Assembly: GCA_017557625.1 (NCBI GenBank) | Contig: JAFYYG010000068.1 | Span: 1 to 62,435 of the forward strand | DNA: 62,435 nt | Direction of reading: 5' to 3' | From: Muribaculaceae bacterium | GTDB taxonomy: Bacteria; Bacteroidota; Bacteroidia; Bacteroidales; Muribaculaceae | Part shown: positions 1 through 62,435 of the stretch, piece by piece | Numbering within the stretch: the stretch's first letter is position 1 | Layout: each line of letters begins with the position of its first letter | The notes under the pieces: generated by a model | What the model saw: only the letters and a program-made list of their open reading frames with translations | What the model was told of the DNA's origin: nothing | The model's database searches: none | Position numbers and translations under genes: made by a program

Positions 1-100
1 ATGAATACTTAAATAAAATTCTATTCTATTTATTTGGCGATAACTTGACATTTCAAACGTTATGCGTGCTGCGAAAAAATACGATAATAAACTCCTTTAG

Positions 101-466
101 CAACCGGTGAACTTCGACCAGATGTCGAGCAAAGCACCGGGCGAACCAAGCGCAGCGATTAGGGAACGCGTCATCAAGGCCCGCGCCATCCAGAGCCTGC
201 GTTACAAGAACCATCCCGGCATCCACTGCAATGCCCAGATGACCACCGCCCTGCTCCACAAATACGCCGAGCCCGACGCTGAAGGAATGGAGAAACTCCG
301 CGAAGCCATCACCAAGATGAACATGAGCGCGAGGGCTTACGACCGCATCCTAAAAGTCGCCCGCACCATCGCCGACCTCGAAGCCAGCGTCAGCGTCCGC
401 CAGCACCACATCATGGAAGCCATCGGCTACCGCAACCTCGACCGCTCAAGCTACTTCAATATGTAA
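101..466 (+). pseudogene. yifB: Truncated 3' end of a YifB/ComM-type Mg-chelatase-like ATPase
   Basis: The reading frame encodes about 121 residues that match the C-terminal part of YifB/ComM proteins (family usually about 510 aa): it opens with QPVNFDQMSSKAPGEPS and ends with the characteristic GYRNLDRSSYFNM. An in-frame TAG lies at 98-100, directly before the homologous codons, and nothing in bases 1-100 in any forward frame resembles the preceding YifB sequence, so the AAA+ Walker motifs and the 5' three quarters are absent. A GTG at 107 could start a small protein, but loss of the ATPase core argues for a remnant. The last 72 bases recur at 3488-3559. I infer that a complete yifB lies elsewhere, perhaps to the left of the window. 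Confidence 0.75.
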
Positions 467-534
467 TTAATTGGTAAACAGAGAGCATTCTTCTTGTACA
501 CAGGCACAATATACACAATTTGAATAATAATGCT

Positions 535-542
535 TATCTTTG
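535..542 (+). promoter_or_regulatory. Bacteroidetes-type -7 box (TATCTTTG) of the TonB receptor gene
   Basis: TATCTTTG matches the TAnnTTTG -7 consensus of Bacteroidetes primary-sigma promoters and lies 41 bases before the ATG at 583. No clear TTTG -33 element at the usual spacing was seen. Confidence 0.5.
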
Positions 543-582
543 CACTTTCAACAATAATTAAGTTTTCTTCAATAGAGATGTG

Positions 583-2937
583 ATGCGAAAATTGTGCTTC
601 ATACTGCTGATTTCATTGGCTTGCCTGTCTTTATATGCTAAAGAGCAACCGACTATTTTAAAAGGCCGTGTAGTGGAGGCTGACGGAAGACCTGTGATGT
701 ATGCTTCGGTCAGTTTAGTTGCTGATATGAAAAATGTTGCTGGCACCTTGACCGATACCACTGGACTATTCTTGCTTAAGGGTCAGTTTGATGGAAAATA
801 CGAGTTTAAAGTAAGTTCTATTGGATATGAAGATATAGTACAAGTTTTTAATCTTCACAAGGGCGAGACTCTCGACCTCGGAAATATTGTGGTCAAGCAA
901 AATGACGTACTGCTTGAGGGTGTGGTGGTAGTGGGAGAGGCCGCATCAAAGAATGTCACTCTTGAGAAGACGCGAATCAATCTTGCCTCTAACATGAGCA
1001 CAACCACCGGCTCGGTGATTGATGCTCTGAGAGGGTCGTCAGCAGTCTCTGTCGATGGCAATGGCCAGGTGTCAATAAGAGGCAATAGCAACGTGCTTAT
1101 CCTGGTTGATGGCATTCCCACCACACTTGACGGGCTGGGAGGAATACCCGCCGCCAACGTGCAGAGTATCGATATCGTGACGAGTCCCGATGTAAAATAT
1201 GATTCGGAAGGTACAGGCGGCATCATCAACATTGTGTCGAAAAAACAAATGAGTAATGCTTTCACCGCAATGGCGTCAGCTAATTATGGCTTTAACAATC
1301 TCTTTAATGCCAATCTTGCCATGAGCTACAACACTGGTCGCTGGGGATTGCGGATGAACTATAACGGCAGATATGAGAAAGACCGCATCGAGAGTGAACT
1401 CCACCGTAATATCTTGCCCATCAGCACCATTCTTGACCAGCTCATTGATGCCAACAAGAAGACAACGGGGCAGAATGTGGGTGTAAATATCAGTTACAAG
1501 GTGACAAAAAAAGATGTTTTGGCTCTTGATTTCAAGGCTGGATTTCCGAGGATGAACAATCTTCAGACGATGCATAACCATTATGTCATCGATGGAGCGG
1601 CAAGTGATAAAGTGCGTCTTACCGACATCACTTTCAACCGCGAAATGTATGAGGGAGCTTTGAACTACAAGCACATCTTTGACCCTGGTAAACGTGAGTT
1701 CAGCACTATGCTGTCGCTCTCGGCAATCAATGGTCACCGTCCTTCATATTATTACGAAGATGACTTTATGACTCAGTATTCAGAGTCGGGCGGTCATCCG
1801 CGCATCGCCGCCTTCCAGCTCGACTATATGACCACCCTGGGAAAAGGGAAACTTGAAACCGGTGTGAAGATGACATACCGCAAGAACAACATTGACCACA
1901 AGATGTATGAGCGCGATGAAACTGACTCTTGGCTGTTGTCTTTGCCCTTGAGCAATGACTTGAAGCACCGTGAGTATATTCCTGCCGCCTACGTCATGTT
2001 CTCGTCAAAGTTGTCAAACAAGTTATCCTATAAAACTGGTGTGCGCTTTGAGTATAGCCATGTATCGCTGCTTGGCGAGAAAGACAACTTGAACGAGACG
2101 AGTGACTGCTATTTCATCGCTCCAAATGTCATGCTTAACTACCGCGTCAGTGAGCCGTGGTCATTGTCTCTCGGTTTGTCACGAAGAATATCACGACCAA
2201 CCTATCCACAGCTCAATCCCTATATCAATCTTATTGACAATAAAACCTATGAGACTGGCAATGTGCGCCTGAAGCCAGAGAAAGTCAACAAGATAGATTT
2301 TGGATACACCTTTGCCGGTTCTAAATTGAGAATTAGCGGTAATGCCTACCTCAATTACACTCAAGACTACATCAACCAGATTGCCTACCTCAATCAGGAT
2401 ATTCTCGTCACTTCCTACATTAACAGCGACATGGATTTGAAAGCCGGTATAGAGCATAATCTAAAGTGGAACACATCGCAGTGGATGGGCATTGATGTGA
2501 GCGCAAACTTATTCTATTCCAAGTCGCATGGTGACAGGCAAGAAGTCTCCTTCACCAATAGTGGATGGACGTTTAACGGCAGCACATCATTGAATTTCTA
2601 CCCAATAAAGGGGATGACAATCCAAGCACAGTATTTCTTGACAACTCCGCAATATTTCCAGCAGTTCACTTCCAAGACCGTACATTACTGCAATATCGGC
2701 ATCCGCCAGCAGCTGCTTGACAAATCATTGACATTGTCAGCTCTTGTGACTGACGTTTTTAATACTAGAAGATGGGACATTACAACCGATAATCCTATTT
2801 ATTCTCTTATAAATACCAGCAAAAATCGAAGCCGCATTCTTTGGCTTGGAATCAGCTGGAATTTCCACTCTCACAAGCCTGTTGGCGGTCAAAAGAAACA
2901 AGAGGAAGATAGAAGTATAATTAGACTGGGAGATTAA
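583..2937 (+). CDS. Outer-membrane TonB-dependent receptor (carboxypeptidase-regulatory-like domain, plug, beta-barrel)
   Basis: A 784-residue protein with a signal peptide (hydrophobic core FILLISLACLSLYA). Residues about 25-105 form a CarboxypepD_reg-like beta-sandwich (LKGRVVEADGRPVMYASVSL). A plug follows at about 130-220 (QVSIRGNSNVLILVDGIP, then GTGGIINIVSKK), and the rest is an OMP_b-brl_3-type barrel with the signature LSRRISRPTYPQLNPYINL. No SusD-like partner is adjacent, so a SusC role in glycan uptake is not supported; this subfamily is generally of unknown substrate. The start could be GTG at 580, but ATG at 583 is preferred. The gene and the following acetyltransferase sit between two copies of a yifB 3' end, which suggests they arrived as a cassette. 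Confidence 0.88.
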   Translation: MRKLCFILLISLACLSLYAKEQPTILKGRVVEADGRPVMYASVSLVADMKNVAGTLTDTTGLFLLKGQFDGKYEFKVSSIGYEDIVQVFNLHKGETLDLGNIVVKQNDVLLEGVVVVGEAASKNVTLEKTRINLASNMSTTTGSVIDALRGSSAVSVDGNGQVSIRGNSNVLILVDGIPTTLDGLGGIPAANVQSIDIVTSPDVKYDSEGTGGIINIVSKKQMSNAFTAMASANYGFNNLFNANLAMSYNTGRWGLRMNYNGRYEKDRIESELHRNILPISTILDQLIDANKKTTGQNVGVNISYKVTKKDVLALDFKAGFPRMNNLQTMHNHYVIDGAASDKVRLTDITFNREMYEGALNYKHIFDPGKREFSTMLSLSAINGHRPSYYYEDDFMTQYSESGGHPRIAAFQLDYMTTLGKGKLETGVKMTYRKNNIDHKMYERDETDSWLLSLPLSNDLKHREYIPAAYVMFSSKLSNKLSYKTGVRFEYSHVSLLGEKDNLNETSDCYFIAPNVMLNYRVSEPWSLSLGLSRRISRPTYPQLNPYINLIDNKTYETGNVRLKPEKVNKIDFGYTFAGSKLRISGNAYLNYTQDYINQIAYLNQDILVTSYINSDMDLKAGIEHNLKWNTSQWMGIDVSANLFYSKSHGDRQEVSFTNSGWTFNGSTSLNFYPIKGMTIQAQYFLTTPQYFQQFTSKTVHYCNIGIRQQLLDKSLTLSALVTDVFNTRRWDITTDNPIYSLINTSKNRSRILWLGISWNFHSHKPVGGQKKQEEDRSIIRLGD

Positions 2938-2968
2938 GCCTTTTTCAAACAACATATTATAATAAAAA

Positions 2969-3487
2969 ATGGACATTAAACTCATACCTTTAGAAACGGG
3001 TGACCGTGAGCAGTTTATCCGTGATAATCAAGAGGCATTCAAGTATGGTGCCACCGAGGAGTTCGGTATGCGTGACAGCCACTTTGAGGAAGAAGGTGAG
3101 ATTATCTCACGCGACACCATTGAGCATTCCATCGATGGAGAAAATGCCGAGGCCTACAGGATTATGCTCGGCAAAGAGAAAGTTGGTGGTGTGGTCATCA
3201 GTGTGGTTGAAGACAAGGGAGAGCTGGAACTGCTTTTCGTGTCGCCAAAGGCTCACAGCAAGGGCATAGGCTATAAAGCATGGTGCGAGGTGGAAAGACT
3301 ACATCCCGAAGTGAAGGTATGGGAAACGGTCACGCCATACTTCGAGAAGCGGAATATCCACTTTTATGTCAACCGCTGCGGCTTCCATATTGTGGAGTTC
3401 TTCAACAGCCATCACCCAGACCCAAACGACCATGACATTATGGAAAATGACGGCGATGGTATGTTCCGTTTCCAAAAAGTGATGTAA
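2969..3487 (+). CDS. GNAT-family N-acetyltransferase
   Basis: A 172-residue protein with the GNAT fold signature: the acetyl-CoA pyrophosphate-binding segment AHSKGIGYKAW follows beta-strand 4 (LELLFVSPKA), with the typical C-terminal strand FYVNRCGFHIVEFF. It should transfer an acetyl group from acetyl-CoA to an amine; the acceptor is unknown. It starts 31 bases after the TonB receptor stop and may be co-transcribed. Its stop codon (3485-3487) abuts a duplicated yifB tail that begins at 3488, so the gene end marks a recombination junction. Confidence 0.85.
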   Translation: MDIKLIPLETGDREQFIRDNQEAFKYGATEEFGMRDSHFEEEGEIISRDTIEHSIDGENAEAYRIMLGKEKVGGVVISVVEDKGELELLFVSPKAHSKGIGYKAWCEVERLHPEVKVWETVTPYFEKRNIHFYVNRCGFHIVEFFNSHHPDPNDHDIMENDGDGMFRFQKVM

Positions 3488-3558
3488 TCCGCCAACACCA
3501 CATCATGGAAGCCATCGGCTACCGCAACCTTGACCGCTCAAGCTATTTCAATATGTAA
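3488..3558 (+). pseudogene. yifB: Second, orphan copy of the yifB 3' tail
   Basis: Bases 3488-3559 match 396-467 with three mismatches in 72. All three differences fall at third codon positions and are silent (CAG/CAA, CTC/CTT, TAC/TAT), so both tails encode RQHHIMEAIGYRNLDRSSYF plus NM and a TAA stop. Silent-only divergence means this copy came from a selected, functional yifB of a related strain rather than from a decaying local duplicate. Confidence 0.85.
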
Positions 3559-3586
3559 TATTTTGTGGAAAAAAATGATTTTTTTC

Positions 3587-3627
3587 AAACCTATGCTATG
3601 ATTTGGCATAGGTTTGTTGTATCTTTG
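3587..3627 (+). promoter_or_regulatory. Perfect 10-bp inverted repeat plus -7 box upstream of the WYL regulator gene
   Basis: AAACCTATGC (3587-3596) and its exact reverse complement GCATAGGTTT (3606-3615) flank the 9-base loop TATGATTTG. A TATCTTTG -7 box follows at 3620-3627 and the WYL gene starts at 3644. The palindrome covers the place where the -33 region would lie, which fits an operator. WYL regulators of the BrxR/CapW kind are known to repress their own promoters through inverted repeats; that this one does so is inference. Confidence 0.6.
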
Positions 3628-3643
3628 CAAAAAACTTTGAGAT

Positions 3644-4606
3644 ATGAGTTATAGCATTCAACAAAATTTAGTCGGGAAGTATGTGTGGCTGATTGAGACC
3701 ATCTATCGAGCCAAGAGAATTACGTTCAAGGAAATAAACGAGCGGTGGCGTGACAACGTGGACATGAGCGGAGGCGAGGATTTGCCGCTGCGCACGTTCA
3801 ACAACTGGCGCTATGCCATACAGGACATGTTCGGGCTCTTCATCGAGAACGAGCGTTGCGGCGGTTATCGCTACTATATCGAGAATGAGGAGGACATCAA
3901 CGACAACGGTCTGCGCTCGTGGATTTACAGCACCTACTGCGTGAGCAATGCCTTGGCAGGTTGCCAAAGCATCAAGAGCCGCATTCTGCTGGAGGATGTC
4001 CCCTCGGGGCAAATCTTTCTTCACGCTATTATCGACGCAATGAAAGAAAACCGGACGCTCAACATCACCTACAAGAGTTATTTGGGGAACGAAGAAAAAA
4101 GTTACACCAGCGTGCATCCACTGTGCATCAAGTTATTCCGCCAGCGCTGGTATGTGGTAGTGCGATACGACAAGCCCGGCTATTCCCCCTGGATTTGCGC
4201 ACTCGACCGCATCTTGTCGCTCGAGAAGACCGAGGAAACCTTCACCATGCCTAAGGATTGGGATGCCGAAGAGTTTTTCGACGGCTTCATCGGTGTTTTG
4301 CGCAGCGACGACTATGACAAGGAGATGGTGAAGATAAAAATCTCCGAAGATCAAGCTAATTACCTGCGAAGCCTCAAGATACACGAGTCGCAAGAGGAAG
4401 TGGAGCGCAACGAGGACTTCAGTATTTTTACCTATTTTCTGCGCCCTACTTACGATTTCCAGCAAGAACTGCTCAAGCACGGCGAAAGCCTTGAAGTGCT
4501 TGGGCCACAATGGCTCCGCGACGAGATGAGAGGAAGAATTGAAAAGATGTTTAAGTTGTATAATTCAAGTCCTGAAGTGGCAAGCACTTCAGAACTTGAA
4601 GGTTAG
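3644..4606 (+). CDS. WYL-domain transcriptional regulator
   Basis: A 320-residue protein. Residues 1-80 look like a winged-helix DNA-binding region (RITFKEINERW, LPLRTFNNWRYAIQDMFG). Residues about 130-210 form the WYL sensor domain (ENRTLNITYKSY, HPLCIKLFRQRWYVVVRYD), and the C-terminus is the WCX dimerisation extension (HGESLEVLGPQWLRDEM). WYL proteins bind nucleic-acid or nucleotide ligands and often control defence islands. Here the gene follows a strong palindromic site and lies next to nuclease and DUF262 genes, so it may regulate several of them. The last codons lie within a long hairpin (4564-4600). Confidence 0.88.
   Translation: MSYSIQQNLVGKYVWLIETIYRAKRITFKEINERWRDNVDMSGGEDLPLRTFNNWRYAIQDMFGLFIENERCGGYRYYIENEEDINDNGLRSWIYSTYCVSNALAGCQSIKSRILLEDVPSGQIFLHAIIDAMKENRTLNITYKSYLGNEEKSYTSVHPLCIKLFRQRWYVVVRYDKPGYSPWICALDRILSLEKTEETFTMPKDWDAEEFFDGFIGVLRSDDYDKEMVKIKISEDQANYLRSLKIHESQEEVERNEDFSIFTYFLRPTYDFQQELLKHGESLEVLGPQWLRDEMRGRIEKMFKLYNSSPEVASTSELEG
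4564..4600. terminator. Long hairpin overlapping the end of the WYL gene
   Basis: TTCAAGT-C-CTGAAGTG (4564-4579) pairs with CACTTCAG-A-ACTTGAA (4585-4600) around a 5-base loop: 16-base arms with a single mismatch. It lies inside the last codons before the TAG at 4604, and no T-tract follows. It may end transcription or protect the mRNA 3' end. The CTGAAGT/ACTTCAG core recurs in the palindrome at 56574-56607. Confidence 0.45.
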
Positions 4607-4651
4607 AGGTTAGTGGTTAGAGTTTAGCTCGTTAACTAATTTAATAAAAAT

Positions 4652-5143
4652 ATGACTGATTTTGCTGCTATAGATTTTGAGACTGCCAACAGCGAGCGTT
4701 CCTCGGTGTGCTCGGTTGGCGTGGTGATAGTGCGTGACGGCGAGATAGTAGATTCGTTCTACTCGCTCATCCAGCCCGAGCCGAACTATTATAACTATTG
4801 GTGCAGCCGCATACACGGTCTGTGCTGCGACGACACCGACGATGCACCCATCTTCCCCGACGTGTGGGCGCAAATCGAGCCGCTCATCGCAGGGCTTCCT
4901 CTAGTGGCTCATAACCGCCCCTTTGACGAAGGTTGTCTTCGCGCAGTTTTCCGTACCTATCAGATGGATTATCCTGAATACGAGTTTCTTGACACACTTG
5001 CAGCTTCACGCTGTGTGTTACCAGAACTGGACAACCACCAGCTGCACACAGTCGCAGCCGCATGTGGTTATCAATTGAAAAATCACCACCACGCCCTCGC
5101 CGATGCCGAAGCCTGTGCCGCCATCGCACTCAGCATACTCTAA
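4652..5143 (+). CDS. DEDDh-family 3'-5' exonuclease (DnaQ-like)
   Basis: A 163-residue single-domain exonuclease. ExoI is AAIDFETANSERSSVCSVGV with the acidic pair in DFET; ExoII has the region PLVAHNRPFDEGCL; ExoIII is HHALADAEACAA, giving the His-x4-Asp catalytic pair of DEDDh enzymes. It should remove nucleotides from DNA or RNA 3' ends with two metal ions. It lacks polymerase or BRCT domains, so it is not the replicative proofreading subunit by context. It lies 45 bases downstream of the WYL gene. Its C-terminal 17 codons have a diverged orphan copy at 6728-6781. Confidence 0.88.
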   Translation: MTDFAAIDFETANSERSSVCSVGVVIVRDGEIVDSFYSLIQPEPNYYNYWCSRIHGLCCDDTDDAPIFPDVWAQIEPLIAGLPLVAHNRPFDEGCLRAVFRTYQMDYPEYEFLDTLAASRCVLPELDNHQLHTVAAACGYQLKNHHHALADAEACAAIALSIL

Positions 5144-5187
5144 AACAGATAAAAAATATATATAGAACCACATTTAAACTTTAAAAT

Positions 5188-6003
5188 ATGATAGGAGCAA
5201 TTATTGGAGACATTGTAGGCTCGATTTATGAGTTTGACAACATCAAGAGCAAGGATTTTGACTTCTTTGACGACCGCATGGAATTTACCGACGACAGCAT
5301 TCTGACCATCGCGACTGCCGACTGGCTGCTTAATGGCGGATCTGCTGGCAGCTACTATCTGCGTTATGCCAACGAATACCCTCATCCCATGGGAAGTTAC
5401 GGCACAAGGTTTGTCGGTTGGGTGCATCGAGCAAACAGAGGAATTATAGAACCATATAACAGTTGTGGCAATGGCAGTGCTATGCGCGTCAGCCCAGTGG
5501 GATGGGCGTTCACAAGCGAACAAACTACTCTCGATGCCGCCAAACAATCGGCGGAATGCACTCACAACCACCCCGAGGGAATCAAAGGGGCACAGGCCAC
5601 TGCTTTGTGTATCTACATGGCCCGGCATGGTGCCATACCCCAGGAAATCAAGCAGCGCATCGAACGGGATTTCGGCTATGACCTATCGTTGACAATCGAC
5701 GAGATCCGACCTCGCTATTCCTGGTTGGGGCTTGATGGAGCCGAAAATGGCGGAACTTGTCAAGGCAGTGTGCCACAAGCGATTGCCTGCGCTCTGCAAG
5801 CCACCGATTTTGAAGACGCCATCCGCAACGCCATCTCTATCGGCGGCGACAGTGACACCATTGCCTGCATCACTGGAGGTATAGCACAAGCCCTGTTCGG
5901 CGTCCCACAATGGATGCAAGACAAAGCCCTAGCACTCCTACCACAGCAATTACGCACCATCGTTACGCGCTTTACAGCAACTATACAACCCAACAACTCT
6001 TAG
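5188..6003 (+). CDS. ADP-ribosylglycohydrolase family protein (DraG-like)
   Basis: A 271-residue protein with the family signature at both ends: IGAIIGDIVGSIYEF at the N-terminus, the metal-binding motif EFTDDS at about residues 32-37, NGSAMRVSPVGW in the middle, and ISIGGDSDTIACITGGIA near the C-terminus, whose acidic residues complete the two-magnesium site. The family removes ADP-ribose from arginine or other acceptors. The substrate is unknown. Placed among nuclease and DUF262 genes, it may counter ADP-ribosylation toxins or modify ADP-ribose signals, but that is inference. Confidence 0.9.
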   Translation: MIGAIIGDIVGSIYEFDNIKSKDFDFFDDRMEFTDDSILTIATADWLLNGGSAGSYYLRYANEYPHPMGSYGTRFVGWVHRANRGIIEPYNSCGNGSAMRVSPVGWAFTSEQTTLDAAKQSAECTHNHPEGIKGAQATALCIYMARHGAIPQEIKQRIERDFGYDLSLTIDEIRPRYSWLGLDGAENGGTCQGSVPQAIACALQATDFEDAIRNAISIGGDSDTIACITGGIAQALFGVPQWMQDKALALLPQQLRTIVTRFTATIQPNNS

Positions 6004-6113
6004 CACCAGAACAGCAAGAAAAATTTTTGTGAATTTAAAAAAAATAGCTTATAAGGCTTTCCACCGCCTAAAACCCTCCGAAATCGTTTTTTGCTGATTT
6101 TCAAGCAGAATTG

Positions 6114-6145
6114 TTTGGCGGTTTTGAGAAAATAGATTACATTTG
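6114..6145 (+). promoter_or_regulatory. Promoter of the 6183 gene (TTTG-N20-TACATTTG)
   Basis: TTTG at 6114-6117 and TACATTTG at 6138-6145 are separated by 20 bases, matching the Bacteroidetes -33/-7 arrangement, 37 bases before the ATG at 6183. Confidence 0.6.
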
Positions 6146-6182
6146 CTGACAAAAGAAAACCTAAACTAAAAAATATTATAAC

Positions 6183-6722
6183 ATGTTTGAACTCAACATT
6201 GAAGATTTTATGGCCGATCTTGAAGGATTGACCATTCAAGAGAAGGTGGAAAAATTAGATTCTTTGAGCTCCGATTTAGAGGATGCTCTTCAGGAAGCCC
6301 TTGGGGATGTTGACTATGCTAAGCAAACTTTAATCGATGACTATGAGAAGTCGGTTCATGATCCATTATTTACATCTGTATCAGAACTCATTAACAAGAA
6401 CCACTGGGAGGACTCTGTTACAATAAACAAAACGAGGATGGGCCGTGATTGTTTCATCGTCAATACAAAGCCCACAAGCGTTAGTATTAGCACACATTGG
6501 AATCAATGGGACCAATGGATAATCGAAATAAACCCCACAGAATTCATTGCCAGCAATACCAAGCGACACGAGACACTTTCCAACCTAGCCGACAGACTCA
6601 ACTTGCCTTATTTACAAGGCCGAGATGACATTTCTGTGAAAGTGGAAGAAAACGAATTGCAACCCACTGTATTAAGGATAATCACAAAGCTATGCGAAGA
6701 ACCTGAAACGTTGGAGCAATAA
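6183..6722 (+). CDS. Hypothetical acidic protein with an N-terminal helical segment
   Basis: A 179-residue protein I do not recognise. It has no signal peptide or membrane segment. Residues 5-60 are strongly acidic and helical, probably coiled coil (LEGLTIQEKVEKLDSLSSDL). The C-terminal half is rich in beta-forming residues. It has its own promoter and stands alone between the ADP-ribosylglycohydrolase and the DUF262 pair. Its stop is 5 bases before an orphan exonuclease tail, so it sits inside a tail-bounded segment (5144-6727). Confidence 0.7.
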   Translation: MFELNIEDFMADLEGLTIQEKVEKLDSLSSDLEDALQEALGDVDYAKQTLIDDYEKSVHDPLFTSVSELINKNHWEDSVTINKTRMGRDCFIVNTKPTSVSISTHWNQWDQWIIEINPTEFIASNTKRHETLSNLADRLNLPYLQGRDDISVKVEENELQPTVLRIITKLCEEPETLEQ

Positions 6723-6727
6723 ACCTT

Positions 6728-6781
6728 TACGCCCTCGCTGATGCCGAAGCCTGTGCGTGGATAGCAAGAGAACTGTTATAA
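6728..6781 (+). pseudogene. Orphan 3' tail of a second DEDDh exonuclease allele
   Basis: In frame, the bases encode YALADAEACAWIARELL followed by TAA. They align with the end of the exonuclease at 4652-5143 (HALADAEACAAIALSIL, TAA), sharing the ALADAEAC block that carries the catalytic aspartate. The rest of the gene is absent. The final residues differ but remain plausible for an exonuclease C-terminus, so this is the end of a related gene rather than a decayed copy. Confidence 0.8.
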
Positions 6782-6863
6782 TTTTCAACTTTTAAACCTC
6801 GCATCTTTGTTATAATTCATATTAATAGAATGAAAATGTAACGACAATAAACTCATTAATAAC

Positions 6864-8738
6864 ATGGAGCAAAGAACACAATTTAAGCGCTTAAAGAATT
6901 ATATCTATGATGATCACCCCTTGTTTGTAATACCAAATTATCAAAGAGGATATAAGTGGTCTGTTAAGCAAAAAGATAAATCTTCCCTGGAGCACCTACT
7001 TCTTGACCTTGTAGAAAGATTTAATGGATATATTGGTAATCCTAACAGCGACTATGACTATTTCTTACAAGGAGTAACTGTAACTGAAAGAGTTATAAAT
7101 GGTCGAAAGAATGTGGTACTGATTGATGGTCAACAGAGGACAACAAGCATATACTTAATTTTGTGGTATCTTTCAATCGATAACCTTCAGAAGACCATTG
7201 AACATGATTCTTTTGATTTGTCTTACGATGTGAGGGAATGCTCCCGATTACTTCTTTCTGAACTAAAAAAAATACCATCAGAAAAAATTGATAATTTAAA
7301 AGAAGGTTTATGTTCTGCACCATCTTTAAGTCGTTTCTCTGAAAAGATAAAGAAGGATATGAACCAAGACGCATACTACTTTATTGAGGCAACCCGACAG
7401 ATTCACAATATATTGAAAGACATTGACAAAGACAATTTTCAAAAGTTCTTGTTGGATAAAGTGAGTTTGCTATATATTGTTGTGAATGAAGACAAAGCCG
7501 TTAAGACATTTACCATGATGAACGGTAATAAAGCTACAATGTACCAAGAAGAGTTGATAAAAGCAGAAATGCTCCATGCTGTTTCAAGTAAGCAAACGAC
7601 CTTAACACAATATATGTCACCAGAGAAACAGTTAATGCAAATCTGGGCGCAATCTTGGGAGAGTAATTCATTGCGAAGCAAATATGCAAGAGAATGGGAC
7701 AAGTGGCTATATTGGTGGAACAGAAAGGATGTGAAGGATTATTTCAATACATCAAAACCAATGGGGCTGTTGCTGGAGTTCTATGCTCTCAGAAGAAAGT
7801 CTTTAAAGAATTTGGACTACAAAGAGTTTAAGCAGTTATTGAGTAAAGGAACTTATGAGTATCAGGCAAAGCAGATTTTCAAGGACTTACGAGATTTGCA
7901 AAAGTCTTTCGAGGATTTGTTTTCTACCCCCAAAATCTATAATTATCTGAAAATGTCCTTATTGTGTAACACTGGTAGAGAAGACATGATGGATATTTTG
8001 CTCTTTTTCATTTCCAACAAGTATGATATCTCAATTCTGAAGGATTATGCCAACTGGAGATTGGTAGGAGCCACCCATAGAGAGTATTGTTATCCTGAGT
8101 CATTGAAAGAAGAAGAAAAACCAAAAGAGGCAAAAGCTGAAAACGTGCTAGACTCTCTTTCAAAAAATAGGGTATATGGCGAATCTGATGACCTAGCATT
8201 TAAACAATTACTTCGATTAAATGTTGAGGAATACAATCGACTCCTTGGAGGCAAAGGGCAAATTTTCGACTTTTCAATATGGAAGACCAAGTCTCTGGAA
8301 CATATCTATCCTAAATCAAGAGTTTATCATGTTGCATTAGATAAGGACAAGAATCAATTATTTGATGATGATCAATTGTTATACAAAATGGGGGATGGCT
8401 CTGATATTACTGAGAGAGATTTGGAGCTTTTGAAAAATGCCCACCCCAAAACTATGCTGGATAGGCAACTCTTTAATGGAAATGGTAGTGAACATTGTAT
8501 AGGCAATCTTGTTCTCTTAGATGTTGGGGATAACTCTAAGTTTGGGCCTAAATCTTTTGAAGAAAAGAAAGCTTTGTACTTCAACCCTGATGCTGAAAGT
8601 GAAGGATTAAGCTTCAAAAGCAGAGGTCTCTTGCATTCTATGTATGCTTTTGCAAAGTCAAGCTGGGGCATATCTGAAATACAACAACAAAGAGACTCAT
8701 TTATTGAGGATTTTAAGAAAACATATAGTATCAATTAG
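6864..8738 (+). CDS. DUF262 protein with C-terminal DUF1524-type HNH nuclease (GmrSD-like)
   Basis: A 624-residue protein. The N-terminus has the DUF262 (GmrS-like) signatures IPNYQRGYKW (about 23-32) and LIDGQQRTTS (about 86-95), the latter a nucleotide-binding ParB-like motif. The C-terminus has a DUF1524 (GmrD-like) HNH region: SLEHIYPKSR at about 477-486 and HCIGNLVLLDVGDNSKFGPK at about 543. GmrSD-type proteins are modification-dependent, NTP-stimulated restriction nucleases against phage DNA. The gene is markedly AT-rich compared with its neighbours, a sign of transfer, and is paired with the next gene six bases downstream. Confidence 0.88.
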   Translation: MEQRTQFKRLKNYIYDDHPLFVIPNYQRGYKWSVKQKDKSSLEHLLLDLVERFNGYIGNPNSDYDYFLQGVTVTERVINGRKNVVLIDGQQRTTSIYLILWYLSIDNLQKTIEHDSFDLSYDVRECSRLLLSELKKIPSEKIDNLKEGLCSAPSLSRFSEKIKKDMNQDAYYFIEATRQIHNILKDIDKDNFQKFLLDKVSLLYIVVNEDKAVKTFTMMNGNKATMYQEELIKAEMLHAVSSKQTTLTQYMSPEKQLMQIWAQSWESNSLRSKYAREWDKWLYWWNRKDVKDYFNTSKPMGLLLEFYALRRKSLKNLDYKEFKQLLSKGTYEYQAKQIFKDLRDLQKSFEDLFSTPKIYNYLKMSLLCNTGREDMMDILLFFISNKYDISILKDYANWRLVGATHREYCYPESLKEEEKPKEAKAENVLDSLSKNRVYGESDDLAFKQLLRLNVEEYNRLLGGKGQIFDFSIWKTKSLEHIYPKSRVYHVALDKDKNQLFDDDQLLYKMGDGSDITERDLELLKNAHPKTMLDRQLFNGNGSEHCIGNLVLLDVGDNSKFGPKSFEEKKALYFNPDAESEGLSFKSRGLLHSMYAFAKSSWGISEIQQQRDSFIEDFKKTYSIN

Positions 8739-8744
8739 AATATT

Positions 8745-11003
8745 ATGAGTACATTAAGAAATGGAGAAGAATTCTCACTTAGAGAGTTGTTTTCACATGA
8801 CAATAAAATAGTAATTCCTGATTTACAACGAGATTATTGTTGGGGAGACAGTGCGTACATCGAGCATGAGAAAAGTCAAAAAGAACTTGTCTCAAGTTTT
8901 GTTGGTGATTATTTGCTGACTTCATTTAAAGATAAAGAGAAAAAAGAGAAATCTTCCACCGACAACGACCTCATGCTGGGCCTTGTTTACGGTTATGAAG
9001 AGCCTTTAAATTGTTTCAACATTTGTGATGGGCAACAACGCATCACCACGTTATTCCTATTATTGGGAATGGTTAATAGATTGTCAGATGGAGAATTTAA
9101 CGAATTTATTATTTCGTCAACTGAAATGTTGGATGACTATGAGCCACATCTTCTCTATTCAATAAGAGAAAGCACATTGTATTTCTTGAGTGACCTCTCG
9201 TTACATTTTTTTATCAAGAACTCCAGATTAAGTGTTTCACAAATCAAGAAATCCAATTGGTATTTTGATGAATATGAAAGAGACGCATCTGTACAAAGCA
9301 TGTTAGCTGCTTTGGGAACAATCGAGAAAATACTAAAAAATGAAAAAACTGTTGACTATAAGTCTTTTGGGCATTTCCTTCTAAACAACATCAAAATGAT
9401 ATACTATGATATGGAAAACCGAGCCAGAGGCGAAGAGACATATATAGTAATCAATACAACAGGAGAACCTTTGTCATCAACAGAGAACATAAAGCCAATA
9501 TTATTAGGGAATATAAGAGACAACAAGGTTTACAATGATCAATGGGGAGAACGTGAGGACTGGTTTTGGCAGAACAGAGGCATAGACCTTTGTGCCGATG
9601 ATGGAATGAAACAGTTTTTCATTTGGTTTTGGCAGTCAAAGTTATTACAAGAAAAGACTTTCAAAGATGGTAAGGAATTCCCCATTGACCCTAGAAAGGA
9701 GTTCCTGAAAATTGACAAAAATGCTTATGCCAGCATTTTAGAAGAGGTAAATGCATATTTTGATGCGCTTAAATATTGTGTAGACATACTGAATGAGAAC
9801 GAAGAAATCAAAAAACAACTCCTCTTTATACAATCACCGAAAAATAGTAATGGAACCTATTCATGGCTAAGGGAACAAGACAATAATATTGTTCTTCCTC
9901 TTATTGGATATATACAAAAGTTCAAACAGCCTCAGAAATTGGATGCCTTTATAAGAAGAATTAGGCGTAATTGGTTTGATTCAATTCGTAATCGCCACAT
10001 GGATGGAGAGCCTGCTGTTAATACATATTTCGTAGACTGGAGGTATATATTACAGATTATTAGAAAGTCTGCCGACGAGGGGGAGGTGTTGAACTATAAT
10101 ACAGTTACAAATGCAAGTTCGATAAGATTAATTAAAAACGTAAGACTGAACCAATGGTATAATGAAGATGAAGTAAACAAGAAAGAACTTTGTGGAAGTG
10201 ATGCCAAAAAGAAAAAGAGTGTTTGGAAATGGGAAGACAATATAGATTTGATGGGTGATTTGTCTATTTTATGGAAAGCCCTTGATAACTCTCTCCAATG
10301 GAACGAAGTCCTAAAAGTATATAATACTTTTAATCTCTTATTGAATTGTTTTTGCAATGAACAATATGTTAAGGATACTGGTGATCCATTAATTTTTAAC
10401 ATTGCTAACTATTATCGTCTTTTCCGAGTTTTGAGAGAACATCCTGCACCAGGTCATATTAATTATACTAAAAATATGAATGGAGCTTGGTTCTCCTGGA
10501 GAGCAGAGGATCCTACCTATTTTTACTATTTACATGACCCTGCATTGGTGCGTGTGTTAAAGGCTGAATCAGAAGAAGATTTGTTGTCTATTTTAAAAAA
10601 TGAGGTAAGAGAATCGATCCTAAAAACAGACATTGTAATTAATAACTTGCCAAATATAGGTGATGATAATTTTAGATCCATATCTTATTTGAAACTATGG
10701 CTTACAGCAAAAGTTCTTTGGGCGGAGAAATATGAATTGCTATTAAGTTATTGGGATGGAGCTGGTATCGCAGCTTGGGATGATTGTCAAAAAAACAAAA
10801 TAGACACAGAGCTTCCATTCTCTCTTGCAAATTCTCATTGTGGTTACGCTATTTGTAGACCAGCAAACAGAATTGCTTATGCTTCTGAAGAAAATAGTGG
10901 AAAAGAAGAATTCTTTGACTCGCAAATTTCTATAAAGAAACATATTCAGGAGGTTGACGAAGAAGTCAATAATTTGTTCCTCAATTTTTTGAAGAAGGAA
11001 TAA
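8745..11003 (+). CDS. DUF262 protein, partner of the upstream HNH-bearing DUF262 protein
   Basis: A 752-residue protein with DUF262 motifs VIPDLQRDYCWGDS (about 23-36) and FNICDGQQRITTLFLLLG (about 90-107). I see no HNH motif in its long C-terminal half, so it is probably the non-catalytic or regulatory half of a two-gene restriction module. It begins six bases after the previous stop, which implies translational coupling. AT-rich like its partner. The orphan tail of a PLD nuclease gene starts five bases after its stop. Confidence 0.85.
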   Translation: MSTLRNGEEFSLRELFSHDNKIVIPDLQRDYCWGDSAYIEHEKSQKELVSSFVGDYLLTSFKDKEKKEKSSTDNDLMLGLVYGYEEPLNCFNICDGQQRITTLFLLLGMVNRLSDGEFNEFIISSTEMLDDYEPHLLYSIRESTLYFLSDLSLHFFIKNSRLSVSQIKKSNWYFDEYERDASVQSMLAALGTIEKILKNEKTVDYKSFGHFLLNNIKMIYYDMENRARGEETYIVINTTGEPLSSTENIKPILLGNIRDNKVYNDQWGEREDWFWQNRGIDLCADDGMKQFFIWFWQSKLLQEKTFKDGKEFPIDPRKEFLKIDKNAYASILEEVNAYFDALKYCVDILNENEEIKKQLLFIQSPKNSNGTYSWLREQDNNIVLPLIGYIQKFKQPQKLDAFIRRIRRNWFDSIRNRHMDGEPAVNTYFVDWRYILQIIRKSADEGEVLNYNTVTNASSIRLIKNVRLNQWYNEDEVNKKELCGSDAKKKKSVWKWEDNIDLMGDLSILWKALDNSLQWNEVLKVYNTFNLLLNCFCNEQYVKDTGDPLIFNIANYYRLFRVLREHPAPGHINYTKNMNGAWFSWRAEDPTYFYYLHDPALVRVLKAESEEDLLSILKNEVRESILKTDIVINNLPNIGDDNFRSISYLKLWLTAKVLWAEKYELLLSYWDGAGIAAWDDCQKNKIDTELPFSLANSHCGYAICRPANRIAYASEENSGKEEFFDSQISIKKHIQEVDEEVNNLFLNFLKKE

Positions 11004-11008
11004 CGCAT

Positions 11009-11071
11009 TGGATAGGCCGACACTGCAAAACGTGTAAACGCAAAGATTTCTGCCCAGCCCCAATCGTCTAA
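11009..11071 (+). pseudogene. Orphan 3' tail of a PLD-nuclease gene
   Basis: In frame it encodes WIGRHCKTCKRKDFCPAPIV and TAA. The first 47 bases are identical to 11831-11877 in the intact PLD gene downstream, whose ending is WIGRHCKTCKRKDFCPDPIT. The tail precedes the intact gene, the reverse of the order seen for yifB and the exonuclease. Confidence 0.85.
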
Positions 11072-11101
11072 TTTTTTCCAAAAATATCCTTAAAGGTCAG
11101 C

Positions 11102-11138
11102 CTATGCCTCGATTTGGCATAGCTCCATTTTATTTTTG
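11102..11138 (+). promoter_or_regulatory. Operator-like inverted repeat with -7 box, same family as the WYL promoter site
   Basis: CTATGCC (11102-11108) and GGCATAG (11116-11122) form a perfect inverted repeat with loop TCGATTT. TATTTTTG, a -7 match, begins 8 bases after the repeat, exactly the spacing from GGCATAG to TATCTTTG at the WYL promoter. It leads into a 34-codon open frame at 11163. Confidence 0.5.
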
Positions 11139-11162
11139 CTCAAAATTAAAAACGCGAGCGAA

Positions 11163-11267
11163 ATGAGCGAGATTGTAAAAATGCGGGATGTGCGGTATAA
11201 CTTAAGCGAAAAAAAAGAACTTTTTCAAAAAATATCCTTTGTGGCCGAGCGACTGATAAATCCATAA
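11163..11267 (+). pseudogene. Short frame (34 codons), probably the start of a lost gene
   Basis: It begins MSEIVKMRDVRYNLSEKKEL and ends at TAA 11265-11267, just downstream of a promoter-like repeat. I recognise no family. A similar arrangement follows the intact PLD gene: a degenerate repeat at 11924-11944 and an 18-codon frame (MREISEVRLLWLFKKLSF) at 11975-12031. Both may be truncated starts of a gene once located downstream of PLD. Confidence 0.3.
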
Positions 11268-11380
11268 TGGTAGATTAGATTCATTATTCTGTTGACAATT
11301 TCAGAATAATCAGAAAAATCTGTTGTTTTTTACCATTGTGGATGAAACAATATTTTTTAACCTTACCACGTTTTAAACTC

Positions 11381-11893
11381 ATGATAGAATACATCTCCAA
11401 CATAGACCATTACAACCAGGTGCTGGCGCGGGTGGCTACTGTAAAAAAGTGCCTGTGGATTGGAACTGCCGACATCAAAGACTTGCACGTAAAAGTCGGC
11501 GCATCGACCAAGCCGTTTCTCGCCGTCATTGCCTTGCTCATCAGGCGAGGCGTGGCGGTGCGGCTTATTCATGCCAAGGAACCAGGACCGAACTTTCGTG
11601 AGGACTTTGATAAGTACCCAGTTTTATATGACCGATTGGAACGGGTGCTATGTCCGCGAGTTCATTTCAAGATGATGGTATTTGACTGTAAAGAAGTATA
11701 TATCGGCAGTGCCAACCTCACAGGGGCTGGCATCGGTATGAAAACCGCCGATAAGCGCAACTTCGAGGCGGGCATCCTCACCGATGACCCCGTTATCATT
11801 GAGCGTGCAATGACGCAATTTGATGACGTGTGGATAGGCCGACACTGCAAAACGTGTAAACGCAAAGATTTCTGCCCCGACCCCATCACATAG
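11381..11893 (+). CDS. Phospholipase D-like single-HKD nuclease
   Basis: About 170 residues from ATG 11381 (the frame is open upstream to a TTG at 11336, but the segment before MIEYISNIDHYNQ lacks homology features). The catalytic HKD motif is HFKMMVFD, followed by the typical VYIGSANLTGAG. One HKD motif per chain means it should act as a dimer, cleaving DNA phosphodiesters. The C-terminus adds a Cys-rich knuckle (HCKTCKRKDFC) that may bind zinc. It is cytosolic, with no signal peptide. Context suggests a defence or DNA-processing role. Confidence 0.85.
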   Translation: MIEYISNIDHYNQVLARVATVKKCLWIGTADIKDLHVKVGASTKPFLAVIALLIRRGVAVRLIHAKEPGPNFREDFDKYPVLYDRLERVLCPRVHFKMMVFDCKEVYIGSANLTGAGIGMKTADKRNFEAGILTDDPVIIERAMTQFDDVWIGRHCKTCKRKDFCPDPIT

Positions 11894-11923
11894 CGTTATT
11901 TATCGCAACCTAATTTCATGGAA

Positions 11924-12031
11924 CTGTGCCTTGATTTGACATAGCTCCATTTTTTTCCATAAAACGCTAGCATTATGAGAGAAATCTCAGAAGTACGCCT
12001 TTTGTGGTTATTTAAAAAACTGTCCTTCTAA
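11924..12031 (+). other. Degenerate operator-like repeat and 18-codon remnant frame after the PLD gene
   Basis: CTGTGCC-TTGATTT-GACATAG (11924-11944) is a decayed relative of the repeats at 3587 and 11102, keeping the GATTTG loop and the following CTCCATTTT shared with 11123-11131. The ATG frame at 11975 encodes MREISEVRLLWLFKKLSF and then stops. This looks like the decayed counterpart of 11102-11267. Confidence 0.35.
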
Positions 12032-12058
12032 GAGGACTCAACGACTAACTTCTAAACT

Positions 12059-12096
12059 AAAATTTTATGCCGGCATAAAATTTTTTACTACCTTTG
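12059..12096 (+). promoter_or_regulatory. Perfect 26-bp palindrome and -7 box upstream of the methyltransferase gene
   Basis: AAAATTTTATGCC (12059-12071) is followed directly by its reverse complement GGCATAAAATTTT (12072-12084) with no loop. TACCTTTG (12089-12096) is a -7 match, 7 bases before the ATG at 12104. The ATGC/GCAT core recalls the WYL-promoter repeat, though the spacing differs. Confidence 0.55.
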
Positions 12097-12103
12097 CATT
12101 CAA

Positions 12104-12784
12104 ATGTCACACGATAAGATTATAGACTACTACAACAGCTTAGCTCAAACCTACGACGAAAACCGCTTCGGCAACAGCTATGGGCAGTTTATCGACAGGC
12201 AGGAGCGTCGTGTTCTCAACAAGTTGTTGTCACCGCTCACCGAGCAAAGGCATGTGCTTGAAATAGCCTGCGGCACTGGACGCTTGACAAACTATGCCAC
12301 TCACGCTCTCGATGCCAGCGAACAGATGATGGCTATAGCGCAGGAAAAACACAAGAATGTGAGCTTCACCCTCGCCTCGGCAGCCGACACTGGCTTTCAA
12401 GACGAGACTTTTGACGCGGTGTTCTCTTTTCACCTGATGATGCATCTCGACAACGAAACCATAGAAAGCATCTGCAAGGAGGCGCACCGCATCCTCAAGC
12501 CTGGAGGACAGTTCATTTTCGATATTCCGTCACGGAAACGCCGCGAACTGTTTCACCACAAACAGGACGGATGGCACGGTGCCACACATCTCAGCGCCGA
12601 CGAGGTCAAGCAACTTGCCGGGACACGTTTCAAGGTCAATCGCTCGGCAGGAATAATGATGATGCCTGTGCACAAACTGCCAAAAGTCATGCGGAAACCG
12701 CTTGTTTCAACCGATTATCTTCTCGCAAACAGCCCAATAAAACAGTATAGCTCATACCTCGTGTACGAGCTAGTGAAACAGTGA
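12104..12784 (+). CDS. Class I SAM-dependent methyltransferase
   Basis: A 226-residue protein with motif I HVLEIACGTGRLTNYA (about 50-65), motif II/III region ALDASEQMMAIAQEKH, the post-motif segment TFDAVFSFHLMMHL, and KPGGQFIFDIPS. It resembles ubiquinone/menaquinone-type or small-molecule methyltransferases (methyltransf_11/25 group); the substrate cannot be read from sequence. Its start is preceded closely by a 26-bp palindrome, so its expression is probably controlled by a DNA-binding protein. Confidence 0.85.
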   Translation: MSHDKIIDYYNSLAQTYDENRFGNSYGQFIDRQERRVLNKLLSPLTEQRHVLEIACGTGRLTNYATHALDASEQMMAIAQEKHKNVSFTLASAADTGFQDETFDAVFSFHLMMHLDNETIESICKEAHRILKPGGQFIFDIPSRKRRELFHHKQDGWHGATHLSADEVKQLAGTRFKVNRSAGIMMMPVHKLPKVMRKPLVSTDYLLANSPIKQYSSYLVYELVKQ

Positions 12785-12853
12785 GCCACATAGCACAGAA
12801 AAAACCTTATTGTACATAATTAATGATTAGTGTCCTATAAAAATTATATTCTA

Positions 12854-14308
12854 ATGAAAATTAAATTATTTGGGGAAGGTAAACTGTTTAGAAGGGCTTT
12901 TAGTGCCACTAAGCATGAAATGTTTGTGTCGGTGCGCATTTTAGTGATTTTAAGTGTTCTTTTCTCTATTCTGCTGTGGTTTGCTGAGTGGAACCATCCC
13001 GACTATTCGATAGGCGACGCATTGTTGTGGCCGTTCATCAAATATATTGATGACCCAGCCGAAGTGGGGGTCGAACCTCCCATTACGGTGCTTGGTAAAA
13101 TTGTGGGATCGCTGGTTGGGGTGCTTGGTATAGCCATATTTGCAGTTCCCGCAGGCTTGATAGGTTCGGGCTTGATAGACGCCATGGGGGAAGAGAAGCG
13201 CGAAAAGGAATTGCTGGAATGCCGTGAACGAATGAGAAAGTCGTTCAAGCGCATGGTTAACGTGTCGTTTAGGGAGTATCTCAATGGTCTTCCTGACGGA
13301 CATCCCGACAAGAACCGCAAATTCCTCTTTGTTCCTGACATGCGTCCCGTGACACACTATCATGTGCGCAACGGAATGAGCCTTGAGGATATTATGGACA
13401 CCATTAAGAAATTCCCTGAATTCCGTTTGGCTAACACCGCCAAGGCTCAGAATAGAGACGAAAGGCGTGAAGACAGGATTGTAGTGACACATTACCCCAT
13501 TAACCGCAGCTATGGATTCTTTATCGATCGTGATTCAAAAATCACTATCGTTTCAACGTCGTCATCAATTGAAGTCGGCACGGGATGGTTTGCATTCTAT
13601 CTCGCGAAACTTGGCGGCTTCAACTTCATAAGCAAAGAAATTGAACCTGATCCCGACGAGATTGACTCTTACTACAACTTAAGCTCGAAGCCAAAAGTCA
13701 ACGGAATGACTCGTGATGAACTGGCGGTTGATGCCAAGGCCAACAAAAAGCTGCTGGAAATCATGGAGATTAAAGAGAAAAACCGTGCCGACTTTATGGC
13801 AGACCTGAAAAGTTTGTGTCGAGGCGAGGATTCGTGGCTGATTTTCAATTTCACTATGTTGATGAACAGCACGTCAAATACAGCGAGTTTCCATTTTGCC
13901 CACAGTGCCGCCGATGGTTCAAATTCAACAATAAATCCTGACCAAATGACAATCTATAACAAAATGATAGAGAAATTTGAGCGTGCCATGAATGAGGAGT
14001 TTAAATTAAGTGTGTCCCAGAAGATGAGATACCCTCTTCCTAAAACATTTATCGGTTATCGACTTAAAGACAAAGGATGCAGCTTCAACTCCTTTGTGCT
14101 TAGGACTGGAGGTCCAGTGATTATAGAAGACAGTCGCAAGCATATCATTCTTTATCGCATGGCAAAAATCTTAGGAGAGGCTTTTGATCCCGATCACACT
14201 ATCTCAGAAGATGAACTGAAAGATTTTAATACTTTGGCTTTTGGGTTCTCAGAGCAAAACGTGGAGAATACCCAAGTGCGCAGCACATGGACTCTTGAGG
14301 ACGATTAA
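12854..14308 (+). CDS. Membrane protein with an ion-channel-like two-helix pore and a large cytosolic domain
   Basis: About 484 residues from ATG 12854 (a GTG at 12830 is also in frame). The first helix is about residues 29-45 (ILVILSVLFSILLWFAEW) and the second about 83-110, LGKIVGSLVGVLGIAIFAVP then AGLIGSGLID. The latter closely resembles the inner pore helix of voltage-gated-type potassium channels. The selectivity-filter position (normally TVGYGD) is occupied by DDPAEVGVEPPITV, so ion selectivity is doubtful. The C-terminal 370 residues are soluble and unknown to me. It may gate ion leakage; position beside nuclease genes allows a defence-effector role, which is inference. Confidence 0.65.
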   Translation: MKIKLFGEGKLFRRAFSATKHEMFVSVRILVILSVLFSILLWFAEWNHPDYSIGDALLWPFIKYIDDPAEVGVEPPITVLGKIVGSLVGVLGIAIFAVPAGLIGSGLIDAMGEEKREKELLECRERMRKSFKRMVNVSFREYLNGLPDGHPDKNRKFLFVPDMRPVTHYHVRNGMSLEDIMDTIKKFPEFRLANTAKAQNRDERREDRIVVTHYPINRSYGFFIDRDSKITIVSTSSSIEVGTGWFAFYLAKLGGFNFISKEIEPDPDEIDSYYNLSSKPKVNGMTRDELAVDAKANKKLLEIMEIKEKNRADFMADLKSLCRGEDSWLIFNFTMLMNSTSNTASFHFAHSAADGSNSTINPDQMTIYNKMIEKFERAMNEEFKLSVSQKMRYPLPKTFIGYRLKDKGCSFNSFVLRTGGPVIIEDSRKHIILYRMAKILGEAFDPDHTISEDELKDFNTLAFGFSEQNVENTQVRSTWTLEDD

Positions 14309-14336
14309 TCCCAATGACCGATTCGGTTTTAATATA

Positions 14337-14367
14337 AAATCACCCAAGGCACGCCTCGGGTGATTTT
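14337..14367 (+). terminator. Intrinsic terminator after the channel-like gene
   Basis: AAAATCACCC (14337-14346) pairs with GGGTGATTTT (14358-14367), with an inner AGGC/GCCT stem. The gap 14309-14698 otherwise holds only this, the facing terminator at 14639-14672 and AT-rich sequence. Confidence 0.75.
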
Positions 14368-14638
14368 ACGTTTTGATTTGGTATAATTTATATATTTCTA
14401 TATAAATCAAATTGATAATTATCGCCCATCCGTTATGAAAAGGCAATATTTTTTACAAAATTAATACTTTTTCTTAAACTGAAAAGCTTTTTGCAAAAAA
14501 AGTTATTAACAAGGGGCGTTTGAATAGAATTTATAGAATAGAATTTGAATGGAAGATAGAACAAGAGTTGTTAGGACTAACATTGGGCAACTACGCACTT
14601 TGTCTCTCCTTTCACCTTTTGACATGTTATATAGTTAG

Positions 14639-14672
14639 AAAAAAATCCCCCAGGCTTGCTCCGAGGGATTTC
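14639..14672 (-). terminator. Intrinsic terminator of kbl
   Basis: Read on the minus strand, AAATCCCTCGGAG, then a short loop, then a C/G-rich arm ending GGGGGATTTTTTT: a G+C stem followed by a T run, 27 bases beyond the kbl stop. Confidence 0.75.
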
Positions 14673-14698
14673 CAACTTATGAAAAAGAAAATTAAGTG

Positions 14699-15889
14699 TT
14701 ACTTTATCACGCCGAGTTTCTTGCCCACCTTGATGAAGGCGTTGATGGCCTTGTCGAGGTGCTCGTGCTCATGACCAGCCGAGAGCTGCACGCGGATGCG
14801 CGCCTCGCCCTTGGGAACCACTGGATAGTAGAAACCTGTCACGTAGATGCCTTCTTCCTGCATGGCAGCAGCAAAGTCTTGCGAGAGTTTGGCATCGTAG
14901 AGCATCACAGCGCAGATGGCACTCTGAGTGGGCTTGATGTCGAAGCCTGCCGCCATCATCTTGTCGCGGAAGTAGTTTACGTTGTCGATGAGTTTGTCGT
15001 GGAGCGCGTTACTCTCTTTAAGCATCTTGAACATCTCAAGGCTTGCGCCCACGATGACAGGAGCCACTGAGTTAGAGAACAGATAGGGGCGTGAACGCTG
15101 ACGCAGCATGGCGATAATCTCCTTGCGGCCAGTGGTGAAGCCACCCATGGCGCCGCCAAACGCCTTGCCCAGTGTGCCGGTGAACACGTCAATCTTGCCG
15201 TAGAGGTTGAACTGCTCGGCCACGCCGTGGCCAGTAGGGCCAACCACGCCTGCTGAGTGCGACTCGTCAACCATTACCATGGCGTCGTATTTCTCGGCGA
15301 GCTCCACAATCTTGTCAACAGGAGCCACATTGCCGTCCATCGAGAACACACCGTCGGTGGCAATGATGCGGAATCGTTGTTCCTGAGCCTGCTTGAGGCA
15401 TTCCTCGAGTTCTTCCATATTGGCGTTGGCATAGCGGTAGCGTTTTGCCTTGCACAGGCGCACACCGTCGATGATTGATGCGTGGTTGAGGGCGTCACTG
15501 ATGATAGCGTCGTCAGGACCGAGCAGAGCCTCGAAGAGACCGCCGTTGGCATCGAAGCACGAGCCGTAGAGGATGGTGTCCTCGGTTTGGAAATAGTCGC
15601 TGATGGCAGCCTCGAGTTCCTTGTGGATGTCCTGAGTGCCACAGATGAAACGCACGCTCGACATTCCGAAACCACGCTGTGCCATCATCTCCTGGGCGGC
15701 GTTGATGAGACGGGTGTTGTCGCTAAGGCCAAGATAGTTGTTGGCGCAGAAGTTGAGCACATCGGTCGCGGGTTTCACTTTGATGGCAGCCTTTTGGGCT
15801 GTGGTGATTAGTCTTTCTTCTTTGTACAGGCCGGCCTCTCTGATAGCTGCCAGCTCATTGCTAAGGTGTTCTTGAAATTTACCGTACAT
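14699..15889 (-). CDS. kbl: Glycine C-acetyltransferase (2-amino-3-ketobutyrate CoA ligase)
   Basis: About 396 residues from MYGKFQEHLSNEL, which aligns with the start of the E. coli enzyme; the frame extends 20 codons upstream but this ATG is preferred. It is a PLP enzyme of the alpha-oxoamine synthase family: VLNFCANNYLGLS near the N-terminus, DALNHASIIDG, MVDESHSAGVVG, and TGTLGKAFGGAMGG containing the Schiff-base lysine. It converts 2-amino-3-ketobutyrate and CoA to glycine and acetyl-CoA. It is divergent from the threonine dehydrogenase-like gene at 16067, so together they degrade threonine. Confidence 0.95.
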   Translation of the reverse strand: MYGKFQEHLSNELAAIREAGLYKEERLITTAQKAAIKVKPATDVLNFCANNYLGLSDNTRLINAAQEMMAQRGFGMSSVRFICGTQDIHKELEAAISDYFQTEDTILYGSCFDANGGLFEALLGPDDAIISDALNHASIIDGVRLCKAKRYRYANANMEELEECLKQAQEQRFRIIATDGVFSMDGNVAPVDKIVELAEKYDAMVMVDESHSAGVVGPTGHGVAEQFNLYGKIDVFTGTLGKAFGGAMGGFTTGRKEIIAMLRQRSRPYLFSNSVAPVIVGASLEMFKMLKESNALHDKLIDNVNYFRDKMMAAGFDIKPTQSAICAVMLYDAKLSQDFAAAMQEEGIYVTGFYYPVVPKGEARIRVQLSAGHEHEHLDKAINAFIKVGKKLGVIK

Positions 15890-16066
15890 AGTTAGTTTTG
15901 TAATATTAAAAAGTTGTTTGTTTTGGTTAGTTTTATATTCGATACCCACAAAGTTCTAAAAAAAATGCGACATAGAACAATTTTTTTGCCGAAATTTTAT
16001 AAAATTTGATTGTTGTTGAGTAATTTTGCAAATCATAACTTTAAAACAACTATTTTTTATCACGAA

Positions 16067-17023
16067 ATGAAGAATATTTTAGTAATTGGGTCAACAGGGC
16101 AGATTGGCTCTGAACTCACCATGAAGCTGAGAAGCATTTATGGCAACGATGCCGTAGTAGCCGGTTACATCCCCGGCGCAGAACCCAAAGGCAGGCTTGC
16201 CGAGTCGGGGCCTAAAGAGGTGGTCGATATCACCAATGCGCAGCAGATTGCCGATGCCGTGAAGAAATATGACATCGACACCATCTACAACCTTGCCGCA
16301 CTGCTCTCTGCAGTGGCCGAAAGCAAGCCATTGCTGGCTTGGAAGATAGGCATTGGTGGCTTGATGAATACCCTTGAGGTGGCTCGCGAGTGCCAATGTG
16401 CTGTTTTCACACCAAGTTCCATTGGCTCCTTTGGTCCTAACGCACCCAAGGATGGCACACCACAAGACACCATCCAGCAGCCGCGCACCATGTATGGCGT
16501 TACCAAGGTGAGCGGCGAGTTGCTCAGCAACTACTATTTCACGCGCTTTGGAGTTGACACTCGTTCGGTGCGCTTCCCTGGCCTCATCTCCTACGTCACC
16601 CCTCCTGGTGGCGGCACCACCGACTATGCCGTGGATATCTACTACAGCGCCGTCAAAGGTGAGAAGTTCAAATGCCCCATCAAGGCCGGCACCTTAATGG
16701 ACATGATGTATATGCCCGACGCACTGCGCGCCGCTATCGAGATTATGGAGGCCGACCCCAACCGTTTGGTTCACCGCAACTCGTTTAACATCGCGTCGAT
16801 GAGCTTCGACCCCGAAGTCATCTACAGCTGCATCAAAAAGTACATCCCCGACTTTGAGATGGAATATGAGATTGACCCGCTTCGCCAGGGTATCGCCGAC
16901 TCGTGGCCCAACAGTTTGGACGACACATGCGCCCGCATGGAGTGGAACTGGAGCCCCAAGTACGACCTCGACACCATGACACAAGATATGATCGAGAAGC
17001 TGCGCATCAAGTTCGGCAAATGA
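16067..17023 (+). CDS. NAD-dependent epimerase/dehydratase-type L-threonine 3-dehydrogenase
   Basis: About 318 residues from ATG 16067 (MKNILVIGSTGQIGSEL); the glycine-rich NAD motif GSTGQIG is right at the N-terminus as expected. SDR catalytic elements are visible: TPSSIGSFGP and the YxxxK motif in MYGVTKVSGELL. The RFPGLISYVTPPGGGTTDYA segment is characteristic of SDR-type threonine dehydrogenases. It oxidises L-threonine to 2-amino-3-ketobutyrate, the substrate of the divergently transcribed kbl product. A TAATTTTG -7 box lies at 16021-16028. Confidence 0.9.
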   Translation: MKNILVIGSTGQIGSELTMKLRSIYGNDAVVAGYIPGAEPKGRLAESGPKEVVDITNAQQIADAVKKYDIDTIYNLAALLSAVAESKPLLAWKIGIGGLMNTLEVARECQCAVFTPSSIGSFGPNAPKDGTPQDTIQQPRTMYGVTKVSGELLSNYYFTRFGVDTRSVRFPGLISYVTPPGGGTTDYAVDIYYSAVKGEKFKCPIKAGTLMDMMYMPDALRAAIEIMEADPNRLVHRNSFNIASMSFDPEVIYSCIKKYIPDFEMEYEIDPLRQGIADSWPNSLDDTCARMEWNWSPKYDLDTMTQDMIEKLRIKFGK

Positions 17024-17058
17024 TTTTACACTCTAATTGAGCGAAATTCAACAAATTG

Positions 17059-17099
17059 CATTGCCTGAGTGGAAATCTCTAATTTGCACTCAGGCAATG
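17059..17099 (+). terminator. Hairpin after the threonine dehydrogenase gene
   Basis: CATTGCCTGAGTG (17059-17071) and CACTCAGGCAATG (17087-17099) are perfect 13-base arms around a 15-base loop, followed by TCTTTATT. Confidence 0.75.
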
Positions 17100-17171
17100 T
17101 CTTTATTAGCATATTGTTTTATTGCTTTCTCAAGACAATCAAGGACAACAATAGCATAAAACCATAAAATA

Positions 17172-17261
17172 TTTGCACTTTTAATCAATAGCTTTTATCT
17201 TTGCACAAAAACATTGAAAAAACCTCAATTTAAGTTCCGTCTGTTGCGATGTTATCGCAAC
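17172..17261 (+). promoter_or_regulatory. Promoter of the thioesterase gene and a palindrome in its leader
   Basis: TTTG (17172-17175), a 20-base spacer and TATCTTTG (17196-17203) form a good Bacteroidetes promoter. In the leader, GTTGCGAT (17243-17250) and ATCGCAAC (17254-17261) form a perfect 8-base inverted repeat with a 3-base centre, 19 bases before the ATG. A near-identical palindrome lies at 57230-57246. Confidence 0.65.
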
Positions 17262-17280
17262 TAAAAACTAACAATAACTC

Positions 17281-17715
17281 ATGGACTTCAACATAACTAA
17301 CCCCTTCCATTGCGAGCTGCCGGTGCAGCTGCGGTTCAGCGACCTTGACACGCTGGGACACGTCAACAACTCGGTGTATCTCAACCTCTTCGACCTGGGC
17401 AAGAGTGTCTATTTCGAGCTAGCCGCCGGCGAGAGGCAAGACTGGAACAACGTGAACGTGGTCATCGCCAACATCAACTGCAACTTCCTGCACCAGACGC
17501 TCTTTGACGAGCCGCTCGTGGTGAAGACACAAATCGACCACGTGGGAAACAAGAGCTTCACCGTGCTGCAAATTCTCCAGAACACCGCCACCGGTGAGGT
17601 GAAATGCGTGTGCTCGCAGGTGATGGTGTATCTCGACCCTGAGACACGCCTACCAGCACCGCTGCCACAGCACTGGCGCGACTGCTTCGCCGCCTTTGAG
17701 GGACGTGAGATGTGA
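17281..17715 (+). CDS. Hotdog-fold acyl-CoA thioesterase (4HBT/YbgC-like)
   Basis: A 144-residue single hotdog domain with the signature LRFSDLDTLGHVNNSVYLNL (about 17-36), where the aspartate of the D-x-x-G-H-V-N-N motif is catalytic in the 4-hydroxybenzoyl-CoA thioesterase family. It hydrolyses acyl-CoA thioesters; the chain length is not predictable. Length matches the family. It has its own strong promoter and is followed after 30 bases by a secreted-protein gene with which it might be co-transcribed. Confidence 0.9.
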   Translation: MDFNITNPFHCELPVQLRFSDLDTLGHVNNSVYLNLFDLGKSVYFELAAGERQDWNNVNVVIANINCNFLHQTLFDEPLVVKTQIDHVGNKSFTVLQILQNTATGEVKCVCSQVMVYLDPETRLPAPLPQHWRDCFAAFEGREM

Positions 17716-17745
17716 ATTTATTAACAACTTAAATAACAACTCATT

Positions 17746-18429
17746 ATGAAAACTTTTTTCAAAAGATTATTGCCAGTTTTAATGATGGTTGCAGCACTTA
17801 GCTTCAACGCACAGGCGAAAAAAACAGTTGATGCTAATGGCTACTACAACGTGATGAATGCCCCGCAAACACACAGCAAGTTTAAAGCCCAATCAAAAGA
17901 AAACCAAGACGGCTCTTTCACCACAAAAATCTACAGCGGCAAGAAACTGCTGCAAACTTTCAAGCACGAAGCCACATCGGGCGAAGTGCGCTTCATCGAC
18001 ATGAACTTCGACGGATATGTTGACCTCTTTGTGGGCCCGGCATCGTCGCGCACCTACAACATCATCTACCTATATAACAAGAAAACCGGCAAATTTGTGC
18101 CAACACAGGGAGAAGTGAGCCTCAACGGATTTTTCCTCGTCAACGACAAGAAGAAACATTTCGTGGGCATGGGAAGCAACGGCGCAAACTCCACATTCTA
18201 CCAATTATACACTTGGAATGGCAACAAACTCGAGGTAAGCCAGTCGCTCATGGAATTCAGCGACAACGAATATGATGAACCCAACGGCTTTACCACCAAA
18301 TATACCCTCATCAGAGGCAATGACTATTACAGCAGTGCATCGGTAGGCTGCTTGATAATGGCAACCAACAAATTCTCAAAACTCCCCAAAGAGTGGCAAA
18401 AAATCATCAAATCATTCGAGAAAATGTAG
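17746..18429 (+). CDS. Secreted protein with a VCBS/FG-GAP-like motif, paralogue 1
   Basis: A 227-residue protein with a signal peptide (KRLLPVLMMVAALSFNAQAK). The central motif FIDMNFDGYVDLFVGPASS resembles calcium-binding FG-GAP/VCBS loops and the XAC2610-related family of exported proteins. Its function is unknown. The following gene (18543-19250) is a clear paralogue sharing the layout DANGYY, VRF.D.NFDGY.DLF.GPA.SR, LNG.F and Y..IRG. Confidence 0.75.
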   Translation: MKTFFKRLLPVLMMVAALSFNAQAKKTVDANGYYNVMNAPQTHSKFKAQSKENQDGSFTTKIYSGKKLLQTFKHEATSGEVRFIDMNFDGYVDLFVGPASSRTYNIIYLYNKKTGKFVPTQGEVSLNGFFLVNDKKKHFVGMGSNGANSTFYQLYTWNGNKLEVSQSLMEFSDNEYDEPNGFTTKYTLIRGNDYYSSASVGCLIMATNKFSKLPKEWQKIIKSFEKM

Positions 18430-18542
18430 CAGTGACAACATTACTGATTTACGTATGATTTTTTTTATCAATGAATAAATCATTATCCTTTTTATTCATA
18501 ACTGGGCTAGTGATGGCATGTGACTTATAAACTCTTAAGGAT

Positions 18543-19250
18543 ATGAAACTAATTGTCAAATTATTGGTGCTTGCTATCGTGTGCATGAACGGTGCCTCAC
18601 TTGATGCACAGAACTATAACTCGGTACTGAAGGCTAGCAAGACCAAGACCGACGCTAATGGCTACTACAGCCTGCTCGACTGTCCACAGTCTCTGCCTAA
18701 CGTGGAGGTGATAACAGAACAAAACGATAACGGCTCCTACGCAGTAAAGGTTCTTATTAAAGGAAAACAAGTCGATACCTTTACCTGCGAGTCAACAAGC
18801 GATGACGTGCGCTTTGTTGACGCCAACTTCGACGGATATTACGACCTCTTCATTGGCCCCGCCACGTCACGCAACTACAGCCACCTCTACCTGTGGGACA
18901 CAAAGAAACAGTGGTTCTACCAAGCTGTGTCGTCCGATAACCTTAACGGCCACTTCATCCTTTACCCGGCAAAGAAGCAATGGGTGAGCGCCGGGTCGAG
19001 CAGCTACTGCTCTATGTACTACACCATATTCCGCTGGGACGATGACAAAGAAGTAGATATCGAGTCGCTTATAGAAATCAGTGACCCAACGGCCCATCAC
19101 GAGTATGGCGTGAAGCGCCGTTACACCGTCATCCGCGGTGGCGATTTCGAGAATATCGCCCCTAACCGCAAGCTGCACACCAACCGCAAATCGGCCCTCC
19201 CCAAAAAGTGGCGCACCATCCTCAAGGAATTTGACAAATACATCAGATAA
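18543..19250 (+). CDS. Secreted protein with a VCBS/FG-GAP-like motif, paralogue 2
   Basis: A 235-residue protein with a signal peptide (KLLVLAIVCMNGASLDAQ) and the motif FVDANFDGYYDLFIGPATSR, paralogous over its length to the product of 17746-18429. The pair probably arose by tandem duplication and has diverged considerably. The mature proteins should be periplasmic or surface-located. No catalytic motif is seen. Confidence 0.75.
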   Translation: MKLIVKLLVLAIVCMNGASLDAQNYNSVLKASKTKTDANGYYSLLDCPQSLPNVEVITEQNDNGSYAVKVLIKGKQVDTFTCESTSDDVRFVDANFDGYYDLFIGPATSRNYSHLYLWDTKKQWFYQAVSSDNLNGHFILYPAKKQWVSAGSSSYCSMYYTIFRWDDDKEVDIESLIEISDPTAHHEYGVKRRYTVIRGGDFENIAPNRKLHTNRKSALPKKWRTILKEFDKYIR

Positions 19251-19308
19251 CTAATTTTTGAACCGAAGATTAAAAACTAGCAGTCAACCACTTAAATATA
19301 TATGAGAT

Positions 19309-19821
19309 ATGAAAATGAGACTATTATTATCACTTGTTCTTGCCTTTTGTGCAAACTCTATGATGTTGTGTGCTGCCACCACAGCATCGTTGCCTGAGCT
19401 AACCGTAGAAGACGAAACAGAGGACATCGTTTCCCTCAACGACATTCGTTTTGCCAATTTCAGCGATGAGGACTGGCTCGACAACGACTATATCCGCACT
19501 TTGCGCCTGTATCTCGATGATGTGGTGACAGGGGAAATTGAAGATGAAAAATTAACACCCTATCTTGACATCATCAAAGGGAAATTCGTAATCTTGAATA
19601 TCGAACCGGCGATTATGGGGGGCACTTTTATTTATTTAGCGTTTATCGACCATCCGCAAGACATGTTCGTTGCATGGGTTTACAGCGATGTGAACCCTGA
19701 GACCAATGCCATTGGCCCCTACCATACCAACATGGTAAGCCACCATGAGGAGCCATTGGATTTAACCAAGGAACAAATCATGCAGATAGTGGAGGAGCAT
19801 CCTGAGCTGAAGCTGTGGTGA
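19309..19821 (+). CDS. Small secreted hypothetical protein
   Basis: A 170-residue protein with a signal peptide (LLLSLVLAFCANSMMLCA). The mature part is acidic (ELTVEDETEDIVSLND) and I recognise no domain. It ends EEHPELKLW. It follows the two VCBS-like paralogues on the same strand with a 58-base gap, so the three may form a secreted-protein operon. Confidence 0.65.
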   Translation: MKMRLLLSLVLAFCANSMMLCAATTASLPELTVEDETEDIVSLNDIRFANFSDEDWLDNDYIRTLRLYLDDVVTGEIEDEKLTPYLDIIKGKFVILNIEPAIMGGTFIYLAFIDHPQDMFVAWVYSDVNPETNAIGPYHTNMVSHHEEPLDLTKEQIMQIVEEHPELKLW

Positions 19822-20084
19822 GCCACAGGGGTGCCACAAGGCTAACTCAATGCGGGCGCGCACTAAAAAGGTGAGCACCCGCATATTTGTTTTCCCGAAC
19901 ACCTGCACAAAGAAATCATCAAAAGCCAGCATTTCGTCATTTATTCCTGGCATTATGAAATAAAAGCAGTGTATTATTTGAAAAATGTAGCATCGTCTTT
20001 TTTAATTTGCAGGCAATTTGCAATGTAAACATCCCTACATTAGTTAAAAAAAAGAAATCTGCATTATTAATCAGAAAAAAAGTG

Positions 20085-20092
20085 TATCTTTG
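20085..20092 (+). promoter_or_regulatory. Probable promoter of the SrfB/SrfC-like operon
   Basis: TATCTTTG at 20085-20092 matches the -7 consensus, 68 bases before the ATG at 20161. This is the only clear promoter in the gene-free stretch 19822-20160, which is otherwise AT-rich without notable repeats. Confidence 0.55.
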
Positions 20093-20160
20093 GCATTTAT
20101 TTTGCATTATTGAGAAAAGGCTTAACAACAGGAATACAAAATCAAACTATAAAACAAAAA

Positions 20161-23100
20161 ATGGACTATTCATTAATCGCCAATTCTGGCATACAACTAC
20201 TGTCGAAACGCATTGACATCAACCTCAATGCAGGATTTAAGTGCCGTTTCGCCGAGTCATTTGACGACGAGCGCTTTCAGTGGAAACTAGAATTTGCCTA
20301 CACACTCAGCAACCAGATTGTGGTGCTCACCTCGCAGCTGCGAGAGAAAGGCTACCTCGACAACGACAACCACCTCACCACCGGTGAGGCTGTAATCCTC
20401 GCCAACCCCGAGGTGCAGCAGTTCAACGTTGCCGACAACGAGGAGGAGAACTCTGGCATCTTCTTCTCTAAACTTGCCGCCAACAACAAGTTCCTGAGCC
20501 ATTACTTCAACGTGTGGCTACCCATGCCGTTTATCGAGAAGGACGATACCGGCGACTACAAGAAGGGACCTTACAACTGGTGTAAGTTCATGATTGTGCC
20601 GCGCGAGACCAATGCCGGCATTCTCACTGCCGACGTGGTGCTGGCCTTCGACACACAAGTGCGCTACAATGCCCTCGACGCCTACAAGGAATACCCCGTG
20701 TTCATGAGCGACGGCGAGACCGAGAAGACATTCGGCATGTGCGGCAGCGAGCGCCAGCTCATCGACTACTGCACCTGGAACAACAACTGGGTGCGCGATT
20801 ACCTGATGGAAATCGCCTATCCCGAAGCCAAGAACTTCGACGTGCTCGAGCTCAAGGACGGCAGGCACAAATATGAGTTCCTCGCCACCTACCTCATGCT
20901 CATCAAGTACCTTAGCAGCCTCGACGACTTCTTCCCCACCGTGAAGCTCATGCGCGACCGCGATGTGAACATCGTCAACGTGGAGATGATTATCGACATA
21001 GGCAACTCACGCACCTCGGCGCTGCTCTTCGAGAACAACAAGTTCACGCAAGACTTCACCAAGGTAGACCCTCTGCGGCTCCAGAACTTCACACATGTGA
21101 TATTGCCCAACGGCGAGCTCAACCGCGTGGAAGAGACCTTCGACATGCGACTGGCGTTCCGCAAGGTGAAAATCGGCAAGAACATAGCCGGCAGCAACCA
21201 GTTTGTGTGGCCAAGCATAATCAGGCTGGGACGTGAGGCCAACTACCTCATACACGAGGCCACCGCACTCAACCTGGGCCTTGAGACACTATCTACCAAC
21301 TCCAGCCCCAAGCGATACCTGTGGGACAATAAGCGCACAGAGAACGAATGGCGATTCATCAATATAGGTGACGAGAACTACTCGCTGCCACCCGTCATCG
21401 AGGGGCTAACCTGCTTCCTCAACGACGATGGCTCCTACAACGCTGAAGGCTACGGCATAGGAGCGCACTACTCACGCCGCTCGCTCATGACACTGGCCTT
21501 CATCGAGATTATAGAACAGGCCATTACACAAATCAACAGCTTCCAGTCGCGTGAGCGCCACGACCTGCGCAACACACCCCGACGCCTCGAGCGAGTGATC
21601 ATCACCTGCCCAACGGCAATGTCGCGAGTGGAGCGCCAGGCACTATACAGCAGCTTTAGCGATGCGGTGAAAATAATCAATTCTTATCACCACATCATTG
21701 ACAACAACAGCATGACCCTGCAGATGCAAGTGATTCCTGGAGAGCAGCCACGGCGCTTCGACGACGAACACAAGCAGTGGTACTACGACGAGGCCACATG
21801 CTCGCAGTTTGTGTATCTCTACGCACAGTTCTGTGAGCGCTACAAAAACCGCAGCGACCTCTTCTTCAAGCTCTATGGCAAGAAACGCGACATCGACGGA
21901 ATCACCTGCGACACCCTAAAGGTGGGCTCAGTGGATATTGGCGCCGGCACTACCGACGTGATGGTGTGCCAATACCTCTTTAACGAGAACAACCCTTCGC
22001 AAATCAAACCAAAACCCATCTACTGGGACAGCTTCAATACTGCGGGCGACGACATGCTGCAGTTGCTGGTGCACAACGTGATTATCGAGAGCGAAAACGG
22101 TATCCTCTATAGGCACCTTACCGAGAAAATGGGCATGAACCGCCAGCAGGCCTACAAGATTCTGTACCACTTCTTCGGTCAGGACAACAATATGATGACA
22201 TTCAAAGATCGCATCATGCGACGCGACTTCAATATGCAGGTCAATATCCCAGTCATGTACCGATTCCTCAACCTTTTGAGCGAGGGAGAGCGTTACCTGG
22301 AGATTGGCTTCGACGAGATGTTTGGCGACAGCAAGCCCAGCGACATCGTGTGTCAAGCCTTCAAAGACTGCTTCGGGTTTGAACTTAAAGATGTGGTATG
22401 GACCTACGACTACAGCATCCTCTCGCAGCATGTGGAGAAGTCGCTCGACTCGCTAATAGAGTCTATCTCTACTCTGCTCTATGCCCACGACTGCGACATA
22501 GTGGTGCTCTCTGGGCGACCCACCATGCTCAAGCCCATCAAGGACTGCTTCCTCAAGTACTTCCCCGTGAGCCCCAACCGACTTATCGTCCTGGGTAAGT
22601 ACCGCATTGGCAGATGGTACCCATTCCGAGACGAGAACGGCTACATGCACGACACCAAGAGCATCGTTCCCGTAGGAGCAATGATTGGCTACCTCGCGTC
22701 TATGGCGGGTGGACTCAACGAGTTCTCACTCGACCTTAGCGACCTCAGCGGCAAACTCACCCCCACCACCGAGAGCTTCTATCGTGTGGGCGGCATCCCC
22801 AAGGAGGAGTGCATCATCACTCCCACCATCAACACTGGCCGCATCACCATCAACTCCTTCCCATGCTACATCGGCGCCAAGCAATTTGACATCAGCATTT
22901 ATCCGCTCAGACCGTTCTATGTCCTTGAAATCGACAACCGCCGCATCAAGGAACGCCTCAGCAAGAACAAGATTCTCACCCCAGAGATGCTCCAACGCAT
23001 GCTGAACGATTACCGCAAGGAGTTGCAAAAGAAGGCACCATTCACCTTTGAGATAGAGCGCGAGGCCTACGACGAGGATAAAGAGAGAATCACCATCGCT

Positions 23101-23247
23101 TCGGTCACCGGCAGCGACGGCGAGGAACTCAAGGCCGATGACTTCATGCTGCAAGTGCAAAGTATCAACGACCCACAAACCTACTGGCTCGACTCAGGAG
23201 AATTTAATTTGAATATTGCAACCACCGAATTAAACACCAACAACTGA
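20161..23247 (+). CDS. SrfB-like actin/Hsp70-fold ATPase
   Basis: 1028 residues from ATG 20161 (a TTG at 20110 is in frame but unlikely). Three nucleotide-binding elements of the actin/Hsp70 superfamily are visible: phosphate-1 IDIGNSRTSALLF (278-290), phosphate-2 VDIGAGTTDVMV (from 591) and the adenosine motif VVLSGRPTML (from about 781). Size and motif spacing match the SrfB family, known from the srfABC operon of Salmonella and its relatives. No signal peptide or membrane segment, so it is cytosolic. It is the first gene of an eleven-gene run and overlaps functionally with the SrfC-like NTPase four bases downstream. The family's biochemical role is not established. Confidence 0.8.
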   Translation: MDYSLIANSGIQLLSKRIDINLNAGFKCRFAESFDDERFQWKLEFAYTLSNQIVVLTSQLREKGYLDNDNHLTTGEAVILANPEVQQFNVADNEEENSGIFFSKLAANNKFLSHYFNVWLPMPFIEKDDTGDYKKGPYNWCKFMIVPRETNAGILTADVVLAFDTQVRYNALDAYKEYPVFMSDGETEKTFGMCGSERQLIDYCTWNNNWVRDYLMEIAYPEAKNFDVLELKDGRHKYEFLATYLMLIKYLSSLDDFFPTVKLMRDRDVNIVNVEMIIDIGNSRTSALLFENNKFTQDFTKVDPLRLQNFTHVILPNGELNRVEETFDMRLAFRKVKIGKNIAGSNQFVWPSIIRLGREANYLIHEATALNLGLETLSTNSSPKRYLWDNKRTENEWRFINIGDENYSLPPVIEGLTCFLNDDGSYNAEGYGIGAHYSRRSLMTLAFIEIIEQAITQINSFQSRERHDLRNTPRRLERVIITCPTAMSRVERQALYSSFSDAVKIINSYHHIIDNNSMTLQMQVIPGEQPRRFDDEHKQWYYDEATCSQFVYLYAQFCERYKNRSDLFFKLYGKKRDIDGITCDTLKVGSVDIGAGTTDVMVCQYLFNENNPSQIKPKPIYWDSFNTAGDDMLQLLVHNVIIESENGILYRHLTEKMGMNRQQAYKILYHFFGQDNNMMTFKDRIMRRDFNMQVNIPVMYRFLNLLSEGERYLEIGFDEMFGDSKPSDIVCQAFKDCFGFELKDVVWTYDYSILSQHVEKSLDSLIESISTLLYAHDCDIVVLSGRPTMLKPIKDCFLKYFPVSPNRLIVLGKYRIGRWYPFRDENGYMHDTKSIVPVGAMIGYLASMAGGLNEFSLDLSDLSGKLTPTTESFYRVGGIPKEECIITPTINTGRITINSFPCYIGAKQFDISIYPLRPFYVLEIDNRRIKERLSKNKILTPEMLQRMLNDYRKELQKKAPFTFEIEREAYDEDKERITIASVTGSDGEELKADDFMLQVQSINDPQTYWLDSGEFNLNIATTELNTNN

Positions 23248-23251
23248 CACT

Positions 23252-26065
23252 ATGAATATCAATCAATATCTTCACATTGTAGAGAAAGCCATTTCCTGGC
23301 AGTCGAATGTTCCCGAGAGCGAGAGGCAGAACTATCTCGAGCAACTGGTAAACCTGAGAAGAGCATTCAAGAAGATTCAGTTTGCTGCCGATGAGAGGTG
23401 CTCTACAGCTGCTTTCGGAGAGAGCCAAATGGGTAAGTCCTACCTCGTCAGCGCACTGATGAGTGACCCTGGCAAACCTTTCACCGTCACCGACGGCCGA
23501 CGGGAATATAACTTCATCGACGAGATAAACCCCAGCAACCCTAACTCGCGAGTAGAGGCCACCGGCGTAGTGACACGATTCACCTCCAACATCGACCCCT
23601 CAGTACCCGAGGGATACCTCAAGGCGCGTCTTCTTTCGGTTGCCGACATTATACTCGTCTTGTGTGAAGCATATCATACACAGACCGACTACGACAACTC
23701 CGAGATTAAAAAAATCGACTATATCCATCATTATTGCGACTCTATTGACGTGTCGTCGGCACCAAATCCATCGCCCATCCTCACACAGGACGACGTGATG
23801 GACATCTATGACTATCTGCGCAGCTCCACTATGAAGCAGAGGGTTGCCAACCTCACCGACCCAGAGTCGGGGCTATTCTCGTTTCTCTTGTTCAACGTGA
23901 ACCGTCTTACCGATGAACAGCTCATCTCGGCTATCAAGCTCCTCTGGTTTGACAATCCTTCCATCAACCGACTCTTCGATACCCTCATCACCGCCTATCG
24001 TTCCATAAGGTTCAACTCCACGGTGTATGTGCCCTTCGATGCGGTGCTCAAAAAGCATGGCACGCTGCTCGACGTGGCACGCCTCGATGAAATCTACGAT
24101 GAGGCCGAGATAGAACTTCCCGACTATCGCCCCACCACGATTGTCACCACCCAACAGAATATTTCAATTGAGATGCGCAAAGGCGAGCTCAGCGCTCTTG
24201 TCGCCGAGCTCTACATGTCGCTGCCTGCCCTCGAGAGCGAGACACGCAACTTCCTTTCCTGCCTCGACATCCTCGACTTTCCTGGCGAGCGACGTCCCGA
24301 GAACATGAGCTCCGAGAAACTCACCAACGGCAAGAACCTCTCGGTAGTGCTGCGTCGCGGCAAGGTGACTTACCTCTTCAACCGCTACAGCGACACCAAG
24401 CGCATCAGCTCACTCATGCTCTGCCACAACAATATGCAGAGTGCCGAGAGCAAGATGGGCATCGTCCTCGAGCAGTGGATAAAGAACAACGTGGGCGTCA
24501 ATGCCGCCCAGCGCGACACCTTCATGCGCGACACACAGATGTCGCCGCTATTTATCATCAGCACGTTCTTCAATCTCGACCTGGAATACCAGACCAACGA
24601 CTCGCCCGCCAAGCTCGAAGAGCTGAGGCGACGCTGGGACAACCGCTTCAAGATTGTGCTTGAGAAAGAAGTGCTGCGAGCCAACACCGACGAGGACCAG
24701 ACACACTGGTTCAACCAGTGGACCACTGGACACCCCTTCCGTAGCATCTTCATGCTGCGCGACTTCAAGTACTCCACCAAGTCGTTCAATGGCTACAATC
24801 CCAACACAAAGTCGCCCGAGACCGAGGAGATAATCCCAACGGCATTCCCCAACTTCATGCAGTGCCTCAAGGACTCTTTTGTCAACTACGACTTCGTGCA
24901 GCAGCACTTTGTTGACGCCTCGCAAGCGTGGGACAGCGCGGCGACACTCAACAACGACGGCACCAAGCCCATCATCACCGCCCTCAACCAGCTCGCACCG
25001 CGTGTCAAGCAGGCCCGCGACAATATGTTTGGCACCGAAACCACGCGTCTAGTGGCTTCGCTCAAGAGCTTGCTGACAAAATACTACCATAGCGGTTCGG
25101 CCGACGATGAAATCAAAAAAGCGCGCCGTCAGGCAGCACAGGCCAACCTGCAGCTGGGCAAGATTGAGGGCACCGACCCTGCCGCCTTCGGCAAGATGCT
25201 CGACATCATGATGATTGACGAGCCTCACCTCTATGAAAAAGTCCACAATGCCCTCAACAACACGGTGACCACTACGTCAACGCCCGACTCGGAGAAAGCC
25301 CTCTTCATGATGTTTGGACTCAGCACCGAAGCATCGCGCTCCAAAAACCTCGAGACACTGTGCGACTCGCTCGGTGTGGACACCGAGGAAGAGTGCATTG
25401 AGATGCTCTCGGCCGAAGGCATCGACATCAACAAACTGCTGAACTCCAACCGCATGGTCAATTCTCAAGCCAACCAAGTGGCAACGATAGTCGAGAATTT
25501 CTGGTTTGACGAGTTCCTCACTCAATATGCGGTGCCCAAGTGCAAAGACACCATCCCCGCCGTGAGCGACATGACCACCAACCTCATCAGGCTTTACCGT
25601 TTCCTGGGTATGCACGACCGCATCACTAAGCGCATCGATGAGTATATCACCACCTTCGACAAAGACAGTGCCGTTGCAATCATTGCCGACTATCTATCAA
25701 TGGAGTTCAACCACTTCGTCACCACATTCGGCTTTGACTACATCGACAACAAGCAACTCAACAACATCCTCGAGAAGAACATCAGGCTCAAACTCAACAT
25801 CAGCGAAGAGATGCTGTCATCGCACAACGACCTAACAGGAGTGAAGTTGCTCGAAGAACTCGACCAGGCCAACCACAACCTGCAAGAGAAAGGGTATAAC
25901 AATACCGACCGCAAGGCGCTCACTCGATTGCCACGCTACGGCTTCAAGTGGACATGGATTGAGTATCTGAAAGTGGGTTACATACTCTCATGCGACCTCC
26001 CCGACTATGATATCGCAGCCAACAAGCGACTCGGAGAAATCATAAACGAAATTGACATCAACTAA
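23252..26065 (+). CDS. SrfC-like large P-loop NTPase
   Basis: A 937-residue protein with a Walker A motif GESQMGKS (56-63) and a G3-like DFPGE (342-346) following LSCLDIL, giving a GTPase-like or dynamin-like NTP-binding region. The remaining sequence is largely helical and I see no membrane segment. Its position four bases after an SrfB-like gene, its size and its P-loop close to the N-terminus match SrfC 'putative virulence effector' proteins. Translational coupling implies a complex with the SrfB-like ATPase. What it acts on is unknown. Confidence 0.78.
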   Translation: MNINQYLHIVEKAISWQSNVPESERQNYLEQLVNLRRAFKKIQFAADERCSTAAFGESQMGKSYLVSALMSDPGKPFTVTDGRREYNFIDEINPSNPNSRVEATGVVTRFTSNIDPSVPEGYLKARLLSVADIILVLCEAYHTQTDYDNSEIKKIDYIHHYCDSIDVSSAPNPSPILTQDDVMDIYDYLRSSTMKQRVANLTDPESGLFSFLLFNVNRLTDEQLISAIKLLWFDNPSINRLFDTLITAYRSIRFNSTVYVPFDAVLKKHGTLLDVARLDEIYDEAEIELPDYRPTTIVTTQQNISIEMRKGELSALVAELYMSLPALESETRNFLSCLDILDFPGERRPENMSSEKLTNGKNLSVVLRRGKVTYLFNRYSDTKRISSLMLCHNNMQSAESKMGIVLEQWIKNNVGVNAAQRDTFMRDTQMSPLFIISTFFNLDLEYQTNDSPAKLEELRRRWDNRFKIVLEKEVLRANTDEDQTHWFNQWTTGHPFRSIFMLRDFKYSTKSFNGYNPNTKSPETEEIIPTAFPNFMQCLKDSFVNYDFVQQHFVDASQAWDSAATLNNDGTKPIITALNQLAPRVKQARDNMFGTETTRLVASLKSLLTKYYHSGSADDEIKKARRQAAQANLQLGKIEGTDPAAFGKMLDIMMIDEPHLYEKVHNALNNTVTTTSTPDSEKALFMMFGLSTEASRSKNLETLCDSLGVDTEEECIEMLSAEGIDINKLLNSNRMVNSQANQVATIVENFWFDEFLTQYAVPKCKDTIPAVSDMTTNLIRLYRFLGMHDRITKRIDEYITTFDKDSAVAIIADYLSMEFNHFVTTFGFDYIDNKQLNNILEKNIRLKLNISEEMLSSHNDLTGVKLLEELDQANHNLQEKGYNNTDRKALTRLPRYGFKWTWIEYLKVGYILSCDLPDYDIAANKRLGEIINEIDIN

Positions 26066-26191
26066 CTTATGGTGGAAGGTGGAAAGTGGAAGGTGGAAAG
26101 AGCTTTCCGTTCTCAATCTCTCGTTCCACATTCCACGCGCCAAATGGCGCACACTTAAAACTTAACATTTAAAACTTAACACTTATATATT
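26066..26191. other. Intergenic low-complexity sequence and small hairpin within the operon
   Basis: Purine-rich repeats (GGTGGAAAGTGGAAGGTGG), the hairpin GCGCC-AAAT-GGCGC, and iterations of AAAACTTAACA. Longest gap in the run after 20 kb; a second promoter is possible but no -7 box is evident. Confidence 0.4.
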
Positions 26192-28750
26192 ATGCCAAAC
26201 GTGAAAAATAAAGTGCGGCTGTGCACCACATCTCCCATGAGCAACTTCATCGTGGAGAACTTGGGCGGCACTCCGTTCTATAACAGGCGAGACGACTTCG
26301 AGAGATTGATCGACAAGTATGTCACTAACCCTCGATACAAGAATTTCTTCGCCATGCCCTATTTTGAACCATCCCTGCACGGCTTGGAGTGGCATGTTGA
26401 CCCTGAGTTTGCTTATGCTGTGAAACTCTCTTCTATGGCGGGAACGCAGCAATATAATGTCGCAAAGCGATATATTGCCGAAGCCACCAGTTATTTCCGA
26501 AACCTGGTGACACAAGTCAACGAGGCCGAGCAACCTTACTTTAACTGCCTCATCAAGTATATCGACTCTACCGATATCGACGAGATGGCATTTGTTACAG
26601 AGTCGCAGGTGATTCTAGGCGTGTGGGGCATCAGGTCGATGCCAGGCATGAACATGAACACCTCTATCGTTACCGATGTTGATGACAACCGCTTGCACAG
26701 GGTATCGTTTGAGACCAACAATGCCGTACTACAGGGAAAATCATCGTTCATGCGGCGACATGGCTACAAATTGCATCCAGGTATTGATGTCCCTAAGGTG
26801 ATTCCAAATGAGGGGTTCGAATTCGTGAGCTGGATGCCGTTTGACCCCAACAATGCCCAAGTCAACGAGGACCTGCACTTTGTGGCAGAATGCAAGGAAA
26901 TAGAGACTCCTCCACCCTATGAGCCTCCTGTTTTGCCACCACCATTGGAGGAGGAGCCACCAGTAATCGAGCCTCAAATGTGCCAAATCACCTTTGATAA
27001 CGGAGGCTACGGTGCCTTTAGTGGCACCACGCCATCATTCACAGTGCCTGCTGGCACCGTGCTCACCTCATCGATGGTACCTTTTGTCACACCCATCAAA
27101 GGCTACTCCTTCCTGGGATGGGATAAACCCCTTGAGAAACCCATCACTGGCGACACCACCTTTGTGGCGCAGTATTCCAAGATACCCTGGTGGAGACGAT
27201 GGCTTGACAACGGTTGCCTGCGCTGGTTACTCTTGGCACTGCTCGCACTGCTGCTGTTCTTGCTCTTCTCTATCTGGCTCACACGCTGCACCAATGCCTC
27301 AGGCGCTTATGGTGGCTGCGTGCGCGACGCTCACGACAAGATAGTAGACACCGACAGTACCACCGACACCATTAGACACACACACGTCATCATACACGAT
27401 GAGCGAGTGGTTGGTAAAATTGACATCGGCGATGGCCGCACCATCGACGACAACGGCAACCGCAGCCGCAACAGAGACATTTCGGGCGACAACGACTGGG
27501 ACTCTGACGATCCAGTGGCACCACCAATTGTTGACGATAAAGGCAATTCCAACCGTGGCCGTTACGATCCAAATGATCCCAACAGCCCCGAAGTGATAAA
27601 CGACAGGCTCAATATTTTCTTCGACAACGACAACCCCGAATTCCAGAAGTTTGCCACTGAATTCAAGCGCAACTATCCTGGTGAGCAATACATGATTATA
27701 GGCAAGGACAAGAACACCCGCTGGCTGCTGGTGCAGATTCCGCCCGATGAACGACCCAAGATTCGTGACGAACTGCCCTCCAAGATACCATCTATTAAAT
27801 TTAAAGTAGTTGACGATTTTATCATGGAAGGCGGCCAGATGCCTCGCTCACAATCCAACCTGCCTAAAGGATGGCATCTCACCGCAGCACACATCAAGCA
27901 GGCGTGGCAAATCTCTAAGGGCAATGCTAACGTGACTGTGGCAGTCGTTGACGACGGCATCGACCTCGACCACGAGATGTTCTCGGGACGCATCGTCAAG
28001 CCTTACAACGTGTTTCGGTGTGACGACCACCTAAGCTCAGGTGTGGGACACGGCACACATGTGGCAGGCCTAGCCGCCGGTAACACCGCACACCTCAACC
28101 AGGGAGCTGCCGGTGTGGCGCCAAACTGCAAAATCATGCCCGTGCAGGTGTTTGACAACGGTCTTTGCACCATCTCAACATTGATACGCGGCATCATGTA
28201 TGCCATTCGCAACAACGCCGATGTGGTAAACGTCTCTATTGGCTCCATACCTAATCAGAATTTTTCCATCGAGGAGCAGAAGGAGATAGCTCGCAACGAG
28301 TTCAAAGACGCCGAGGACGTATGGAAATGGGTTTTTGAGCAGGCAAGCAAGAAAAAGACTATCCTCGTCTTTGCTGCAGGCAACAATCATCTGCTGGCAG
28401 CCATGCAGCCTCAGTTGAGGTCGAGAAACACCATCAACGTGGGTGCCATTGGTAAGAATAACACCATGACCGATTGGTCCAACTTTGGCAACACCGTCTA
28501 TGTCACTGCACCTGGCGAAGGCATCTACAGCTCCATTCCCGGCAATAGCTATCAGGCACTTGACGGCACAAGTATGGCTGCGCCCATCGTCACTGGAGTT
28601 GTGGCACTCATGAAATCGGTAAACAAGAACATCAACGTCAATCAGGCTCTATCTGCATTGACATCTACAGGAATCAGCATTCGCAACGGCAATCAGAGCG
28701 GCCCAGCTATTCAGGCCGACAAAGCAGTGAATAAAATCAAACAAAGTTAG
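26192..28750 (+). CDS. Membrane-anchored subtilisin-family (S8) serine protease with InlB-like repeat
   Basis: An 852-residue protein without a signal peptide. Residues 1-235 form a novel N-terminal domain, then a proline-rich linker (about 240-262), an InlB-like repeat (about 266-328, CQITFDNGGYGAFSGTTPSF to GDTTFVAQY), a transmembrane helix (about 343-363), an acidic linker, and the S8 domain (about 560-845). The catalytic triad is Asp587 (VVDDGID), His620 (GHGTHVAG) and Ser794 (DGTSMAAP), with oxyanion Asn731 (FAAGNN). A propeptide-like segment precedes it (about 475-540). Type II topology puts the N-domain and InlB repeat inside and the protease outside the cytoplasm, which is unusual. 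It probably processes envelope proteins of the same operon. Confidence 0.85.
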   Translation: MPNVKNKVRLCTTSPMSNFIVENLGGTPFYNRRDDFERLIDKYVTNPRYKNFFAMPYFEPSLHGLEWHVDPEFAYAVKLSSMAGTQQYNVAKRYIAEATSYFRNLVTQVNEAEQPYFNCLIKYIDSTDIDEMAFVTESQVILGVWGIRSMPGMNMNTSIVTDVDDNRLHRVSFETNNAVLQGKSSFMRRHGYKLHPGIDVPKVIPNEGFEFVSWMPFDPNNAQVNEDLHFVAECKEIETPPPYEPPVLPPPLEEEPPVIEPQMCQITFDNGGYGAFSGTTPSFTVPAGTVLTSSMVPFVTPIKGYSFLGWDKPLEKPITGDTTFVAQYSKIPWWRRWLDNGCLRWLLLALLALLLFLLFSIWLTRCTNASGAYGGCVRDAHDKIVDTDSTTDTIRHTHVIIHDERVVGKIDIGDGRTIDDNGNRSRNRDISGDNDWDSDDPVAPPIVDDKGNSNRGRYDPNDPNSPEVINDRLNIFFDNDNPEFQKFATEFKRNYPGEQYMIIGKDKNTRWLLVQIPPDERPKIRDELPSKIPSIKFKVVDDFIMEGGQMPRSQSNLPKGWHLTAAHIKQAWQISKGNANVTVAVVDDGIDLDHEMFSGRIVKPYNVFRCDDHLSSGVGHGTHVAGLAAGNTAHLNQGAAGVAPNCKIMPVQVFDNGLCTISTLIRGIMYAIRNNADVVNVSIGSIPNQNFSIEEQKEIARNEFKDAEDVWKWVFEQASKKKTILVFAAGNNHLLAAMQPQLRSRNTINVGAIGKNNTMTDWSNFGNTVYVTAPGEGIYSSIPGNSYQALDGTSMAAPIVTGVVALMKSVNKNINVNQALSALTSTGISIRNGNQSGPAIQADKAVNKIKQS

Positions 28751-28755
28751 AAAAT

Positions 28756-29754
28756 ATGAGCAATAAAAAATTTAACTTCGCTTTTGTCATCTCTATCATC
28801 ATCCTACTGATATATTCCTACATAGTTTTTATGGGAATAGTCTATTGGAAAGACGGTGACATCGTGCAAGGTATCATATACTCAGCTGCCCTCATTGCTA
28901 TAACCCTGGTGTGCATCATCATCATGTGCAAGGCAAAAGCCACCCGATGGAAGAAGACCGGAAACTTGGCACAAATCCTTTGTGGCACAGTGATTCTTGC
29001 CGCATTGGCTTTGAGCACCATGCCATTTGCACACTTCATCAACCTCGTGGTAAAGCAAAAGGAGATATCCGAAACTTTCGAGAAAGCACATCAATATGGC
29101 TCACAAAGCGTGGTAGCCTACAATGACTATGTGAAAAAACGCGAGGCCGACACACGCAACTTCCTCTACATGGTTGATGCTGGACACGGCGAGAGCAACC
29201 CATCAGAATATGAGGCAATCTTCGGGCTGCCTGGCAACGACAGCAACGCCGTGAAAATCGACCGCATGATTAACAGTCTACACATGATTCTGCTTCCCGA
29301 CTCGGTAACACGCGCCAATGACGAGGCGCTGAAAAACCTAGAGAAAGGCGCCAAGATGAGCGTGTGGAACATCGCTATGCCGCAATACATCAATAGCATC
29401 GATGATATGGTGAAGACCAACGTCGAGACCTTCAGCAAGCTCAGTAAGAGCGCTCACGGCTACAGGGGCGACAACAATTACCCTGCATTTACCTACAAGC
29501 AATACACCGATCAGAATGCGCAGCTCAAGGAAATGCTAACACACATGTCGATGCCTTCGGTAATCTCAGTCATCGCAGCGCTGGTGTGCTTCGGCTTTAT
29601 GCTGCTGCCCTACTACCTGGTGGAGCGTGACCTGGCAGGTGGCACCAGCGGTGGCAACAAGCGCAGCCCGCTCTCCACATCGCCCACCATGCGCCCCAAC
29701 GGCAGCGAGCGCCGTAGCCGCTTGAGCGAGCGTGACAAGCATAATAACCTATAG
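28756..29754 (+). CDS. Multi-pass inner-membrane protein of the SrfB/SrfC-like operon
   Basis: A 332-residue protein with three N-terminal membrane helices (about 8-30, 39-58, 74-97), a helical soluble stretch of about 170 residues, a fourth helix (about 272-292) and a basic, serine-rich tail (GGNKRSPLSTSPTMRPNGSE). I recognise no family. It starts five bases after the subtilase stop, so it is translated with it and may anchor or present the soluble NTPases at the membrane. Confidence 0.75.
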   Translation: MSNKKFNFAFVISIIILLIYSYIVFMGIVYWKDGDIVQGIIYSAALIAITLVCIIIMCKAKATRWKKTGNLAQILCGTVILAALALSTMPFAHFINLVVKQKEISETFEKAHQYGSQSVVAYNDYVKKREADTRNFLYMVDAGHGESNPSEYEAIFGLPGNDSNAVKIDRMINSLHMILLPDSVTRANDEALKNLEKGAKMSVWNIAMPQYINSIDDMVKTNVETFSKLSKSAHGYRGDNNYPAFTYKQYTDQNAQLKEMLTHMSMPSVISVIAALVCFGFMLLPYYLVERDLAGGTSGGNKRSPLSTSPTMRPNGSERRSRLSERDKHNNL

Positions 29755-29819
29755 ACTCCACTATTCTACTATTAAATCACATATTGTTTTCTGTTAAAAT
29801 ATAATACTAATCAACTATT

Positions 29820-31451
29820 ATGCCCACTAAAGAACAAGTATTAAGTATAGCTCATGGCGTTCCAGTGCCAAACCTCATCTCGTCGATTAAAAGAGGTATC
29901 ATCACTCTCGACGAGTTGAAGATGATTAAACTTGCACCCGAGAAACTCGAAACCATAGAACAAAAATTAAAAGCCGAAGAAGACCAACTGTGGACTAAAG
30001 CATGCACAAGCGGAGAGGTCGCCGACTTCTTCAACTATCTAAAAGTGTATCCCAACGGAGTCTTCGCTGACGCATGCCGGCAATCGCTCGTCTCGGGAGA
30101 AGAGTACTTCTGGAGAAATGTCCTTGACAGCGGTTCAGTGCCAATGCTCAAGCAGTATCTTGAGTATTACGAACCACTGGGAGGTGCACACGTCTATGAG
30201 TGCCAGGAGATGATTGAAGACCCCGACTGGGTGCAGGTCAAAAAACAGCCCACACTCATCAACATTGAAGCCTATGAGCAGGCCAATCCTGGCAAGCACA
30301 AAATCGAGATTGCCGAGATGAGGGAAAAAATCACCGACGACATCGACTGGCAGAAAGCACAGCTGGCAGGCGACACACCAGCTTTCCATAACTATCTTGA
30401 AACCCATCCGCAGGGCAAGTTTGTGGCATTAGCGCAAGAGCGCATCGAAGCTGCCGCAGGGCACGACGCCTTTATAGCCGATATGCAGAACGACCTCAAA
30501 AATGCCGACGAGATACAAAATGCCGTGGCAAGCAACATCATCACCTGGAACGATGTGATAAAGGCCTACGACACCGAGCGTGCAAAGGCTATCCAAAATT
30601 TCATAGAGAGAGACATACAGCCTAACCCAAACATCCCCGACGCTTTGACCAAAAACTCCACCGAGGTGTATTTCTGGGGCACTCCATCGTCGGGAAAGAC
30701 CTGCGCTCTTGGCTCTATATTGTGCGGTGCCATGAACAACTATTTCCTTGAGCCACAGCAGTGCCAGGGATATCACTACATGACACAGTTGCGCAACGTG
30801 TTTGACTCCAACAACAAACTGTGCAGCCTGCCGCCAAGCACCATCGTCAATGTGATACAGGAAATGGTCTTCACCATCACCGACCCTAAGAAGAAACTCC
30901 ACCGCGCTACCTTCATCGACATCGCCGGTGAGATATTCCGTGCCATCTATTCCAACATGAACGGAATGTTCCTTGACCAAGAGCATAAAGAAACCCTCTC
31001 ACATGTGATGAAGTTCCTATCCGATAACAGCAACCCAAAGATTCACTTCTTTGTTGTGGAATATGGTGCCGAGAGCACCCAGTGGGAAGGACTCTACATG
31101 CGCGACTACCTGCACGCCTGCTCACTCTACATCAAGGACAACAAGATTCTGAAAAACTCTACTGGCGTGTATATCCTCGTCACCAAGTGCGACAAGATGC
31201 ATTGCCCCGATGAGCAGATTGTTGACAACGCCGAGCAATATGTGCAGAACAATCTCATCTCGTTCTATCACAATCTGCACTTGGCATGCGAGGATGCCGG
31301 CATTAAGGACTTCAAGGTGATACCATTCTCCATTGGCGAAGTATTTGCCGGCAAGATTTGCCGCTATGACGACAGCTTCATCGATGATGTGATTGATGTG
31401 CTCATCGCCAAGACTCCTACTATAAAGAAAAATAATTTTTTGAGAATGTAA
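29820..31451 (+). CDS. GTPase with N-terminal repeat region (double-GTPase-like)
   Basis: A 543-residue protein. Residues about 55-205 contain helical repeats of the form W..A...G....F..YL..YP.G....A. A TRAFAC-type GTPase domain follows: G1 GTPSSGKT (287-294), G3 DIAG (367-370, in TFIDIAGE) and G4 TKCD (455-458). It resembles the GTPases of so-called GTPase-associated systems. No membrane segment or signal peptide. Within the operon it is the second P-loop NTPase besides the SrfC-like protein, so the system has three nucleotide-driven components with the actin-fold one. Confidence 0.78.
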   Translation: MPTKEQVLSIAHGVPVPNLISSIKRGIITLDELKMIKLAPEKLETIEQKLKAEEDQLWTKACTSGEVADFFNYLKVYPNGVFADACRQSLVSGEEYFWRNVLDSGSVPMLKQYLEYYEPLGGAHVYECQEMIEDPDWVQVKKQPTLINIEAYEQANPGKHKIEIAEMREKITDDIDWQKAQLAGDTPAFHNYLETHPQGKFVALAQERIEAAAGHDAFIADMQNDLKNADEIQNAVASNIITWNDVIKAYDTERAKAIQNFIERDIQPNPNIPDALTKNSTEVYFWGTPSSGKTCALGSILCGAMNNYFLEPQQCQGYHYMTQLRNVFDSNNKLCSLPPSTIVNVIQEMVFTITDPKKKLHRATFIDIAGEIFRAIYSNMNGMFLDQEHKETLSHVMKFLSDNSNPKIHFFVVEYGAESTQWEGLYMRDYLHACSLYIKDNKILKNSTGVYILVTKCDKMHCPDEQIVDNAEQYVQNNLISFYHNLHLACEDAGIKDFKVIPFSIGEVFAGKICRYDDSFIDDVIDVLIAKTPTIKKNNFLRM

Positions 31452-31473
31452 ATTTTTATAAAGTTTCAATATT

Positions 31474-33177
31474 ATGTCAAACTACAACTATCTCAAAATA
31501 GACTTCTACGGCCAGTTTAATGCCGACACGATACACAAGCTCACTTACCCCGAGCCTTACAACCCCATGGGCTCAGCGTCGCAGCTGTGGCTCAACCCCA
31601 TCACCGACCCGCGAGTGATAAGGACGCTGTTCCCAATGGCGAAATATGGCTACAGGGTTCACCGCGACGCTAACGGCACCTACTATTCCCTCCTCACACG
31701 CTATGAGCGTGACGCGCGACAGGGATATGTCGCCATCACGGTGATGATTGGTGCGAAATATGAGTCGCTCATCAACGGCAAGGCGATTTTCAATCTGCTC
31801 AACATGCTCAAGGCCAACGTCCTCGACACCGACAATATTACGTCAAGAGCAGTGGAGCAATGCCTCATCGCCAGCCAGATGCCCACCATCAACGCCTCCC
31901 CGATGCGCATCACTCAAGTGCAAAACCGCAGCCAACAGGCCTTCCGTGTGTATAACACTAACGAAGAGCTCTACGACATCTTCCAGTTCCCTAAGCAGGC
32001 GGAGTATGACCAGTATGGCGAAGTGTTCCTTATCAACAAGTTTTGGTGCAACAACACCGTGCCGGGTGTGGCACTGCTCACCTCGTCCATCATCAAAACC
32101 TATAGCGTGACAAAAACCGACAACGTGAAGTGCGACAGCACCACTCAAACTGGTAAGACACTAAATATCACCTACAACAAGCCTGGCTTCGCACCATATA
32201 CGATTCCTCTCACCATCAATGGTATCAACAACCAGTATGTGCGCTACGACGGGGCTAATATAACCATTCTCACTCCCGATGACCTGCCATTTATGCAGCG
32301 CATGAATGTGCGTGTGAAAATCAACGGATACAGCTACAGCGACAGCACCGTGAAAGCAGCAGTGGGAGGAGCCCCTATGCACTACTCGGCACAGCTAAGC
32401 GCCTATACCGCCGATGTCTCCAAAGAAGCACTCTCAGAGGCCGACATCAAGGTGAGCGTAAACATCGACGACCCTTTGCTCGACCCCACTGGCGAATCAC
32501 AGCGCAAAGCGGCCATCTACAAATGGCTGGCTCCCATCATCGCCTTCCTCCTCGGAGCAGCAATCGCTGCAGGAGTAACCTGGTTCTTGATGAAAGGCAA
32601 TGATAGCGAGAGTACCGATAATAAACCCACCACCGAAGAGGTAACCGACTCTGCCACTATCGCCAAGCAAGAGCTCGACATCAAGTACATGAAAGAAAAA
32701 AACACATGGGTTATCGACAGCATTAAGTCCGATAAATACAGGCATTTTGCTATGGCTATCACCAATGGCGATGTTCAAGAGGTGGTGAAAATGGTTGGAG
32801 AGATGCAAAAAGACAGTTTGCCCATCAACGGATACCTGACACAAATCGTTGAGAAAATTAAACAAAACCCTGAGACGGCTAAAGGCATATTAAAGAATCC
32901 CGATCAAAAGGGCAAAACAATCGACTTAGAGAAAATCAATAAAGAACTAAGCACAAAAATAAATAGTTCTACACCCGACCCCTCCAGTGATGTCATGATG
33001 AGAGGTAGCAACGGTGGCGCCAATGACGATGTTCGGCCAAGAGGCAACAACAGTACTAGCGATAGTGATGTTCGGCCAAGAGGCAACAACAGAACTGGCG
33101 ATAGTGATGTTCGGCCAAGGGGCAATGGTGAGGACAATGTTGATCGACAACCTAAGTCTAAGGATATGTTTAATTAA
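31474..33177 (+). CDS. Single-pass membrane protein with a duplicated N-terminal domain and C-terminal repeats
   Basis: A 567-residue protein. Residues 1-210 (MSNYNYLKIDFYGQFNADTI...) form a domain I do not recognise that is nearly identical to the start of the gene at 37716. A beta-rich segment follows, then a membrane helix (about 350-372), an acidic linker (about 373-400) and a periplasmic tail. The tail ends with a 13-residue tandem repeat, DVRPRGNNSTSDS, in three units encoded by 39-base repeats beginning at 33028, 33067 and 33106. N-in topology is inferred from the absence of a signal peptide. It lies 22 bases after the GTPase gene. Confidence 0.72.
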   Translation: MSNYNYLKIDFYGQFNADTIHKLTYPEPYNPMGSASQLWLNPITDPRVIRTLFPMAKYGYRVHRDANGTYYSLLTRYERDARQGYVAITVMIGAKYESLINGKAIFNLLNMLKANVLDTDNITSRAVEQCLIASQMPTINASPMRITQVQNRSQQAFRVYNTNEELYDIFQFPKQAEYDQYGEVFLINKFWCNNTVPGVALLTSSIIKTYSVTKTDNVKCDSTTQTGKTLNITYNKPGFAPYTIPLTINGINNQYVRYDGANITILTPDDLPFMQRMNVRVKINGYSYSDSTVKAAVGGAPMHYSAQLSAYTADVSKEALSEADIKVSVNIDDPLLDPTGESQRKAAIYKWLAPIIAFLLGAAIAAGVTWFLMKGNDSESTDNKPTTEEVTDSATIAKQELDIKYMKEKNTWVIDSIKSDKYRHFAMAITNGDVQEVVKMVGEMQKDSLPINGYLTQIVEKIKQNPETAKGILKNPDQKGKTIDLEKINKELSTKINSSTPDPSSDVMMRGSNGGANDDVRPRGNNSTSDSDVRPRGNNRTGDSDVRPRGNGEDNVDRQPKSKDMFN

Positions 33178-33189
33178 TTTTCTTCCATC

Positions 33190-34038
33190 ATGAGAAAGGC
33201 TCTAAAAATAGGACTTATAGCATTTGCCGTCTTGGGCATCGGCGCGCTGATTTGGCTCACCCTGCTTTACTACGACAACGACATCAAGAAGGTGACCGTT
33301 AACGACTCCTATTTCACTGCGCAAATCATTTCGCAATCCCAAAAGGAGATTACAGGAGGCAGTTCCTTCGATGCCATTTTGCGCTCTTACAACAACATGA
33401 TGCAGGAAGTGGGTGACGCCGCCTACCTCGAGAATATCAGTGCCAACGAAGCCGACACCTGCTGCAAGCTGCTCGCCTACAGCTATGCTCCCAAACTCAT
33501 CAACTACGCTAAGGAGTACTTTAAAAAAAGCGAGTGGAACGTGAGTGTCATCGACACGCTGCACCACGAGGCAGACAAGCTCATCAAAGCCGGCATTCTG
33601 CCTGATGACTCACACGATTTACCTAAGCTACGCGACATAATAAATACCGTCAATGACTACCATGATGCCGTAGCTGCCACACAAGTGGGAGGAATAACCA
33701 CAGTTGCCGCTGCACAGAATGCCATCACTCTAGCCAACTCCTACAAGCGGCCACCGCTTACTAACTGTCGTAGCCTTGCCGCCGCACTCGATGCCGTGCC
33801 CGAAAAAGCCAAGACATCGCTGGCCAACAACATCGCCGCCGCATGCCAACGGCACAGTGCCAGCACCGACGTCCTGCTAGGACGCATCAGAGACTATGAG
33901 ATTGCTTTCGGCTACAATACTCAACTCTCACAAGCAAGAGCAAGACTAGAGGCCGACAGAGACAGTGCACGTGAACGCGCGGTGCGAGAAAAGATAAATG
34001 AAGATAACACCAACTATGATGATCCAGAACTTGAATAA
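33190..34038 (+). CDS. Membrane-anchored helical protein of the operon
   Basis: A 282-residue protein with an N-terminal membrane anchor (LKIGLIAFAVLGIGALIWLT) and an otherwise helical, Ala-rich extracytoplasmic body (TTVAAAQNAITLANSY, SLAAALDAVPEKAKTSLANN). I recognise no family. It starts 12 bases after the preceding stop, and its end overlaps the start of the next gene by about 20 bases, so all are translationally linked. Confidence 0.7.
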   Translation: MRKALKIGLIAFAVLGIGALIWLTLLYYDNDIKKVTVNDSYFTAQIISQSQKEITGGSSFDAILRSYNNMMQEVGDAAYLENISANEADTCCKLLAYSYAPKLINYAKEYFKKSEWNVSVIDTLHHEADKLIKAGILPDDSHDLPKLRDIINTVNDYHDAVAATQVGGITTVAAAQNAITLANSYKRPPLTNCRSLAAALDAVPEKAKTSLANNIAAACQRHSASTDVLLGRIRDYEIAFGYNTQLSQARARLEADRDSARERAVREKINEDNTNYDDPELE

Positions 34039-35512
34039 AATATTGTGCCTCATAGTATTGGCTTTTAGCGCTGTGCTGCCTCTTGATGCGGCAGCACAAG
34101 CGGGCAATAGCATTGACTATATCAACGCCACCAAGCAGCATATCAATGCCCTTAACGACAGTATCGACAAGTACTGTCGCGACTCGGTGGCTCTGCAACA
34201 CGAACTCGACAAACTGCCAAAGGGCAATGTCGATGAGTTAACTAAGAAGCTTAATGCTTGTGTTGCCGACACCATTTCACTCAGCTCGCAGCTCGACACC
34301 AATACCCAACTGCTCGACTCCATCACTCTCAAGCGCATCGCTCTCAACGACTCGCTGCTCATGAAGGTGACAAAGTTTACCAACAACCTGCTAAACACAC
34401 CCTGCAATCCTGAGGCAATAAAGTCGCTGGAAAGCTACAGAAACTATCCCATACTGAAAGAAAATGAGCAGATTGTCAAAAACATAGAGCAACTCAATGC
34501 CTACGAGGATTATTCCTCGCAACTCATGACCATTGTCAAACCTCTTTATGAAGCTCTTGACCGAAACGGGTGGCAACCGCTAGCCGAGAGCTCCGAGGTT
34601 CTCAAAACATTTAATAATAATCTGAAAAACTACAAAAAGAATATCTACAAGAACTTTGGCAAGGAGAATGACAACATTCCTCTGCTTGACCGAACCATCC
34701 AGAGTCTTGAGAAGCATAGCGACACTAGATTTGGAGATACAAAAAATACTTTAGATGAAATAATATTCAATCTTACGCCGTGCAACGCACCATTTGTGTC
34801 GCCAGTGGAAACGTTGAACGGCTACAACACACTTACCGACAGTCTCAACACCGCTAACAGACAAGCACAGGAGAAACTTGCGAAAAAGCACGAAGAAATC
34901 ACAAAACTCAAACGCGACATCACTGTGAACGGCGATGGCAAAAGATTAGCACTTGTGCAGAAACTTAATGCCATACACATCAAGTGCGACGACATGCGAG
35001 AGCTGAAGGACATCGCAATCTTCAAGGAATGTCTATTCATCAACCTCAAGCAACCCTATAACGACACTATCATCACTGCGCTAAGGCCCTATGCCAAGGA
35101 GACCTTCTTCAAGAGCTATCAAGAATTCCAAGAGCCATATCTCCCCATCATCGACAACTACGGCACCTACACCGACTCACTATATATCGTGATGCGCGAC
35201 TGCTACAACAATTACTGCCGCAAGGCGGGATGGAAACGACTGCCGAGCGATATCCTCAAATATGTGCGTCACCAGCTCACCAGCCAGGAATACTATAAAA
35301 TGTATTACTTGCGCAAAGACAAGGTCAACAGTCCACACCTCAACGACATCATCAGCGAGTATCTCAAACTTCTTGACTCTGGCTTTGCCAATTGCAAGAC
35401 TCAATATGTCAAACTGCTCACTAAACTCAGGGGTAAAGCACCAAAAATCAAAAAGCAAAGCAATAGCGACCCACCCGAGGAGAACTTACATCAAAATGAA
35501 AACCAACAATAA
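34016..35512 (+). CDS. Secreted coiled-coil protein of the operon
   Basis: About 498 residues from ATG 34016 (ATG at 33998 and 34019 are alternatives; all overlap the previous gene). A signal peptide (KILCLIVLAFSAVLPLDAAAQA) precedes a long, mostly helical body with probable coiled coils (SIDKYCRDSVALQHELDKLP, NRQAQEKLAKKHEEITKLKR). It has no recognisable catalytic motif and could act as a periplasmic spacer or scaffold. Confidence 0.7.
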   Translation: MMIQNLNKILCLIVLAFSAVLPLDAAAQAGNSIDYINATKQHINALNDSIDKYCRDSVALQHELDKLPKGNVDELTKKLNACVADTISLSSQLDTNTQLLDSITLKRIALNDSLLMKVTKFTNNLLNTPCNPEAIKSLESYRNYPILKENEQIVKNIEQLNAYEDYSSQLMTIVKPLYEALDRNGWQPLAESSEVLKTFNNNLKNYKKNIYKNFGKENDNIPLLDRTIQSLEKHSDTRFGDTKNTLDEIIFNLTPCNAPFVSPVETLNGYNTLTDSLNTANRQAQEKLAKKHEEITKLKRDITVNGDGKRLALVQKLNAIHIKCDDMRELKDIAIFKECLFINLKQPYNDTIITALRPYAKETFFKSYQEFQEPYLPIIDNYGTYTDSLYIVMRDCYNNYCRKAGWKRLPSDILKYVRHQLTSQEYYKMYYLRKDKVNSPHLNDIISEYLKLLDSGFANCKTQYVKLLTKLRGKAPKIKKQSNSDPPEENLHQNENQQ

Positions 35513-35545
35513 CAAAATATACAACTTTAATAAGGATTTACGATT

Positions 35546-36283
35546 ATGGAAAAGGACATTAACACAAAGAATACCCCCCCCAAGGCGGTAAAACCGAGAA
35601 CCGAGGAGGATAGACGCAAGCGCCGACTGGCGTGGATTTGTGGCATACTGGCTCTGCTCAACCTCATAGCACTGGCTCTGCTCATTCTGCTGCCTTTCAA
35701 CTGCAAGGGCACCCACCATAACAACGATGACAGAGATACAGTGGTTATCGATTCCACAATATATGTGAGCGACACCTCTCGAGTAGTGGAGGAAGAGGAG
35801 GAGGATATTGAAGATGTTAGAGAAATAGTTGACAGTATAGGCGGCAACAATGATGGTTTCATGCAATTTACAATAACATGGAACAAGAACGGTCGTGATA
35901 TCGTGGATCTCGACGCACACGCCATAGAACCCACTGGTCACATATTTTTCGAGCAGCATAACAAAAACAAAGGTCAAAGACCAACCCGCAGTGGAGGAGA
36001 ACTTGACATCGACATGCAAAGACCACGAGAGAAGGGAGCAGAAAACATCACTTGGCCTAGTGCCAACCAGCTCGCCGACGGAAAATATGAGTTCTATATT
36101 GACAACTACACCGATGACCCGTTCAGTGAGTGTACAGCGATGCTCAGGGTGGGCAACAAGTCGTTCCTCTACAAAGTGGGACACTTCAGTAAAAGGACTC
36201 CTGTAAAAATCGCCGTTGTCACCATCAAGAACCATCAGGTGGAGGATATTAAGCACTTTCAGCAACCTATTTCTGAGGAATAA
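35546..36283 (+). CDS. Membrane-anchored DUF2135/YfaP-like beta-sandwich protein
   Basis: A 245-residue protein with a basic cytoplasmic N-terminus, a membrane helix (about 29-49), an acidic linker (VVEEEEEDIEDV) and a C-terminal domain of the YfaP/DUF2135 type: FTITWNKNGRDIVDLDAHAI, GGELDIDM, ENITWP and DGKYEFYIDNYTDD. The acidic positions in the strand DIVDLDAH are conserved in that family. It should lie in the periplasm. The role is unknown. Confidence 0.72.
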   Translation: MEKDINTKNTPPKAVKPRTEEDRRKRRLAWICGILALLNLIALALLILLPFNCKGTHHNNDDRDTVVIDSTIYVSDTSRVVEEEEEDIEDVREIVDSIGGNNDGFMQFTITWNKNGRDIVDLDAHAIEPTGHIFFEQHNKNKGQRPTRSGGELDIDMQRPREKGAENITWPSANQLADGKYEFYIDNYTDDPFSECTAMLRVGNKSFLYKVGHFSKRTPVKIAVVTIKNHQVEDIKHFQQPISEE

Positions 36284-36363
36284 CTGTTTTTGAGAGCAAA
36301 TATCTGCACAATTCGTGTTAGTGATGGCAACTCACATTATAGTGATCTAAACACCATATCATT

Positions 36364-37695
36364 ATGAAATGTATAAAATGTTATCGAGAGATTAACGATG
36401 GCAACAAGTTCTGCAACTTTTGCGGCACTATGCAACCACTTGACAGGGAAGCCTACTATAGAGAGCATCCCGAGCTCGCCACGGCAATGACCAATGAAGA
36501 GCTTAACATATTTGCACGCAGCAATCCTTTGTCACCAACACCGCGCTATGGAGCTGTATCGCCACCGCAGCCACCCACTCCACCTAGTGCGTCAGCTGGT
36601 AATGAGGAGTCTCAAGAGGTGTATGTAGTGACGCAGCCACACATCGCTAACAACCAGAAGGGCGACATGATGCAATGCCCCGAGTGCGGTAATATGGTAG
36701 CTGCCAACTCTAGTTCATGTCAATATTGCGGATGCCCGTTTGTAACACCAGGTGCACCAGAAGAATATGGGCATAAGCCCGACCCTAAGCACAATAACAT
36801 GAATTATGATTCTCTCGGCAACCAAAATCCTAAAAAGTCGGGCATGTCGTGGTGGGCAAAAACCCTCCTCACACTGTCGATACTCATGCTACTGGGAGCC
36901 ATAGGCGCCGGAGTTTATTACTTCCTCTTCTACAATAAGATAGAAAAATTGAAAGCCGATGTAGAATTGGTGAAATTCTCACGCAAAGGCGGCGATAAAA
37001 CGATAACTATCACTACCGACGCTGATAGTTTTGAAGTAACCAAAAAACCAGAATGGGTAACTGTGACAGTAGGCGACAAAGAAATTACCATCAAGTGCCT
37101 GCCTCTAGAGTCCTTCGAGGACCGTGAGGGTATCATCAAACTGAAAGCTGGCGACAAAGAAGACAAAATCACCGTCAAGCAAAGCTCCAAGGCTACTTAT
37201 CTACGACTCTCGCAAGACATGATAAGAACTGGCTACAAAGGCGAAAAGATTGTTATTGAGATTGACACCGATGGCGATCCATCCACCATAGAGTATGATA
37301 TTGAAAACCCTATGATATGCAGCATTTATGATAAGACAGGAACGGGATTCACTCTTAACATAGAAGAAAACACTTCTTACTCAGTAAGGCAAGGCACCAT
37401 CACCATCAGAAGCGACAAACTAGAAAAGACGATAACCATTGTCCAAGCTAAAGAATGCAGTTATTGTGATGGCACGGGAAAAGATTTCTGTTTCTCTTGC
37501 AGCAAAACAGGCCGAAAAGATTGCCCCAATTGCACAGATGGTAAAGTGTATGATGGCTATAATTATGAGTTAGAAGAATCCACTTACGTCACATGCGATG
37601 AATGTGGAGGACGTGGTGACAAGGCTTGCGACAAATGCAACGGGCGAGGCTACAACACCTGCGAACATTGCAACGGAACAGGAAATACATTCTAA
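36364..37695 (+). CDS. Zinc-ribbon/TM/BACON/DnaJ-like Cys-rich membrane protein, copy 1
   Basis: A 443-residue protein in clear modules: zinc ribbon 1 (C3, C6, C17, C20), a proline-rich linker (about 58-80), zinc ribbon 2 (C105, C108, C119, C122), a membrane helix (about 165-189), two BACON-type beta-sandwiches (about 195-275 and 280-365; first: FSRKGGDKTITITTDADSF), and a Cys-rich end with CxxCxGxG repeats like the DnaJ central domain (CDGTGKDFCFSC, CDECGGRGDKACDKCNGRG). Inferred topology puts zinc ribbons inside and BACON plus Cys-rich domains outside. Such a combination is unfamiliar to me. Confidence 0.78.
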   Translation: MKCIKCYREINDGNKFCNFCGTMQPLDREAYYREHPELATAMTNEELNIFARSNPLSPTPRYGAVSPPQPPTPPSASAGNEESQEVYVVTQPHIANNQKGDMMQCPECGNMVAANSSSCQYCGCPFVTPGAPEEYGHKPDPKHNNMNYDSLGNQNPKKSGMSWWAKTLLTLSILMLLGAIGAGVYYFLFYNKIEKLKADVELVKFSRKGGDKTITITTDADSFEVTKKPEWVTVTVGDKEITIKCLPLESFEDREGIIKLKAGDKEDKITVKQSSKATYLRLSQDMIRTGYKGEKIVIEIDTDGDPSTIEYDIENPMICSIYDKTGTGFTLNIEENTSYSVRQGTITIRSDKLEKTITIVQAKECSYCDGTGKDFCFSCSKTGRKDCPNCTDGKVYDGYNYELEESTYVTCDECGGRGDKACDKCNGRGYNTCEHCNGTGNTF

Positions 37696-37715
37696 AGAAT
37701 CTAAATGATTCCTTT

Positions 37716-39281
37716 ATGTCAAACTACAACTATCTCAAAATAGACTTCTACGGCCAGTTTAACGCCGACACGATACACAAGCTCACCTACCCTGAGCCCT
37801 ACAACCCCATGGACTCATCGTCGCAGCTGTGGCTCAACCCCATCACCGACCCACGAGCCATCCGCACTCTGTTCCCAATGGCGAAATATGGCTACAGGGT
37901 GCATCGCGACGCTAACGGCACCTACTATTCCCTCCTCACACGCTATGAGCGTGACGCGCGGCAGGGATATGTCGCCATCACAGTGATGATAGGCTCGCAA
38001 TATGAGTCGCTCATCAACGGCAAGGCGATTTTCAATCTGCTCAACATGCTCAAGGCCAACGTCCTCGACACCGACAATATCACGGTGCAGGCAGTGGAGC
38101 AATGCCTCGTCGCCAGCCAGATGCCCACCATCAATGCTGCCACCCCACCAAGCATCACACCAGTGCAAAACAGCAGCCAACAGGCATTCCGCGCTTATGG
38201 CTCCAACGACGAACTCTACGACATCCTCCAATTCCCAGAGCAAGAGGAGTATGACCAGTATGGCGAAGTGTACCTTATCAACAATTTCTGGTGCAACGAC
38301 TCTGTGCCAGGAGTGTCACAGATTACTTCGCCCATTGTCAAAAGGCAGCAAGTCGATGATTATGACTCCAATATCATCCAAAAGCCTAAAAAGGAAGGTA
38401 TGTCGTGTTGGACCAAAGCCCTCATTACTCTGTCAATTCTTATGCTCCTAGGGGCAGCAATAGGCGGCGGGATATATTACTTCTTCTACTACAACAAGGT
38501 GGAGAGACTCAGTGCCGACAAAAAAGAAGTGACATTCTCGCGCAAAGGAGGAGAGAAAACAGTAACCATCACTACCGACGCTGATAGTTTTGAAGTAACT
38601 AAAAAACCAGAATGGGTAACTGTTACAGTTGGCGACAAAGAGATTACCATAAAGTGCGAGCAATTAGACACCTACGAGGACCGGGAAGATATCATCAAGC
38701 TGAAAGCAGGCGACAAAGAAGACATAATCACCGTCAAGCAAAATGCCGAGACTACCTATCTGCGACTCTCGCAAGACATGATAAGAACTGGGCACAATGG
38801 TGGAGAGGCTGTTGTTAACTTTGACACCGATGGCGACCCTTCTGCCATCGAGTATAAAATTGACAACGCTATTTTCTGTAATGTCACTAAAACGAGCAGA
38901 GGATTCACATTTAACATTGGAGAAAACAATTCTTACTCGCCAAGGCAAGCCATTATCACCATCATCAGCGACAACCAAGAAAAGAAAATAACCATTCACC
39001 AGGCAGGAAAATGTTACAAATGCGACGGCAGAGGAAATGAATATTGTTTTGTTTGCAATGGATCAGGACAAGAACAATGCCCCGAATGCTACGGATATAA
39101 TCAAGATTGTGATAAATGTGGTGGACGTGGCTACATACCCTGCAGATACTGTAACAGACAACATCCCTGTGAAAGCTGCAACGGCACAGGAGACAATTTT
39201 GAACCAGTGCAACAGTACGGGAGAGATATTCAGAATATCTACGACTACGATGATTGGGAAGAATACACTCGACCAATATAA
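37716..39281 (+). CDS. Chimeric membrane protein: 31474-type N-domain fused to TM/BACON/DnaJ-like module, copy 2
   Basis: 521 residues from ATG 37716 (the frame extends 30 codons into the previous gene but MSNYNYLKIDFYGQF is the conserved start). Residues 1-210 are nearly identical to the N-terminus of the 31474 product. From about 228 it instead matches the 36364 product: a membrane helix, two BACON domains (VTFSRKGGEKTVTITTDADS) and a DnaJ-like Cys-rich end (CDGRGNEYCFVCNGSG). It is therefore a domain-swap product of two neighbours in the operon. Confidence 0.8.
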   Translation: MSNYNYLKIDFYGQFNADTIHKLTYPEPYNPMDSSSQLWLNPITDPRAIRTLFPMAKYGYRVHRDANGTYYSLLTRYERDARQGYVAITVMIGSQYESLINGKAIFNLLNMLKANVLDTDNITVQAVEQCLVASQMPTINAATPPSITPVQNSSQQAFRAYGSNDELYDILQFPEQEEYDQYGEVYLINNFWCNDSVPGVSQITSPIVKRQQVDDYDSNIIQKPKKEGMSCWTKALITLSILMLLGAAIGGGIYYFFYYNKVERLSADKKEVTFSRKGGEKTVTITTDADSFEVTKKPEWVTVTVGDKEITIKCEQLDTYEDREDIIKLKAGDKEDIITVKQNAETTYLRLSQDMIRTGHNGGEAVVNFDTDGDPSAIEYKIDNAIFCNVTKTSRGFTFNIGENNSYSPRQAIITIISDNQEKKITIHQAGKCYKCDGRGNEYCFVCNGSGQEQCPECYGYNQDCDKCGGRGYIPCRYCNRQHPCESCNGTGDNFEPVQQYGRDIQNIYDYDDWEEYTRPI

Positions 39282-39333
39282 ATTACATATACTCAATAGA
39301 ATATTTTTAATTTATTAATATAAACTCTAAATT

Positions 39334-40356
39334 ATGAAATGCATTAACTGTAACCAAGAGATTAATGATGGCGCAAGAATATGCAGATATTGCGGTTCGG
39401 CGCAGCCCATCAACCAAGTGATCAACGACATTGCTCCAGCAACTGAAGAACAAGTGCCGCCAATTCCCGAGGAAGTTCCCAACATGCAGGAACCTCAAGT
39501 GCCAGAAACTGATGAAAATCCTACGTATCCCTCGCTCGGCGTTGATGACATTGAGCAGCCATATTACGAGGAACCACCCAAGAAAAAAGGCATGTCAGGA
39601 TTCTCTAAATTCCTTATCGCCCTAGCGGCATTCCTGGTGCTTGCAGGAGCAGGCGGCGCGGTTTATTACTACTTCTTCTACAACAAGGTGGAGAAACTTG
39701 ATGCCAAGCCCGATAAAGTGAAATTTGACCGTACAGGCGGCAAGAAAAAAGTGAAGATTAAGACCGACGCCAAGGAGTTTGAAGTTTCCGAATGCCCCGA
39801 CTGGCTAGACGTTGACATCGATGACGATGAGATTGTCATCAAGTGTAAGGAATTAACTGGAGATAAAGACCGCAAGGGAACCATCGAAATCTCTGCTGGC
39901 GACAAAACCACCGAAATAAAAGTTGTGCAGAGTTCTGATGCAAGCTATATAAATGTGGATCCAACATCTGTTGACGCTTCAGCCGCAGGTGATAGAATTA
40001 CTATTGATATTGATACCGATGGCGATACCGAAAAATTTGACATTGATGCCAATGTTGACTGGATAAATTACGATATCTCTAGTTCATCCATAACGCTGAT
40101 GATTAATCAAAACTATTCAGGCGAAAGTAGAACTGGAACAGTAACTATTTCTAGTGGCAATACCGAAGCAACCGTTAATGTTGAGCAGGAGGGAAAATGC
40201 TACAGGTGTGACGGAACAGGTGAAGTTACATGTGACGAATGTTATGGCTCTGGAAGAACATATAGCGAATACTGGGAAGAATACGTTGATTGCTATAAAT
40301 GTGATGGGACAGGAAGAATAACATGTCCTGTATGCGGTGGTGGTGCTTATAAGTAA
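39334..40356 (+). CDS. Zinc-ribbon/TM/BACON/DnaJ-like Cys-rich membrane protein, copy 3
   Basis: A 340-residue protein: zinc ribbon (C3, C6, C17, C20), an acidic Pro/Glu-rich linker, a membrane helix (about 88-110), two BACON domains (about 117-285, KVKFDRTGGKKKVKIKTDAK; SGESRTGTVTISSGNTEAT) and a shorter Cys-rich end (CYRCDGTGEVTCDECYGSGR). It is more diverged from copies 1 and 2 than they are from each other, so it is an older duplicate. It closes the SrfB/SrfC-like run. Confidence 0.78.
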   Translation: MKCINCNQEINDGARICRYCGSAQPINQVINDIAPATEEQVPPIPEEVPNMQEPQVPETDENPTYPSLGVDDIEQPYYEEPPKKKGMSGFSKFLIALAAFLVLAGAGGAVYYYFFYNKVEKLDAKPDKVKFDRTGGKKKVKIKTDAKEFEVSECPDWLDVDIDDDEIVIKCKELTGDKDRKGTIEISAGDKTTEIKVVQSSDASYINVDPTSVDASAAGDRITIDIDTDGDTEKFDIDANVDWINYDISSSSITLMINQNYSGESRTGTVTISSGNTEATVNVEQEGKCYRCDGTGEVTCDECYGSGRTYSEYWEEYVDCYKCDGTGRITCPVCGGGAYK

Positions 40357-40425
40357 AGCAACCTCAAACTCCAGCAAAGAACTTGGCGTGACACTTTTCT
40401 CACAATGCAGACATAACTAAAACAG

Positions 40426-42429
40426 TTGGAAATAGATTTCGACATAAAGAATTTCAAGAAGGCTTTCAAGCACATTCTTCACAGCAACGCTGGAGCGGCT
40501 GTGATGAATGTGCTGCTTGCCTACCTTGTGTTCATGCTCTCGCGAGTGGCGTTCCTGGCCGAGAACTGGAGTGTCTATAGTCCCTACCTCTCATGGAAGA
40601 GCGCAGGGCAACTGTTACGTGGGTCGCTGGTGTTTGACACCTCGGCTCTGCTTTATGTCAATGCTCTCTATCTGTTGCTCGAACTGCTGCCGCTGCATCT
40701 CAAGGAGCGGCGGCGGTGGACCAGCGGCCTGCGATGGCTGTATGTAGTCACTAACGGCATAGCAGTGGCAAGCAACCTGTGTGATGCTGTCTATTTCCAA
40801 TATACCGGTCGCCGCAGCACCGTAACGGTGTTCTCAGAGTTTGCCAACGAAGGGAATATCACGTCAATCATCTTCAGCGAGTTTTTCAGCCATTGGTACT
40901 TGGTGCTCGTGATGGCGGCCATTGTGTTCCTGATGTGGCGATGCTTCACACGCAGCGACTACAGCGTCTATGGCAACCGACGATGGCTCTATTACACAGC
41001 CCAGGCGGTGTCGCTACTCATTGCCGCTCCATTGCTCATCATCGGCATTCGCGGCAGTGCCACCGCAGGCACCCGTCCTATCACCGTGAGCAATGCCAAT
41101 CAGTATATATCTCGCCCCGTGGAGGCAGCATTGATTCTCAACACGCCTTTTTCCATAATTAGAAGCATCGGCAAGAAGCCTTACATAACTCCCAACTACA
41201 TGAGTCGCGAAGAGATGGAGCGAGTGTATCAACCCATCATTCGTCCTGTGACTCCCCCCGACAGCGTGAACTACTTGGGCAGAAAGAATGTGGTGATTCT
41301 CATTGTTGAGAGCATGGGCAAGGAATATGTGGGTACCCTGAACCACAGCACTATTGGCTCTGACTACAAAGGGTATATGCCATTTATCGACTCGTTGCTT
41401 ACGCGATCCCTCACGTTCCAATACAGCTTTGCCAACGGCCGTATCAGCATGGACGCCATGCCGGCAATATTGGCGGGAATACCCATGTTTGTAGAGCCGT
41501 TCTTCCTCACACCAGCATCGCTCAACGAGGTTCACGGACTGCCCTGGCACCTCAAGCAAATGGGCTACAACAGCGCGTTTTTCCACGGCGGCCACAACAT
41601 ATCGATGGGATTCAGCGCATTTGCCCATGCTATAGGTTATGACAGCTACTATGGTCTCGACGAGTATTGCGACGACAAACGCTACGATGGTATGGATGAC
41701 TTCGACGGCAAGTGGGCGATATGGGACGAACCGTTCCTGCAGTTTACCCTCGACAACATCAACACCATGCGCGAGCCGTTCCTCGCAACAGCATTCACCG
41801 CTTCGAGCCACCACCCCTATAAAATTCCCAAAGAATACCAATCCACATTAACCGACGAGGGAGGCAACCCCATCCACAAGTGTGTGCGCTACACCGACAT
41901 GGCGCTGCGACGCTTCTTTGAGCGCGCATCGCAGCAGCCGTGGTATAACAACACCATCTTTGTCATCGTCGCCGACCACACTAATCAATCGACTCATCCA
42001 TTCTACAAGACCGACCTCGGTCTGTACTCCATCCCTATCATCTTCTTCACACCCGACGGCAGCATAACGCCTGGAGTGCGCAGCGATATGCTTGTGCAGC
42101 AGACCGACATCTCTCCCACCCTGCTCCATTGGCTAGGTTACTCAAAACCCTACGTCTCCTTTGGCTGCGACCTGCTCAGCACACCCGCCGAGCAGACATG
42201 GGCGGTGAACTACAACAACGGCATATACCAGTATTTCAAAGGCGACCTGATGATGCAGTTCGACGGCGAACGAGTGATTGCCATCTACCGCTTCAAAAGC
42301 GACCCCATGCTCCGTGACAACCTCATCGGCAAAGTCCCCGAGCAAGCAACCATGGAACACGAACTAAAAGCCATCATCCAGCAATACATGAGCCGCATGA
42401 ACGAAAACAGGCTCACTATCTCACGATAA
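40426..42429 (+). CDS. Sulfatase-fold membrane transferase (LtaS / phosphoethanolamine transferase-like)
   Basis: A 667-residue protein with about five N-terminal membrane helices followed by an alkaline-phosphatase superfamily domain: NVVILIVESMGKEYVG (metal site), the likely nucleophile region ANGRISMDAMPAILAGIP, and IVADHTNQST. LTA-synthase-family proteins in Bacteroidetes transfer phosphoglycerol or phosphoethanolamine to envelope glycans or lipids. The start appears to be TTG at 40426, since the next in-frame ATG would cut into the first membrane helix region. It follows the operon by 69 bases and might be its last gene or independent. Confidence 0.82.
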   Translation: MEIDFDIKNFKKAFKHILHSNAGAAVMNVLLAYLVFMLSRVAFLAENWSVYSPYLSWKSAGQLLRGSLVFDTSALLYVNALYLLLELLPLHLKERRRWTSGLRWLYVVTNGIAVASNLCDAVYFQYTGRRSTVTVFSEFANEGNITSIIFSEFFSHWYLVLVMAAIVFLMWRCFTRSDYSVYGNRRWLYYTAQAVSLLIAAPLLIIGIRGSATAGTRPITVSNANQYISRPVEAALILNTPFSIIRSIGKKPYITPNYMSREEMERVYQPIIRPVTPPDSVNYLGRKNVVILIVESMGKEYVGTLNHSTIGSDYKGYMPFIDSLLTRSLTFQYSFANGRISMDAMPAILAGIPMFVEPFFLTPASLNEVHGLPWHLKQMGYNSAFFHGGHNISMGFSAFAHAIGYDSYYGLDEYCDDKRYDGMDDFDGKWAIWDEPFLQFTLDNINTMREPFLATAFTASSHHPYKIPKEYQSTLTDEGGNPIHKCVRYTDMALRRFFERASQQPWYNNTIFVIVADHTNQSTHPFYKTDLGLYSIPIIFFTPDGSITPGVRSDMLVQQTDISPTLLHWLGYSKPYVSFGCDLLSTPAEQTWAVNYNNGIYQYFKGDLMMQFDGERVIAIYRFKSDPMLRDNLIGKVPEQATMEHELKAIIQQYMSRMNENRLTISR

Positions 42430-42453
42430 GCAAGCCAGCTCTAAGATATTAAA

Positions 42454-42529
42454 GCACACAAATTAAACGAATTAGAACTAATCCTGTGGCTAGCGCGGGA
42501 ATTCGTTTCAATTCGTCTAATTCGTGTGC
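42454..42529. terminator. Bidirectional terminator between convergent genes
   Basis: GCACACAAATTAAACGAATT (from 42454) pairs imperfectly with AATTCGTCTAATTCGTGTGC (ending 42529), arms of about 25 bases around a spacer. It lies between the convergent LtaS-like gene and rdgB. Confidence 0.65.
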
Positions 42530-42543
42530 CTTAACTCTATATC

Positions 42544-43128
42544 TTACCGCTTTGAGAGGAACTCTGTAAGCTTGGCGACGGCGCGGCCGCGGTGGCTGAT
42601 ACGGTTCTTCTGCTCTGGGGTCATTTCGCCGAATGCGCAGTCGGCCTCGTCGGGCTTAAAGATGGGGTCGTAGCCAAAGCCGCCTGCACCATGTCGCTCG
42701 GTGAGGATGTGACCCTCCACTTTGCCTTCAAACTGATGTGTCTCGCCATCCATGATGAGGACTATAGCAGTGCGGAAGCGTGCGGTGCGCTGCTCCATGG
42801 GCACTCCGTCGAGCAGGCGCAGCACCTTGTTCATGTTGCGCTCGCTGTCGTGCGCCACACCGCCATAACGTGCCGAGTGCACGCCTGGTTCGCCGTTCAA
42901 GGCATCAATCTCCAGTCCAGTGTCGTCACTGAAGCAGTCGTAGCCGTAGTGCTCCTTCACCCACTGCGCCTTTATCATGGCGTTGCCCTCGATGGTAGGC
43001 GCCGTCTCAGGGATGTCGTCGTTGCAGCCTATATCGGCGAGGCTCAAAACATTATACTTGCCAGCCATTATCTGGCGTAATTCACTGAGCTTGTGCTCAT
43101 TGTTGGTAGCGAATACTATATCTTTCAT
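42544..43128 (-). CDS. rdgB: Non-canonical purine NTP pyrophosphatase (RdgB/HAM1)
   Basis: A 194-residue protein of the Ham1/RdgB family: IVFATNNEHKLSELRQI at the N-terminus, FSDDTGLEIDALNGEPGVHS with the catalytic aspartates, GGFGYDPIF and a C-terminal ISHRGRA motif. It hydrolyses dITP, ITP and XTP to the monophosphates and so keeps deaminated purines out of DNA and RNA. Length is typical. Confidence 0.95.
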   Translation of the reverse strand: MKDIVFATNNEHKLSELRQIMAGKYNVLSLADIGCNDDIPETAPTIEGNAMIKAQWVKEHYGYDCFSDDTGLEIDALNGEPGVHSARYGGVAHDSERNMNKVLRLLDGVPMEQRTARFRTAIVLIMDGETHQFEGKVEGHILTERHGAGGFGYDPIFKPDEADCAFGEMTPEQKNRISHRGRAVAKLTEFLSKR

Positions 43129-43143
43129 AAGTTCATATTTTTT

Positions 43144-43188
43144 CTAGATATACTAGATTTTCTAGAAGTTCTAGATTATCTAGCAGAA
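43144..43188. repeat. Tandem 9-bp CTAG-phased repeat
   Basis: CTAG occurs at 43144, 43153, 43162, 43171 and 43180, exactly 9 bases apart, as degenerate units CTAGATATA, CTAGATTTT, CTAGAAGTT, CTAGATTAT and CTAGCAGAA, between rdgB and the acyltransferase gene. Confidence 0.85.
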
Positions 43189-43205
43189 ATGTCACTACTT
43201 AACAC

Positions 43206-44219
43206 TTAGTACTCCAGCGTCTCTTCTTTTTTCTTGCCGAGCATCCAGGGGGCGTAGTGGTGGATGAACCAGGCGAAGGGGTAGATGATGGCCATGACGA
43301 TGAATGGGGAGATAAACTTTATCCAGATGTGGTCGTCCATGACGCCAGTGTAGAAAGCGCGCTCAAGCATCACCTTGATAAATCCTATTGTGTGGTTCTG
43401 GAAAGCAAGATAAACGGTGCCGTTCATCACCACGAGCTGAATCACTCGGTTGCGTCCGTAACGGCCAGCGAGCCACTTGGCGAGGGCGATGTAGGTGGGG
43501 ATGACCATCACACCGCAAGCTATCTTGATGGCGTTCATGCTGTTCTTCTCCTCGATGTAGATACTGAATGCCATTATTACAAGCGAAATGATGCCCAAAG
43601 CAATAAGGATGGCGGTGCGCCGCGGCGTGGAGAACTCCACCTTTGCGATGTAGTTCTTGAAGCTGTTGCCAAAGGCGTAGAACGGCATATAGACCATCGC
43701 GTTCCACACGTGCCAGTAGTTCTCGAGCGGACAGTTGATAGCCGCCACCGAGAGCAATATGCTTGCCGGGAAGAGCCATTGCGAAGGCAGCCACCGCTGC
43801 ATGAAGTAATAGAGAATCTGCATCACTATCAGGCATGAGAGATACCAGAAGGTGCCTAACACGGTGTGCGGCTCGCCCTTGACGAAGTCAAGCAAAGGCT
43901 GCCACCACATTACGTCGGCATCGCCCAAACTCTTGCCAAAGAGCAGCCACAGAGCATAAAAGATGACAAAAAACGTGACGTAAGGCACGAGAATCTGCTT
44001 GCCGCGATGCTTGAAGAACTGCCAGAAAGTGCTGTATTTGCCAATGTTAAAGAGGAATCCCGAAATGCAAAAGAAGAGCGGGATGCGCAAGTTGATGATA
44101 ATCTTGCCATCCATGATTGGCGTTTGCGGAGGCGTATGAAACAGTATCACAAGAAAGATACTGAAAAACCTCACATAGTCAAGCCAGGGAAGTCGCTCCT
44201 TCTTTAATGCATAATTCAT
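43206..44219 (-). CDS. Acyltransferase 3 family membrane protein
   Basis: About 337 residues from MNYALKKERLPW (three more codons are in frame upstream). It has the family start WLDYVRFFSIFLVILFHTPP, with the catalytic-type His in the first membrane helix, and about ten hydrophobic helices in all. Members acylate exported sugars or lipids using cytosolic acyl donors. The acceptor is not predictable. It is on the same strand as leuS with a short gap, but co-transcription is unproven. Confidence 0.88.
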   Translation of the reverse strand: MNYALKKERLPWLDYVRFFSIFLVILFHTPPQTPIMDGKIIINLRIPLFFCISGFLFNIGKYSTFWQFFKHRGKQILVPYVTFFVIFYALWLLFGKSLGDADVMWWQPLLDFVKGEPHTVLGTFWYLSCLIVMQILYYFMQRWLPSQWLFPASILLSVAAINCPLENYWHVWNAMVYMPFYAFGNSFKNYIAKVEFSTPRRTAILIALGIISLVIMAFSIYIEEKNSMNAIKIACGVMVIPTYIALAKWLAGRYGRNRVIQLVVMNGTVYLAFQNHTIGFIKVMLERAFYTGVMDDHIWIKFISPFIVMAIIYPFAWFIHHYAPWMLGKKKEETLEY

Positions 44220-44294
44220 AATGCACAATGCACAATTTTTAATTGAGTCCCCGAACTTCGATCCTCGATTCCCGATCCACGCGCCGAAGGCTCA
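44207..44294. other. Short low-complexity intergenic words between the acyltransferase gene and leuS
   Basis: The spacer holds variants of TAATGCATAATTCATAATGC and ACAATGCACAATT. Closely similar words follow the ABC exporter gene at 61680-61712, so this is a dispersed intergenic sequence type of this genome. Confidence 0.4.
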
Positions 44295-47066
44295 TCACAC
44301 TACCACATTAACAATCTTGTTGGGCACTACGATGACCTTTTTGGGCTGCTTGCCGTCGAGCCAGCGAGCTGCGCCTTCATGGGTGAGGGCAATCTTCTGT
44401 ACCTCGTCGCCTGGCGTGCCGTCGGGAACCTCGATGTTGAAACGTGGTTTGCCATTGAAGAGTACTGTATATTTCACCATGCTCTCTTTAAGGTATTCCT
44501 CATTCCACTCGGGCCACTTGGCATTACACACGGTGCCCTGCTCACCAAGCTGATGCCAGAGTTCCTCGGCGATGTGCGGAGCGAACGGCGCTAGCAGCAC
44601 GATAAAGTCACGATACACACTCTTGGACTTGCATTTCATTTCCTTAAGCTCATTAGAGCAAATCATGAACGCCGCCACGCTGGTGTTGTAGGAGAACACC
44701 TCAATATCTTGCGACACCTTCTTGATGAGGGTGTGAATCGACTTGAGAGCCGCAGCACTGGGTTTCTCATCAACGAGTTGCATGGTGTCGCCGTCGAAGA
44801 AGAGTCCCCACAGACGCTTAAGGAACTTGCTCACACCGCTAATGCCGTGAATATCCCAGGGCTTGCTCTGCTCGATGGGGCCGAGGAACATCTCGTTGAG
44901 ACGCAAAGTGTCGGCTCCATAACGCTCCACTATATCGTCGGGGTTCACCACATTGAACATAGACTTCGACATCTTCTCGATTGCCCAACCACAGATGTAC
45001 TTGCCGTCCTCGAGGACAAACTCGGCATCGGCAAACTCAGGTCTCCATGCTTTGAAATCATCAATGTTGAGCACGTCGTCATAAACGAGCTTGATATCAA
45101 CATGGATAGGAGTCACATCATAGTCCTTCTTGAGGTTGAATGACACAAATTTCTTGGTATTCTTGATGCGGTAAACGAAATTGGAACGGCCCTGGATCAT
45201 GCCCTGGTTTACAAGTTTCAGGAACGGCTCAGACTCACACACATAGCCGTAGTCATAGAGGAACTTATTCCAGAAACGGCTGTAAATCAAGTGGCCTGTG
45301 GCATGCTCGGTGCCACCAACATAGAGGTCAACCTGACGCCAGTATTCGTCGGCCTTTTTGCTCACTAGAGCCTCGTCGTTGTGAGGATCCATATAGCGCA
45401 GATAATAGGCACTTGAACCGGCGAAGCCAGGCATGGTGTTCAGCTCCAACGGCCGTCCGTTGCTTGCCACCCAGTTTTTGGCGCGACCCAATGGAGGTTC
45501 ACCAGTCTCTGTAGGCAAGAACTTGTCAACCTCGGGCAGCTGCAATGGCAGTTCGCTCTCGTCAAGAGGCTGTGGCTGACCGTCCTCGTCGTAATAGATT
45601 GGGAACGGCTCGCCCCAGTAGCGCTGACGGCTGAAGATGGCGTCGCGCAGGCGATAGTTCACCTTCACCTTGCCGATTCCTGCCTCTTCGATATATTCTT
45701 TAGTCTTTGCGATAGCGTCCTTCACCTGCAGACCGTTGAGCTGCAGACGCTCGTTGCTGGAGTTCATCATAATGCCGTCTTTGGCATCGAAGCTCTCCTC
45801 GCTGATGTCGGCACCCTCAATCAATGGTATGATAGGCAAGTCGAAATGTTTAGCGAAGGCATAGTCGCGGCTGTCGTGCGCGGGCACCGCCATTATGGCG
45901 CCGGTGCCGTAGCCAGCCAGCACATAGTCGCTGATGTAGATGGGTATCTCCTTGCCAGTGACAGGGTTGACGGCATAGCTGCCGCTGAACACACCGCTCA
46001 CCTTCTTCTCGATAAGGCGCTCGCGCTCGGTCTTGTGCTTCACCTCGTTGAGGTAGGCGTCAACAGCCTCGCGCTGCTCTGGTGTAACCACCTGATCCAC
46101 ATATTCGCTCTCAGGAGCCAGCACCATGAATGTCACGCCAAAGATAGTGTCGGCGCGGGTAGTAAAGATAAGCAGTTGCTCGTCGCTGCCCACGATGGGG
46201 AAGAGCATCTCGGCACCCTCGCTGTAGCCTATCCAGTTCTTCTGAGTCTCCTTAATAGACTCGCTCCACTCTATGGTGTCGAGGTCACACAGCAAACGAC
46301 CAGCGTAGGCGCTCACGCGCAGACACCACTGACGCATCACCTTCTGCTCAACGGGATGCCCACCACGAATAGAAAGTCCCTCGCTCACCTCGTCGTTGGC
46401 AAGCACGGTACCCAACTCCGGGCACCAGTTCACCATTGTGTTGCCAAGGTAGGCGATGCGGAAGTTCATAAGCATCTGGCTTTTCTCGGCATCGGTCATG
46501 GCGTTCCACTCATCGGCAGTGAACTCCACCTTAGCATTAGTGTGGGCATTGCAGCCCTCACTACCGTTTTTCTTGAAATATTCTTCAAGTTCTGTGATGG
46601 GACGCGCCTTGTCGAGAGCTGTGTTATAGTAGCTTTTGAACATCTGGAGGAATGCCCACTGCGTCCACTTATAATAGCCAGGTTCGCAAGTTCTTACCTC
46701 ACGATCCCAGTCAAAGCTGAAACCTATTTTGTCGAGCTGCTCACGGTAGCGAGCAATGTTCTCGTTGGTGGTTACCTCAGGATGCTGGCCAGTTTGGATG
46801 GCATACTGCTCGGCAGGCAGACCATATGCGTCATAACCCATGGGGTGCAGCACGTTAAAGCCCTTGTGACGCTTGTAGCGGGCATAGATGTCGCTGGCGA
46901 TGTAGCCCAACGGATGCCCTACATGCAGACCCGCGCCACTGGGATAAGGAAACATGTCGAGAACATAGAACTTAGGCTTGCTATCGTCGATATCAACCTT
47001 ATAGACGTTGTTTTCCTTCCAATACTGTTGCCACTTTTTCTCAATTTCGTTAAAATTGTATTCCAT
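44295..47066 (-). CDS. leuS: Leucyl-tRNA synthetase
   Basis: A 923-residue class I aminoacyl-tRNA synthetase that charges tRNA-Leu. The HIGH element appears as LHVGHPLGY near the N-terminus ([13 protein letters not shown]), the KMSKS element as [13 protein letters not shown] late in the sequence, with the CP1 editing domain between ([33 protein letters not shown]). Length is slightly over the usual 860 because of insertions, as is common in Bacteroidetes. Essential core gene with its own promoter. Confidence 0.97.
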
Positions 47067-47115
47067 ATTACCTATTGAGTTGTATAATTATATTATTTCT
47101 TTTTAATTCAAGGTG

Positions 47116-47146
47116 CAAAGATAGTGCAAGCCGAGTGAAATACAAA
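47116..47146 (-). promoter_or_regulatory. leuS promoter (TTTG-N19-TATCTTTG on the minus strand)
   Basis: On the plus strand CAAAGATA at 47116-47123 and CAAA at 47143-47146; read on the minus strand this is TTTG, 19 bases, TATCTTTG, about 50 bases before the leuS ATG. Confidence 0.7.
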
Positions 47147-47617
47147 ATCAAATAACATAGTTTTTTGATTTTTATTGCCGAGGCGCAGCCTATCTAAGGC
47201 GATAGCCAACGATAGTAAATAGTTGTCAGTTATCAGTTGCCATTTTTTTGAAAAAGGGAATGGCAATTACCATAAGACTGAACAGGTAACAGATTGAAAG
47301 TGCAGACCAAGGCTGATGGGACAAAAGTGGGACACTATTAGATAAAAAATTTTTTGAGTGATAATCAGTTGTTACATCTCTCATTTTTTTCAATGTTTTA
47401 AGTATTTAGACACAATAAATTTATTTTTATTAGTATCTGGGACAGTTTTGACGAAGTTGCAATCTATAATCATTTTGCCAATCTTTTGACATGTGACACA
47501 CATACATCCACCAATTACAAATTTAGTGGAAACCGTGAGGGAGTAAAAATATTAAAATACTGTGTAAAAGAAACTGTCGATTGTTGGCTTTAACCTGCAA
47601 TTGAAGCAATATTTAAT
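47147..47617. other. AT-rich stretch without a recognisable gene
   Basis: No start-to-stop frame of convincing length. A plus-strand frame from about 47420 to TAA near 47595 (IWDSFDEVAIYNHFANLL) is open but has no ATG, and no homology is recognised; it could be a decayed gene end. The words GTGGGACA and CTGGGACA occur here. Confidence 0.35.
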
Positions 47618-48113
47618 CTCACAAAAATGCGATTAAGCGAGACAAAGCTGAGCTAGCTCAATGCCTTGCGAGCGTGAGCATTTTATATAAAGCTGCGAGC
47701 AGAGCTCGTCACAAAGCCTGCTTACGCAGGATTTTTTTACTATGATTCTTGAAGGTCTCTTAATAATATCGCGCTTGCGCGGCTTTGCGACACCGATAGG
47801 TGCAACTTTGCGAGAGGACAAACACAGCAAAACTGCACAATTATTATCTCACAAAGTTGCGAGCAGAGCTCGTCACAAAGCCTGCTTACGCAGGAATTCT
47901 CTTCTGAGTAACAAAAAAACACCGCGCTTGCGCGGCTTTGTGACACCGATAGGTGCAACTTTGCGAGAGGACAAACACAGCAATTCTGAACAAATTTAAT
48001 CTCACAAAAATGCGATTAAGCAAGAGAAAACTAAGCTTGCTTAATGTTTTCCGAGCGTGAACATTTTATATAAAGTCACGAGCAGAGCTCGTCACAAAGC
48101 CTGCTTTCGCAGG
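47618..48113. repeat. Structured repeat array left of the GxxExxY gene (A, B and C arms)
   Basis: Constant arms recur. A arms (47691-47730, 47848-47894, 48074-48113) carry GAGCAGAGCTCGTCACAAAG then CCTGC-TTAC-GCAGG. B arms (47770-47817, 47921-47970) carry CCGCG-CTTG-CGCGG then ACC-GATA-GGT and GCAACTTTGCGAG. B reversed aligns with A (CTCgCAAAGTTGC and GTCgCAAAGCC blocks), so each B, 30-base spacer and A unit is an imperfect palindrome. C segments (47618-47690, 48001-48074) carry a further hairpin. Confidence 0.85.
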
Positions 48114-48155
48114 AATATTTTTCTGTTCACCTTGATATTCTTCACTCGTTTATTC

Positions 48156-48186
48156 TTTGCTAAATGAATTAGAATTACTAACTTTG
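48156..48186 (+). promoter_or_regulatory. Promoter of the GxxExxY gene (TTTG-N19-TAACTTTG)
   Basis: TTTG (48156-48159), 19 bases, TAACTTTG (48179-48186), then ATG at 48205. A textbook Bacteroidetes arrangement, showing that the gene inside the repeat array has its own promoter. Confidence 0.75.
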
Positions 48187-48204
48187 CAAAAAACAATAAA
48201 TAAT

Positions 48205-48669
48205 ATGAATGATTTTATAGATGATAAAATAAGACTTAGCCTTTATTATAAAATAAGAGAAGCAGCAATAACTGTTGAGAAACAATTAGGCCCATACTTA
48301 ATCGAAAAATTTTACGAGAAAGCCTTAATTTTCGAATTGCAATCCAGAGGTATTAATGTTGAAAGCCAAGTGGAAATACCAACATTTTATAAAGAACAAC
48401 CTTTGGGATTAAATCTTATCGCAGATTTGGTGGTTGAGGATAAGGTGATTATCGAACTTAAAGCAACTCCAAGAATTGAAAAAGCACACATCAGACAAAT
48501 TCTTACATATATGAAATTGATGCGCAAACATTATGGTCTGATTTTAAACTTTGGCGTTTCTTATATGACCCAATATGGCATCAAATCTTTTATTTTGTCT
48601 GATTTTGATGAAATTGTCAATTCCAATGTCAACACAGAAGATAATATTGGATTAATTGCTTTTTCTTGA
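48205..48669 (+). CDS. GxxExxY-family protein (PD-(D/E)XK-like fold)
   Basis: About 154 residues from ATG 48205 (MNDFIDDKIRLSLYYKIREA); an upstream ATG at 48157 precedes the promoter -7 box and is rejected. The family motif appears in LGPYLIEKFYEKALIFEL, and the core NLIADLVVEDKVIIELKA has the Asp...Glu-x-Lys order of PD-(D/E)XK nucleases. GxxExxY proteins are widespread in Bacteroidetes and of unproven function. The gene lies exactly between an A arm (48074-48113) and a B arm (48685-48734) of the structured repeat. Confidence 0.85.
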   Translation: MNDFIDDKIRLSLYYKIREAAITVEKQLGPYLIEKFYEKALIFELQSRGINVESQVEIPTFYKEQPLGLNLIADLVVEDKVIIELKATPRIEKAHIRQILTYMKLMRKHYGLILNFGVSYMTQYGIKSFILSDFDEIVNSNVNTEDNIGLIAFS

Positions 48670-48684
48670 ACGTCTCATAAAAAT

Positions 48685-48800
48685 ACCGCGCTTGCGCGGC
48701 TTTGCGACACCGGCAGGTGCAACTTTGCGAGAGGACAAACACAACCAAACTGTAAATTATAATCTCACAAAGCTGCAATCGGAGCTCGTCACAAAGTCTT
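48685..48800. repeat. Structured repeat right of the GxxExxY gene (B arm and decayed A arm)
   Basis: The B arm at 48685-48734 is intact, with loop change ACC-GGCA-GGT. After a 29-base spacer comes an A arm (48764-48800) that keeps CTCACAAAG and GGAGCTCGTCACAAAG but has lost the terminal CCTGC/GCAGG hairpin. Confidence 0.8.
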
Positions 48801-48870
48801 GTCCAACATGAATTTTTGAATAATTATTAAAATTCATTTATAAAAATACCGCAATTTTATGAGAATGTAG

Positions 48871-48878
48871 TATCTTTG
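48871..48878 (+). promoter_or_regulatory. -7 box of the alpha/beta hydrolase gene
   Basis: TATCTTTG, 38 bases before the ATG at 48917. Confidence 0.55.
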
Positions 48879-48916
48879 TGGCCTAAATATGACTTTAATC
48901 TTTAAATAACAATATT

Positions 48917-49867
48917 ATGAAAAACATTTTTAAGAAAATCTTATTGACGTTAGTGGGTATTATTGTCGCTATCGTCATCTTTGGCGGAGCTTTCTGGCTG
49001 ATTGACGGGCGCTCACCGCAGGCATTCATCATTAGTCATTCATTAACCAAGAGAACCATGGAAGACTACGAGAAAGGTAAGGGAGATAAGACTGACAAGA
49101 GCACTGTGGATATTCCCGCCGGAGTAGAGTTCCCGCGAGAAATGCGCCAGTACCGGGTAGGCAATATGCAGGTGTTTCACATGGAAGCTGAAGATGACAG
49201 CAAACCTATCGTTCTCTACATCCATGGCGGCGCATATCTTAACAACTTCGAAAAACTGCATTGGAAGGCTATGGCAGAGTGGGCCAAGTCCACAGGCTGC
49301 GGCATTGTGGCACCTAACTATCCGCTGCTTTACTGCTATACCGCCAGCGATGCCCATCCGCTGATGATGCAGCTATATCAGCAGCTTATCAAGCAATATT
49401 CCGCCAAACGCATCATCATCATGGGCGACTCGGCTGGTGGCGGCTTCACGCTCGCCTTAGCGCAGGAGATACGTAACGACTCCATCGACCTGCCCAGTCA
49501 TCTGGTGCTCATCTCGCCCTGGGTAGATGTGCTTGGAGGTGATGACGCGTTGCAAGAAAACGACACTTTCCTCGATGCTGAAGTGTTAAGGAAAGTAGGT
49601 GCCGACTGGGCTGGCGACATTGACCCACGCGACCCTATGATTTCACCACTTTACGGCGACATGCAGGGACTGCCACCCACCGACCTGTTCACTGGCACAT
49701 GGGAAATTTTCTACACTGATATCGTCAAGACTCACGACAAGATGAAGGCAGCCGGAGTGGATGCAAAGCTGCATGTGGCAAAGAAGTTAGGACACGTCTA
49801 TCCCCTGTGGCCATGTCCTGAAGGCAGCAAAGCGCGCAAAGAAATAGCGGAGATTATCAAAAATTAA
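48917..49867 (+). CDS. Membrane-anchored alpha/beta hydrolase (HSL / acetyl-hydrolase type)
   Basis: A 316-residue protein with an N-terminal anchor or signal (ILLTLVGIIVAIVIFGGAFW). The hormone-sensitive-lipase-type oxyanion motif is YIHGGAYL and the nucleophile elbow is MGDSAGGG; the aspartate and His of the triad lie late (the region KKLGHVYPLWP supplies the His). It should hydrolyse short-chain esters on the periplasmic side. The substrate is not known. Confidence 0.85.
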   Translation: MKNIFKKILLTLVGIIVAIVIFGGAFWLIDGRSPQAFIISHSLTKRTMEDYEKGKGDKTDKSTVDIPAGVEFPREMRQYRVGNMQVFHMEAEDDSKPIVLYIHGGAYLNNFEKLHWKAMAEWAKSTGCGIVAPNYPLLYCYTASDAHPLMMQLYQQLIKQYSAKRIIIMGDSAGGGFTLALAQEIRNDSIDLPSHLVLISPWVDVLGGDDALQENDTFLDAEVLRKVGADWAGDIDPRDPMISPLYGDMQGLPPTDLFTGTWEIFYTDIVKTHDKMKAAGVDAKLHVAKKLGHVYPLWPCPEGSKARKEIAEIIKN

Positions 49868-49868
49868 T

Positions 49869-49899
49869 TTTGTATTCCTCTCGATTTAAGCTATCTTTG
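49869..49899 (+). promoter_or_regulatory. Promoter of the dockerin esterase gene (TTTG-N19-TATCTTTG)
   Basis: TTTG at 49869-49872 and TATCTTTG at 49892-49899 with a 19-base spacer, 20 bases before the ATG at 49920. Confidence 0.7.
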
Positions 49900-49919
49900 T
49901 CACAAAATATGAATCAATT

Positions 49920-50855
49920 ATGACAAAGATTATCAACACCTTACTATATTTAATAGTGTTACTGATGATAGTTTCGACCGATGTTATGGCGCAGACTGAC
50001 AAGGTTGACTATTACGCAGCTGGCTATTATGAGTATGGTGGCATAACTCTGCCTTACCGTGAGTTGGATTTACATCAGAACAAGGACGGCAAGTCGATTT
50101 TAGTAATACAACTGCATGGCGGTACGGCGCGTGGCGATGACAATGAGGCGCAACTCGCCGCTTCGGCGGTAGATAGCGTGGAGATTTATCTGAACACGCA
50201 TGGCATAAAGTCCATTTTTCTGCTGCCTCAGTGTGGCGTTGATCGTGTGTGGAACGAGAATGCCAACAACTATGACATCACTATGACTATGGTACTTGAG
50301 CACTGGATTCATGACTTTATTACAAATCACCCCAACGTTGATGTCACGCGCGTATATATAACTGGCTATTCGGCTGGAGGCAGCGGTTCGTGGCGTATGA
50401 TAAACGACTATCAGTCAATGTTTGCCGCAGCATGCATCGCCGCCGCCAATCCCGTTATGGTCACCGCCGAGAATTGCAAAAACACTCCTGTCTATGCCAT
50501 AGCCGGTAGTGAAGACAGGATTATGAACGCCACAAGAATAGAGAATTTCGTCAATCAGATGGTAGCACTTGGCGGCGATGCACTATTCGACTTGCTAGAA
50601 GGCAAAGACCACTTTGGCACCTGCGACACGGCATTCACCAACGAACGCCTCGATTGGATATTTACCCATCGCTGCAGCATTACAGGCGATGTGAATTGCG
50701 ACGGTGCTGTCACATCTGCCGACGTTACAGCCATCTATGACTATATGCTAAGCGGCATAACCACCTATCTTGCCACCAGTGATGTCAATAACGACGGCAC
50801 AGTAACCTCCAGCGACATCACTGCAATATACAACATCCTCTTAGGCGTAGAATAA
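49920..50855 (+). CDS. Secreted alpha/beta hydrolase (esterase/peptidase type) with C-terminal type I dockerin
   Basis: A 311-residue protein with a signal peptide (LLYLIVLLMIVSTDVMAQ). The hydrolase part has the oxyanion segment VIQLHGGTARGDD and the elbow ITGYSAGGSGSWRM, with the late LEGKDHFGT supplying the His, like PHB-depolymerase or prolyl-oligopeptidase-type esterases. The C-terminus is a two-repeat type I dockerin (GDVNCDGAVTSADVTAIYDY; SDVNNDGTVTSSDITAIYNI) with Ca-binding D-x-N-x-D-G loops. No cohesin gene is seen in the window, so the partner is unknown. Confidence 0.85.
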   Translation: MTKIINTLLYLIVLLMIVSTDVMAQTDKVDYYAAGYYEYGGITLPYRELDLHQNKDGKSILVIQLHGGTARGDDNEAQLAASAVDSVEIYLNTHGIKSIFLLPQCGVDRVWNENANNYDITMTMVLEHWIHDFITNHPNVDVTRVYITGYSAGGSGSWRMINDYQSMFAAACIAAANPVMVTAENCKNTPVYAIAGSEDRIMNATRIENFVNQMVALGGDALFDLLEGKDHFGTCDTAFTNERLDWIFTHRCSITGDVNCDGAVTSADVTAIYDYMLSGITTYLATSDVNNDGTVTSSDITAIYNILLGVE

Positions 50856-50901
50856 TTCAGAACTTTTGCTCTAACTCATTGTTTTTAGCTCTTAATTACC
50901 T

Positions 50902-50927
50902 ACGAAACACCAAAAACATCGTTTCGT
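50902..50927. repeat. ACGAAAC/GTTTCGT hairpin, copy 1
   Basis: ACGAAAC (50902-50908) pairs with GTTTCGT (50921-50927), followed by GGACG. A related hairpin with TTTCGTGGACG lies at 54478-54510. It may terminate the dockerin esterase transcript. Confidence 0.5.
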
Positions 50928-51001
50928 GGACGTTTTAAAGCCTCACTAAGATGGCCAAAACAGCATTTTCCCAATTTTACCACAATTGTAGCAAATCTAA
51001 T

Positions 51002-51175
51002 CTCACAAAGTTGCGAGCGGAGCTCGTCACAAAGCTTGCTTGCGCAGGATTCATAACCATTAAACGAAAAACACACCGCGCTTGCGCGGCTTTGCGACAC
51101 CGGCAGGTGCAACTTTGCGAGAGGATAAACTCAGCATTACTGCACAATTTTTTAATCTCACAAAGCTGTGAGCGA
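51002..51175. repeat. Gene-less copy of the structured repeat (A arm, short spacer, B arm, truncated A arm)
   Basis: A arm 51002-51048 (GAGC-GGA-GCTC loop variant), 26-base spacer, B arm 51075-51124, about 32-base conserved spacer, then a truncated A arm 51157-51175. The same arms frame the GxxExxY gene at 48 kb; here no gene is present. The rest of 50856-51241 is this repeat, a hairpin and a terminator. Confidence 0.82.
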
Positions 51176-51194
51176 CAAAAAATCACTATAAATG

Positions 51195-51234
51195 AAAAGC
51201 CCCAAAAAACTATTCAGAGTTTATTGAGGCTTTT
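51195..51234. terminator. Bidirectional terminator between the two dockerin genes
   Basis: AAAAGCCCCAA (51195-51205) pairs with TTGAGGCTTTT (51224-51234) with one mismatch; flanking A and T runs allow function on both strands. Confidence 0.75.
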
Positions 51235-51241
51235 GTTCATA

Positions 51242-52348
51242 TTAATAGTTTCCTAGAAGAACATCATAAACTGCAGTAACATCGGCTGCGGTGACTACAC
51301 CGTCGCCATTGACATCGCCATAGATGCCACTACCAGAACCACCACCGCTTACATCGCCCCAATCCTCAGCATCTTCAACAATTATCACGAAATCTTTCCA
51401 TACTTCTTGATTCTCATAACGGATTTTTGAGCCTTGTCTAACATGGAGGTCGCAACTGGCCTTTGGAACACCTTCAAAGACATTGCTGTTAATGAAAATA
51501 GGCCTCTCCCTTAAAGCAACGAGATTCTCCATCAAAGAACAGTCTTTAAAAGCCTTTTCACCAATACTTGTTACATTTTCACCAATAATGGCAATATTCA
51601 AACTAGTGCAACCATAAAATGCAGAATTGCCCACTGAGCTAACTGAGTTGGGTATATTTACCGATGTCAAACTACTACAACCATAGAAGGCAGAATTGCC
51701 AATTTCTGTTACGTTATTGGGGATTGTAACCGAGGTTAAACCAGTGCATCCTGAAAAAGAAGAGTTACCAATCGAGGTTACCAAGTTTGGGATAAAAACC
51801 GAAGTCAAACCCGTTAATCTATAACATAAACAGGCCGGAATTATCTCAACTTCGTTGCCAAAAGTAAAAGATTGAATATTTTTCAAGTTATTAAAAGGAC
51901 CAAACTCAGAAGTAAAGTTATTGCATATTTTTGCATTCCATGTTACTGAAGTCAAGCCAATACAACCGTTGAAAGCGTTCTCGCCAATTAAAGTCACATG
52001 GTTTGGTATAGTCACTGAGGTCAAACTACTGCAACAAATGAAAGCAGCTTGACCAATCGAAGTTACCGAGTTGGGAATAGTCACCGAAGTCAAGCCTGTG
52101 CAACTAGATAAGGCGCTGGCACCAATCGATGTAACCGAGAAAATTATTCCATTATAAGTGACATTCTCGGGAATTACAAGGTCTCCGCTTAAATTTGAAT
52201 AGCTTGGAGAAGAACTATTCTGACGTGCAACAGTAACACTTGTTCCATCGCTGTTGATATTATAGCACAAACCATTGACCATAAAATCGTAAGCATTAGC
52301 AAAAAGTGATATGCTGATAAACAGAAGTGTAGAGATAAATTTTTTCAT
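51242..52348 (-). CDS. Secreted BspA-type leucine-rich-repeat protein with C-terminal dockerin
   Basis: A 368-residue protein with a signal peptide (KKFISTLLFISISLFANA), a short N-terminal beta region, and LRR_5/BspA repeats of the form LTSVTIPNSVTSIGxxAFxxC (about eight, residues 60-290). The C-terminus has one dockerin-type repeat (GDVNGDGVVTAADVTAVYDV). BspA-like proteins bind host proteins or glycans at the surface in oral and gut Bacteroidales. The dockerin closely resembles that of the convergent esterase, suggesting a shared surface partner. A CAAAGATA (minus-strand TATCTTTG) lies at 52378-52385. Confidence 0.88.
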   Translation of the reverse strand: MKKFISTLLFISISLFANAYDFMVNGLCYNINSDGTSVTVARQNSSSPSYSNLSGDLVIPENVTYNGIIFSVTSIGASALSSCTGLTSVTIPNSVTSIGQAAFICCSSLTSVTIPNHVTLIGENAFNGCIGLTSVTWNAKICNNFTSEFGPFNNLKNIQSFTFGNEVEIIPACLCYRLTGLTSVFIPNLVTSIGNSSFSGCTGLTSVTIPNNVTEIGNSAFYGCSSLTSVNIPNSVSSVGNSAFYGCTSLNIAIIGENVTSIGEKAFKDCSLMENLVALRERPIFINSNVFEGVPKASCDLHVRQGSKIRYENQEVWKDFVIIVEDAEDWGDVSGGGSGSGIYGDVNGDGVVTAADVTAVYDVLLGNY

Positions 52349-52479
52349 TATGCTTTCATTTTTAGTTTATGATGTTGCAAAGATATGAATTATAGATTAT
52401 TAGTACAAGTTTTCATTAAATATTTTTTGTATTTTAATTACCCAACAGCTCATTGTAATTTTATATAAAACAAATAACG

Positions 52480-53178
52480 TCATTTTATTGAGTTAATAAA
52501 ATCCTCATAATTAACAGCATTTGTTTTGAATCCATATAATTTATAAGCAACATTAGCTTTTTCCATGGTTCTTCTGTCTTCAGTAACAAAAAAATCACAT
52601 ATAGTCGCAAAATATGCATGATTTGCATCGTATGAACGGTTCATATTTGAACCTTTTTTAAATTTATCTTGCCAAAAACCAAGATCATCAAGAATATTGA
52701 ATAAAGATTGAAATAGCTCTTGTCTAGATTTGCAAGTTTTTTCAATATAAAGTTTGATTATATATCCATACTTTTCAAAAAGTTCTTCTGGTGTGTAATT
52801 GTTTATTATCTTCTTTTCAATATTCAGTTTTTCCATAAATGACTTTGAGATTTCATCATCCTTCCTATGCGACATTGATTCATGGATGTAACTAGAAATT
52901 ATCTTCGCCAAACTTTTATTTAAAGTACCAAAATTATCAATCGGTCTCGCTTTATTTATAACTATTTGGTTATAATTGTTATGACATACATATCTATTAG
53001 ATGTCAATTTCTCAATAGTTTGAAATCTTTTGTTTTTCTTATCTTCTACTTCTTTTAACTCTTGTAGTTCTTGAAGATGTACATATGAATAGACATATTT
53101 TAATTCATCATTTAATGGTAAATCTTTTTTCCCATCTTCATAATCTATCAATATATTATTGTCAATATAAATTAGCAT
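52480..53178 (-). CDS. PIN-like nuclease-fold protein
   Basis: A 232-residue, very AT-rich gene. The N-terminus MLIYIDNNILIDY has the first PIN aspartate pair, and the C-terminal block SYDANHAYFATICDFFVTED matches the conserved D-x-x-H/D-x...T-x-D of PIN domains. The central part is Lys-rich and helical. PIN proteins cleave RNA, often as VapC toxins; this one is longer and has no obvious antitoxin gene. The ATPase gene lies 29 bases away on the same strand, upstream in transcription. Confidence 0.65.
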   Translation of the reverse strand: MLIYIDNNILIDYEDGKKDLPLNDELKYVYSYVHLQELQELKEVEDKKNKRFQTIEKLTSNRYVCHNNYNQIVINKARPIDNFGTLNKSLAKIISSYIHESMSHRKDDEISKSFMEKLNIEKKIINNYTPEELFEKYGYIIKLYIEKTCKSRQELFQSLFNILDDLGFWQDKFKKGSNMNRSYDANHAYFATICDFFVTEDRRTMEKANVAYKLYGFKTNAVNYEDFINSIK

Positions 53179-53207
53179 ACTTTTTTATTTTAATGGCAAC
53201 AAAATTA

Positions 53208-54341
53208 TTATTTCTTTTTTGACAGCCAAAGACTCAGCAATGGGTCGGTAATTGAATATATTTTCTCTTTGCGGGTGATTAGGTCATATTCAAGCAGTTT
53301 TATTGATGCTGTCTGTGTGGAGCTGGGAGAGCGCAGGCGGTGTTTCTTGTTGAAGGCTGCCGAGGTAATGCTTTGTACTTGACCTTCTTCATGGATGGCA
53401 TAAAGCAATTCCTTTTGAGGTTCGGTTATGAATGATAACTGTTCTCGAAGGTGCGTGTCGTTCTCGTCGATGAAATCATCAATCAACTCCTTGATGGTGT
53501 CTATGTCACAGCATGCGCCAACTGGTGTTTCGGCAAAGGCATCTTTCATGATGCGCTGCACATAGAAAGTGACACCCCAGAAAGTGTCATAGACATGATA
53601 GAAGGCATCAGGGTCTATATCCTTGCCAGCTTTCTTAAAATGATCAACTGCAAAATCAAGATATATCTCCCGCTCAATAGGCTCAAGTTGCAATGCTTTG
53701 GCACTCTGATAGAATGGACGCTTGTAGGAAAAAAACATCTCTTCCATTATTCGACGGCGACTGCCAGAGAACACAAAATTGGCATTCGACAGTTTTTGTA
53801 TGTGAGTTCTCAAGAGGGCTTCCACGTTTTTCTCTGGATAACGGGTAATCTGCTGGAACTCGTCAATAACAACCAAACAGCGTTTGTCAACATTCTCTAA
53901 GTATTCAAAAATCTCGGCAAGTGTATATTCCGGCCTAAGAATGTCACCTAACTTTACATCAAAAGTGGGGGTATTCTGCAATGGGTCATATCCAAAGCTG
54001 GCACTTAACGATTTGAGCAAAGTTACAAACTGCTTACGCAACTTCTTGCTTCGAGTGGCGACACTGTCGAAAACAGCATTTCCAAAGGCAAGGATAAATT
54101 CGCGAAACGTGGTAGTGTGCAGAATATCAACCGTTATGGTTATGTAGTTGTTTTTTATAGTCGGTTTGTCAAAGACATAATCCACAAGTGAGGTCTTCCC
54201 CATGCGTCGAGACGATGTGAGCACCACGTTCAACTCATTAGTAAGAGCTTTTTCCAACTCTCCCGATTCTTTTTCTCGGTCGCAAAAATATTCAGACAGA
54301 ATTTTTCCAGAGACAATAAATGGATTTATAGTTTTATTCAT
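53208..54341 (-). CDS. AAA/STAND-type ATPase (archaeal-ATPase-like) with C-terminal winged helix
   Basis: A 377-residue protein: N-terminal VSGKILSEYFCDREKESGEL, Walker A region SSRRMGKTS (Ser replaces the first Gly), Walker B LVVIDEFQQI, sensor region FVFSGSRRRIMEEMF, and a C-terminal winged helix (LLYAIHEEGQVQSITSAAFN; YSITDPLLSLWL). This is the common archaeal-ATPase-2 group of Bacteroidetes; roles are mostly unknown but resemble STAND regulators. The promoter -7 box is CAAAGATA at 54359-54366 (minus strand). Confidence 0.85.
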   Translation of the reverse strand: MNKTINPFIVSGKILSEYFCDREKESGELEKALTNELNVVLTSSRRMGKTSLVDYVFDKPTIKNNYITITVDILHTTTFREFILAFGNAVFDSVATRSKKLRKQFVTLLKSLSASFGYDPLQNTPTFDVKLGDILRPEYTLAEIFEYLENVDKRCLVVIDEFQQITRYPEKNVEALLRTHIQKLSNANFVFSGSRRRIMEEMFFSYKRPFYQSAKALQLEPIEREIYLDFAVDHFKKAGKDIDPDAFYHVYDTFWGVTFYVQRIMKDAFAETPVGACCDIDTIKELIDDFIDENDTHLREQLSFITEPQKELLYAIHEEGQVQSITSAAFNKKHRLRSPSSTQTASIKLLEYDLITRKEKIYSITDPLLSLWLSKKK

Positions 54342-54477
54342 AACACTTGAAATTTTTGCAAAGATAATTATTTAAATCAAATTACCCAAAAAAAATTACC
54401 AAAAAATAATAATTTTGTTAATATTAACTTTAAAATATTAATACACAAGTATATAAGTCTTTATTAAAATTATTAAC

Positions 54478-54507
54478 CCACGAAACGATTAAAACACCAT
54501 TTCGTGG
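54478..54507. repeat. CCACGAAA/TTTCGTGG hairpin, copy 2
   Basis: CCACGAAA (54478-54485) pairs with TTTCGTGG (54500-54507); flanking words CACC and GGACG are shared with the hairpin at 50902-50932. It lies beyond the 3' end of the EamA transporter gene and upstream of the ATPase promoter. Confidence 0.5.
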
Positions 54508-54545
54508 ACGAATAAAGTCTAATATTATAAAAATTAGAGTTATTT

Positions 54546-55475
54546 TTACAGCAGGAAGAACAGCGAGACTCCTGCTACTGAGATGCAGGCGCCTATCACG
54601 CTTTTAAGGGTAATGGGTTGCTTAAAAAGCCACCAGGCTGGGAGGATTATGATGATTGGTGTGAGTGCCATGAGGGTGCTGGCGATACCGGCGCTAGTGT
54701 ATTGCACGGCTAGCAGTGAGCATCCCACTCCTACAAATGGTCCGAAAATGGTGGTTAGTGTCGCCACTGTCATGCTGGTGCGGTCGGTGATATTCTTGCG
54801 TAACGAGACGAATCCTTCGCGGAAACGCAGCAGAATGGCAAAACCTATAATACCCGCTATGCAGCGAAACACGTTGGCATAAAACGGTAAAATCCATGGT
54901 TGGCAAGGAGTGGCCATAGAAGCCTCGTAATGGTTCATTCCTATCTTGCTAAGAACAAGCCCCACTCCCTGACAAACAGCGGCTCCTATGGCAAATAAAA
55001 CGCCATTTAGAGGAAGTTTCAACGATAGTCGGTGATTATCATTGCTGCGTCCCATCACAGTGATGGCAATACCTGTGAGTGTTACTGCCATGGCAATGAT
55101 TGCAGTAGCTCGCAGTTGCTGCCCAAGAGTAATCCATGCCATTATAGCGGCAGTTATGGGCGCTAAAGTCATGAATAGTTGGCCGAACTTTGAACCAATA
55201 ATAATATAGCACTGAAAGAGACAGAAGTCACCTATCACATAACCCACAAGTCCCGAGAGCATCATCCACAAGTAGGCTTCAGTGCTGGCTTTTGCGGGTA
55301 GTGGACTGCCTGTAACAATCCAAAATAGTATAGCAGAAAATATCAAGGCAATAGCCATGCGAGTGAAGTTGAGCGTGACGTTGCCCATGCGTTTGCTGCC
55401 CATCTCGCTCAACAAGGCAGTGGCGGTCCATGAGAACGCCACACCAATGGATATCATTTCACCGAGATATTGCAT
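54546..55475 (-). CDS. DMT-superfamily (EamA) transporter
   Basis: A 309-residue protein with ten predicted membrane helices in two EamA repeats (first AFSWTATALLSEMGSKRMG; second VCQGVGLVLSKIGMNH). It should be an inner-membrane metabolite or amino-acid exporter; the substrate is unknown. Length is typical. Confidence 0.9.
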   Translation of the reverse strand: MQYLGEMISIGVAFSWTATALLSEMGSKRMGNVTLNFTRMAIALIFSAILFWIVTGSPLPAKASTEAYLWMMLSGLVGYVIGDFCLFQCYIIIGSKFGQLFMTLAPITAAIMAWITLGQQLRATAIIAMAVTLTGIAITVMGRSNDNHRLSLKLPLNGVLFAIGAAVCQGVGLVLSKIGMNHYEASMATPCQPWILPFYANVFRCIAGIIGFAILLRFREGFVSLRKNITDRTSMTVATLTTIFGPFVGVGCSLLAVQYTSAGIASTLMALTPIIIILPAWWLFKQPITLKSVIGACISVAGVSLFFLL

Positions 55476-55646
55476 TTTTAGCTGACGAATTTACAAGCGA
55501 ACGAGCTGACGAGACAATGGATTCTTCCATGCTACAAGGGTCGGCTTCGCCGAGAAATTTATTGAAAATTGAAATTAAAATTTACTATAAACAAATATTA
55601 AATTTTGAGCGAAACACCCATTAAAAACAAAAACTCTATTGCCTTG

Positions 55647-56492
55647 TCAGCTATCAACAATTATTTCTCCTATAGCAATTATTGTGCTGTCACCGCCTAC
55701 CCATATTGCTCCATCAGTAAGGAGCGATGTTGCTACTACCGATGGTCTTTTCATTGCCTCTCCTTGCAAGAAATTGCAATTGGCGGGACTCGATATGATA
55801 TCGTTGTGATGCAGATAATGAGTCAAAGCACCATTTGCGGTGCCTGTGGCGCTCTCTTCAGGAATGCCATAAAGTGGAGCAAAATTGCGCACATGAGCAG
55901 TGAAGCCGTTATCGCTAAGCGCAAAGGCATGAACCCCAGTTACATTAAGTTCGTCATTAAATTGTGCCAGCGCTTCCATGTTGGGAACGAGCGAATTTAA
56001 TTCATCAACGTTACTAACAGGCATCATTATGTCGGTCAAACCAGTACTAACAACCATCACAGGCAAATCGTTATGCGGGCATTTCACTCCCATAATGCTA
56101 TGCAACCGCTCTACATCAACTTTAACATCAATAATTTGCGGCTCAGCCATTTCCATCATAACTTTATCTCCTACTCTCACCTGCAAGTTGCCGGCAAGGG
56201 TGTGATTGATGCACATTGTACCGTCATCAATTATTCCCAATTTATACAAAGTGCCGAAGGTGGCTACTGTAGCATGACCGCACAAATCAACCTCGCCGCG
56301 CGGCGTGAAATAGCGCACCGTGAACTCATTTTCACCATCCCTGCGCACAAATGCCGTCTCGGAATAGCGGAATTCAGCAGCCACCTGCTGCATAAATTTC
56401 TCACTAGGAAAATAACTATCAACCATCACCACCCCAGCAGGGTTACCCCCGAAAGGCTGAGTGGTGAAAGCATCAACTATAAAGTATTTCAT
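55647..56492 (-). CDS. PhzF-family isomerase
   Basis: About 281 residues from MKYFIVDAFTTQPFGGNPAG (four more codons are in frame upstream). The family motifs are GGNPAGVV near the N-terminus, FRYSETAFV with the catalytic glutamate, VDLCGHATVATFG and ESATGTANGALTHYL. PhzF-like proteins catalyse epimerase/isomerase reactions with a conserved Glu; outside phenazine producers the substrate is unknown. No phenazine genes are nearby. Confidence 0.92.
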   Translation of the reverse strand: MKYFIVDAFTTQPFGGNPAGVVMVDSYFPSEKFMQQVAAEFRYSETAFVRRDGENEFTVRYFTPRGEVDLCGHATVATFGTLYKLGIIDDGTMCINHTLAGNLQVRVGDKVMMEMAEPQIIDVKVDVERLHSIMGVKCPHNDLPVMVVSTGLTDIMMPVSNVDELNSLVPNMEALAQFNDELNVTGVHAFALSDNGFTAHVRNFAPLYGIPEESATGTANGALTHYLHHNDIISSPANCNFLQGEAMKRPSVVATSLLTDGAIWVGGDSTIIAIGEIIVDS

Positions 56493-56573
56493 ATTAGCTA
56501 TCAAGCTAACGAGTAAACAAGTTAACTAACCAATGGCAGAATCTGCTACTTTTTATTTCACTAAACTCTAACC

Positions 56574-56607
56574 TTCACATTCTGAAGTAATTACTTCAGA
56601 ATGTGAA
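56574..56607. terminator. Perfect 34-bp palindrome across the glutathione peroxidase stop codon
   Basis: TTCACATTCTGAAGTAA (56574-56590) is followed directly by its exact reverse complement TTACTTCAGAATGTGAA (56591-56607). The right half is the end of the gpx coding sequence (HILK and stop, on the minus strand); the left half mirrors it beyond the stop. Confidence 0.8.
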
Positions 56608-57199
56608 TTATATCTTCCTCAATGAGTTTGATGTCGTGAGTTGGTTCGTAGCGTGCTACCACGTTACCTTCCTTATCAACTAAAAATTTAGTGAAGTTCC
56701 ACTTTATATCAGGATTCTTGGCGTAATCGGGATCTGCTTTGCTCAGCATTTCGTCAAGAATTTTGCCAATGGGATGCTCAAGGTTGAAGCCCTCAAAGCC
56801 TTTCTCTTTTTTGAGGAAGGCAAACAGCGGATGCTCGTTCTCGCCATTTACCTCTACCTTTTTGAACTGAGGAAACTCGGTGCCAAAATTGAGAGTGCAG
56901 AAGCTGTGAATCTCCTCTTCGGTGCCAGGAGCCTGGTTGCCGAACTGGTTACAAGGGAAGTCGAGAATTTCGAGTCCTTTATCCTTATAAGCCTTGTAAA
57001 GTACTTCCAGTTCCTCATATTGAGGAGTGAAGCCACAACGAGTGGCGGTGTTTACTATAAGCAGCACTTTGCCCTTATATTCACTCAGTGCCACATCATT
57101 GCCCTTGCGGTCTTTTACCGTGAAATCCAGTACATTAGTCTGTGCCATAACGGTTGTAAAATTAAGTATTATTGTTAATAATAAAAGTGTCTTTTTCAT
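56591..57199 (-). CDS. Exported glutathione-peroxidase-family thiol peroxidase
   Basis: A 202-residue protein with a signal peptide ([19 protein letters not shown]). The peroxidatic Cys is C54 in [12 protein letters not shown] (Cys rather than selenocysteine), with the tetrad partners in FPCNQFGNQ and [11 protein letters not shown] resolving-type Cys is present in FPCNQ. It reduces hydrogen peroxide or lipid hydroperoxides in the periplasm, probably using thioredoxin-like donors since Bacteroidetes lack much glutathione. Confidence 0.93.
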
Positions 57200-57229
57200 G
57201 ATAGTGTAGTGTTAATAATGTTTTGTATC

Positions 57230-57246
57230 TTGCGATGGCATCGCAA
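57230..57246. repeat. TTGCGATG-G-CATCGCAA palindrome
   Basis: Eight-base perfect arms between gpx and nadA, downstream of nadA. It shares TTGCGAT-n3-ATCGCAA with the leader palindrome at 17243-17261, so it is probably a dispersed palindromic repeat of this genome. Confidence 0.6.
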
Positions 57247-57259
57247 AACACTTAACTTA

Positions 57260-58249
57260 TCACTTCTTTATTAATCCCAAGCGGTTGGAAATCTCAAGCA
57301 TGCGCTCGATTGGGCGCACGGCTTTTACTCTGGTTTCCTCATCTACCTCGATGGTAGGAGCGAGGTATTTGAGCGAGAGGTAGAGTTTCTCAAGGGTGAT
57401 AAGTTTCATGTAAGCGCACTCGTTGCAGGCGCAGCCGGCGTCGTCGGGAGGAGCGGGGATGAACTCCTTGTCGGGACAGCGTTTCTTCATCTCGTAGATG
57501 ATGCCGCTCTCGGTGGCTACGATGAACTTCTTGCACTCGCTGGCTACAGAGTAGTCGAGCAACGCTTTGGTGGAGCCAATCTTGTCGGCAATCAAGCGTA
57601 TGGGTTTCGGGCACTCGGGATGTACCAGCACCTGAGCGTCGGGATGCTGTTTCTTAAGTTCTATAATCTTCTCGATTGAGAATTTCTCGTGCACCTCGCA
57701 GTAGCCGTCCCACACCACCATGTTGCGGCCGGTTATGCTGTTGATATAGTTGCCCAGGTTGCGGTCTGGGCCGAATATGAGTTTCTCGTCCTCGGGGAAG
57801 CTTTCAACAATCTGCTTGGCGTTGCCGCTGGTAACTATCACATCGGTGAGAGCCTTCACTGCTGCACTGGTATTAGCGTAGCTAATAACAGTGTGACCAG
57901 GATGCTCCTTGATGAACGCCTCAAATTCGTCGGCGGGGCAGCTGTCACTCAATGAGCAGCCAGCGTTGAGGTCAGGAACTATGACCGTTTTCTCAGGGCA
58001 CAGAATCTTGGCTGTCTCGCCCATGAAATGCACTCCGCATAGCACAATCACCGGAGCCTCCACATCCTGCGCAAGCTGTGCCAAAGCCAGACTGTCGCCA
58101 ATGTAGTCGGCGAGGTCTTGGATTTCGTCACGCTGATAGAAATGCGCCATTATAACGGCATTCTTCTCCTTTTTGAGTCTCAATATCTCCTCTTTGAGGT
58201 CTATTCCTTTAGGAATACGTGCCTCAACATATCCTTTGTCAACTTTCAT
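57260..58249 (-). CDS. nadA: Quinolinate synthase A
   Basis: A 329-residue [4Fe-4S] enzyme that condenses iminoaspartate with dihydroxyacetone phosphate to quinolinate in de novo NAD synthesis. Signatures include VIMAHFYQRDEIQDLADYIG, the cysteine-containing VLCGVHFMGETAKIL, PDLNAGCSLSDSCP, LVHPECPKPI and GCACNECAYM, which carry the cluster ligands. nadB and nadC are not adjacent. Length is typical. Confidence 0.96.
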   Translation of the reverse strand: MKVDKGYVEARIPKGIDLKEEILRLKKEKNAVIMAHFYQRDEIQDLADYIGDSLALAQLAQDVEAPVIVLCGVHFMGETAKILCPEKTVIVPDLNAGCSLSDSCPADEFEAFIKEHPGHTVISYANTSAAVKALTDVIVTSGNAKQIVESFPEDEKLIFGPDRNLGNYINSITGRNMVVWDGYCEVHEKFSIEKIIELKKQHPDAQVLVHPECPKPIRLIADKIGSTKALLDYSVASECKKFIVATESGIIYEMKKRCPDKEFIPAPPDDAGCACNECAYMKLITLEKLYLSLKYLAPTIEVDEETRVKAVRPIERMLEISNRLGLIKK

Positions 58250-58674
58250 AATTTTATTTTTTATTTAAATTTATTTTTTATATAAAAAAGAATATGATAA
58301 TAATAGTCTGTTGATATAGTGGAAAACTTTTTTCAAAAATACTTGACTTTTGAATTATTATTGTTTCATTATTAGTTATTAATAGGTTATTTACAACTTT
58401 AAAAACTGATTAATAATAGATTGCAAACTTTATTCACAATCTGTTAACAACGTGCAAAGTTAATAAAATTCTTGAAGAATAATAAACAAAAAGCCTCGAA
58501 AAGTTGTGTAAAAAAAGAAATAAAGATTGTGAACAAAAAATTTGGAAAATGAGAATTACTGTATAAGCCAAGCGACTTAGCAAAATCCAAATTTTTTGTC
58601 CACTTTTTTTCATTAAGTTTTCCACCACCTGTAAACACAGTTATCAACAAGTGGTTGTGGATAGCTTTGAAATA
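58250..58674. other. AT-rich gene-free stretch with DnaA-box-like words
   Basis: About 425 bases without a credible gene. Words close to TTATCCACA: TTATTCACA (58430-58438, fits TTWTNCACA), TTATCAACA (58641-58649), CTATCCACA on the minus strand (58656-58664), with weaker ones at 58387, 58528 (minus) and 58596. This may be a replication-related or regulatory region; it is not proven. Confidence 0.35.
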
Positions 58675-59430
58675 CTATGCAGCGGCGAAGGTCAACGAGT
58701 GGCCGAGCAGGGTGATGCCGGCGGCGTTGAGGCGGTCATAGTCTATTGCGGGAGGCACACCAGTGAGCAGCGCCTCGCGGCAAGCCATTAAAATCTTGCC
58801 CATTACATTATTGCCGCGGAACACACCTACCTTTGACCACTCTCCAAGTCGGCGCGCGTCGATCTCACGCTTGATGGCAGCCTTGTTCCACCCTTGAGCC
58901 TTGAGGTCGCGCTTGAGGGCCAGCGTGAGCCGCCTCAACTCATCGTTGCGAGTACCCCAGAATGTGGAGGTGTGACCAGTCTGAAAGGTGCTGTTCTCAA
59001 TAATCACGGCCTCGCGTGGAATAGACATTAACTTGCGGGCAAAATCACTATTACTTAAGCATTTACACCAAACCACATACTGCATCCATGCTACGTTGAA
59101 CTCCTCCCAGTCGCTGCGCATGAGGTGGGTGTTGGGGCGGCGGATGCCTTTTTTGGCGAGAAAGCCATTGCTGCAATCAACCAACTCACGCTGGATGGCG
59201 AGATGCTCGGGAGTGCCCAGCGAGAATGCTGCGGCGATGTAGGCACTCTCAGAATTGTGAAACTTAACACCTTCAATATCAAAAGGATAACCACTCACCA
59301 TATTACCCACTGACAACTCAATATCCCGCCACACGTCAGTACCACGGCAGAAGGCACAACACAAAAGAGAAGAGGCATCGTAAGCCTCAACACGATACAA
59401 ATCATTGATTTTCATTGCTTTGTAACTCAT
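58675..59430 (-). CDS. NADAR-family (YbiA-like) protein
   Basis: About 251 residues from MSYKAMKINDLYRV; the frame continues 41 codons upstream but that part is hydrophobic, non-conserved and likely untranslated (MKINDLYRV at 59415 is an alternative). NADAR features: FHNSESAYIAAAF, the KGIRRPNTHLMRSDW region, FWGTRNDELRR and GNNVMGKILMACRE. NADAR proteins act on ADP-ribosyl or riboflavin-pathway N-glycosides and some remove ADP-ribose from guanine. Divergence from the usual 160-aa size is an N-terminal extension. Confidence 0.8.
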   Translation of the reverse strand: MSYKAMKINDLYRVEAYDASSLLCCAFCRGTDVWRDIELSVGNMVSGYPFDIEGVKFHNSESAYIAAAFSLGTPEHLAIQRELVDCSNGFLAKKGIRRPNTHLMRSDWEEFNVAWMQYVVWCKCLSNSDFARKLMSIPREAVIIENSTFQTGHTSTFWGTRNDELRRLTLALKRDLKAQGWNKAAIKREIDARRLGEWSKVGVFRGNNVMGKILMACREALLTGVPPAIDYDRLNAAGITLLGHSLTFAAA

Positions 59431-59852
59431 CATTAAATATATTAAAATCATTTTACATAAAGTTATGTAAATTTTACGAGAAAACCAAAAAATCGGAGTT
59501 AAGAAAAGTGAACACCTAAGAAATATATCGAAATTAGGCGAAAAAGCGGGCAACGTGCCTTAATAAACCCAAATCGGTCATTAAGCGACGGTAGGTGTTT
59601 TTTTAAGTCTATTTATGCCATAACAGTTTTATTTTTGCATCTTGTTTCAGAGATTTTCTCACCATAGCCCGCTATGTCATCGACAATCTCTTCACAACCT
59701 GCTAAAAATAAATTCTGTTCTAACATAAATCCTAATGATCGATTCGGGATAAAAAAAAAATTGTATCTTTGCAACGTGAAGCAACTAAAGGGCTAATATA
59801 TGTTATAATTGTTTTGTTAGCTTGTCATCTTGTTTCCTTGTAAGCTAAAACA
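59431..59852 (+). promoter_or_regulatory. Upstream region of the ABC exporter gene with a -7 box
   Basis: The gap holds TATCTTTG at 59764-59771, 81 bases before the ATG at 59853. It also holds AATGATCGATTCGG (59734-59747), similar to AATGACCGATTCGG at 14313-14326, and the inverted word AATCGGTCATT (59572-59582). No gene seen. Confidence 0.5.
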
Positions 59853-61679
59853 ATGAAAGGATTTTTCAAAATATTGAGGCGGTTTGTGCCGCCATATAAG
59901 AAGCAGCTGGTGTTGAACATAATCTTCAATATTCTCGCTGCTGTGCTCACTTTGTTCTCGTTTGCCTTGATTATCCCCATCCTTGAAATGCTGTTTGGAA
60001 TTAATACTTCCCATTACGACTATACCCCGTGGGGATCGGCGAGCATTGACAAGGTGGTTATCAACAACTTCTACTATTATGTGCAGACCATAATCGAAAA
60101 TTATGGGAAGAGCACGGCACTTGCATGCATAGCCGCCGCACTTGTGGTGATGACAGGTCTCAAGACTGGTGCAGCCTATATGGCCGCCTATTTCATGATT
60201 TCGCTGCGCACTGGTGTGGTGCGTGACCTGCGTGCCATGATTTATAATAAGATGGTGTCGCTGCCCATCGGCTTCTTCTCGAGTGAACGCAAGGGCGACG
60301 TTATGGCGCGCATGAGCGGCGATGTGACCGAGGTAGAGAACTCGGTGATGATGTCGCTCGACATGATGTTCAAGAATCCCATTATGATTGTGGTGTGCTT
60401 GGCGATGATGCTCTTTGTGAGCTGGCAGCTGACGCTTTTTGTCTTTATTCTGCTGCCTATTGCCGGATTTATAATGGGTAGGGTGGGCAAGTACCTGAAG
60501 CGTGTGTCACTCGAGCAGCAGAATCAGTTGGGCACCATCATGAGCAATATAGAGGAGACCATTAGCGGCTTGCGCATCATAAAGGCTTTTAACGCCGAGG
60601 ATAAAGTGAAGAACCGCTTTGGCAGCGAGAATGAGAAATACCGCAACATATCGCGCCGCATGAGCCGTCGTTATGAGTTGGCGCATCCCATGAGCGAGTT
60701 CTTAGGAACTGCTACCATCGCCATAGTGCTGTGGTTTGGCGGCACGCTGATTTTGGGTGGAACGTCGGCAATCACCGCGCCTAAGTTCATCTACTACATG
60801 GTGATTTTCTACAGTATCATCAACCCCGCCAAGGATTTTTCAAAAGCGAGCTACAACATACAGCGCGGTCTTGCCTCGATGCAGCGCATCGATAAGATAA
60901 TGAATGCCGAGAACCCCATCGCCGACCCTGGGCAGCCAGTGGAACTGTCGTCGTTCAAGCAAGGCATAAAGTACCAGAACGTGCGCTTCCGCTATGAGGA
61001 TGCTTGGGTGATTGATGGAGTGAACATCGACATCCCTTGTGGCAAGACGGTGGCGCTCGTAGGCCAAAGCGGTTCGGGCAAGACCACCATCGCCGACTTG
61101 CTGCCTCGCTTCTACGACGTGAATGAGGGCAGCATCACCATCGACGGCATTGACATCCGCAACTATCGTGTCACCGACTTGCGCGCACTCATGGGCAACG
61201 TGAACCAGGAGGCGATTCTCTTCAACGACTCGTTCTTCAACAACATCGCGTTCGGCGTAGAAAACGCCACGCGCGAGGAGGTGGAGCAGGCGGCACGCAT
61301 CGCCAACGCCTACGACTTCATCATGGCGACAGAGCAGGGCTTCGACACCAACATAGGCGACCGAGGCTGCAAACTCTCGGGAGGTCAGCGGCAGCGCATC
61401 AGCATAGCGCGTGCCATCCTCAAGAATCCGCCCATCCTCATCCTCGACGAGGCTACTTCGGCGCTCGACACCGAGAGCGAGCACTTGGTGCAGGAGGCTC
61501 TCGACAACCTTATGCACGGCCGCACCACGTTAGTTATAGCTCACCGTCTCTCGACTATCAAGAATGCCGACCTCATCGTGGTCATGCACGAAGGCAAGAT
61601 TGTAGAGCAAGGCAAGCACGACGAACTTATCGCCCTTGGCGGCACCTACAAGCACCTGGTGGATATGCAGACGTTTTGA
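59853..61679 (+). CDS. MsbA-type ABC exporter (fused membrane and ATPase domains)
   Basis: A 608-residue half-transporter with six membrane helices (residues about 15-330) and a C-terminal ABC domain: Walker A VGQSGSGKTT, Q-loop NVNQEAILFNDS, signature LSGGQRQR, Walker B ILILDEATSALD and H-loop IAHRLSTIK. Its organisation fits homodimeric lipid flippases such as MsbA; a role in lipid A or other lipid export is inferred from family resemblance. Complete, with its own promoter. Confidence 0.88.
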   Translation: MKGFFKILRRFVPPYKKQLVLNIIFNILAAVLTLFSFALIIPILEMLFGINTSHYDYTPWGSASIDKVVINNFYYYVQTIIENYGKSTALACIAAALVVMTGLKTGAAYMAAYFMISLRTGVVRDLRAMIYNKMVSLPIGFFSSERKGDVMARMSGDVTEVENSVMMSLDMMFKNPIMIVVCLAMMLFVSWQLTLFVFILLPIAGFIMGRVGKYLKRVSLEQQNQLGTIMSNIEETISGLRIIKAFNAEDKVKNRFGSENEKYRNISRRMSRRYELAHPMSEFLGTATIAIVLWFGGTLILGGTSAITAPKFIYYMVIFYSIINPAKDFSKASYNIQRGLASMQRIDKIMNAENPIADPGQPVELSSFKQGIKYQNVRFRYEDAWVIDGVNIDIPCGKTVALVGQSGSGKTTIADLLPRFYDVNEGSITIDGIDIRNYRVTDLRALMGNVNQEAILFNDSFFNNIAFGVENATREEVEQAARIANAYDFIMATEQGFDTNIGDRGCKLSGGQRQRISIARAILKNPPILILDEATSALDTESEHLVQEALDNLMHGRTTLVIAHRLSTIKNADLIVVMHEGKIVEQGKHDELIALGGTYKHLVDMQTF

Positions 61680-61742
61680 TAATGCATAATTCATAATTCA
61701 GAATGCGGAATTATTTTTCCTTTATTTAACAATTATACTGCT

Positions 61743-62435
61743 ATGAAGAGGATATTGTTTTTTGCCCTGATAATGGGGCTTGTGAGTGGAATAGTAGAGG
61801 CGGCGCCAGTGAGTGAGAATGCTGCCCGTGCTATCGCTGCACAATTCATGGCGCAGAAGAGAATGGGCGTCATTGCCACTGCCGCGCCAAAAATGCTGCG
61901 TGGCAAGGCAACCAGTCAGCCCGCTCTCTATGTTTTCAACGCCGAGAAGGACCAAGGCTGGGTAATCGTGAGCGGTGACGACCGCACCCGCCCGGTGCTG
62001 GGCTACAGCGACCATGGTAATTACGACCCTAACAATGTACCCGAGAACATGAAGGCATGGCTCGACCAGTATGTCGAGGAGATTGCGTGTCTTGACGAGG
62101 GCGAGACTTCAACATATCAAGGTGAAGCTGCCACCACCAATAAAGCTGGCACTCCCGTGGCGCCAATGCTGTCGAGTCAATGGGACCAAGGGGCGCCGTT
62201 TAATCTCCAGTGCCCTAAGGTTGGCTCAAACTATTGCGTGACAGGTTGCGTGGCAACGGCAATGGCGCAAATAATGTATTACTACAAGTGGCCCTCGTCT
62301 ACAAGCCAAACGATTCCAGGTTATAAACAATCAAGTGATACGGCCTATGATATGCATGGAACAACTTATCCAGCCCTTTCTACAACCACATTCAACTGGA
62401 ATATAATGAAAGACTATTATTCTAGCAGCGAGACC
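61743..62435 (+). CDS. C10-family (streptopain-like) cysteine peptidase, cut by the window end
   Basis: 231 codons are present and the frame is open at the window end. A signal peptide (KRILFFALIMGLVSGIVEAA) is followed by an inhibitory Spi/propeptide-type domain (ALYVFNAEKDQGWVIVSGDD, RPVLGYSDHG), then the mature peptidase start (PMLSSQWDQGAPFN) and the catalytic Cys169 in CVTGCVATAMAQIMYYYKWP. The active-site His should follow beyond the window. Bacteroidales use such secreted peptidases for nutrient proteolysis or host-protein cleavage; a C-terminal sorting domain cannot be seen. Confidence 0.9.
   Translation, partial: MKRILFFALIMGLVSGIVEAAPVSENAARAIAAQFMAQKRMGVIATAAPKMLRGKATSQPALYVFNAEKDQGWVIVSGDDRTRPVLGYSDHGNYDPNNVPENMKAWLDQYVEEIACLDEGETSTYQGEAATTNKAGTPVAPMLSSQWDQGAPFNLQCPKVGSNYCVTGCVATAMAQIMYYYKWPSSTSQTIPGYKQSSDTAYDMHGTTYPALSTTTFNWNIMKDYYSSSET

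Follow-up and report, generated by a model that had tools for sequence, protein, structure and literature searches.

What kind of machine is encoded by a long, unidirectional gene cluster that opens with SrfB and SrfC, and how much of it belongs to the srf operons already described? The cluster lies in the window analysed here, a 62,435-nt stretch from a Muribaculaceae bacterium (contig JAFYYG010000068.1, GCA_017557625.1, positions 1–62,435, + strand), for which an earlier note had proposed an eleven-gene, uncharacterised envelope-spanning NTPase/protease system. Between 20161 and 40356 we found 12 ORFs rather than eleven, but their shared direction, genes, motifs and order were as described, with SrfB and then SrfC at the 5′ end. 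The intergenic gaps (in order 4, 126, 5, 65, 22, 12, −41, 33, 80, 20 and 52 nt) mostly keep to the 4–80 nt given before, with one gap of 126 nt above that range. The first seven genes form the core and the last five are accessory. Upstream of SrfB, at 20085–20092 (+ strand), a consensus match to a Bacteroides-type −7 box was present, TATCTTTG, which we take to be the Bacteroides −7 consensus; it did not recur on the + strand until 48871 and is likely the promoter for the entire unit. TANNTTTG had five + strand matches inside the operon, each within a gene. Internal promoters or terminators had been suggested as signs of independent units, and a sigma-70-type scan of 19200–39199, with a model that is not the Bacteroides consensus, returned 34 promoter-like sites against 21.8 (sd 4.3) in shuffles, two + strand sites falling in gaps (26162 and 29776). 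Terminator-like sites in the same region showed no excess (19 vs 21.5 in shuffles).

The first two genes, previously read as an actin-fold SrfB-like ATPase and an SrfC-like P-loop NTPase, encode genuine SrfB and SrfC. SrfB (20161–23247, + strand, 1028 aa) matched PF07520 with an E-value of 2.4e-177 (592 bits, cut-off 27.1), and its motifs DIGNSRT, DIGAGTTD and LSGRPT suggest an ASKHA/actin-like ATPase. The columns D279, G281, N282 and T285, D592, G594, G596, T597 and D599, and G785 and P787 were invariant in 31 sequences, and we take them to be the phosphate-1, phosphate-2 and adenosine motifs of ASKHA ATPases. No solved structure (PDB profiles) matched SrfB at E ≤ 1; the motifs, together with a partial hhalign match to MreB (probability 73%, covering the second phosphate motif), point to an actin fold. 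SrfC (23252–26065, + strand, 937 aa) matched PF10139 (E 2.5e-96; 324 bits, cut-off 28.1), and its predicted model contains a GTPase domain with the dynamin superfamily fold, consistent with a dynamin-like GTPase. Its G1 (G-x-SQ-x-GKS) and G3 (DFPG-x-R) motifs were invariant in 30/30 proteins, and G4 was mostly TKFN, with TFFN in the window; the G4 pattern was absent from all seven additional SrfC proteins and the G3 pattern from that of Rahnella. By hydropathy, neither window protein has a transmembrane segment (TM). SrfC profile matches to antibodies and designed repeats were judged to be chance, and a phage origin was rejected because a search of 50,697 phage records returned nothing for SrfC.

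The third gene (26192–28750, + strand, 852 aa) encodes a bitopic subtilase with an SrfA-N domain at residues ∼1–152, a TM at 346–364 and an S8 domain at 580–826 (PF00082, E 8.9e-47). The triad reported as intact, D587/H620/S794, was indeed invariant in 29/29 aligned S8 proteins, as was the oxyanion residue N731. The earlier note knew of no srf operon with any of the genes beyond SrfB and SrfC. This mostly stood, but not for the subtilase, whose N-terminus matches proteobacterial SrfA: residues 1–147 of SrfA aligned to the S8 profile with 99% hhalign probability (E 4.5e-18; E 2.6e-19 with a six-sequence SrfA set). SrfA-N was likewise recovered at 98% in three trypsin-like proteases of Alphaproteobacteria and at 99% in three proteins with a YfaP tail, against ≤1.6% for unrelated profiles and ≤0.9% for five column shuffles. 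Among the S8 proteins of the loci, 22/37 had an SrfA-N match, by a profile that includes 18 of these S8 rows, and 15/37 did not; 13 of the loci with an SrfA-N-less S8 had no other ORF with SrfA-N at E ≤ 1e-3. Extra SrfA-N proteins without S8 lay downstream in G547, G508b, G574 and G170, with weaker cases in G502, G100 and G112. The C-terminal FLNGxW domain of SrfA is absent from the window S8 protein, which stops 58 aa past S794, and present in relatives such as L087, L088, L093 and L114 (family profile 95.9%, E 6.2e-9, vs three SrfA; 71% vs six SrfA). Judged by these profile matches, the window subtilase is the counterpart of SrfA, an SrfA-like protein whose putative extracytoplasmic part includes a peptidase domain. 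SrfA-N looks like a swappable adaptor, presumably cytosolic, from which a single TM leads to an outside domain of the S8, trypsin-like, YfaP-like or another kind.

The remaining core genes appear to form a second module. Core gene 4 (28756–29754, + strand) encodes TM332, whose four TMs by hydropathy agree with the multi-pass membrane protein noted before; a homologue occupies the same slot in type-1 loci extending that far, G135 excepted. The second GTPase (29820–31451, + strand, 543 aa) carries the expected motifs (GTPSSGKT, DIAGE and TKCD), and the family alignment, with its invariant Walker B glutamate E371, sharpens the assignment to a probable DO-GTPase-like protein. G292, K293, G370, E371, K456 and D458 were invariant in 30/30 family members, of which seven each matched DO-GTPase1 and DO-GTPase2 and five had a YfiO (TPR-like) N-terminus. 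Pfam DO-GTPase scored above its curated cut-off in 2/9 relatives tested singly, and the window GTPase had no Pfam match at E ≤ 0.1. The next gene (31474–33177, + strand) encodes N567, a bitopic protein (TM 346–364) with a predicted N-terminal longin fold; in the predicted structure, the longin matches cover model residues ∼2–141, with TagF as the top Foldseek match. A profile comparison (hhalign, HMM) of this domain with two GAP1-N1 sequences was not significant. A faint R-x-G strand motif is common to both and was not counted. The core ends with g7, encoding the signal-anchored protein H282 (33190–34038, + strand).

The accessory part begins with H504 (33998–35512, + strand), a signal-anchored protein with coiled-coil-like matches and no relatives in other loci at E ≤ 1e-4. 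It is followed by a single-TM protein of 245 aa (35546–36283, + strand), for which the suggested YfaP-like domain gave no Pfam match at E ≤ 1 but did match the C-terminal S8 tails of L092 and L095 (BLAST E 1.3e-6 and 6.3e-6; hhalign 77%). These tails matched alphaproteobacterial SrfA-like C-termini at 98.8%, and the window protein itself did so at 40%. YfaP-like genes were found in four loci besides the window. Two of the last three proteins, BAC443 (36364–37695, + strand, 443 aa) and one of 340 aa (39334–40356, + strand), combine a zinc ribbon, a TM, BACON and a Cys-rich part. Between them lies a mosaic paralogue of 521 aa (37716–39281, + strand; ATG 37716 preferred over TTG 37626) that joins an N567-like longin domain to a BAC443-like TM–BACON–Cys half (93% nucleotide identity over 300 nt to N567 and 81% over 300 nt to BAC443; BACON E 7.5e-16). 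For the three BACON/DnaJ-like membrane proteins proposed before, the BACON assignment was upheld, scoring above cut-off in three window proteins, but DnaJ Cys-rich stayed below cut-off among the matches listed. BACON genes occurred in the window, G135 and G060, the last without SrfBC.

Globally, the core order SrfB–SrfC–S8–4TM–GTPase–longin–helical was complete in 26 of 34 loci with SrfC after SrfB, and five of the other eight stop where the contig or the retrieved stretch ends. The gene order is retained although the proteins share little identity, both between families and in one further taxonomic order. A strong GTPase match (E < 1e-80, a line we set ourselves) was present in 24/25 SrfB-positive and 3/173 SrfB-negative family genomes (Fisher p 1.4e-26, relatedness ignored). 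Subtilase and GTPase recur beside SrfB/SrfC in Bacteroidales, the BACON/Cys-rich genes seldom do, and accessory genes vary between loci. SrfB and SrfC were also seen without the GTPase cassette in G547, G508b and proteobacterial loci, and probably in four more Bacteroidales loci ended by contig ends; conversely, TM and GTPase genes occurred without SrfBC in G060, G187, G002:C44 and G101:C49. The pair without its companions is what the earlier note had named as grounds for refutation, and this objection partly holds. Since each part is found alone, we consider them two modules that usually, but not always, travel together. What remains of the system first proposed is a membrane-anchored NTPase/protease operon, mostly outside described systems, of which only the seven-gene core is constant. 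Profile comparison did not convincingly connect any core gene with the ∼335-aa middle protein between SrfB and SrfC of type-2 loci or with the gammaproteobacterial hypothetical after SrfC (best, hypD vs g7, 21%, not counted). The YfaP and TM332 profiles drifted when iterated, and single-alignment profiles were used instead.

The operon apparently moves horizontally. SrfB is patchy (25/198 family genomes), its tree requires three placements for genus g23 and two for g1, and the core was found on a plasmid of Runella, a member of another bacterial order, adjoining BREX. Genus g3 forms a single clade in the SrfB tree, so inheritance also contributes.

The best explanation, to which we give slightly less than an even chance, is a mobile inner-membrane SrfABC machine linking cytosolic NTP hydrolysis to extracytoplasmic proteolysis. 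It builds on the sequence families and catalytic residues observed, on the folds predicted for SrfC and the longin domain, and on the conserved gene order, the co-occurrence and the SrfA-N homology; the complex reported for the Xenorhabdus proteins also speaks for it. SrfB and SrfC, as actin/Hsp70-like ATPase and dynamin-like GTPase, would assemble on the cytosolic SrfA-N of the bitopic protein, whose far side is the subtilase. The second module (4-TM protein, GTPase, bitopic longin protein and anchored helical protein) would sense a change in the membrane or periplasm and set the DO-GTPase-like switch, with the longin domain as its likely regulator. NTP-driven assembly would then activate or position the protease, which might cut envelope or invader proteins, and YfaP-like, BACON and further SrfA-N bitopic proteins may serve as interchangeable outside-facing modules. 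Here we infer the N-in topology, the physical complex, the direction of the switch and the substrates. Against this explanation stand the loci in which SrfBC or the GTPase cassette occurs alone, the S8 proteins that lack SrfA-N, the gammaproteobacterial SrfA proteins with a non-peptidase end, and the report of Xenorhabdus SrfABC as a toxin of animal cells.

Two purposes appear about equally likely: the system may respond to envelope conflict, in defence or damage control, or it may remodel the surface. Under the former, the operon would be directed against phages or competitors and belong with the GTPase-centred conflict systems of Kaur et al. (2020; PMC7159879), with a constant NTPase core, an effector-releasing peptidase and fast-changing beta-sandwich sensors. 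This is a tentative reading, with the chances somewhat against it. The switch with its Walker B glutamate, an ASKHA partner paralleling the HSP70 theme of that work, prealbumin-like, MG4 and Big_1 domains among the neighbours, the patchy spread with its tree conflict, and BREX in Runella all fit. In the neighbourhood scan (133 ORFs of 30 loci, from 201 ORFs of 36 loci within 9 kb, leaving out G070, G002, G138, G101 and the farthest ORFs), PADLOC at E ≤ 1e-10 found mad3 in two ORFs and PbeA (five models), type IV REase (two models), CARF_m8, mad2, type I REase and PtuA1 in one each. These matches are few, counted without a background rate, and Pfam returned many housekeeping families; they lend weak support to a defence-island placement of srf loci. 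Of ten window proteins scanned, the subtilase alone had a strong PADLOC match (to subtilase and IetS models). Furthermore, GAP1, the defining partner, was absent at E ≤ 1 among the matches listed (25 of 30 Pfam families) for 31 position-6 proteins; GAP1-N2 occurred in 0/148 and GAP1-N1 in 1/148 Bacteroidota genomes, with 2/349 in the family of G226, and 11 plasmid records came up in a search for relatives of GAP1. Given this near-absence and the non-significant longin comparison, we did not file the operon as a GAP1/DO-GTPase conflict system. Surface remodelling or envelope homeostasis, in which a regulated periplasmic protease matures or sheds surface proteins while dynamin-like SrfC remodels the inner membrane, is held with the same reserve. 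It accords with the bitopic serine proteases of both phyla, the swarming defect reported for Salmonella srfC or srfABC mutants (PMC4219756), and the Hap-like (protease-like) gene and TagQRST/PpkA genes (tagQ/ppkA) reported beside srfBC in host-associated Deltaproteobacteria (PMC3608642), but the patchy distribution speaks against a housekeeping role.

Other readings fare worse. A secreted multi-part toxin, as proposed for Xenorhabdus, where applied SrfA, SrfB and SrfC reportedly affect HeLa cells and, in earlier work cited there, insect cells (PMC6950479), is very improbable. In its favour, 114/142 plasmid records with SrfB are from Klebsiella, many from people; against it, bacteria of soil, plants and fresh water are among the carriers, the S8 protein is anchored, and SrfB and SrfC have no TM, the export feature within our scope. 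A post-translational regulator of type VI secretion (T6SS) was considered because of the TagF-like longin domain and the TagTSR-like genes of some proteobacterial loci; vWA, ABC, permease and SUMF1 genes lie beside srf loci in Klebsiella, Lelliottia and Cereibacter. We rejected this reading as highly unlikely, since the VipB sheath family occurred in 0/26 SrfB-positive genomes, in a search whose control was positive in E. coli only. That unrelated genes sit together by chance is scarcely credible; the variable accessory genes would allow it, but for the core it was already unlikely given the retained order, the GTPase–SrfB co-occurrence, the S8–YfaP fusions and the S8–TM fused frame in G048.

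Taken further, the preferred SrfABC reading would define a new class of trans-envelope machine, a bolder and rather doubtful proposition. In it, a swappable SrfA-N adaptor would hold the actin-like ATPase together with the dynamin-like GTPase; when a longin-regulated GTPase detects an insult to the membrane or periplasm, e.g. phage entry, these two would switch on a protease beyond the inner membrane. Control would be exchangeable, with DO-GTPase/longin in Bacteroidota taking the place that a Tag-like vWA/kinase pathway has in Proteobacteria, as would output (S8, trypsin-like, YfaP-like and others). If true, the types of component behind membrane traffic in eukaryotes (small GTPase, longin, dynamin, actin-fold ATPase) would have a bacterial use as well. 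SrfA-N as protease-carrying adaptor, dynamin-like SrfC and GTPase/longin control would together offer one concrete srfABC mechanism for two phyla, accessible to point mutants in S794, the SrfC G1 lysine, the SrfB phosphate loop and GTPase K293.

How does the operon compare with known systems? TagQRST–PpkA and TagF relay a signal from the envelope into the cytosol (PMC3608642). The window operon shares with this T6SS control a longin-type domain like that of TagF and, putatively, an envelope signal to the cytosol, but has no recognised kinase, and no sheath was found in the 26 SrfB-positive genomes searched. Bacterial dynamin-like proteins (SynDLP, the DLP pair, BDLP, LeoA) share GTPase motifs and the predicted fold with SrfC, which stands apart through its association with a protease and an ASKHA ATPase, and whole-length TM-scores are low (∼0.2). 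DO-GTPase conflict systems (PMC7159879, where the words Srf, SrfB and SrfC are absent) share the Walker B glutamate GTPase, an ASKHA/HSP70-type partner, peptidases, variable beta-sandwich proteins and membrane parts; instead of GAP1, the window has an SrfABC core and a longin protein, and GASH and FNIII were not among the Pfam matches listed. For srfABC, whose function was called still unclear in 2013, part of the context, namely the proximity of srfBC to a protease-like gene and TagQRST/PpkA genes in Deltaproteobacteria, was already in print (PMC3608642), and native PAGE and co-IP place SrfA, SrfB and SrfC in one complex, as reported for Xenorhabdus only (PMC6950479). Proteobacterial srfABC loci (Xenorhabdus, Salmonella, Klebsiella plasmids, Cereibacter) share SrfB, SrfC and an SrfA-N bitopic protein. 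No protease gene was seen in three gammaproteobacterial loci with incomplete gene tables, where SrfA ends in a non-peptidase domain. In three Alphaproteobacteria a trypsin-like protease is carried on an SrfA-N protein of its own, and a YfaP-like tail is also present. The window differs in its order, B–C–A, in its S8 peptidase as part of the SrfA-like protein and, where some proteobacterial loci have vWA/ABC/SUMF1 genes, in carrying 4TM, DO-GTPase-like and longin genes in their stead.

The operon is a real, conserved and laterally moving system. SrfB was found in 25 of 198 genomes of the family, 18 of 295 of the order and 2 of 296 of the phylum, with the genome of the window counted in all three. 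Relatives of the window SrfB with 91–93% identity in the best segment lie on four MAG contigs; two carry the title Muribaculaceae (from buffalo and yak rumen), and the others are titled Bacteroidales and Prevotellaceae. We compared 47 loci, namely the window, 43 places from the genome searches and three of these MAG contigs; the fourth, L053, was treated as identical to the contig of genome G135 and not counted separately. SrfC immediately followed SrfB in 34 of the 47, and 26 of these 34 had the full order SrfB, SrfC, S8 (the SrfA-like subtilase), TM (a four-TM protein), GTPase, N6 (a longin-domain protein) and g7. The genes of these complete loci are tightly packed (median gap 18 nt over 157 gaps, 98% ≤130 nt). 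As for the other eight, G048 and G754 stop at a contig edge, three MAG stretches stop early, both g7 and the TM gene were lost from G135, and no g7 was recognised in G112 or G699. In six further loci, termed type 2 (G547, G508b, G574, G742, G546 and G527), a protein of ∼335 aa stands between SrfB and SrfC. S8 comes next in the first three, the sequence stops near SrfC in G742 and G546, and G527 has other ORFs there; no GTPase match followed the srf genes in G547 and G508b, and the other four end too early for this comparison. The remaining seven loci have SrfB without a nearby SrfC, four of them at contig ends. At the contig edge of G048 (stretch L064, ORF 4–3531, minus strand), S8 and the four-TM protein are apparently fused in a 1177-aa frame.

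The window, contig C60 of a 3.05-Mb host genome in 76 contigs, contained no tRNA and no Rfam family above the gathering score. Its operon comprises twelve plus-strand genes, of which the first encodes SrfB (ATG at 20161) and the last, with its end at 40356, a BACON protein; intergenic gaps range from −41 to 126 nt. The SrfB, SrfC, subtilase and BACON assignments exceeded the Pfam cut-offs. A lone TATCTTTG box (Bacteroides-type −7 box) at 20085, with the next plus-strand copy only at 48871, together with the small gaps supports a predicted single transcription unit. This unit might extend over the gene at 40426–42429, which begins 69 nt past the operon end without a TATCTTTG box of its own. It encodes an LtaS-like membrane protein of the sulfatase family and may be co-transcribed with the operon; no such gene was seen downstream of the G135 locus. 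Upstream, in the window (17746–19250) and in L051, genes for related proteins stand in tandem; their products (227 and 235 aa, 37% identity) carry a hydrophobic stretch at the N-terminus and have three relatives in RUG12310.

The accessory genes differ between loci. H504 had no relatives among the other loci compared, and BACON genes were present in the window, G135 and the SrfBC-free G060, the sequences of three close relatives stopping before that position. YfaP-like genes also occur in G024, G030, G183 and G128 (28–34% identity). The 521-aa gene at 37716–39281 is a mosaic of two neighbours in the operon, its 5′ half matching the longin gene (31472–32098; 93% over 300 nt) and its 3′ half a BACON gene (36889–37188; 81% over 300 nt).

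At a threshold that we drew ourselves (E < 1e-80), the GTPase profile matched 24 of 25 SrfB-positive family genomes versus 3 of 173 SrfB-negative ones; the sole exception among the former, G048, has an incomplete locus sequence. We inspected five SrfB-free GTPase loci, from the three SrfB-negative genomes and as second copies in G002 and G101. TM and GTPase were paired in four of them, two of which (G060 and G187) carried the entire TM-GTPase-N6-g7 cassette, and in G102 the GTPase stood by itself. SrfB, SrfC and full-length S8 proteins were missing from all five; a 215-aa frame in G060 gave a weak S8 match. Because the GTPase cassette is thus found without these proteins, it and the SrfBC part are two modules. 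In G187 (L128/L129), two proteins come after the cassette. The first (837 aa) has motifs that look ASKHA-like on visual inspection, and the second (2024 aa) shows a KTG motif close to the end; neither had a Pfam match in the parts tested.

The operon also has a SrfA counterpart. Profile comparison with three gammaproteobacterial SrfA proteins aligned both SrfA ends to the S8 family in the same order: residues 1–147 matched the N-terminal part of S8 (99%, E 4.5e-18), and residues 370–468 a C-terminal tail (96%, E 6e-9) that is present in many relatives but not in the window S8. Controls with shuffled columns (five) reached at most 0.9%, and unrelated profiles at most 1.6%. When the SrfA set was enlarged to six sequences, the N-terminal match was kept (99.2%) and the C-terminal one dropped to 71%, because the three alphaproteobacterial SrfA proteins end in a different domain. 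That domain resembles the S8 tail in L092 and L095 (98.8%), tails to which the window's 245-aa YfaP-like protein is also related (BLAST E 1.3e-6, hhalign 77%); the latter reached just 40% against the alphaproteobacterial domains themselves.

The N-terminal domain, SrfA-N, also starts neighbouring proteases (98%) in Cereibacter, Mesorhizobium and Methylobacterium, called trypsin-like from annotation and a GNSGG motif. Across the 47 loci, its profile, itself built with 18 S8 rows, matched 22 of 37 full-length S8 proteins. It was also found on other bitopic or unassigned proteins, in G508b (613 aa, E 1.4e-19), G751 (392 aa, E 4.8e-20), G574 (748 aa, E 1.5e-17), G547 (602 and 451 aa, E 5e-11 and 6e-11) and G170 (408 aa, E 6.8e-9), with weaker matches in G502, G100 and G112. 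Since it occurs on S8, trypsin-like proteases and these other proteins, SrfA-N appears to behave as an adaptor fused to varied outside domains, though not a universal one: 15 of the 37 S8 proteins lack it, and beyond G502 and G100, where another gene matches weakly, the other 13 such loci had no match elsewhere at E ≤ 1e-3. SrfA-N proteins stand in series after SrfC in G547 (four, L087) and G508b (three, L088), their remainders all different. No protease gene was present in the incomplete gene tables of the three gammaproteobacterial loci. Downstream of the Mesorhizobium srf locus (L172) are several PAN-domain genes in place of the vWA/ABC/SUMF1 set.

In the SrfB tree, well-supported branches force three placements for genus g23 and two for g1, and other families are nested within; genus g3 forms a single clade. 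The gene to the right of the operon is also found in relatives of the genus. Its surroundings there were covered by 14 stretches of 4 to 20 kb, a few of them ending at contig edges and a minority from genomes themselves searched for SrfB, and no core gene was seen in any. In G146, such a stretch lacks core genes and the operon lies on a different contig. On a Runella plasmid (L114), the srf core with one extra ORF lies directly downstream of a BREX system.

Sequence motifs and a partial match to the MreB profile (73%) fit SrfB as a putative ASKHA ATPase; its match to Pfam FtsA (E 0.006) was below threshold. The best reading, to which we give slightly less than even chances, is NTPase-controlled proteolysis across the inner membrane; as its purpose, conflict defence and envelope remodelling are about equally likely. 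In the titles and abstract openings listed by a literature search that covered few subscription papers and no preprints, neither the S8 fusion nor the GTPase/longin module was described, and no dynamin fold was reported for SrfC. The link of srf genes to a protease-like gene and envelope signalling is already in print, since PMC3608642 reports that in host-associated Deltaproteobacteria srfBC is accompanied by tagQ, ppkA, ligA and a gene resembling Hap, often together with tagRST.
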